From a virus, in IMG/VR virus record IMGVR_UViG_3300037189_003189, positions 1 to 25,251 of that record: 25,251 nucleotides of DNA; one strand, written 5' to 3'. A model generated the notes under the pieces. That model had not been told where the DNA came from. It saw only the letters and a program-made list of their open reading frames with translations, and did not search any database. The position numbers were made by a program, and so were the translations under genes. Positions 1 through 25,251 of this stretch are shown here, piece by piece (the stretch's first letter is position 1; every line of letters begins with the position of its first letter).

Positions 1-1
1 C

Positions 2-82
2 AATCGTCGCGTTATTAAAAATATTTCTTCATTAGAAAAAGTTAATGCGATTAGTAAATCACAGGTAGAGGAGGTAAGCAAG
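2..82 (+). other. open frame upstream of the scaffold-like gene, possibly the end of a larger protease-scaffold gene
   Basis: The frame of the scaffold-like protein has no stop between base 2 and its ATG at 83, giving 27 sense codons. The other two + frames are closed by stops near the window edge. This stretch may therefore be part of a longer protein (a capsid maturation protease with a scaffold tail would fit the position), with the ATG at 83 an internal start. Twenty-seven open codons could also arise by chance. The encoded residues include an acidic VEEV segment just before the ATG. Confidence 0.45.
68..75 (+). promoter_or_regulatory. strong ribosome binding site for the ATG at 83
   Basis: GAGGAGGT lies 7 nt before the ATG at 83 and is close to the ideal anti-Shine-Dalgarno complement. 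It supports initiation at 83 even though the frame is open further upstream. Confidence 0.75.
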
Positions 83-691
83 ATGGAATCAAACATTATT
101 GTAGTAGATGAAATTGAGAAGAGCATGAGCGAAACAGTTGTTGAGCCAGCCGCTCAGGATGCCGTTCCTACACATGCAAATGACAACACTCAGTCAGAAG
201 TTGTTGGCAAGGCAAGCATGGTCGATGAAGAAGGCGCAGCACACGAGTCCACTGAGGCTCCCGCTGAAGAAGAAACAGAGACACAAAAGGGTATGGCTAA
301 TTGCAAGGAATGCGGAATGTCATGTTCATCCTCTGACATGAAGGATGGAATGTGCCAAAAGTGCTATGGCATGGGCAAGGCTGATGATTCTGCTGAAGTT
401 GCAAAATCAATTTCAGAAATCACAGAGACTGTTGCATCTGCACTTTCCACTCTTGCTGAGACAGTAAAGGCTCTAGATGCCAAGATTGAAGGCATTAATA
501 AGTCTGTCGCTGGATTAAGCACAGAGGTAAATGAAGTAAGGGATAGTTTTGGTAAGCGAGTGGATGCTGTGGAAAAGGACACCGCTTTCCGTAAGTCTGC
601 TGATCTTGGCGAGATCTTGCAGGAAGTACCAACAATCGTAGAGAAATCTGCGTGGGGCGGTCGTTTCCTCACAAATGCCGACCTATTTTAA
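83..691 (+). CDS. putative capsid scaffolding protein, or scaffold part of a capsid maturation protease, with zinc ribbon
   Basis: The 202-residue product lies directly before the major capsid gene, the usual place for a scaffold or prohead protease. It is acidic and low in complexity at residues 1-70. It then has a cysteine cluster (C74, C77, C81, C91, C94; CxxC pairs at both ends) that looks like a small zinc ribbon. Residues about 105-170 are rich in A, E, K, L, S and V and should form a coiled coil, as scaffolds do. The C-terminus ends WGGRFLTNADLF, a compact aromatic segment that could dock on the capsid protein. The ATG at 83 is chosen for its GAGGAGGT site, but the frame is open to the window edge, so a longer form is possible. 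Function is inferred from position and composition; no catalytic motif is visible here. Confidence 0.6.
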   Translation: MESNIIVVDEIEKSMSETVVEPAAQDAVPTHANDNTQSEVVGKASMVDEEGAAHESTEAPAEEETETQKGMANCKECGMSCSSSDMKDGMCQKCYGMGKADDSAEVAKSISEITETVASALSTLAETVKALDAKIEGINKSVAGLSTEVNEVRDSFGKRVDAVEKDTAFRKSADLGEILQEVPTIVEKSAWGGRFLTNADLF

Positions 692-727
692 TAAACAGAA
701 AGAAAAATTTCAGGAGGTGAAAGTCAA

Positions 728-1870
728 ATGACAGAAGAAATTCTAGAAAAGAACCAACCAAGCGAGAGTGGTGAGTACGGTAACCCAAATCCAGGTCTAT
801 ACCAAGGACAGGGTGCTATTGCTAACCTAGGCATTGGTGGTACTGATCCAGTAATGGGAGGCGATGCTTGGGGAACTCCAGGCAACATTCCTAATGCAAA
901 TTATGGATCAACATCAGGACCAAACGCAGTTAATCCAAGCGGAGTTCCTGGTGGCATCCTAAATCCCGAGCAGTCTCGTCGTTTTATCGACTATGTTTGG
1001 GACGCAACAGTTCTCGCCCAAGACGGTCGTAGAGTTACAATGCGTGCAAACACGATTGAACTTGAGAAGGTCAATGTTGGAGAGCGTGTTATTCGCGCTG
1101 CTGCACAGGCTCTTGGCGAGTATACAAATGCTGGTGCAACATTCACAAAGGTAGAACTTACTACAAAGAAGATCCGTCTTGACTGGGAGGTTTCAACTGA
1201 GGCACTTGAAGATAATATCGAAGGCTCCTCACTTGAAGATCACCTAGTTCGTTTAATGACAAACGCTTTTGGTAACGACCTTGAGGATCTTGCCATTAAT
1301 GGCAACGGAGGTGCCGATCCATTCTTGGGAATCATGACTGGTTTCGTAAAGCAGGTTCAGTTCGGAACTGAGTCTCACGAAGCAGTTGTTGACGTAACAA
1401 GTGGATGGACACCCGAAGTAATGCAGCAGATCATCTATGCATTACCTCGCAAGTACCGTGCAATCAAGTCTGGCCTCAAGTTCTACGCAGGCACAGATGT
1501 ATTCGCAAACATTGTCAAGCACAATGGTACACTTGCTGACGCAATCGCATCAGCACTTGACCCCCGTGTTTCTGGTACACCCCAACGCCGTGAGGATTAC
1601 CTCTCAGGCATGGGCCAGACATTCGGTGGCGCTCGTACCACTCGCGTTCTTGGCATTGATGTTCAGGAAGTTCCCTACTACCCTGCGGATTATGTAGATC
1701 TTACATTCCCACAGAACCGTGTATGGGGCTTCCAGCGCGATATCACAGTCAACCGTGAATACAAGCCCAAGAAGGACACAATTGAATACACAGTATTCGT
1801 TCGTTTTGGTCTTACATGGGAAGAACTTGATGCAGTTGCTTACGCAGATACAAATGTATTTACATCATGA
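728..1870 (+). CDS. major capsid protein (HK97 fold)
   Basis: The 380-residue protein builds the icosahedral shell. Residues 1-80 are rich in Gly, Asn and Pro and look like a flexible arm. From residue 80 (EQSRRFIDYVWDATVLAQDG) the sequence has HK97-family character. Features are a charged strand region (KKIRLDWEVSTEALEDN), a long helix at about 165-195 (SLEDHLVRLMTNAFGNDLED) like the HK97 spine helix, and a final VFVRFGLTWEELDAVAY strand typical of this family. AGGAGGTGA at 712-720 sits 7 nt before the ATG. A hairpin and a new promoter follow the gene, so it can be transcribed apart from the connector genes. Arginine codons are almost all CGT or CGC, unlike the AGA-rich tail genes, as expected for a very highly expressed protein. 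Confidence 0.93.
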   Translation: MTEEILEKNQPSESGEYGNPNPGLYQGQGAIANLGIGGTDPVMGGDAWGTPGNIPNANYGSTSGPNAVNPSGVPGGILNPEQSRRFIDYVWDATVLAQDGRRVTMRANTIELEKVNVGERVIRAAAQALGEYTNAGATFTKVELTTKKIRLDWEVSTEALEDNIEGSSLEDHLVRLMTNAFGNDLEDLAINGNGGADPFLGIMTGFVKQVQFGTESHEAVVDVTSGWTPEVMQQIIYALPRKYRAIKSGLKFYAGTDVFANIVKHNGTLADAIASALDPRVSGTPQRREDYLSGMGQTFGGARTTRVLGIDVQEVPYYPADYVDLTFPQNRVWGFQRDITVNREYKPKKDTIEYTVFVRFGLTWEELDAVAYADTNVFTS

Positions 1871-1890
1871 TAAATAATTGATGGTGTTTG

Positions 1891-1918
1891 GGGAGGCAGC
1901 CTAAAAACTGCCTCCCTT
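1891..1918 (+). terminator. hairpin after the major capsid gene, probable terminator
   Basis: GGGAGGCAG (1891-1899) pairs perfectly with CTGCCTCCC (1908-1916) around an 8-nt A-rich loop. Only two T residues follow, so it is a weak intrinsic terminator or a 3' stabilising hairpin. It lies 20 nt after the capsid stop and 13 nt before the next promoter-like element. Confidence 0.65.
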
Positions 1919-1928
1919 AAACATATTC

Positions 1929-1937
1929 TGATATAAT
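1929..1937 (+). promoter_or_regulatory. extended -10 promoter element for the connector genes
   Basis: TGATATAAT is a perfect TGN-TATAAT extended -10. With normal spacing the transcript would begin near 1944, at the 5' edge of the AAAGGAGGT site of the next gene, giving a leader of about 11 nt. No good -35 is visible. The same motif recurs at 5814, 22306 and 22762. Confidence 0.65.
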
Positions 1938-1954
1938 TGCAAAAGGAGGTTTTT

Positions 1955-2428
1955 ATGTCAGAGAATTTTTCAGAAATGACCGCAAGAGAATTAAAGGAGT
2001 ATGCCGAAATCAACGGTATTGATCTTGGGGAAGCAAAGACAAAGACAAGTATTCTTGCAGTTCTAACAGGGACAGAATCACAAATTGGTGAGGCATCAGA
2101 GGCAGTAGCAGAAGAGGATACAAAAGAAGTTACAGCAATTATTTCTATTATTCCAGAAAGAGTGCCACAATCTAATTTAGCAGAAAACAATGATAGTGTT
2201 ATAGCATCAAAGGCTGCAAGTAGAGCAAAGCCCACTGTTCAGGAAGAAAAGAAAGAAGTTTCAGATAAGGTTGCTATTTGGTCACCAAAGAGCATTTTTT
2301 GGGAAAACGTTGGTCGTTTGACGCCTGGGTATAACATTGTTTCTAAGGAGGCTTCCGAAAAGTGGCTTACTCGCAGGGATACTAGAATCGCAACCCCAGA
2401 AGAAGTTGCCACTTATTACGGAAAGTAA
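1955..2428 (+). CDS. HeH/SAP-like small head-region protein, function unknown
   Basis: The 157-residue protein starts at ATG 1955, with AAAGGAGGT at 1942-1950. An upstream in-frame TTG at 1937 overlaps the -10 element and is rejected. Residues about 7-37 (MTARELKEYAEINGIDLG followed by KTKTSILAVL) look like an HeH/LEM or SAP-type helix-extension-helix, which often binds DNA or protein. The middle is acidic and low in complexity. The last 50 residues form a compact aromatic domain (WSPKSIFWENVGRLTPGYNI, then SEKWLTRRDTRIATPEEVA). Actinophages often carry such a protein between the capsid and adaptor genes. A role in head completion is inferred from position only. Confidence 0.6.
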   Translation: MSENFSEMTARELKEYAEINGIDLGEAKTKTSILAVLTGTESQIGEASEAVAEEDTKEVTAIISIIPERVPQSNLAENNDSVIASKAASRAKPTVQEEKKEVSDKVAIWSPKSIFWENVGRLTPGYNIVSKEASEKWLTRRDTRIATPEEVATYYGK

Positions 2429-2430
2429 TA

Positions 2431-3372
2431 ATGGAGATTGCTAGATTAGAACCTTTTCCATTAGTTGCAAATTACGATGGCCTTTCAGCAGATGCTGACT
2501 ACACTGTGGTAATTGTTGACGATCATTCAATCTTAGTAGATACAATACAGGCAACAAGTGATGAAGACGGCAATCTAGCAATTACATTATCTAATTATTT
2601 TTCTAAGTATGACGATGAGTATAGACTAGAGATTTATGATGATTCTGATACGTTGGTGCTTTTTGATACCCTCACAATTATGCGCCCATATGTTATCCCT
2701 AGTTCATTGGCAGAAACTGAAGAAGAATTACAGGATATAACCGACTATGAAATGATTGCCCGTTCAATCATTAATTCAATTACGGGTGGCTTTTTATATC
2801 AATTGCAAAGGGTTGAGGCAGTAGGAACGGGAGCAGACTATCTTTCTCTTCCATATCGACTCAATAAAATTCTTCAGGTATATGAAAACAATGTTCTTGT
2901 ATACAATGCAGAAGATCCAACTTTTACAAATTTAAGAGATTATTTTATTACTGTTGATCAAGCAACAATCGCCGTTGTTCAATCAGGGGCTTGGGACAGA
3001 AAGCAGGGTAGATCAGTAAGACCACAGATCCCCTCATCAGACTCATTTACTATGTATAATACCAATGATTCACCAAATATCATTATGGATGCCGCTGGAA
3101 CCCCATCATTTCCAAATGGATGGGATTATCAAATTTATGCAGAAGTTGGATGGCCTATTATCCCTCACGACATTAAGCAGGCAGCGTCATTAATTATTAA
3201 TGATATTAAGTGCAACAATCTTCCATACGTTAATCAATATATTTCAGAATATAAGAGTGATCAGTTTAACATTAAGTTTGATGCATTAGCATTTAAGGAT
3301 ACTGGAAATAGAATTGCTGACAAGATCCTTTCTGCTTATGTTAGACCAATTTATCGTCTTGGGGTGTTGTAA
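2431..3372 (+). CDS. head-to-tail adaptor (connector) protein
   Basis: The 313-residue protein sits where the adaptor ring, which joins portal to stopper, is normally encoded. The N-terminal ~95 residues form a separate beta-rich domain (VANYDGLSADADYTVVIVDD). From about residue 100 the helical part begins (ITDYEMIARSIINSITGGF), a pattern seen in gp6/gp15-like adaptors. A helix-rich end follows (PHDIKQAASLIINDIKCNN). The ATG follows the previous stop after 2 nt and has only a weak site (GGAAAG) inside the upstream gene, so translation is probably coupled. Its stop overlaps the next start (TAATG). The assignment rests on gene order and secondary-structure style. Confidence 0.65.
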   Translation: MEIARLEPFPLVANYDGLSADADYTVVIVDDHSILVDTIQATSDEDGNLAITLSNYFSKYDDEYRLEIYDDSDTLVLFDTLTIMRPYVIPSSLAETEEELQDITDYEMIARSIINSITGGFLYQLQRVEAVGTGADYLSLPYRLNKILQVYENNVLVYNAEDPTFTNLRDYFITVDQATIAVVQSGAWDRKQGRSVRPQIPSSDSFTMYNTNDSPNIIMDAAGTPSFPNGWDYQIYAEVGWPIIPHDIKQAASLIINDIKCNNLPYVNQYISEYKSDQFNIKFDALAFKDTGNRIADKILSAYVRPIYRLGVL

Positions 3373-3851
3373 TGAGGCTAGCACCATGCTATAGTTTATT
3401 TTTCCCTATGCACGTTGATGTTTATTATGCATATGAAGAACAAGATCAATATGGAAAAATGACAAAACAATGGATGCTTGATAGAACAGAACACTGTTCA
3501 ATTTTCTCAATTAGCGACAAGGCAAATGATGAGAATTTTACTTTTGATTCTTCTAGAAGAGTTGGCAATGAATTTTTCAAATTAGAGACAATGCTATATG
3601 GTAGAACGCAAACAGATTTAAGAAAATCTTCAACTGGAGAATACTATCCAGTATCACATATTTTGGTTAAGAATATTCGTGGACTAGAAACAGATGATTC
3701 CTTTTTTATAGAAACAGTTTCTGGATATGAGGGAGAACCAACAATATATGAAATTAAAGCAAACCAGCCATTTGTCGGTCCATTCAACACTATTGAATAT
3801 TATAAGATTCAACTAGAACGCTCTGATATTCAGGGAGAACTAACAACATGA
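3372..3851 (+). CDS. head-to-tail stopper-like protein
   Basis: The 159-residue protein is beta-rich (HVDVYYAYEEQDQYGKMTK near the N-terminus, IYEIKANQPFVGPFNTIEYY near the end) and lies between adaptor and gp10-like genes, where the stopper that closes the head channel is usual. Its ATG shares a base with the preceding stop, and the next gene begins at an ATG overlapping its last bases. A second in-frame ATG at 3411 would remove 13 residues and begin right at the beta domain, so the exact start is open. Function comes from synteny. Confidence 0.55.
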   Translation: MRLAPCYSLFFPMHVDVYYAYEEQDQYGKMTKQWMLDRTEHCSIFSISDKANDENFTFDSSRRVGNEFFKLETMLYGRTQTDLRKSSTGEYYPVSHILVKNIRGLETDDSFFIETVSGYEGEPTIYEIKANQPFVGPFNTIEYYKIQLERSDIQGELTT

Positions 3852-4522
3852 TTTCTTCAACTGTAAACAGCACAAGCCTCAATCAAATTTTAAAAAATTC
3901 TATAAGTTATGGCAATGGGTTTATTGAAGGAGTAGAAATAGAAAGAATAGAATTTAATAGAATTCTAGGCGGGTATACGGTTGAAGCACTAGGAAAATAC
4001 ATTGATGCAAAGGCTAGAATGAATCCACAAAGCCTTCATCACGTTTATGAATGGGATGCTGTTGGCGAACAACCATCAAGGCTTTTCAGTTTTAACGTTG
4101 CCCCAACAAAAACTAATATCGTTATTACTGGAAAATTTCTTCCATCCAAAAGCATAAGCAGAAATTCAGAGGCTCCTTTTCCAGATAAAGCAAATGTTAT
4201 GGAAAATGCAATAGAAATAATCATTAGACCAAAGAATTCAGATGTTCTTGCTTTTGAGAATAATGGAGAAATGGTATTTACAAGAAATTCTATTTATGTA
4301 GACCATCCTGGTGGAGATGAAGTTGCTGGCAGTTTTGGCAATGCTGTTGATGATTTTTTTAATAACTATTTTAAAAATTCATTGTTAGAAGGATTCCTAG
4401 AACAACTTTCAAATGCCAAAGAGTTTGCAGAAAATTTTGCTGCTGGAACAAAAGGCGGAAAATCTGTTGGGGTAAAGGCAGGAAGAAAATATCTTAGTAT
4501 TTCTGGAGTTGTTATAGAATGA
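3848..4522 (+). CDS. HK97 gp10-like neck or tail-completion protein
   Basis: The 224-residue protein has the feature FNRILGGYTVEALGKYIDAK followed by ARMNPQSLHHVYEW, a helix and His/Tyr/Trp stretch typical of HK97 gp10-like proteins at the head-tail joint. A basic, Gly-rich end (AAGTKGGKSVGVKAGRKY) follows a long helix at about 155-200. It overlaps both neighbours by 4 nt (ATGA), so the connector genes are translated as a coupled set. The family call is moderately secure; the exact step is inferred. Confidence 0.6.
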   Translation: MISSTVNSTSLNQILKNSISYGNGFIEGVEIERIEFNRILGGYTVEALGKYIDAKARMNPQSLHHVYEWDAVGEQPSRLFSFNVAPTKTNIVITGKFLPSKSISRNSEAPFPDKANVMENAIEIIIRPKNSDVLAFENNGEMVFTRNSIYVDHPGGDEVAGSFGNAVDDFFNNYFKNSLLEGFLEQLSNAKEFAENFAAGTKGGKSVGVKAGRKYLSISGVVIE

Positions 4523-5013
4523 GTCTTTCTGATTTAACCTTACCAGTCTTGGCTGTTAATGGATATCTTTGGGATACTATTAAGCAAATTGAACCAACTT
4601 TTGAGGCTAGTTATGGCTCTACCGTTCCATTTTTCCCACTTAGCGATTCTGCAAGTGGGGCGGGATGGGAAAATAAGGCATACGTTATTTACGATAGAAT
4701 TATGAGAACCACACCAAATCCCTTCTATCCAATTAAAAAAGATCACATTATTTATAATGTTAAGGCAAAAGATATTGAGACATTGCAGTGGGGATTGGCT
4801 ATTCAGTATATTCTTGATAGATATGATGATGCTGCTCAAGATATAAATGAGTGGAACAGGAATGCTGGAAATCCTTATAAAGTATATTTCCATAATTTGA
4901 GGGTATACCAAGAAGATTCTTCAATAAATAGAAACTTCAGTACCAGACCATTCTATATTACTCAATTTATTGTTGAAGCAGAATATCATTTTACAGATTC
5001 CTTCTTTTCATAA
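4519..5013 (+). CDS. tail terminator-like protein
   Basis: The 164-residue protein is the last gene before the major tail protein, where the tail terminator ring (lambda gpU-like role, capping the tube at the head side) is expected. It contains the helix-strand pattern of such proteins: KAYVIYDRIMRTTPNPFYPI, then strands and a long helix (TLQWGLAIQYILDRYDDAAQ), and a C-terminal strand pair (RPFYITQFIVEAEYHF). The start overlaps the previous stop by ATGA. A tandem promoter-like element follows its stop. Confidence 0.6.
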   Translation: MSLSDLTLPVLAVNGYLWDTIKQIEPTFEASYGSTVPFFPLSDSASGAGWENKAYVIYDRIMRTTPNPFYPIKKDHIIYNVKAKDIETLQWGLAIQYILDRYDDAAQDINEWNRNAGNPYKVYFHNLRVYQEDSSINRNFSTRPFYITQFIVEAEYHFTDSFFS

Positions 5014-5021
5014 AAATACTA

Positions 5022-5033
5022 TATAATTATAAT
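5022..5033 (+). promoter_or_regulatory. tandem TATAAT elements before the major tail gene
   Basis: Two back-to-back TATAAT hexamers (5022-5027 and 5028-5033) begin 9 nt after the tail terminator stop. Either would give a leader of about 40-47 nt that carries GAAGAGGTG at 5065-5073, the site for the ATG at 5081. Neither has the TGN extension seen at the other elements. Confidence 0.5.
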
Positions 5034-5080
5034 GAGGAAACAAGCCGCCAAATCAAATAAAACAGAAGAGGTGAAAAAAT

Positions 5081-5758
5081 ATGGCATATACCCGTGGTGA
5101 TTCAAAGCAAATCATCGTTGGCGCAGCAGCATTGTTCGTCAGCGTTGATGCTGAATTTGATCCAACAAATGCAAGCCCAACCCTTCCAGATTTTGAAGGT
5201 GGAGTAAAGTACAACGAAACACTTAGCGATGCCACTACTGTTGTTCGCAACATTGGTTACACAAGCAATGGTCTTGAAATAATGTTCCAGCCAAATTTCG
5301 GTGAGGTAAACGTTGATCAGTTGCTAGACGTTGCAAAACTATACAAGCAAGCCATGAAGGTAGATCTTAAGACTTCTTTCGCAGAAGCCACACTTGAGAA
5401 CCTTCTCGTTGCTATTGCAGCATCATCAACAGATCTTACTTCAGACACACAACTTGACAACCCACTAGAAGACGGAACAATGGCTGACGCTAGCGTTCTT
5501 AATCTAAAGTCAGGTGAAATTGGAGAATGTCCAGTTGAGCGTGGACTCATTGCAGTAGGCCCAGGCACAGGAGATTGTGCTCCTGGCAATTACATTGAGC
5601 GTATCTATGTTGCTTACCGTGCATTGTCAATCGACAATGTTACAGTAAATGCAAAGCGTGATGCAGCCTCTATGTTTGACGTTTCATTCCGTTTGCTTCC
5701 AGCAAACAACGGCTCATACGGCAAGATTGTTGATCGCACAGTTGCAGCAGCATCATAA
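5081..5758 (+). CDS. major tail protein (tail tube subunit)
   Basis: The 225-residue protein follows the tail terminator and precedes the frameshifted chaperones, the fixed place of the tube subunit in siphoviruses. It is beta-rich with a variable middle: VGAAALFVSVDAEFDP at the N-terminus, GGVKYNETLSDATTVVRNIG, and a C-terminal strand set (YVAYRALSIDNVTVNAKRD, MFDVSFRLLPANNGSYGKIV) in the style of tube proteins. Like the capsid protein it prefers CGT/CGC arginine and C-ending codons, consistent with very high expression. It has its own promoter-like element upstream and a terminator downstream, forming a single-gene unit. Confidence 0.85.
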   Translation: MAYTRGDSKQIIVGAAALFVSVDAEFDPTNASPTLPDFEGGVKYNETLSDATTVVRNIGYTSNGLEIMFQPNFGEVNVDQLLDVAKLYKQAMKVDLKTSFAEATLENLLVAIAASSTDLTSDTQLDNPLEDGTMADASVLNLKSGEIGECPVERGLIAVGPGTGDCAPGNYIERIYVAYRALSIDNVTVNAKRDAASMFDVSFRLLPANNGSYGKIVDRTVAAAS

Positions 5759-5783
5759 TTTAAAAATAACTTAATAGTCGATG

Positions 5784-5808
5784 GCCCCTCTGTCTTCAGG
5801 GGGGCTTT
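5784..5808 (+). terminator. rho-independent terminator after the major tail gene
   Basis: GCCCCTCT (5784-5791) pairs with AGGGGGGC (5798-5805), eight pairs with one G-T wobble, around loop GTCTTC, followed by TTT. A promoter-like element starts 6 nt later. Confidence 0.8.
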
Positions 5809-5813
5809 CGTCA

Positions 5814-5822
5814 TGATATAAT
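5814..5822 (+). promoter_or_regulatory. extended -10 promoter element before the tail chaperone genes
   Basis: TGATATAAT, identical to the element at 1929, lies right after the terminator. A start near 5829 gives a 24-nt leader holding GAAAGGA (5841-5847) before the ATG at 5853. Confidence 0.65.
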
Positions 5823-5852
5823 TCTTTTCATAATAGTTATGAAAGGACTATA

Positions 5853-6188
5853 ATGCCAACTTCAGTATATGAAACAGTAGAAATTGAACTTCTTGATGGG
5901 TCTAAAGTAAAAATGCGTCCATTAAAGATTTCACTTCTTAGAGAATTTATGAAGAAGTTTGAAAGCATTCAGCAAGTTGCTGAAGATAACGATAAGTCAA
6001 TGGATATCCTTATTGACTGCGTTCAGATTGCCATGAAGCAATATGCTCCAGATTTTGCGGTAGATCGTGAAAAATTGGAAGACAATATTGACCTTCCAAG
6101 CGTCTATAAGGTAATTGAAGCAGCGTCTGGAATTAAGTTCGATGATTCGGGAAACGCTCTGGCGACGGGGATTCTTGGTCAGAACTAG
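5853..6188 (+). CDS. tail assembly chaperone, short form (lambda gpG role)
   Basis: The 111-residue product is made when ribosomes stay in the first frame. It lies between major tail and tape measure genes. Residues 1-40 form a small strand-helix domain (YETVEIELLDGSKVKMRPLK), followed by helices (MDILIDCVQIAMKQYAPDFA). Proteins of this class coat the tape measure during tail assembly and are not kept in the virion. GAAAGGA sits 5 nt before the start. A slippery GGGAAAC at 6149-6155 diverts some ribosomes into the -1 frame before the TAG at 6186. Confidence 0.85.
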   Translation: MPTSVYETVEIELLDGSKVKMRPLKISLLREFMKKFESIQQVAEDNDKSMDILIDCVQIAMKQYAPDFAVDREKLEDNIDLPSVYKVIEAASGIKFDDSGNALATGILGQN

Positions 6189-6544
6189 ACCTAGTAAGGT
6201 TAGAGTCTGAGTTATTCCTTTTAGGAATATGGAAAGATTATGAAGAATTAGAAGATAACCTTTCTATGCCAGAACTTACTGCAATCCTCGTCGCTAAACG
6301 TGAATCAGATAGTCAAGAAAAGAAATTCCTCGCTGCATTGCAGGGAGTGGATCTTGATAAAGAATCTAGTGCATCTTCTAATGCTTGGGAAGATATGAAG
6401 GCTCGTGTATTTAGTGGTGGCAAGGCAAAAAATTCTAATGACGTACTATCTTTGTCTGGAATAAATGCAAAAAATGCTGGCTTTGGAATTGGTGATGGAC
6501 TTGAATATACAGATGCCACCCATGCCAAAAATCCCTTTGATTAG
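5853..6544 (+). CDS. tail assembly chaperone, long frameshifted form (lambda gpGT role), join(5853..6155,6155..6544)
   Basis: The -1 frame is open from 6146 to the TAG at 6542-6544 and continues past the short-form stop. A slip at GGGAAAC joins 101 residues of the first frame to 129 residues of the second, about 230 in all. The extension begins RSGDGDSWSELDLVRLESEL and continues FLLGIWKDYEELEDNLSMPE, a pattern I recognise from tail chaperone extensions of actinophages. The first ATG in the second frame (6266) has no ribosome site and lies inside this conserved stretch, so an independent start is unlikely. The long form is expected to bridge tape measure and tube subunits. The reading is shifted back by one base, as in lambda G-T. 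Confidence 0.85.
6149..6155 (+). promoter_or_regulatory. -1 ribosomal frameshift site GGGAAAC
   Basis: The heptamer reads G GGA AAC in the incoming frame and so fits X XXY YYZ exactly; it differs from the lambda G-T site (GGGAAAG) only in the last base. A possible 6-bp stem (TCTGGC at 6158-6163 with GTCAGA at 6178-6183, one wobble) follows very closely and may assist, though its spacing is short. Confidence 0.85.
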
Positions 6545-6546
6545 TG

Positions 6547-6552
6547 TATAAT
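6547..6552 (+). promoter_or_regulatory. TATAAT promoter element before the tape measure gene
   Basis: TATAAT is preceded directly by TG (no spacer base) and starts 3 nt after the chaperone stop. A start near 6559 would begin the mRNA at the AGAGGTG ribosome site (6558-6564) of the tape measure GTG at 6572. Confidence 0.5.
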
Positions 6553-6571
6553 TAAATAGAGGTGCTAATCT

Positions 6572-9500
6572 GTGGCTGATGTAAATGCAAATATCAATAT
6601 AGACATTAATTCTAGTGACGCTATTGCGTCATTAAAAAGTTTGCAAGCAAGAATAACAGAATTTAATAATGCTGTTATCAGAAGTAACGCTTCAGCCGTT
6701 GCCGCACAAAAAAGTCTATTAAGCACCTTAAATGCTCAAATTGGTGCAGCAGGACAATTCTCCACATCAATGGTAAATGTTGAATCAAGCGTAAATAGAC
6801 TTGGCAAGTCCATTGATAAAAATAAACTTTCTCTTGGAGAATATTTTAAATATGGTGTTGCATCAACAAGAACCTTTGGCAGATTTTTTGCCAAAGAACA
6901 CAATGATGTAATGGATCTTGCCATAGATAGAGTAAAAAGACTTCAGACACAGTATATAGCACTTGAAAAAACTCAAAATGGTGTGACCAAGGCTATGGCT
7001 ATAAGGCCAATGCACTTGTTTAATTCTGATGCAGCAGTGGCAATTCAAAGACAACAACTTTTTAATAAACTGCTTCACGATGGAAGCACAAGTTTAATTA
7101 ATTTTGGTAAGAATACCCAGTGGGCTGGTCGTCAGTTGATGGTTGGGTTTAGCGTACCGCTGACAGCATTTGGAATAGCGGCAGGCAAGACTTTTATGGA
7201 TCTTGACAAGCAGGCAAGAGATTTTAAAAGAGTGTATGGAGATATTTTTACTCCACCAGAAGAAGTAAATCAAAATCTTAAAGCCATTCAAGATCTTGGA
7301 AAAGAATATACTAAGTATGGCGTTGCTCTTTCTGACACTATGAATATTGGTGCAACTGCCGCTGCCGCTGGTATGAGAAATGAAAAACTTACTAAAAATA
7401 CTGAGCAGGCATTAAGATTGGCAACAGTTGGACAAATTGATTATCAACAGGCTTTAACAACAACCATTACCTTACAAAATGCTTTTAAGATAAGCAATGA
7501 AGACCTTGCTCCAACTGTTGACTTTATTGGTGCTGTAGCAAACCAAACTGTTCTTAGCGTAGACGACCTTACTGCGGCTATTCCTCGCGTTGCCCCTGTC
7601 ATTCAGGGCTTGGGTGGTGATGTAAAGGATCTAGCAGTCATGTTGGTTGCTATGAAAGAGGGTGGTGTATCAGCAGAACAAGGCGCTAACGCATTAAAGT
7701 CTGGCTTGGCATCACTCATTAATCCAACAAAGGCTGCAATAAAAACAACAGAACAGTTTGGAATAAATATCAAGGGCATTATTCAAGCAAATAGGGGCGA
7801 CCTTATGGGAACGGTGGAGGCTTTTGGTGCAGCATTGTCTAAACTTGATCAATTTAGTCGTCAACAAGTTCTTGAAAAAGTTTTTGGAAAATACCAGTTT
7901 GCTCGTATTGGTGCTTTGTTTGACAACATTAATAATAAAACTGGTCAAGTAAAACAGTCAATGGATTTACTTGGAATGAGTACAGAAGATCTTGCGTCAA
8001 TGTCTGACAAATCTTTGAATCAAATTGCCGAATCTACAACTGCTAAATTCCAGTCAGCAGTAGAGAAGTTAAAAATTTCTATTGCTCCAATAGGAGAGAT
8101 ATTTCTTAAGGTTGCTACGCCAATTCTTGAATTTGCAACAAAACTTCTTGATAAGTTCAATGAACTTAGTCCTGGAGTAAAACAATTTATTACAATACTT
8201 ACTATCGGGCTTGGCGTAGTTGTTCCAGCAGTCATTATGCTTGTCGGTCTTTTTGCTAACTTTGCAGGTAACATGATAAAAGGCTTATCATTAGTAAACA
8301 CACTCTTTAATAGAATAAAGAGTGGTGGATCTGTATTTAAGTATATGAGTGGAGAAGAACTTGATGCTGCCGCAGCAGCCTCTTCTTTAGAAGGAAAAAC
8401 AAATAGGCTAACCTCCGCACTTAATGTTCAAAGAGAAGCGGTAATGTCCCTCTCTGGTGCTTATGGATCATATGTTAGGGCTGCTAATTCAGCAGCAGGA
8501 AGTTTGCCACAAGGATTTAGATCACCAAGAAGAATGGCAACTGGAGGTTTTGTTGCAGGAAGTGGAAATCAAGATTCAGAACCAGCACTTCTAATGCCAG
8601 GCGAATTCGTTGTAAACAAGCCTGCTGCACAAAAATATGGACCAATTCTTGGAGCAATGAATTCTGGAACAATTAAAGGATATTCTGATGGAACTACTCA
8701 GAGAACACATATAACAGGCGCTAGGTCCTTAACGGTTTCTGAAGCACTTGAAGGTCCAACAACTCAATCTTTAAAAACAGTATTGTCTATTATTGAAAAA
8801 GTTGAATCTGCTTTAGGAAGAAGTGTTAGTAGTATTGCGGCTGTTAGCAATTTAATTGTTGAAATGCCAAAAGAATTTAATTCATTAATGAAATCTCAAA
8901 AAATAAATGATGGAAAAATAACTGGTGGAATGTCTGGGAAACAATTCGCACAACAATTTTCTTCAATAGGAATAGAAAAATGGAAAACAACAGTTGGAAT
9001 AACAAAACAAAATTTTGATGACCTTGCACCACATTTAGCAATTCTTGATAGAAATATCGCAAATATTTCAAAAGATATGGAAAGCGTGGGAGATCTTAAT
9101 ATTGATGAAATTACAAGAAAAGCATTTGAAGCACTTCCCGCACAATCTAGAAAAATGCTTTCAGAAATAGAAGCACTTTCTAATCAATATCATAATTTAA
9201 GAATAACCGTTAATCAATTAGATGCTCTTACCAATGAAGAAAAACAAAAATTAGCAGCGGCTGGCGTAACATTCGCAAGAGGAAGTGATGCAGATAGACA
9301 ATACATTACCGTCCCAGGGTTAGGCACAGCATCAGTAAGATCAAGACAAGAAACTAGAAGCGTTGGGCCAACATATAGAAGGGCAAGATTGACTGGTCTT
9401 GGATTGGGACAAACGCTAGATTCTTCTGCAAGAGAAGCGGTTGGTGCAGCAAGTCCAGCAAAAAGGGGAGAACAATTAACAGAAGATTATGCTGAAGGAA

Positions 9501-12500
9501 TGTTGGTAGGATCACAAACTGGTAAAAGGGTTTCTGGTAAGGCAGGATCTCAACTTGGAAAATCATTCAATCTTAATCTTGATAACGAACTTGCAAAAAA
9601 ATACGGTTCAAGATTCCCTGCTGGTGGCGGCATGGGTGGAGGAAATGGTCCATCATCACCAATTACTAATCCAACTCCATCAGATGGTGAGAAAAATAAT
9701 AAACTATTTAAAAATATGGGTGGAAAATTAATAGGCGCGAGTGCCGCACTCACAGCCGCTACAACTGGACTTTCTTTTATGAATGGGGGTGTAGGAGAAG
9801 TTGCTCAAAAATTAATGCCACTCAGTTTTGGACTAGATGCAGCAGTTACTGCTTTTCAAATATTGCCACCACAAATTGCCGCTGTTGGATTAGTTCTTGC
9901 TGGAATGACAGCAGCAGGAATATATTTTAAAAATAGTTTAGATGATGCAAAACAAAAAGGTAATGATCTCGGGGATGCAATGACACTATCAGCCAATGCC
10001 TTAAGGGAAACTGCATCTGCCTATGGAAGAAAAACTTTTGAAGATAAGAGATTTATGCAGCAACAAGAAAAAAAAGGTATAAATACTCAAGAGCAACAAA
10101 AGGCTCAAGAATATATTGGTAGTGATATTGGAAAACAACTTCTAACGCAAACACAAGAATCTTTTGCACAATTAGGAAATTCCTCAACAATAAAGGGGTT
10201 TGCAGACAAATTAGGAAGAATGATATTTAGCGGAGCCATGACGTATGATGAAGCAAAGGCTCTTGCTGAACAAGTGGGATCAGAAATACATAATCAGGCA
10301 TTTGGAACACAAATAACTGGAGAATTAGTTAAACTAATAGGTCCAGGAGGACTAGATATTTTAAGTAATCCATTAAATATTGCAGTAAATTTAGTTCAAT
10401 CTTCAGATAAAACTGTTGAGGCAACCTCACAGTCTATTCAAGCACAAATGGATAGAATTAATGGAATGCTTAATTCAAAAACTAATGCAGGATCTTTTTC
10501 TGGATTACAGGCGCTTGGTTCAACGTTAGCAAATACACAAATACCATTTATAAGTACTTTTGGAGAAGCGATTGCTTCAACAAATACAGATTTTAAACAA
10601 TTGATAGAACTGAGTCAGGCATTTGGAAAATCAGTTGGAAATTTAAGTAAATCAAATGTTCAACTTTATGAAGATGCAGTTGCTGCAAATAAAAAAATAT
10701 TTCAAGAGTATTCAAAAACTGCTACTGAAGCAGAAAAAACAGATTTTAGAAAAAAGCAAATAGAAGAAGAAAATAAATTAAGAGACTCCATAACAGAAAA
10801 TCAAAAAAAATATTTAACACTTTTTGAAAATTTAAAGGGGCAATATCAAGCGCAGCAAGATGTTTTAGATGGCATTAAAGGCTCTCTTGAGCAAACATTT
10901 TCTGATCCCTTAGTAAGAGGAGTAGCAGAAGGACTAATAAATAGAACAGCAAATATGAATGCAAAATTTACTATTTCTGCTGCCTTGGCTAGTGGACAAA
11001 TAAGTCCTTTTGCAATGGAAAATATTTTTAAAGCAATGGGTGATCGTGAAGCATCCTATCAAGCATCATTTTTAATAAATGCAAAAGGTTTAGAGGTCGC
11101 TGCTCCACTTATTAATGAATTAATAAATATTCCAGATCAAGCATTAGTGAAACAAATTATGCTTGATGCACCAATAACAAATACTGATGATGTTATTGCT
11201 GCCACTAAAGCATTACAACAAGTCTCGCTGTTTCCCGAAGACATTAGAAAACTTTTAACAGTTGAGACATTTGGATTGAATCAAGCCATTCAATCAGGAA
11301 AAATTTTGCAAGAATTTGATGAACTGCCTGATAAAAAAACTAAAAAGCAAATTCTTGCTTTTGAAAAAAGAAATTTTGGAGGCGTAGATGTTTTAGGGGA
11401 TGCAGACAAATTCTTAAAATTACCAGAAAACGTTCAAAAAGATTTAATCGTCAATGTCAGTGTTTTATTTAATGAATCAGGAAAATTAAGTGCCCTTGGA
11501 GCAAAAGCCCTTGATGCTGCAACTGGAGGAGCAATAAGTTCTCAACTTTCTGCTGAAGATCGTGCCGCCCTCCTTGCTCAGCAACTTGAAAGACGTTCTG
11601 AAATTTCAGCGAAGGGTACAGGAAGTAGCGGAACAAGCCCAATTAATAAAGAAGGATCAGGACCAAAATCTTGGCTTCAGCAACAAATTGATGACGCAAA
11701 TGCAACAGCACAAATGTTCCCCAAATTAATGAATCAATTAAAAAATAAATTTCCCAATGTTCCAAAAGGAATTCTTGATGCAATCGGAACAGGAGCAGAA
11801 GGATTAAAAAATCTTCAATCTTTATTAAAAGCAGATCCAAAAAAGATTGCAGCATTCTTTAAAACATATACTCAAAATACTATTGGAGAATCTGCTAGAG
11901 CAATTCAAGATGAAATTGATGCCAATAACAAAAAAAGACAATCAATTTTAACTATGAAATTGGCGGGGTACAATGAAACTGAAGTACAGACTGCCCTTGC
12001 AAATGAATCTTTTATGAAACAATTTGATGCAATGGGAAATACTGCAACTGCTGCTAAAAATTTAAAGCCAAAATTAAATGAAATTATTGATTCTGAAAAA
12101 GCATTAGCAGATGCCATAATGACAGCAGAACAGGCACTTCAAAAACAAATAGATGCCATGCAAAAAGATGCTGGAGTTATTAGCAATGCTCTTGCTAAAC
12201 AAGAAGATCAAATTAAAATTGATAACGCCGCTAAATTCTTAGAAAAAAATGGCATGACTACAGATGAGATGCATCATCAAATTGATGCTAATAATAGGAT
12301 TATCCAACAAGAACAAGATAAGATTAATGCAAAGCAATCACAAATTGAGGAACTTAATAGACAAACAGAATTAAGCAATAAAATTTCAGATGATCTTTCA
12401 CATGACCTTGAAATAATGAGTCAGCAAGAGCAAAAGATAAAGGATATGTATCAAGAAAGAATTGATGCTCTTAATAAAATTGCTGAAATAAATAATAATA

Positions 12501-13594
12501 TTGCCCGACAGCAACAAGATCAAATTGGTCTGGCTAAAGCATTAAGTGAGGGAGACATCTATGCTGCCGCTCAAGCACAGCAGCAGATGCAGCAAAATCA
12601 AGCAGAATACGCTAGAAAACAACAGCAAGAATCCTTGCAAGCGGGTATGCAAAATGCTATTGACAACCTTAAGACTCCAAGTGGGCTAACAAGAAAGCAA
12701 GCAGAACAACAAATAAATGCAATAAAAGAACAATCTTATCAAATAGGTTTAAAGATTAGAGAAATTCAGGATGAAATATATAATATTCAAAATGGACAAA
12801 TGAAAACTCTTCAGGATCAAAATGAACAGTATTCTAGAAAACTTCAATATAATGATGAAGATTTACAATACCAACTTGATACAGCAGATTTTCAAGGTCA
12901 CTCAAGAAAATGGTGGAGAGATCATGTTGGATATTTAGAAAATGCAATGAAAAAGACTGATGATCTTGCAGGTGCAACACAACGTCTTGTTGATTTAATG
13001 AATCAATACAATGCAGGCAGGCCAAGTGGATCTACTGGGACACCTTCTAGCGGAACAATATCTGGAAACCCACCGCAACAAGCATCCAATGGTCAATCAT
13101 TCTCTGATATGACTGGGACAGACATTAATAATTTAACTGGATCAGATATTGGAGATTATTTAAGATGGAAGTATGGAGTGGGCAACGGAAATGTATTTAC
13201 AATGGCAACAGGTGGAATGGTTCCAAGAAGATATGCATCTGGTGGACACGTTAATATGGATTCAGTTCCTGCCATGCTCACCCCTGGGGAATTTGTGATG
13301 CGTAAGGCAGCAGTACAAAAATATGGGATGGGAACTCTTTCAGATATGAATACTGGAAAGTGGAATTCTCCAAGATATAATACTGGAAAACTTTATGCTA
13401 ACTCTTCTCCAAATGTTAGTTCCTCTTCACGAGGCAATATGCAAAACAATATCTCTGCTCCAGTGTATAATACATATAGTATTAATGTTCCCGTCAATCA
13501 GCCTGGGGCATCTGCTGATGAAATTGCAAATAAGGTTATGATGAAGATAAAGAATATAGAAAACAGTTCAATTAGGAGAATCGGTGGATATTAA
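6572..13594 (+). CDS. tail tape measure protein
   Basis: The 2340-residue protein sets tail length and is usually ejected with the DNA. It is the longest gene and follows the chaperones. Start is GTG with AGAGGTG 7 nt before it. Residues about 200-480 look like a TP901-type tape measure core (FMDLDKQARDFKRVYGD, then GATAAAAGMRNEKLTKNTEQ). Hydrophobic segments lie near 538-570, 1054-1075 and 1098-1120 and may cross the host membrane. A PGEFV-type motif occurs twice: near 655-690 and again at 2211-2252. Residues about 1840-2150 are rich in Q, E, K and I and predict long coiled coils. No peptidase or transglycosylase motif was recognised. Arginine is mostly AGA and the second half is very A-rich. 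The gene overlaps the next by 11 nt. Confidence 0.95.
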   Translation: MADVNANINIDINSSDAIASLKSLQARITEFNNAVIRSNASAVAAQKSLLSTLNAQIGAAGQFSTSMVNVESSVNRLGKSIDKNKLSLGEYFKYGVASTRTFGRFFAKEHNDVMDLAIDRVKRLQTQYIALEKTQNGVTKAMAIRPMHLFNSDAAVAIQRQQLFNKLLHDGSTSLINFGKNTQWAGRQLMVGFSVPLTAFGIAAGKTFMDLDKQARDFKRVYGDIFTPPEEVNQNLKAIQDLGKEYTKYGVALSDTMNIGATAAAAGMRNEKLTKNTEQALRLATVGQIDYQQALTTTITLQNAFKISNEDLAPTVDFIGAVANQTVLSVDDLTAAIPRVAPVIQGLGGDVKDLAVMLVAMKEGGVSAEQGANALKSGLASLINPTKAAIKTTEQFGINIKGIIQANRGDLMGTVEAFGAALSKLDQFSRQQVLEKVFGKYQFARIGALFDNINNKTGQVKQSMDLLGMSTEDLASMSDKSLNQIAESTTAKFQSAVEKLKISIAPIGEIFLKVATPILEFATKLLDKFNELSPGVKQFITILTIGLGVVVPAVIMLVGLFANFAGNMIKGLSLVNTLFNRIKSGGSVFKYMSGEELDAAAAASSLEGKTNRLTSALNVQREAVMSLSGAYGSYVRAANSAAGSLPQGFRSPRRMATGGFVAGSGNQDSEPALLMPGEFVVNKPAAQKYGPILGAMNSGTIKGYSDGTTQRTHITGARSLTVSEALEGPTTQSLKTVLSIIEKVESALGRSVSSIAAVSNLIVEMPKEFNSLMKSQKINDGKITGGMSGKQFAQQFSSIGIEKWKTTVGITKQNFDDLAPHLAILDRNIANISKDMESVGDLNIDEITRKAFEALPAQSRKMLSEIEALSNQYHNLRITVNQLDALTNEEKQKLAAAGVTFARGSDADRQYITVPGLGTASVRSRQETRSVGPTYRRARLTGLGLGQTLDSSAREAVGAASPAKRGEQLTEDYAEGMLVGSQTGKRVSGKAGSQLGKSFNLNLDNELAKKYGSRFPAGGGMGGGNGPSSPITNPTPSDGEKNNKLFKNMGGKLIGASAALTAATTGLSFMNGGVGEVAQKLMPLSFGLDAAVTAFQILPPQIAAVGLVLAGMTAAGIYFKNSLDDAKQKGNDLGDAMTLSANALRETASAYGRKTFEDKRFMQQQEKKGINTQEQQKAQEYIGSDIGKQLLTQTQESFAQLGNSSTIKGFADKLGRMIFSGAMTYDEAKALAEQVGSEIHNQAFGTQITGELVKLIGPGGLDILSNPLNIAVNLVQSSDKTVEATSQSIQAQMDRINGMLNSKTNAGSFSGLQALGSTLANTQIPFISTFGEAIASTNTDFKQLIELSQAFGKSVGNLSKSNVQLYEDAVAANKKIFQEYSKTATEAEKTDFRKKQIEEENKLRDSITENQKKYLTLFENLKGQYQAQQDVLDGIKGSLEQTFSDPLVRGVAEGLINRTANMNAKFTISAALASGQISPFAMENIFKAMGDREASYQASFLINAKGLEVAAPLINELINIPDQALVKQIMLDAPITNTDDVIAATKALQQVSLFPEDIRKLLTVETFGLNQAIQSGKILQEFDELPDKKTKKQILAFEKRNFGGVDVLGDADKFLKLPENVQKDLIVNVSVLFNESGKLSALGAKALDAATGGAISSQLSAEDRAALLAQQLERRSEISAKGTGSSGTSPINKEGSGPKSWLQQQIDDANATAQMFPKLMNQLKNKFPNVPKGILDAIGTGAEGLKNLQSLLKADPKKIAAFFKTYTQNTIGESARAIQDEIDANNKKRQSILTMKLAGYNETEVQTALANESFMKQFDAMGNTATAAKNLKPKLNEIIDSEKALADAIMTAEQALQKQIDAMQKDAGVISNALAKQEDQIKIDNAAKFLEKNGMTTDEMHHQIDANNRIIQQEQDKINAKQSQIEELNRQTELSNKISDDLSHDLEIMSQQEQKIKDMYQERIDALNKIAEINNNIARQQQDQIGLAKALSEGDIYAAAQAQQQMQQNQAEYARKQQQESLQAGMQNAIDNLKTPSGLTRKQAEQQINAIKEQSYQIGLKIREIQDEIYNIQNGQMKTLQDQNEQYSRKLQYNDEDLQYQLDTADFQGHSRKWWRDHVGYLENAMKKTDDLAGATQRLVDLMNQYNAGRPSGSTGTPSSGTISGNPPQQASNGQSFSDMTGTDINNLTGSDIGDYLRWKYGVGNGNVFTMATGGMVPRRYASGGHVNMDSVPAMLTPGEFVMRKAAVQKYGMGTLSDMNTGKWNSPRYNTGKLYANSSPNVSSSSRGNMQNNISAPVYNTYSINVPVNQPGASADEIANKVMMKIKNIENSSIRRIGGY

Positions 13595-14216
13595 TCCAAA
13601 CAACCCCACTAGCACCTCCTCCTATATTTCTGGTAGAAAGCGTTATGGTAGACCACAGGCAATGTTGTGGGCAGATAATGCAGGAAATTATTCTAATAAT
13701 ATTAGATTCCCATTAGGGATGGAAAAAGAAGATTTCATCATTCTTTCAGATCACAATAGACAACCTATTAATATTACTCAGCAAAGAATAGAATCACGAC
13801 AAAGAATGATTAACGGAACAATGCGCTCTTATCATATTGCTGATAAGATTGTTATTGGTTGTGGCTGGCAGATGCTTCCTTCACGATCATATTCCACCAA
13901 TATTAATTTTAATTCCTCTGGCAAGGCAGTAATGTCTGATGCTGATTATGAAAATACCGCTGATGGTGGGGCAGGCGGGGTAGAGATTCTTGACTGGTAT
14001 GAAAACCATTCTGGTCCATTTTATGTATACCTTGCATATGATAAATACAATAACTTTACAACAGGAGATCAGATTGACGAAAATTCCTTTAATCATTTAT
14101 CAATATACAATGATGTAAGGCATATGTATTTTTCCTCATTTGATTATTCCATTCAAAAAAGAGGAAATACCAACTTTGATTATTGGACAATAAACTTTTC
14201 TTTGGAAGAAGTATAA
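13584..14216 (+). CDS. minor tail protein in the distal-tail (Dit) position
   Basis: The 210-residue protein begins at GTG 13584, inside the end of the tape measure gene, with AGGAGA at 13574-13579. Immediately after a tape measure, the distal tail protein that forms the hub between tube and tip is usual. It has many aromatic strands and a motif block DHNRQPINITQQRIESRQRM followed by INGTMRSYHIADK, then a Gly-rich loop (TADGGAGGVEILDWYENHSG). The last part (YFSSFDYSIQKRGNTNFDYW) is a strand pair. The stop shares one base with the next ATG (TAATG). The Dit role is inferred from place; a virion protein is likely. Confidence 0.65.
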   Translation: MDINPNNPTSTSSYISGRKRYGRPQAMLWADNAGNYSNNIRFPLGMEKEDFIILSDHNRQPINITQQRIESRQRMINGTMRSYHIADKIVIGCGWQMLPSRSYSTNINFNSSGKAVMSDADYENTADGGAGGVEILDWYENHSGPFYVYLAYDKYNNFTTGDQIDENSFNHLSIYNDVRHMYFSSFDYSIQKRGNTNFDYWTINFSLEEV

Positions 14217-17200
14217 TGTTTCAAAATGATATTCTTGAAAATGAACTAAAGTATTCTCATACCCTTCAAAATAATCAAAAAATATGGGTGGAATGGAATC
14301 TTAATCAATCAGAAAATATCAGCAGGGTCGGCAATTATCGCTATCGTCCAGCAACGAATGATACTAAGTTTAACGTAATAAAATCATCTTATGACGAAAC
14401 AGATAGTGGCTCCTATTACACTGGAGCAACCGATTCAGATATTGTTATTAATGCTGGATTTGATGATGCAGACAATCCCTCCTACTTCATCTCTCCCAAA
14501 AAAAAGATAAACCTTCTTTATTCTTTGGAAGACTGTTTTAAGCAGAATAGGCCAAGATCAGGAATAAATAAATTATTATATTTAGGAAGATCTCAATATA
14601 TTGATAGCATAAATGTATTTAGAGAAACAAAGTCTGCCACCATAACCAATGCTGTTTCTACAGAAGGATACATTATTTTTACTGCTATAAATAATTTTTT
14701 AGTAGGAGATTATGTAAAAATAACTGGTGTTGCTCCTTCGTCATATGATCAAGTGAATCCAGTAAAAATTGTTGCTGTAACAGATACATCTTTTTCTATC
14801 TTAGGGAATAATGCCAATGCCTATCAAAATGGCGGATTAGCAGAGATAGGATATCTTGGAACCAACAATGTTGCCAGAAGACCACGATATTATATGGCAT
14901 CAAGATATGATGACTTTAAATATTGGACCTCTTATAGAAAAGAAGTAGAGCGATCCTTCGTTGATAGCAAAGAAGTTTTCACAAATAATGAATTTGGAAT
15001 ATCCTTAAATAAAAACACTGGAACATCAAATAAATCTTATTATATCTACGATGCGGCACCATTTGTTGTATACAATGAAAAAATACCAACAAATAAAATT
15101 GTAATTAAAATGCAAACAAATGTTGGAGAAATAAATAATGGACCATATAGATTTGGAGCAAGATCTGCTTCCGCGCAAGACCCCTTCTATGGAGAAAAAA
15201 ATAAAACTGTTCCAAAGAAGTGGCAAATTCAAACATTAAATGAAAGCAATCAGTGGCAAACTATTATTTCTTTTGGAGAGGATTCTGTCAGAGATGACGG
15301 AAGTGCAATAATTGGATCTGATGGTCAAGTAGAAGTTGAATACGGTCTAACAATTCCTTGGCAATATTATAACTATTTTACACTTGTAGGAGAGATAACT
15401 TCTTTATCTCAAAGACCAGAGTATGCTCCGTATGGGTATGCCTACTTATATAAGCAATCATCTGATGACAAAGGTGTTTTGTATGTGTATGACGGAGGAA
15501 CTTGGGATGCAATAACCCCAGAATATACATGGCGTATAGCAGAACTTGATGTTACCAGCAATAGATCTGTTATTAAGAAGTTATCTGATCCAGATTATTA
15601 TGTTGAGAATTCTATAAAACATTTTAGAGAATTTGAGTTTATTAAAGGTATAAGAGTTGTAGTTGACACAATGAATAAGGTTGATTGCACATTCGATCTT
15701 ATAGAAATGTCTCCAAGATTAATTGGAGATATAACTAAGAAGGTTGTATCTTTTTCAGTAAAAAAGACTCTTGCTGATTTAGCAAACTACTCAATGCCTA
15801 TGGGAAATTTAATAGCATCTACAGGAAGTTTATCAATATTTGATGACGATTTATCCTTTAACGACAACAATATTTTTGATGATGAAACAAATGTGGGAAG
15901 CATCATTAGCAAATATTCAAATACCAGAATAAAATTCTTATTCTATGACGTAACTACAATCAAAGAAATAGAGGATGGGGTGGAATATTTCCTTGACTAT
16001 TACATCCCAATAAAGACATTATATTCAGAAAAGATTCCTCAAGTAAGCGATACCGCTGCATCAATATCCCTAGAACTTAGAGATCTATTTTTCTTTTTTG
16101 AATCAAAAAAATCTCCAGAACTTCTTTTAACAAATGTTTCTTTAAGTTATGCAATAACTGTTTTATTAGACAGCATTGGCTTTAGCAATTATGTATTTAA
16201 AAGAACTGAAGAAGATAATGAATTAATAATTCCATTTTTTTTCGTTGGTCCAAATCAAAATATTGCAGAAACTTTGCAACAACTTGCCATATCTTCACAA
16301 AGTGCAATGTTTTTTGATGAATACAACAATCTAATAGTTATGTCAAAAAATTATATTTTGCCATCTGAAGAGGCTAGGCCAACAGATCTAACTCTATATG
16401 GACAAGAAACATCGGTAGGAGATAAAGTTGCCTTGCCAAATATTTTAAATGTTGCTTCTGAGGATAAACTCGTATATAATGGTGGAGAAATAAATTACAC
16501 AACTAGATATATTCAAAAGTCAATAGGATCTATTGCTCAGGCACCCTACATAGATGAATATAAGACTTATATCTATAAGCCAGTTTTATTGTGGGAGGTC
16601 GCGGGGCAAGAAAAGGTAAAAACTGTTAATGAATCAGCAACACGATCTTCTGGGTATTCATTATCGGCTATGCCATTAAAAACAACATTAAGCGCAAGCA
16701 CTCCTAGTATAGTTAATGGGAATCTTATAAATAATATTATAGACTTTGGGGAAAGCGTATATTGGCTTGGGAACTATTCTGGATATTTTTATGCTAATAG
16801 CGAAATAATTAGATATGATGCCGTGGAATATTCTATTGCTGGGGTGGGCAATATCTGGATTAATAATAATCAACAATATCAAAAATATTTTAGTAAATTA
16901 AAATTTAATGGAAAAATGTACCCAACGGGAAGGGTTAGGATATATACAGATGTTCAGGGAACTACTGTAAAAGAACATGGTCGTGGTCAATTCTCAACAA
17001 ACATAGTAGAGCATCAAGCAGGTATTGGCGTCGATTCATCTTGGGTTAGCCCAGATAATTTAAGAGGGTCAATTCAAAATGCACAAGAATACCTATTTAA
17101 TACTAATAAGATAATTGCTTATAATGATGAAAATCTTGTTCATACGATGGGATCACTCAGTTTAAATATTGGCACACCAGAACAACAATATGCAGATTCT

Positions 17201-19684
17201 CCATACAGTGCTGGAAATATTAGATCTATTAATGGGCAAAGATATACTGCGCTATCTTATGCAAAAAAGTCTTCTCGCAACGGCATAATCAAAAATTTTA
17301 TGGCAAATACAAATATTACAGAAAATGATGTTAATTATTATAAGAGCGCCCTATCTGGATCAGTTCAATCATCTGCTTTAATATTTGACGGACCAGACCT
17401 ACCCTCAGAAATTGATCCTGCAAACTTTATTTCTTATACATATAAGCAACTTGATAAGCCATATAAGCATTTTGGAACAAGGATGAGAGTTATTGGAGAG
17501 GTTCAATCTAAAAATAATAGTGGGCAAACTCCACAAGGGGCATTCAATCCTTACCCATCAAATCAAATAATTTCTTCAGATCCAAATAAGCAGACTTTTA
17601 TTTCAGGTGGTAGTGGTGGAATGGCATTTAATTTAAATAAAGATACTAACATTGGATACTACTACGAGATAATGGCTTTGTCAGAAAACAATATAACAAA
17701 CTTTAAAAATAATTCTAATGCAGATTCTTACAGTATTGCAAAGGTTGCAAATGGAATTAGTTGTACAGCGGATACAGTCACTGTTACTCTTACATCTCAG
17801 CATGATTTTGAAATAGGAACACAGATTTCCGTTACTGGAGCCATAGATGACAGTAGGAAAACTGCTCCAGCAACATCATTGAATGGTCAGTTTACTGTAA
17901 CAGAAATTGATAATACTAGGAAAAAGTTTAAATTTAAAATGGCTGGAATAAGTTCTCCTGCAAATATTACTGATTTTTATAGAACTGGTGAGGGTACTTC
18001 TTGGACAGTTACATATATTGCAAACAATAGTTTTAGGGCTGGACAACTTGTAAATATTTCTGGATTATCTCCTTCTGGATACAATATTTCTAATGCCGTT
18101 ATTTCTTCTGCAAACGAAAATCAATTTACTGTGCAAACGACTTCAGATCTTGGATCACCATCAGATAAGGTTGGCACCGCCACCTATGTTGCCCTTACAA
18201 CAAGTTCCGCTAGCGGTGGCATAGTATCAAAGTCACTTGATGAAGATACACAAATATCAAATGTATTTTTTTATAAAGTTAATTTTGGATTTAATAAATC
18301 AGAAATTGTTAAAAAATACAGTCGAATTGTGACAGAAATAGTAGATGGAAATCCAGTTACATATAACCTTGCCACGCTAACAACTTTAAGAAATCATTAT
18401 TTTAGTGCTGGAGAAAAAATAAGTGTCACTGATGTAGAAAGTATTTTTAATGGCGTATACGATATATTTTCCACAACTAGCAATACCATATCATATAAAC
18501 TTACTTCTCTAAGTGAAGTTAGTGAAACAGAAGTAAGTCCAGTAGGAAATGTTACTGGAATTGATGCCATAGCCATACCTCAAATTTTATGGAGAGGTTT
18601 AACTGATATCATTGTTGATGATGGAAAGTTTACTGGTCAATCAAGGATGGTTGCAGGAACAGGTAAAACAGTTTACGATCTTTCCGCAGAATATGTAAAC
18701 ATAGCATCCAAAAGAAGATTTTATTTATACCTAAACGATAAACAAATAGCAATTGTAGATGATTCAGAACCACTTCCAGAATATAGCAACATTGCCTTAT
18801 TTGTTCGTGGATCTTCAAGATGCATGTTTGAAAATGTTTATGCCCTATCTGATAATTTTGCTGAGAATGTAGCAAAGGGAGTACAACTTCCAGTATCTCA
18901 AAATAATATTTCAGCAGAAAACGAGGTAATTAGAAATTATGCACTCAACGGAATTATTCAAAGCACATATCTCAAAGGAATAAGTTCTGAATCAGATCCT
19001 CAATATGCGTTGTATTATGATGAATTTGGAACCATCATGCGAGAAGCAGCATACTTTAATATCAGATATGATAGAGCATATCCAGCCCTTTATGCAAAAA
19101 TTGCAGATGTACTGAATAACGTCAAGGCTTACACAGTTTCAGGATTCCTTGCTGGATCTTATGGAGCAGAGTTTCTTATATTCAATATTGCTGATAAAAA
19201 TATTAATCTAGATGATACCAGCGGAAACTATTTAAGAATTTTAGGAATTGCATTTACACAAAATACTACCCACTCTCTCAAAGTTGATGATTTCTTTAAG
19301 AAGAATAGTAATTTTACTAATGCCATTTACTCTGGATATAATAATGCTGAGGAATATCAAAAACTTTATAACGATGTTCTTAATAGTAGAAATAAGTACG
19401 GAAGAAATGATTTTTCTATAGAGGCAGAATATGTGCAAACAGATGATGCAGCAGAATCAATGATGGATTGGATTATTAAAAAGGTTATTACACCAAGAAA
19501 AACCGTGGGGGTAACAGCATTTGGAGTTCCACACCTTCAACTTGGAGATATTGTCAATATCAATTACAAGAGTAGCGATGTAGACATTGTTGCCAATAGT
19601 TCAACAAGATTTGCAGTATATAATATAGAGCATCAGAAAAGTTCTGGTTCAATTCAAACTACATTATATTTAGCGGAGGTTTAA
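14216..19684 (+). CDS. very large minor tail protein (tail hub/tip, Tal-like position)
   Basis: The 1822-residue protein starts at ATG 14216, overlapping the previous stop and preceded by GGAAG; an upstream TTG at 14183 is in frame but lies in the preceding gene. The N-terminal third is rich in aromatic strands. A small beta module (strand, FxxGxxxxVxG, loop, strand) appears at about 138-212 and again at about 1173-1245, 1262-1325 and 1377-1448. Residues about 1450-1560 (RRFYLYLNDKQIAIVDDSEP, ALFVRGSSRCMFENVYALSD) resemble a concanavalin/LamG-type sugar-binding sandwich. The C-terminus (GVPHLQLGDIVNINYKS, FAVYNIEHQKSSGSIQTTLY) resembles the closing domain of tail hub proteins. Together this suggests a hub with surface-binding domains on it. 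Arginine is mostly AGA. No enzyme motif was recognised. Confidence 0.75.
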   Translation: MFQNDILENELKYSHTLQNNQKIWVEWNLNQSENISRVGNYRYRPATNDTKFNVIKSSYDETDSGSYYTGATDSDIVINAGFDDADNPSYFISPKKKINLLYSLEDCFKQNRPRSGINKLLYLGRSQYIDSINVFRETKSATITNAVSTEGYIIFTAINNFLVGDYVKITGVAPSSYDQVNPVKIVAVTDTSFSILGNNANAYQNGGLAEIGYLGTNNVARRPRYYMASRYDDFKYWTSYRKEVERSFVDSKEVFTNNEFGISLNKNTGTSNKSYYIYDAAPFVVYNEKIPTNKIVIKMQTNVGEINNGPYRFGARSASAQDPFYGEKNKTVPKKWQIQTLNESNQWQTIISFGEDSVRDDGSAIIGSDGQVEVEYGLTIPWQYYNYFTLVGEITSLSQRPEYAPYGYAYLYKQSSDDKGVLYVYDGGTWDAITPEYTWRIAELDVTSNRSVIKKLSDPDYYVENSIKHFREFEFIKGIRVVVDTMNKVDCTFDLIEMSPRLIGDITKKVVSFSVKKTLADLANYSMPMGNLIASTGSLSIFDDDLSFNDNNIFDDETNVGSIISKYSNTRIKFLFYDVTTIKEIEDGVEYFLDYYIPIKTLYSEKIPQVSDTAASISLELRDLFFFFESKKSPELLLTNVSLSYAITVLLDSIGFSNYVFKRTEEDNELIIPFFFVGPNQNIAETLQQLAISSQSAMFFDEYNNLIVMSKNYILPSEEARPTDLTLYGQETSVGDKVALPNILNVASEDKLVYNGGEINYTTRYIQKSIGSIAQAPYIDEYKTYIYKPVLLWEVAGQEKVKTVNESATRSSGYSLSAMPLKTTLSASTPSIVNGNLINNIIDFGESVYWLGNYSGYFYANSEIIRYDAVEYSIAGVGNIWINNNQQYQKYFSKLKFNGKMYPTGRVRIYTDVQGTTVKEHGRGQFSTNIVEHQAGIGVDSSWVSPDNLRGSIQNAQEYLFNTNKIIAYNDENLVHTMGSLSLNIGTPEQQYADSPYSAGNIRSINGQRYTALSYAKKSSRNGIIKNFMANTNITENDVNYYKSALSGSVQSSALIFDGPDLPSEIDPANFISYTYKQLDKPYKHFGTRMRVIGEVQSKNNSGQTPQGAFNPYPSNQIISSDPNKQTFISGGSGGMAFNLNKDTNIGYYYEIMALSENNITNFKNNSNADSYSIAKVANGISCTADTVTVTLTSQHDFEIGTQISVTGAIDDSRKTAPATSLNGQFTVTEIDNTRKKFKFKMAGISSPANITDFYRTGEGTSWTVTYIANNSFRAGQLVNISGLSPSGYNISNAVISSANENQFTVQTTSDLGSPSDKVGTATYVALTTSSASGGIVSKSLDEDTQISNVFFYKVNFGFNKSEIVKKYSRIVTEIVDGNPVTYNLATLTTLRNHYFSAGEKISVTDVESIFNGVYDIFSTTSNTISYKLTSLSEVSETEVSPVGNVTGIDAIAIPQILWRGLTDIIVDDGKFTGQSRMVAGTGKTVYDLSAEYVNIASKRRFYLYLNDKQIAIVDDSEPLPEYSNIALFVRGSSRCMFENVYALSDNFAENVAKGVQLPVSQNNISAENEVIRNYALNGIIQSTYLKGISSESDPQYALYYDEFGTIMREAAYFNIRYDRAYPALYAKIADVLNNVKAYTVSGFLAGSYGAEFLIFNIADKNINLDDTSGNYLRILGIAFTQNTTHSLKVDDFFKKNSNFTNAIYSGYNNAEEYQKLYNDVLNSRNKYGRNDFSIEAEYVQTDDAAESMMDWIIKKVITPRKTVGVTAFGVPHLQLGDIVNINYKSSDVDIVANSSTRFAVYNIEHQKSSGSIQTTLYLAEV

Positions 19685-19685
19685 G

Positions 19686-20423
19686 ATGCCTTGGGTAAAT
19701 TATACTAGTGCATTTGGCACATTTAGTTCTTGGGTAGACGACCCAGCACCAGTAATTGCTCCAGAAATGTCTGACAATGTTGTAATTTCTAACAGTCCCG
19801 CCCCGCCAGTAGCGCCGCCACCAAGCGTTTCTAACTTGCCAAATGCAATATATATTCCATCCCCAGCGAGTCCCCCATCGAAAGAAACGCCAACTGGAGG
19901 TACAACGCCAACTGGAGGAAGTCCAAGTCCATCATCCACTTCGTCTCCTGCACCGTCTCCCACTAATGCAGCGCCAGTATCCGCTACTCCAGCACTTCCC
20001 ACATTTACTCCAATGCCTTCAAATAAAAATTTCAAGGTTGCGCCATCAGATATTATTCAATTTGACGAAAACAATATAGAGATACAACTAATAACAAATC
20101 TTCTTTTTGAAGATGTGGGGGCAGTTGAGTTATCCGACATGTCTCGCTCAGATCTTATAGATGGACAACAGGTAATTTATAGCCCCATTACAAATCTTCC
20201 TGAATTAAAAAGAGATTTTGATCCAAACAAGATTATTTCCAATATTCCTATGGTAGATTATTTTTCAAGATTCTTGATTGACTTATTATCAAGAGGTATG
20301 TATGAGCCATATTTTGATGATGAGGGTAATCTTGTTATAGAAATTGATAAGGTTCTTGATGATGAAAAAATTGAGGCAGAAATTTTATCAAATGGTACAA
20401 TTGAAATTATAGGAGAAATATGA
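19686..20423 (+). CDS. tail-associated protein with Pro/Ser/Thr-rich linker
   Basis: The 245-residue protein starts 1 nt after the previous stop with a strong GCGGAGGT site. Residues 1-30 are aromatic (WVNYTSAFGTFSSWVDDPAP). Residues about 38-115 are an extended Pro/Ser/Thr/Ala linker with two PTGG units made by a 15-bp direct repeat. The C-terminal 125 residues are a compact acidic domain (IIQFDENNIEIQLITNLLFE, then YFSRFLIDLLSRGMYEPYFD) ending in paired strands (LVIEIDKVLDDEKIEAEIL). It lies between hub and fiber genes and shares ATGA with the next. A spacer or tip-attachment protein is plausible, but I do not recognise the family with certainty. Confidence 0.6.
   Translation: MPWVNYTSAFGTFSSWVDDPAPVIAPEMSDNVVISNSPAPPVAPPPSVSNLPNAIYIPSPASPPSKETPTGGTTPTGGSPSPSSTSSPAPSPTNAAPVSATPALPTFTPMPSNKNFKVAPSDIIQFDENNIEIQLITNLLFEDVGAVELSDMSRSDLIDGQQVIYSPITNLPELKRDFDPNKIISNIPMVDYFSRFLIDLLSRGMYEPYFDDEGNLVIEIDKVLDDEKIEAEILSNGTIEIIGEI
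19886..19918 (+). repeat. 15-bp tandem direct repeat in the proline-rich linker
   Basis: AACGCCAACTGGAGG occurs at 19886-19900 and again at 19904-19918, an 18-bp period that keeps the frame and encodes two PTGG units. Confidence 0.9.
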
Positions 20424-21814
20424 TTACCAATGATGGCAAAGAGATTATTGCAAAGTTTCTTTTAGGTCAGGTGCCATCCTTTGCTACCCATCTTTCTATT
20501 GGCTGTGGGGCCACTCCGTTGTTGGGAACAGATGAGTATCCATCAAACTTACATGCAAAACAAAGAATGGACTTTGAAATGTTGAGAGTCCCTATTTCTT
20601 CTAAAGGATTTGTTGATGCGTCTGTTACATATACCGTTGAAAATAAACAAATTGATTCAAATGTTGCAATTCTTACTACGTCAACAGATCACGATATTGT
20701 GGCGGGAGAGATAATTGTTGTCTCAGGAATTGATTCAACATTTAACGGAGAATATAGAGTTTCAGCAGTAACGACTGATACGATTGAATATCAAAGAATA
20801 AATGCGAACGTTAACTCAGCGCCATCATCTGGATCTATTGTTGTAATTAGAACAAAAGTTTCTATGACAGCAGAAATAGTAAAGGAGAATAGATATGCTG
20901 CCACAGAAATTGGAATATGGTCTTTTGAAAATAACACATTGGCATCACAATATGATAGTAGGATGATTTTTAATTTTTCTCAATCTTGGCAAAAAAATGA
21001 TGGCTTTATCTCATCTGTTCCTCCCTTTAATACAGATCTCAGTTTACTTGCTAATGGGGCAGAGCACGATGCTGAACTGGATATACAAGAAACTTCTGAT
21101 GTATTTTTTGCAAAAACAAGCGATACCGTATTTTCTAATAATCTTCGTCAGACAAGAAAAGAAGGTCCTAGATATCTTGACAAGACATTGATGGTTAGGG
21201 GAGATTTATCTAATATTGATATTAGCGATGGGATAGACGGAGACTGGGTTTCTTCAGGTGCATATGTTGAACTTGAAAATATTAACTTTGATATATCTGG
21301 AAATAATAATTCAGATATATTGAAACTGGCATTCTCTTTGGTAGATCAAACATCAACTGGTATAGAGTCAGTTCCAGATTTAAGAATTATGATGGAATTC
21401 TATAAGACTAAGGCAAATCTATCTGGAAACTACGCAAAGGTCCAAATATATATTCCTAAATCAGTTTTAACTGCAAGTAGATATCACGTTTCATCATGGA
21501 CAAAAAATCAAAATGTTGATTATAGCAATGAGTCAGCCAGTTCATTATTGCCATACACAAAGTTCCGCACCTCAACAGACTTTAACTCATCAGAAACTCG
21601 CTTATGCAGAATCTTTGTTGAAGCAATTGCCGATGGAGTTGCATCTGATCAGCACTATGTTGCATTTGATGGATTTAGAATTGATAATACAACAGATAAT
21701 CCGATATACAAAATGTCTGGATACTCTATTGTAAAATACGATGGTACTCCAGCAATCATTGCTCCTAATGCAAACAACTATGTAGATTTTAGATTTTCAC
21801 TCGGGATATCATAA
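20420..21814 (+). CDS. minor tail / tail fiber protein
   Basis: The 464-residue protein starts in an ATGA overlap, with GGAGA just upstream. The N-terminus (NDGKEIIAKFLLGQVPSFAT, HLSIGCGATPL) resembles attachment domains of tail fibers. Residues about 69-145 hold another copy of the beta module seen in the large tail protein (HDIVAGEIIVVSGIDSTFNG). Next comes ENRYAATEIGIWSFENNTLA, a common fiber motif, and a C-terminal beta sandwich (about 270-464; VSSGAYVELENINFDISGN, QHYVAFDGFRIDN) that looks like a carbohydrate-binding jelly roll. This suggests receptor contact. The stop shares one base with the next start. Confidence 0.7.
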   Translation: MITNDGKEIIAKFLLGQVPSFATHLSIGCGATPLLGTDEYPSNLHAKQRMDFEMLRVPISSKGFVDASVTYTVENKQIDSNVAILTTSTDHDIVAGEIIVVSGIDSTFNGEYRVSAVTTDTIEYQRINANVNSAPSSGSIVVIRTKVSMTAEIVKENRYAATEIGIWSFENNTLASQYDSRMIFNFSQSWQKNDGFISSVPPFNTDLSLLANGAEHDAELDIQETSDVFFAKTSDTVFSNNLRQTRKEGPRYLDKTLMVRGDLSNIDISDGIDGDWVSSGAYVELENINFDISGNNNSDILKLAFSLVDQTSTGIESVPDLRIMMEFYKTKANLSGNYAKVQIYIPKSVLTASRYHVSSWTKNQNVDYSNESASSLLPYTKFRTSTDFNSSETRLCRIFVEAIADGVASDQHYVAFDGFRIDNTTDNPIYKMSGYSIVKYDGTPAIIAPNANNYVDFRFSLGIS

Positions 21815-22305
21815 TGTCAAAAAAGATATCCATTCCATTTAATACTTTGCCATGTCCCAATAGCGATGATTCTTTATATTATTTAAGATATAGATTAATA
21901 AAGAATTCAAATAATCAATTTTCTGAGTGGAGTAATATTTATGCTGTGGGAGGTAATATATCTTACGATGTTACAGGAGGAAATCTTACAGGATCTTGGT
22001 CTGGAGATCTATTGTCAATTTCTTGGAATTATGCCAATGTTATTAAAGATGGAGATTTTGATAATCCTATAACAAAATTAGATAATTATGATCTTTGGAT
22101 AAGATGGGGAACGACTGCTTATGCAGATCCTGATTTGGGTAACTGGGAAAGATTGGCAAGAATTTCTGGCACATCTGCAAATATTACAATTCCAACAGGT
22201 AAAACTTATTTTAGTATAGAGGTTTATAGGCCAGGCACCCCAGTAATTCGTAGTTCTACAAATAATTTCTTGTTGTATTCATCATATGATGAGCCATTGT
22301 CCTAG
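21814..22305 (+). CDS. fibronectin-III-like minor tail protein
   Basis: The 163-residue protein is coupled to the previous gene by TAATG. The start of the chain (SDDSLYYLRYRLIKNSNNQF, SEWSNIY) and the second half (LDNYDLWIRWGTTAYAD, SANITIPTGKTYFSIEVYRP) both have the strand order and Tyr/Trp core of fibronectin type III domains, so two such domains are likely. Such domains are common on phage tails and help weak binding to cell-surface sugars. The position among tail tip genes supports a virion protein. A -10 element begins 1 nt after its stop codon. Confidence 0.65.
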   Translation: MSKKISIPFNTLPCPNSDDSLYYLRYRLIKNSNNQFSEWSNIYAVGGNISYDVTGGNLTGSWSGDLLSISWNYANVIKDGDFDNPITKLDNYDLWIRWGTTAYADPDLGNWERLARISGTSANITIPTGKTYFSIEVYRPGTPVIRSSTNNFLLYSSYDEPLS

Positions 22306-22314
22306 TGCTATAAT
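22306..22314 (+). promoter_or_regulatory. extended -10 element placed for a leaderless mRNA
   Basis: TGCTATAAT directly follows the TAG of the previous gene. Counting the last T as -7 puts +1 at 22321, the A of the next ATG. There is no ribosome site between. Confidence 0.7.
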
Positions 22315-22320
22315 TAACTT

Positions 22321-22764
22321 ATGGGAAAAATATCTTTGCCAGATCGTGGGCAACCGCTAGATGTTACATATTTATATCAAATTGCTAATGCAATTAACGA
22401 CGTTTCAAATGAAATTTCTTCAGCAACATATAACTACACAACAGTAAAAACTAGAGATGCTGGAAATCAAACTATTCAAACTCGTGCAACAAGAATAGTT
22501 GCTGGATTCGTTGATGTTGTTTTAAATGAATCTGTAACAGAAGGTCAGACTAAGCCATTTACATTCTCATATCCTTCAGATTTTAAGTATCCGCCCATTG
22601 CAACTGCAACAGTTGTTAATACAGGCACAAGTGATATTGGAGACAATGTTACCGTTGTTATTAGATCAATAACAACATCAGCAGTAGAAGGAGTTATTAA
22701 ATTCAATTCTGCTGGACAGGTTACAACAACAGTAAACATCACTGCTATTGGCATTCCTACATGA
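22321..22764 (+). CDS. small trimer-like tail tip protein with possible lectin fold, leaderless
   Basis: The 147-residue protein has an N-terminal helix likely to oligomerise (PLDVTYLYQIANAINDVSNE), then a linker and a C-terminal all-beta domain (KPFTFSYPSDFKYPPIATAT, VNTGTSDIGDNVTVVIRSIT, ending TVNITAIGIP). The F-x-F..P....P.ata pattern with a final strand ending in AIG is reminiscent of H-type lectins and small receptor-binding knobs; that is a resemblance, not a proof. No Shine-Dalgarno lies upstream; the promoter is only 6 nt away, so the mRNA is probably leaderless. As the last gene of the tail group it is a candidate receptor-binding or decoration protein. Confidence 0.6.
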   Translation: MGKISLPDRGQPLDVTYLYQIANAINDVSNEISSATYNYTTVKTRDAGNQTIQTRATRIVAGFVDVVLNESVTEGQTKPFTFSYPSDFKYPPIATATVVNTGTSDIGDNVTVVIRSITTSAVEGVIKFNSAGQVTTTVNITAIGIPT

Positions 22765-22770
22765 TATAAT
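22762..22770 (+). promoter_or_regulatory. extended -10 element overlapping a stop codon, near-leaderless mRNA
   Basis: TGATATAAT uses the TGA stop of the tail tip gene as its TGN extension. The expected start is 22777-22779 and the next ATG is at 22779, with no ribosome site. Confidence 0.7.
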
Positions 22771-22778
22771 TCACTGTT

Positions 22779-22973
22779 ATGTTATTCTGTAAGCGTTGCG
22801 GCGGCAGAATGTTTGTAGATCGTGCCTACAATGCATTAAATCATATAGAAGTGTTTTGCGTGTGCTGTGGGCACCGAAAATTTCACCATAACTTTGGATC
22901 GGATGACAAGGAAGCGCAATGGCTACTGTTGATGGAGAAAATAAGGGCCAAGATTACAATATCGTCCCTATAA
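22779..22973 (+). CDS. small zinc-ribbon protein, leaderless
   Basis: The 64-residue protein has paired cysteines C4/C7 and C27/C30 (with C29 between) in FCKRCGGRMF and FCVCCGHRKF, a four-Cys zinc ribbon. Such short proteins are frequent in phages at module borders and usually bind nucleic acid or protein; no specific function can be named. The ATG follows a -10 element by 8 nt with no Shine-Dalgarno. The end overlaps the next gene by 55 nt in another frame, with AAGGAAG inside this gene serving the next start. Confidence 0.65.
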   Translation: MLFCKRCGGRMFVDRAYNALNHIEVFCVCCGHRKFHHNFGSDDKEAQWLLLMEKIRAKITISSL

Positions 22974-23461
22974 GAAGGCCAAGAAGAAAGACTTGGTTTC
23001 TTAATGGCGAACTTGTTAGAATCACCCATACTTCTCGTGCTGCTGGAATTGTCACATTATATAACTGTACAAAAGACATAACAATGACAACTACTGTCGC
23101 AGAATTTAAAAAGAAAAGAAAGCGTGCTTTTACTGTAACAGAAACAGCCCAACTATTAAATTATCATAGAAAGAGTATGCCAAGATTAGTTAAAAGGGGA
23201 TTAATTCCTCCTCCTGTGGGAGAATTGCCTGGGGGTCAAGTTGCGTGGCATTACTTGTCATACTATTCAGAAGATACTATAATGGAGGCAAGAAAACTTA
23301 TGGCACAAACTCATCATGGCAAGGCTAGGAAAGATGGTCTTGTCACAAATAATAAAGTTCCTACTGAACAAGAGTTGCGTTATGCAATGGGTGATGGTAT
23401 GATGATGTATATAAAAAATGAGCAGGGACAATTTATCCCTGTCTTTTCAGAAACACTATAG
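22919..23461 (+). CDS. MerR-like helix-turn-helix DNA-binding protein
   Basis: The 180-residue protein has a basic N-terminal part (PIRRPRRKTWFLNGELVRIT) followed by a small strand domain. Residues about 71-128 form a winged helix-turn-helix of MerR/excisionase type: FTVTETAQLLNYHRKSMPRL is the turn helix pair, VKRGLIPPPVGELPGG the turn into the wing, and WHYLSYYSEDTIMEARKLM the wing and next helix. No MerR-type effector domain follows; the tail is about 50 residues. It lies between the structural and replication genes, so a transcription switch factor is a reasonable guess. The start has AAGGAAG 4 nt upstream, and the gene overlaps the zinc-ribbon gene. Confidence 0.75.
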   Translation: MATVDGENKGQDYNIVPIRRPRRKTWFLNGELVRITHTSRAAGIVTLYNCTKDITMTTTVAEFKKKRKRAFTVTETAQLLNYHRKSMPRLVKRGLIPPPVGELPGGQVAWHYLSYYSEDTIMEARKLMAQTHHGKARKDGLVTNNKVPTEQELRYAMGDGMMMYIKNEQGQFIPVFSETL

Positions 23462-23476
23462 CCGAAAGGATTTTCA

Positions 23477-23674
23477 ATGGAGCCAACTAAGATTTCGTGG
23501 TCACTTGGGTATACCCTAAATACAGGAAATTTCCAGTCCCTGAGACTGGATTGTCAAGTAAGTGATTTTGTACGAGATGATGAAACTACTAAGCAGGCAT
23601 CAGATCGTGTTTATCAATTTGTAGAGACTCAACTTGTTGAGAAGTTGAACGAGGCCAAGGAGGAATTGGCATGA
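23477..23674 (+). CDS. small conserved-looking protein of unknown function
   Basis: The 65-residue product starts with GAAAGGA 6-7 nt upstream. It has two or three strands (KISWSLGYTLNTGNFQSLRL) and a C-terminal helix (TKQASDRVYQFVETQLVEKL). I do not recognise its function. It overlaps the next gene by ATGA and contains a perfect 7-bp hairpin at 23532-23550. Confidence 0.6.
   Translation: MEPTKISWSLGYTLNTGNFQSLRLDCQVSDFVRDDETTKQASDRVYQFVETQLVEKLNEAKEELA
23532..23550 (+). repeat. perfect 7-bp hairpin inside a small gene
   Basis: TCCAGTC pairs with GACTGGA around loop CCTGA. It lies in coding sequence, so it may act at RNA or DNA level or be chance. Confidence 0.6.
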
Positions 23675-23862
23675 GCAAGAAGAGATATATTGCACATTCA
23701 GAGAACCCATTAGTTCTCTGTTCTTATGGAAGTAGCCCCGCAGAAGCATTTAAGCAAATGTCTAAGATGCTTGAAGAGGTTAAGGCCGATTGGTTTTCAG
23801 CAGCATCGGTCAATGTCCTTGAAGATAGCAAAGATCAGTTTGCTTTAACAGTTTATATTTAA
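23671..23862 (+). CDS. small protein of unknown function
   Basis: The 63-residue product is coupled to the previous gene by ATGA, with AAGGAGG close upstream. It looks like a compact alpha/beta fold (KKRYIAHSENPLVLCSYGSS, AEAFKQMSKMLEEVKADWFS, NVLEDSKDQFALTVYI). I cannot name a function. A perfect 8-bp hairpin lies in its first third. Confidence 0.6.
   Translation: MSKKRYIAHSENPLVLCSYGSSPAEAFKQMSKMLEEVKADWFSAASVNVLEDSKDQFALTVYI
23699..23720 (+). repeat. perfect 8-bp hairpin inside a small gene
   Basis: CAGAGAAC pairs with GTTCTCTG around loop CCATTA. It is 149 nt after a similar hairpin in the neighbouring gene. Confidence 0.65.
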
Positions 23863-23870
23863 GGAGAAAA

Positions 23871-24185
23871 GTGGTAGATCGAAAAGATAGGTTTGTTTTA
23901 CTAAGCCTATTTGAAAAGCATTGTAGGCTTAATGGAATGCCTAAGCCTAATCTCAATAAGAATAAGGAACAATGGGCAGCAGATGCATTGCTTGAGTCCT
24001 TTACCTTTGATCAACTTGACAATGCTATGAAATACTACTTTGTGGTAAACTCAAAGCCAACATGGTCTTGGTATTCAAATAATGTAGAAAAAATAATTGT
24101 TGCTGCTGAAACTTATAACCAAGATAAAGAATTCAGAGCACAAATGCGTGCAAAGGCAAAGGAGTGGCTAAGTGAGCAACGTTGA
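23871..24185 (+). CDS. unknown replication-region protein, possible helicase loader
   Basis: The 104-residue protein starts at GTG with AAGGAG at 23861-23866, 4 nt away. It is mostly helical (KDRFVLLSLFEKHCRLNG, WAADALLESFTFDQLDNAMK) with a Trp-rich turn (YFVVNSKPTWSWYSNNVEKI). The pattern of a short helical N-domain with W, followed by xxAMKYYF and a Pro-Trp turn, is loosely like phage helicase loaders of the G39P type, and the helicase gene overlaps its end by 14 nt. This is a position-based suggestion, not a recognised family. The gene also carries a cluster of TAAGCCTA octamers. Confidence 0.5.
   Translation: MVDRKDRFVLLSLFEKHCRLNGMPKPNLNKNKEQWAADALLESFTFDQLDNAMKYYFVVNSKPTWSWYSNNVEKIIVAAETYNQDKEFRAQMRAKAKEWLSEQR
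23902..23949. repeat. three TAAGCCTA octamers, direct-inverted-direct
   Basis: TAAGCCTA is at 23902-23909, its reverse complement at 23924-23931 and a third direct copy at 23942-23949; the direct copies are 40 bp apart. A weak fourth copy (TAGGTTTG, 6 of 8 bases) is at 23888-23895. I noticed no other exact TAAGCCTA in the window. Iteron-like sites of an origin or operator are possible. Confidence 0.6.
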
Positions 24186-25251
24186 GGCAAAGACAATTTC
24201 AGCGGTACTGAATGATAAGCAAGTTCACGTTCTTCTTCAAGCAAACGTAGATACTCTTTTGCGTACTCATAATGATATCTGGGAATTTGTTCGGAATTAC
24301 TACGAACAGAATCAGACTGTTCCGCCAGTCAATATTATTAAAAATGAATTTTCAGATTTTGAGTATTTCTCTGATACTGGAGCAACCAAGCATCATCTTG
24401 AGGAACTGAGGCAGGAATATCTTGAGGATAATATTAAACTCATGCTTAGATCTGCTGCATCAGACCTTCAGAATGGTAGAGGAATAGATGCACTTAACAA
24501 TCTAATCAATGAAACAGCAAACATTAAAAGGGTAACGTCAACAGTAAGAGATCTTGATGTTACCAATGTTGACGATGCTATTGCTCATTTTGAGAATATT
24601 AAGAAGATGCAGGAAGAAGGAATTCATGGAATCTACACAGGTCTTGCAGGATTCGACAACTACCTACCAGCGGGTATCACGCCTGGGCAGTTGGGGGTAC
24701 TTTTGGCTTACCCTGCTATTGGTAAATCTTGGATGGCTTTGTATCTCGCTGTTCAGGCTTGGAAGAATGGCAAGTCGCCGCTAATTGTATCTTTGGAAAT
24801 GACTGAGGCAGAAGTTCGTAATCGTATCTTTGCTATTATCGGTCAGGGTATGTGGAGCCATCGTAAACTTTCCAAGGGTGATGTAGAACTGGATATGTTC
24901 AAGAAGTGGATGCACAAGACGTTTGACGGAAAGCCATCTCTCAACATTATCTCTAATGATGGTCTTGGAGAGGTATCTCCAAGTGTGCTGAGAGGAAAGA
25001 TTGATCAGTATAATCCAGACATTGTATTTATTGATTATCTAAATCTTATGACTTCAAATGTTAAAACAGATAATGAAGTTGTCAAGATGAAGAATCTTTC
25101 TCGTGAACTAAAACTTCTTGCTATTTCTGAAAACATCCCGCTGGTTGCTATTTCTTCTGCTACGCCAGACGATGTTACAGATATGAATAGCGTTCCTACC
25201 CTTGGTCAGACTTCTTGGTCACGACAGATTGCCTATGATGCTGACTGGTTA
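24172..25251 (+). CDS. dnaB: DnaB-like replicative helicase, 3' end cut by the window
   Basis: The frame starts at GTG 24172 with AAAGGAG at 24158-24164 and stays open to the last base, giving 360 residues without a stop. It is therefore incomplete. Residues 1-110 look like the helical N-terminal domain of DnaB. Next comes GLAGFDNYLPAGITPGQLGV, the entry to the RecA-like ATPase core. Walker A is AYPAIGKS (residues 179-186, fitting [AG]-x4-GK[ST]), then SLEMTEAEVRNR, and Walker B is DIVFIDYLNLM with FIDY at 286-289. The DnaB-type order is clear. It unwinds DNA at the fork using ATP. The start overlaps the possible loader gene by 14 nt. Confidence 0.92.
   Translation, partial: MSNVEAKTISAVLNDKQVHVLLQANVDTLLRTHNDIWEFVRNYYEQNQTVPPVNIIKNEFSDFEYFSDTGATKHHLEELRQEYLEDNIKLMLRSAASDLQNGRGIDALNNLINETANIKRVTSTVRDLDVTNVDDAIAHFENIKKMQEEGIHGIYTGLAGFDNYLPAGITPGQLGVLLAYPAIGKSWMALYLAVQAWKNGKSPLIVSLEMTEAEVRNRIFAIIGQGMWSHRKLSKGDVELDMFKKWMHKTFDGKPSLNIISNDGLGEVSPSVLRGKIDQYNPDIVFIDYLNLMTSNVKTDNEVVKMKNLSRELKLLAISENIPLVAISSATPDDVTDMNSVPTLGQTSWSRQIAYDADWL

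Follow-up and report, generated by a model that had tools for sequence, protein, structure and literature searches.

The 25,251-base virus record that makes up the window analysed here is a fragment and lacks most non-structural genes. It carries a siphovirus head–tail block, including the end of the capsid protease, the major capsid protein (MCP), the major tail protein, the tape measure and tail genes, followed by a small CxxC protein, an HTH protein and a DnaB-like helicase. Its nearest named relatives are the Stanwilliamsviridae, phages of Streptomyces, with an MCP ~44% identical over 78% of the query. WhiB genes were found in 12 of 14 long relatives, and a contig of an Actinomycetota MAG carries a related capsid gene. 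Together with the Streptomyces hosts of the nearest named phages, these findings point to an actinobacterial host.

Promoter-like elements in the gaps of the structural block

The hexamer TATAAT lies in gaps between the structural genes at 1932, 5022 (with a further copy at 5028), 5817, 6547, 22309 and 22765. All TATAATT elements listed in a preliminary description of this DNA were recovered, with TATAAT in the gap at every position it named. Its count of eight gaps of at least 14 nt, six with an element, also holds: we counted nine, and the ninth (6189–6265) is probably coding. In the tail-chaperone region (5853–6544), the second reading frame opens at 6146, before the first one ends at its stop (6188). 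A programmed frameshift is therefore likely, and what looks like a gap probably lies in coding sequence across it.

All six elements are on the + strand. After the major capsid gene, the extended −10 TGATATAAT (1929–1937) precedes the next ATG at 1955, which follows AAGGAGG (1943–1949). The major tail gene (start 5081) has a −10 TATAAT without TG (5022–5027). TGATATAAT recurs before the tail-chaperone gene (5814–5822; start 5853), and TGTATAAT (6545–6552) lies upstream of the GTG (6572) that starts the tape measure gene. At the end of the tail module, TGCTATAAT (22306–22314) is 6 nt 5′ of the ATG of gene 22321 (22321–22764, + strand), and another TGATATAAT (22762–22770) is 8 nt 5′ of the ATG of the small CxxC protein gene (22779–22973, + strand). 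The TGA stop of gene 22321 (22762–22764) also supplies the TG for the next extended −10, an overlap kept in many relatives.

The TGN reported often to precede these hexamers is present in four of the six elements, with TG one base 5′ of a TATAAT-type −10; the element at 5022 has no TG, and at 6545–6552 TG is joined directly, with no spacer base. The tandem TATAAT described at 5022 is reduced to its first copy. The second (5028–5033) is probably coincidental, as relatives lose it and keep the TATAAT that lies 6–7 nt before a conserved GAGGAAAC. A TATAAT overlapping the ATG at 5853 was likewise rejected as coincidental.

Over the whole window TATAAT occurs at chance frequency (36 observed, 34.5 expected), so the signal is one of placement. 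All six forward copies of TATAATT are in gaps (chance P ≤ 5e-5). The + strand holds four copies of TGNTATAAT (1929, 5814, 22306 and 22762), each lying inside a gap or bordering one, while the single copy on the − strand is inside a gene. Of the nine gaps that are 14 nt or longer, six contain TATAAT, where a first-order Markov model built on the gaps predicts 0.8 (P = 5e-5) and random placement 0.39, with 0 of 20,000 trials reaching six. A generic consensus scan returned promoter-like sites at chance level only and so does not settle the question. The ordinary whole-window frequency of TATAAT is what would be expected if the elements were chance products of AT-rich intergenic DNA. That origin is refuted by their concentration in gaps and their conservation across relatives, with strand asymmetry and fixed distances to start codons (below) also against it, and we give it next to no weight.

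Conservation, start-codon spacing and probable transcription units

Relatives were fetched by capsid protein (80) and by DnaB helicase (80), the DnaB scan being used instead of an HTH-gene scan of viral contigs that gave four relatives only. Start codons were placed by tblastn, and upstream TATAAT was scored within 70 nt of the start. The relatives compared have MCPs 72–92% identical and are not phylogenetically independent. Among them the element is kept in the named gaps. The post-capsid gap has TGNTATA[AC]T in all 58 distinct orthologous sequences. Upstream of the major tail gene, TATAAT is found in 32 of 44 orthologous regions, nearly always 52–59 nt before the start, and several of the others have TATACT. 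For the tail-chaperone gene, 25 of 40 orthologous regions contain TATAAT, and the count for TGNTATAAT is likewise 25 of 40. For the tape measure gene, TATAAT lies 18–21 nt before the start in no more than 13 of 36 relatives, which indicates that some of the elements are not essential. Gene 22321 has TATAAT in 47 of 51 relatives, with a spacing to the start of 6 nt at 23 sites and of 14–18 nt, mostly with a Shine–Dalgarno (SD) sequence, at 22. Gene 22779 has it in 38 of 46, with a spacing of 8–9 nt at 30 sites.

Upstream TATAAT is nearly absent elsewhere (MCP 1/54, g4 1/57, g7 0/42, g10 0/39, g16 0/32, g19 1/53 and g23 0/53). Among the remaining genes for which 18 or more orthologues were available, it occurs in 0–6 of these, the highest being 20420 (6/46), 3848 (5/49) and 23477 (5/54). 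Summed over 24 long relatives, TGNTATAAT occurs 319 times on the structural strand and 46 times on the other; a reversed-pattern control gave ~49 per strand, placing the non-structural strand at background. In ten long relatives, with genes called by a simple in-house ORF caller, and the window, 178 of 202 sites lie outside coding cores.

The claim that these elements lack a −35 is upheld across these 178 sites. Information between −45 and −10 is at most 0.12 bit per position, and the best TTGACA match at spacers of 15–19 scores a mean of 3.01 of 6, equal to controls (2.82 and 2.98). In the same set, an ATG peak starts at +6 after the −10. An ATG peak at 6–7 nt would fit the start site ~7 nt 3′ of the −10 that is expected of extended −10 promoters. 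Extended −10 promoters function without −35 contact (PMC7403470).

We then considered 186 sites in relatives with TGN-TATA[AC]T and a gene start within 70 nt. The first in-frame start is exactly 6 nt after the −10 at 52 of them, the commonest distance, and 7 nt after it at 11; a second group lies at 15–17 nt. An SD is seen in 65 of 105 sites with a spacing of at least 13 nt and in 0 of 69 at 5–10 nt, the latter being partly forced, with the −10 occupying that space. In the window, genes 22321 and 22779 have TATAAT 6 and 8 nt before the ATG, respectively, without an SD, and look leaderless from their sequence. Counted from the start of the −10, the start codon is 12 bp away for 22321 and 14 bp for 22779. 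Leaderless genes are common in Actinobacteria, where TANNNT precedes the start codon by ~12 bp (PMC3160421). Gene 22321 has orthologues of both kinds, some leaderless and others SD-led.

The major tail gene differs, with a predicted mRNA 5′ end at GAGGAAAC (5034–5041, + strand). GAGGAA is present here in 44 of 44 relatives, mostly 6–7 nt after the −10, and GAGGAAGTGC occupies the corresponding place in Faust and Mildred21. GAGGAAAC is a possible leader element of the major tail mRNA. In some relatives (L034, L038, L044, L049 and L063), but not in the window, an inverted repeat AAAAGG(G)C...GCC(C)TTTT (AAAGGGC...GCCCTTT) flanks the major-tail −10, nesting the promoter in the loop of a possible terminator.

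Two of the gaps also contain a stable, terminator-like hairpin upstream of the promoter, both on the + strand. One lies 3′ of the major capsid gene (1885–1923; 15 pairs in the minimum free energy structure, −23.1 kcal/mol, z = −6.2), and a hairpin precedes the promoter in 51 of 58 distinct post-capsid gaps of relatives. The other is 3′ of the major tail gene (5779–5811; −23.2 kcal/mol, z = −5.7), and 20 of 38 relatives have a hairpin 5′ of this promoter. The U-tracts of both are weak, and termination may therefore be partial. The pairing of promoter and upstream hairpin in two gaps supports the view that the structural genes form several transcription units. The preliminary description had proposed such a division, and conservation of the gap elements and their near absence upstream of other genes add to its support. 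The leaderless arrangement, the hairpins and the second promoter class described below go beyond that description.

Taken together, we consider the six elements to be phage extended −10 promoters, TGN-TATA[A/C]T with no −35, which the host's own polymerase reads through its primary sigma factor and which serve several transcription units (probability roughly 0.92). The actinobacterial polymerase would recognize each promoter, and the promoters would divide the virion genes into units, the upstream unit in two gaps ending at a terminator-like hairpin just before the next promoter. For genes 22321 and 22779, transcription would begin at or within ~3 bases of the ATG. Other leaders would hold little beyond the SD, the exception being the major tail gene, with a predicted ~50-nt leader starting with the conserved GAGGAAAC. 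We infer that transcription starts from these elements and that they presumably act late.

Two promoter classes and their possible control

Most long relatives carry a block of genes on the opposite strand, and this block is dominated by TTGACA-N17/18-TANNNT, most often with TAGGAT. Counted per gene, the structural strand of the relatives has 161 extended −10 and 33 TTGACA promoters, and the other strand 9 and 34 (Fisher OR 18.4, P = 1.1e-14); the window holds the extended −10 class only. The 33 structural-strand genes with TTGACA promoters mean that separation of the classes is incomplete. Forward TTGACA sites number 45 in Faust and 40 in Mildred21, mostly at 64–121 kb, apart from the structural genes. 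A TTGACA promoter also precedes orthologues of gene 23477 in many relatives (e.g. L094, L097, L107 and L128), several with an operator-like palindrome in the spacer; the window is without it.

A uniform motif without a −35 could also be the mark of an RNA polymerase or sigma factor specific to TGN-TATAAT and encoded by the phage itself. However, the 14 long relatives gave no Sigma70_r2 match and no Sigma70_r4 match above cut-off, and no T7-like RNA polymerase was matched, in a search whose control also matched nowhere. The motif itself is the primary-sigma consensus. With no phage sigma factor found and a motif of this kind, host sigma-A is the likelier reader, and a phage-encoded one is very improbable.

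Within the reading of the elements as host-read extended −10 promoters, two sub-hypotheses concern how the classes would be used. Under the first, both are ordinary sigma-A promoters throughout infection, with no switch in specificity. The phage would place strong −10 promoters at genes whose output must be high, and what sets the classes apart would be promoter strength or control by repressors, not timing. The lack of a detected phage sigma factor in the 14 long relatives fits this, as do the independence of extended −10 promoters from −35 contact (PMC7403470), the frequency of leaderless genes in Actinobacteria (PMC3160421) and the presence of both classes on the structural strand. The strong class separation (OR 18, P = 1e-14), also seen in the Streptomyces phages, suggests more than strength, and we regard this sub-hypothesis as evenly poised.

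Under the second, a phage protein would displace or cover sigma region 4 during infection. Host and early promoters that need a −35 would fall silent, and the extended −10 class would be spared and favoured over TTGACA promoters. The opposite design of the two classes speaks for such a factor, and gp39 and AsiA are precedents for phage factors acting on sigma region 4 (PMC7403470). A WhiB-like protein is a candidate: Wbl proteins bind SigA region 4 (PMC6282962), and the WhiB of 12 of the 14 relatives has four Cys and mostly GVWGG. Against this, known Wbl proteins such as WhiB7 are activators near the −35, and WhiB was not found in two of the 14 relatives, which are fragmentary. By analogy with gp39 this mechanism is possible, although on balance doubtful. 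Among the WhiB-like genes read (G006, G010, G011 and others), some have GVHGG in place of GVWGG, and nine of ten copies are on the structural strand.

A broader and still more speculative proposal is that an actinobacterial phage lineage, ranging from aquatic low-GC members to Streptomyces phages, has divided its whole genome between two promoter classes, one −35-dependent, the other −35-independent and often leaderless. The switch between them would come from a phage protein, perhaps a WhiB-like one, through remodelling of region 4 of sigma-A. Taken singly, the elements are of familiar types, and their conserved layout is a testable gene-control model for abundant aquatic actinophages. It predicts leaderless virion genes and raises the question of whether a phage factor turns off −35-dependent initiation. 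The class split makes a switch in promoter recognition between two gene sets testable, and cultured Streptomyces phages with the same layout permit such tests now. We found nothing direct in the literature on transcription maps of these phages, which does not show that none has been published.

Comparison with known promoters and phages

Extended −10 promoters of sigma70/sigma-A share with the window elements a TG one base before TATAAT and do not need a −35. The phage promoters differ in forming a conserved set in the structural-gene gaps of one lineage, often leaderless. Actinobacterial leaderless genes have the identical spacing (TATAAT, 6 nt, ATG) and no SD, whereas the phage consensus is sharper and includes TG, and orthologous phage genes switch between the leaderless and SD-led states.

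Among the Stanwilliamsviridae, Faust and Mildred21 are related to this virus and have a syntenic capsid/tail block; homologous capsid, HTH and DnaB genes would be further marks of the family. Their post-capsid gaps hold a hairpin, terminator-like in Faust, and a −10, which is TGCTATAAT in Faust and TGCTACAAT in Mildred21; the latter also has TGATATAAT after the tail gene. Both have TATAAT- or TATACT-type −10s 6–7 nt before several ATGs, the leaderless spacing, and the TTGACA class elsewhere in the genome. Besides the MCP divergence given above, their −10s are more variable (TATACT, TACAAT and TAAACT).

Thermus phage P23-45, in its middle/late promoters, likewise uses −10/−35 promoters and extended −10 promoters for different gene sets; there, sigma region 4 is displaced by gp39, and promoters of the extended −10 type remain active (PMC7403470). 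The host phylum differs, and the counterpart of gp39 in the phages studied here would be WhiB, as a candidate factor.
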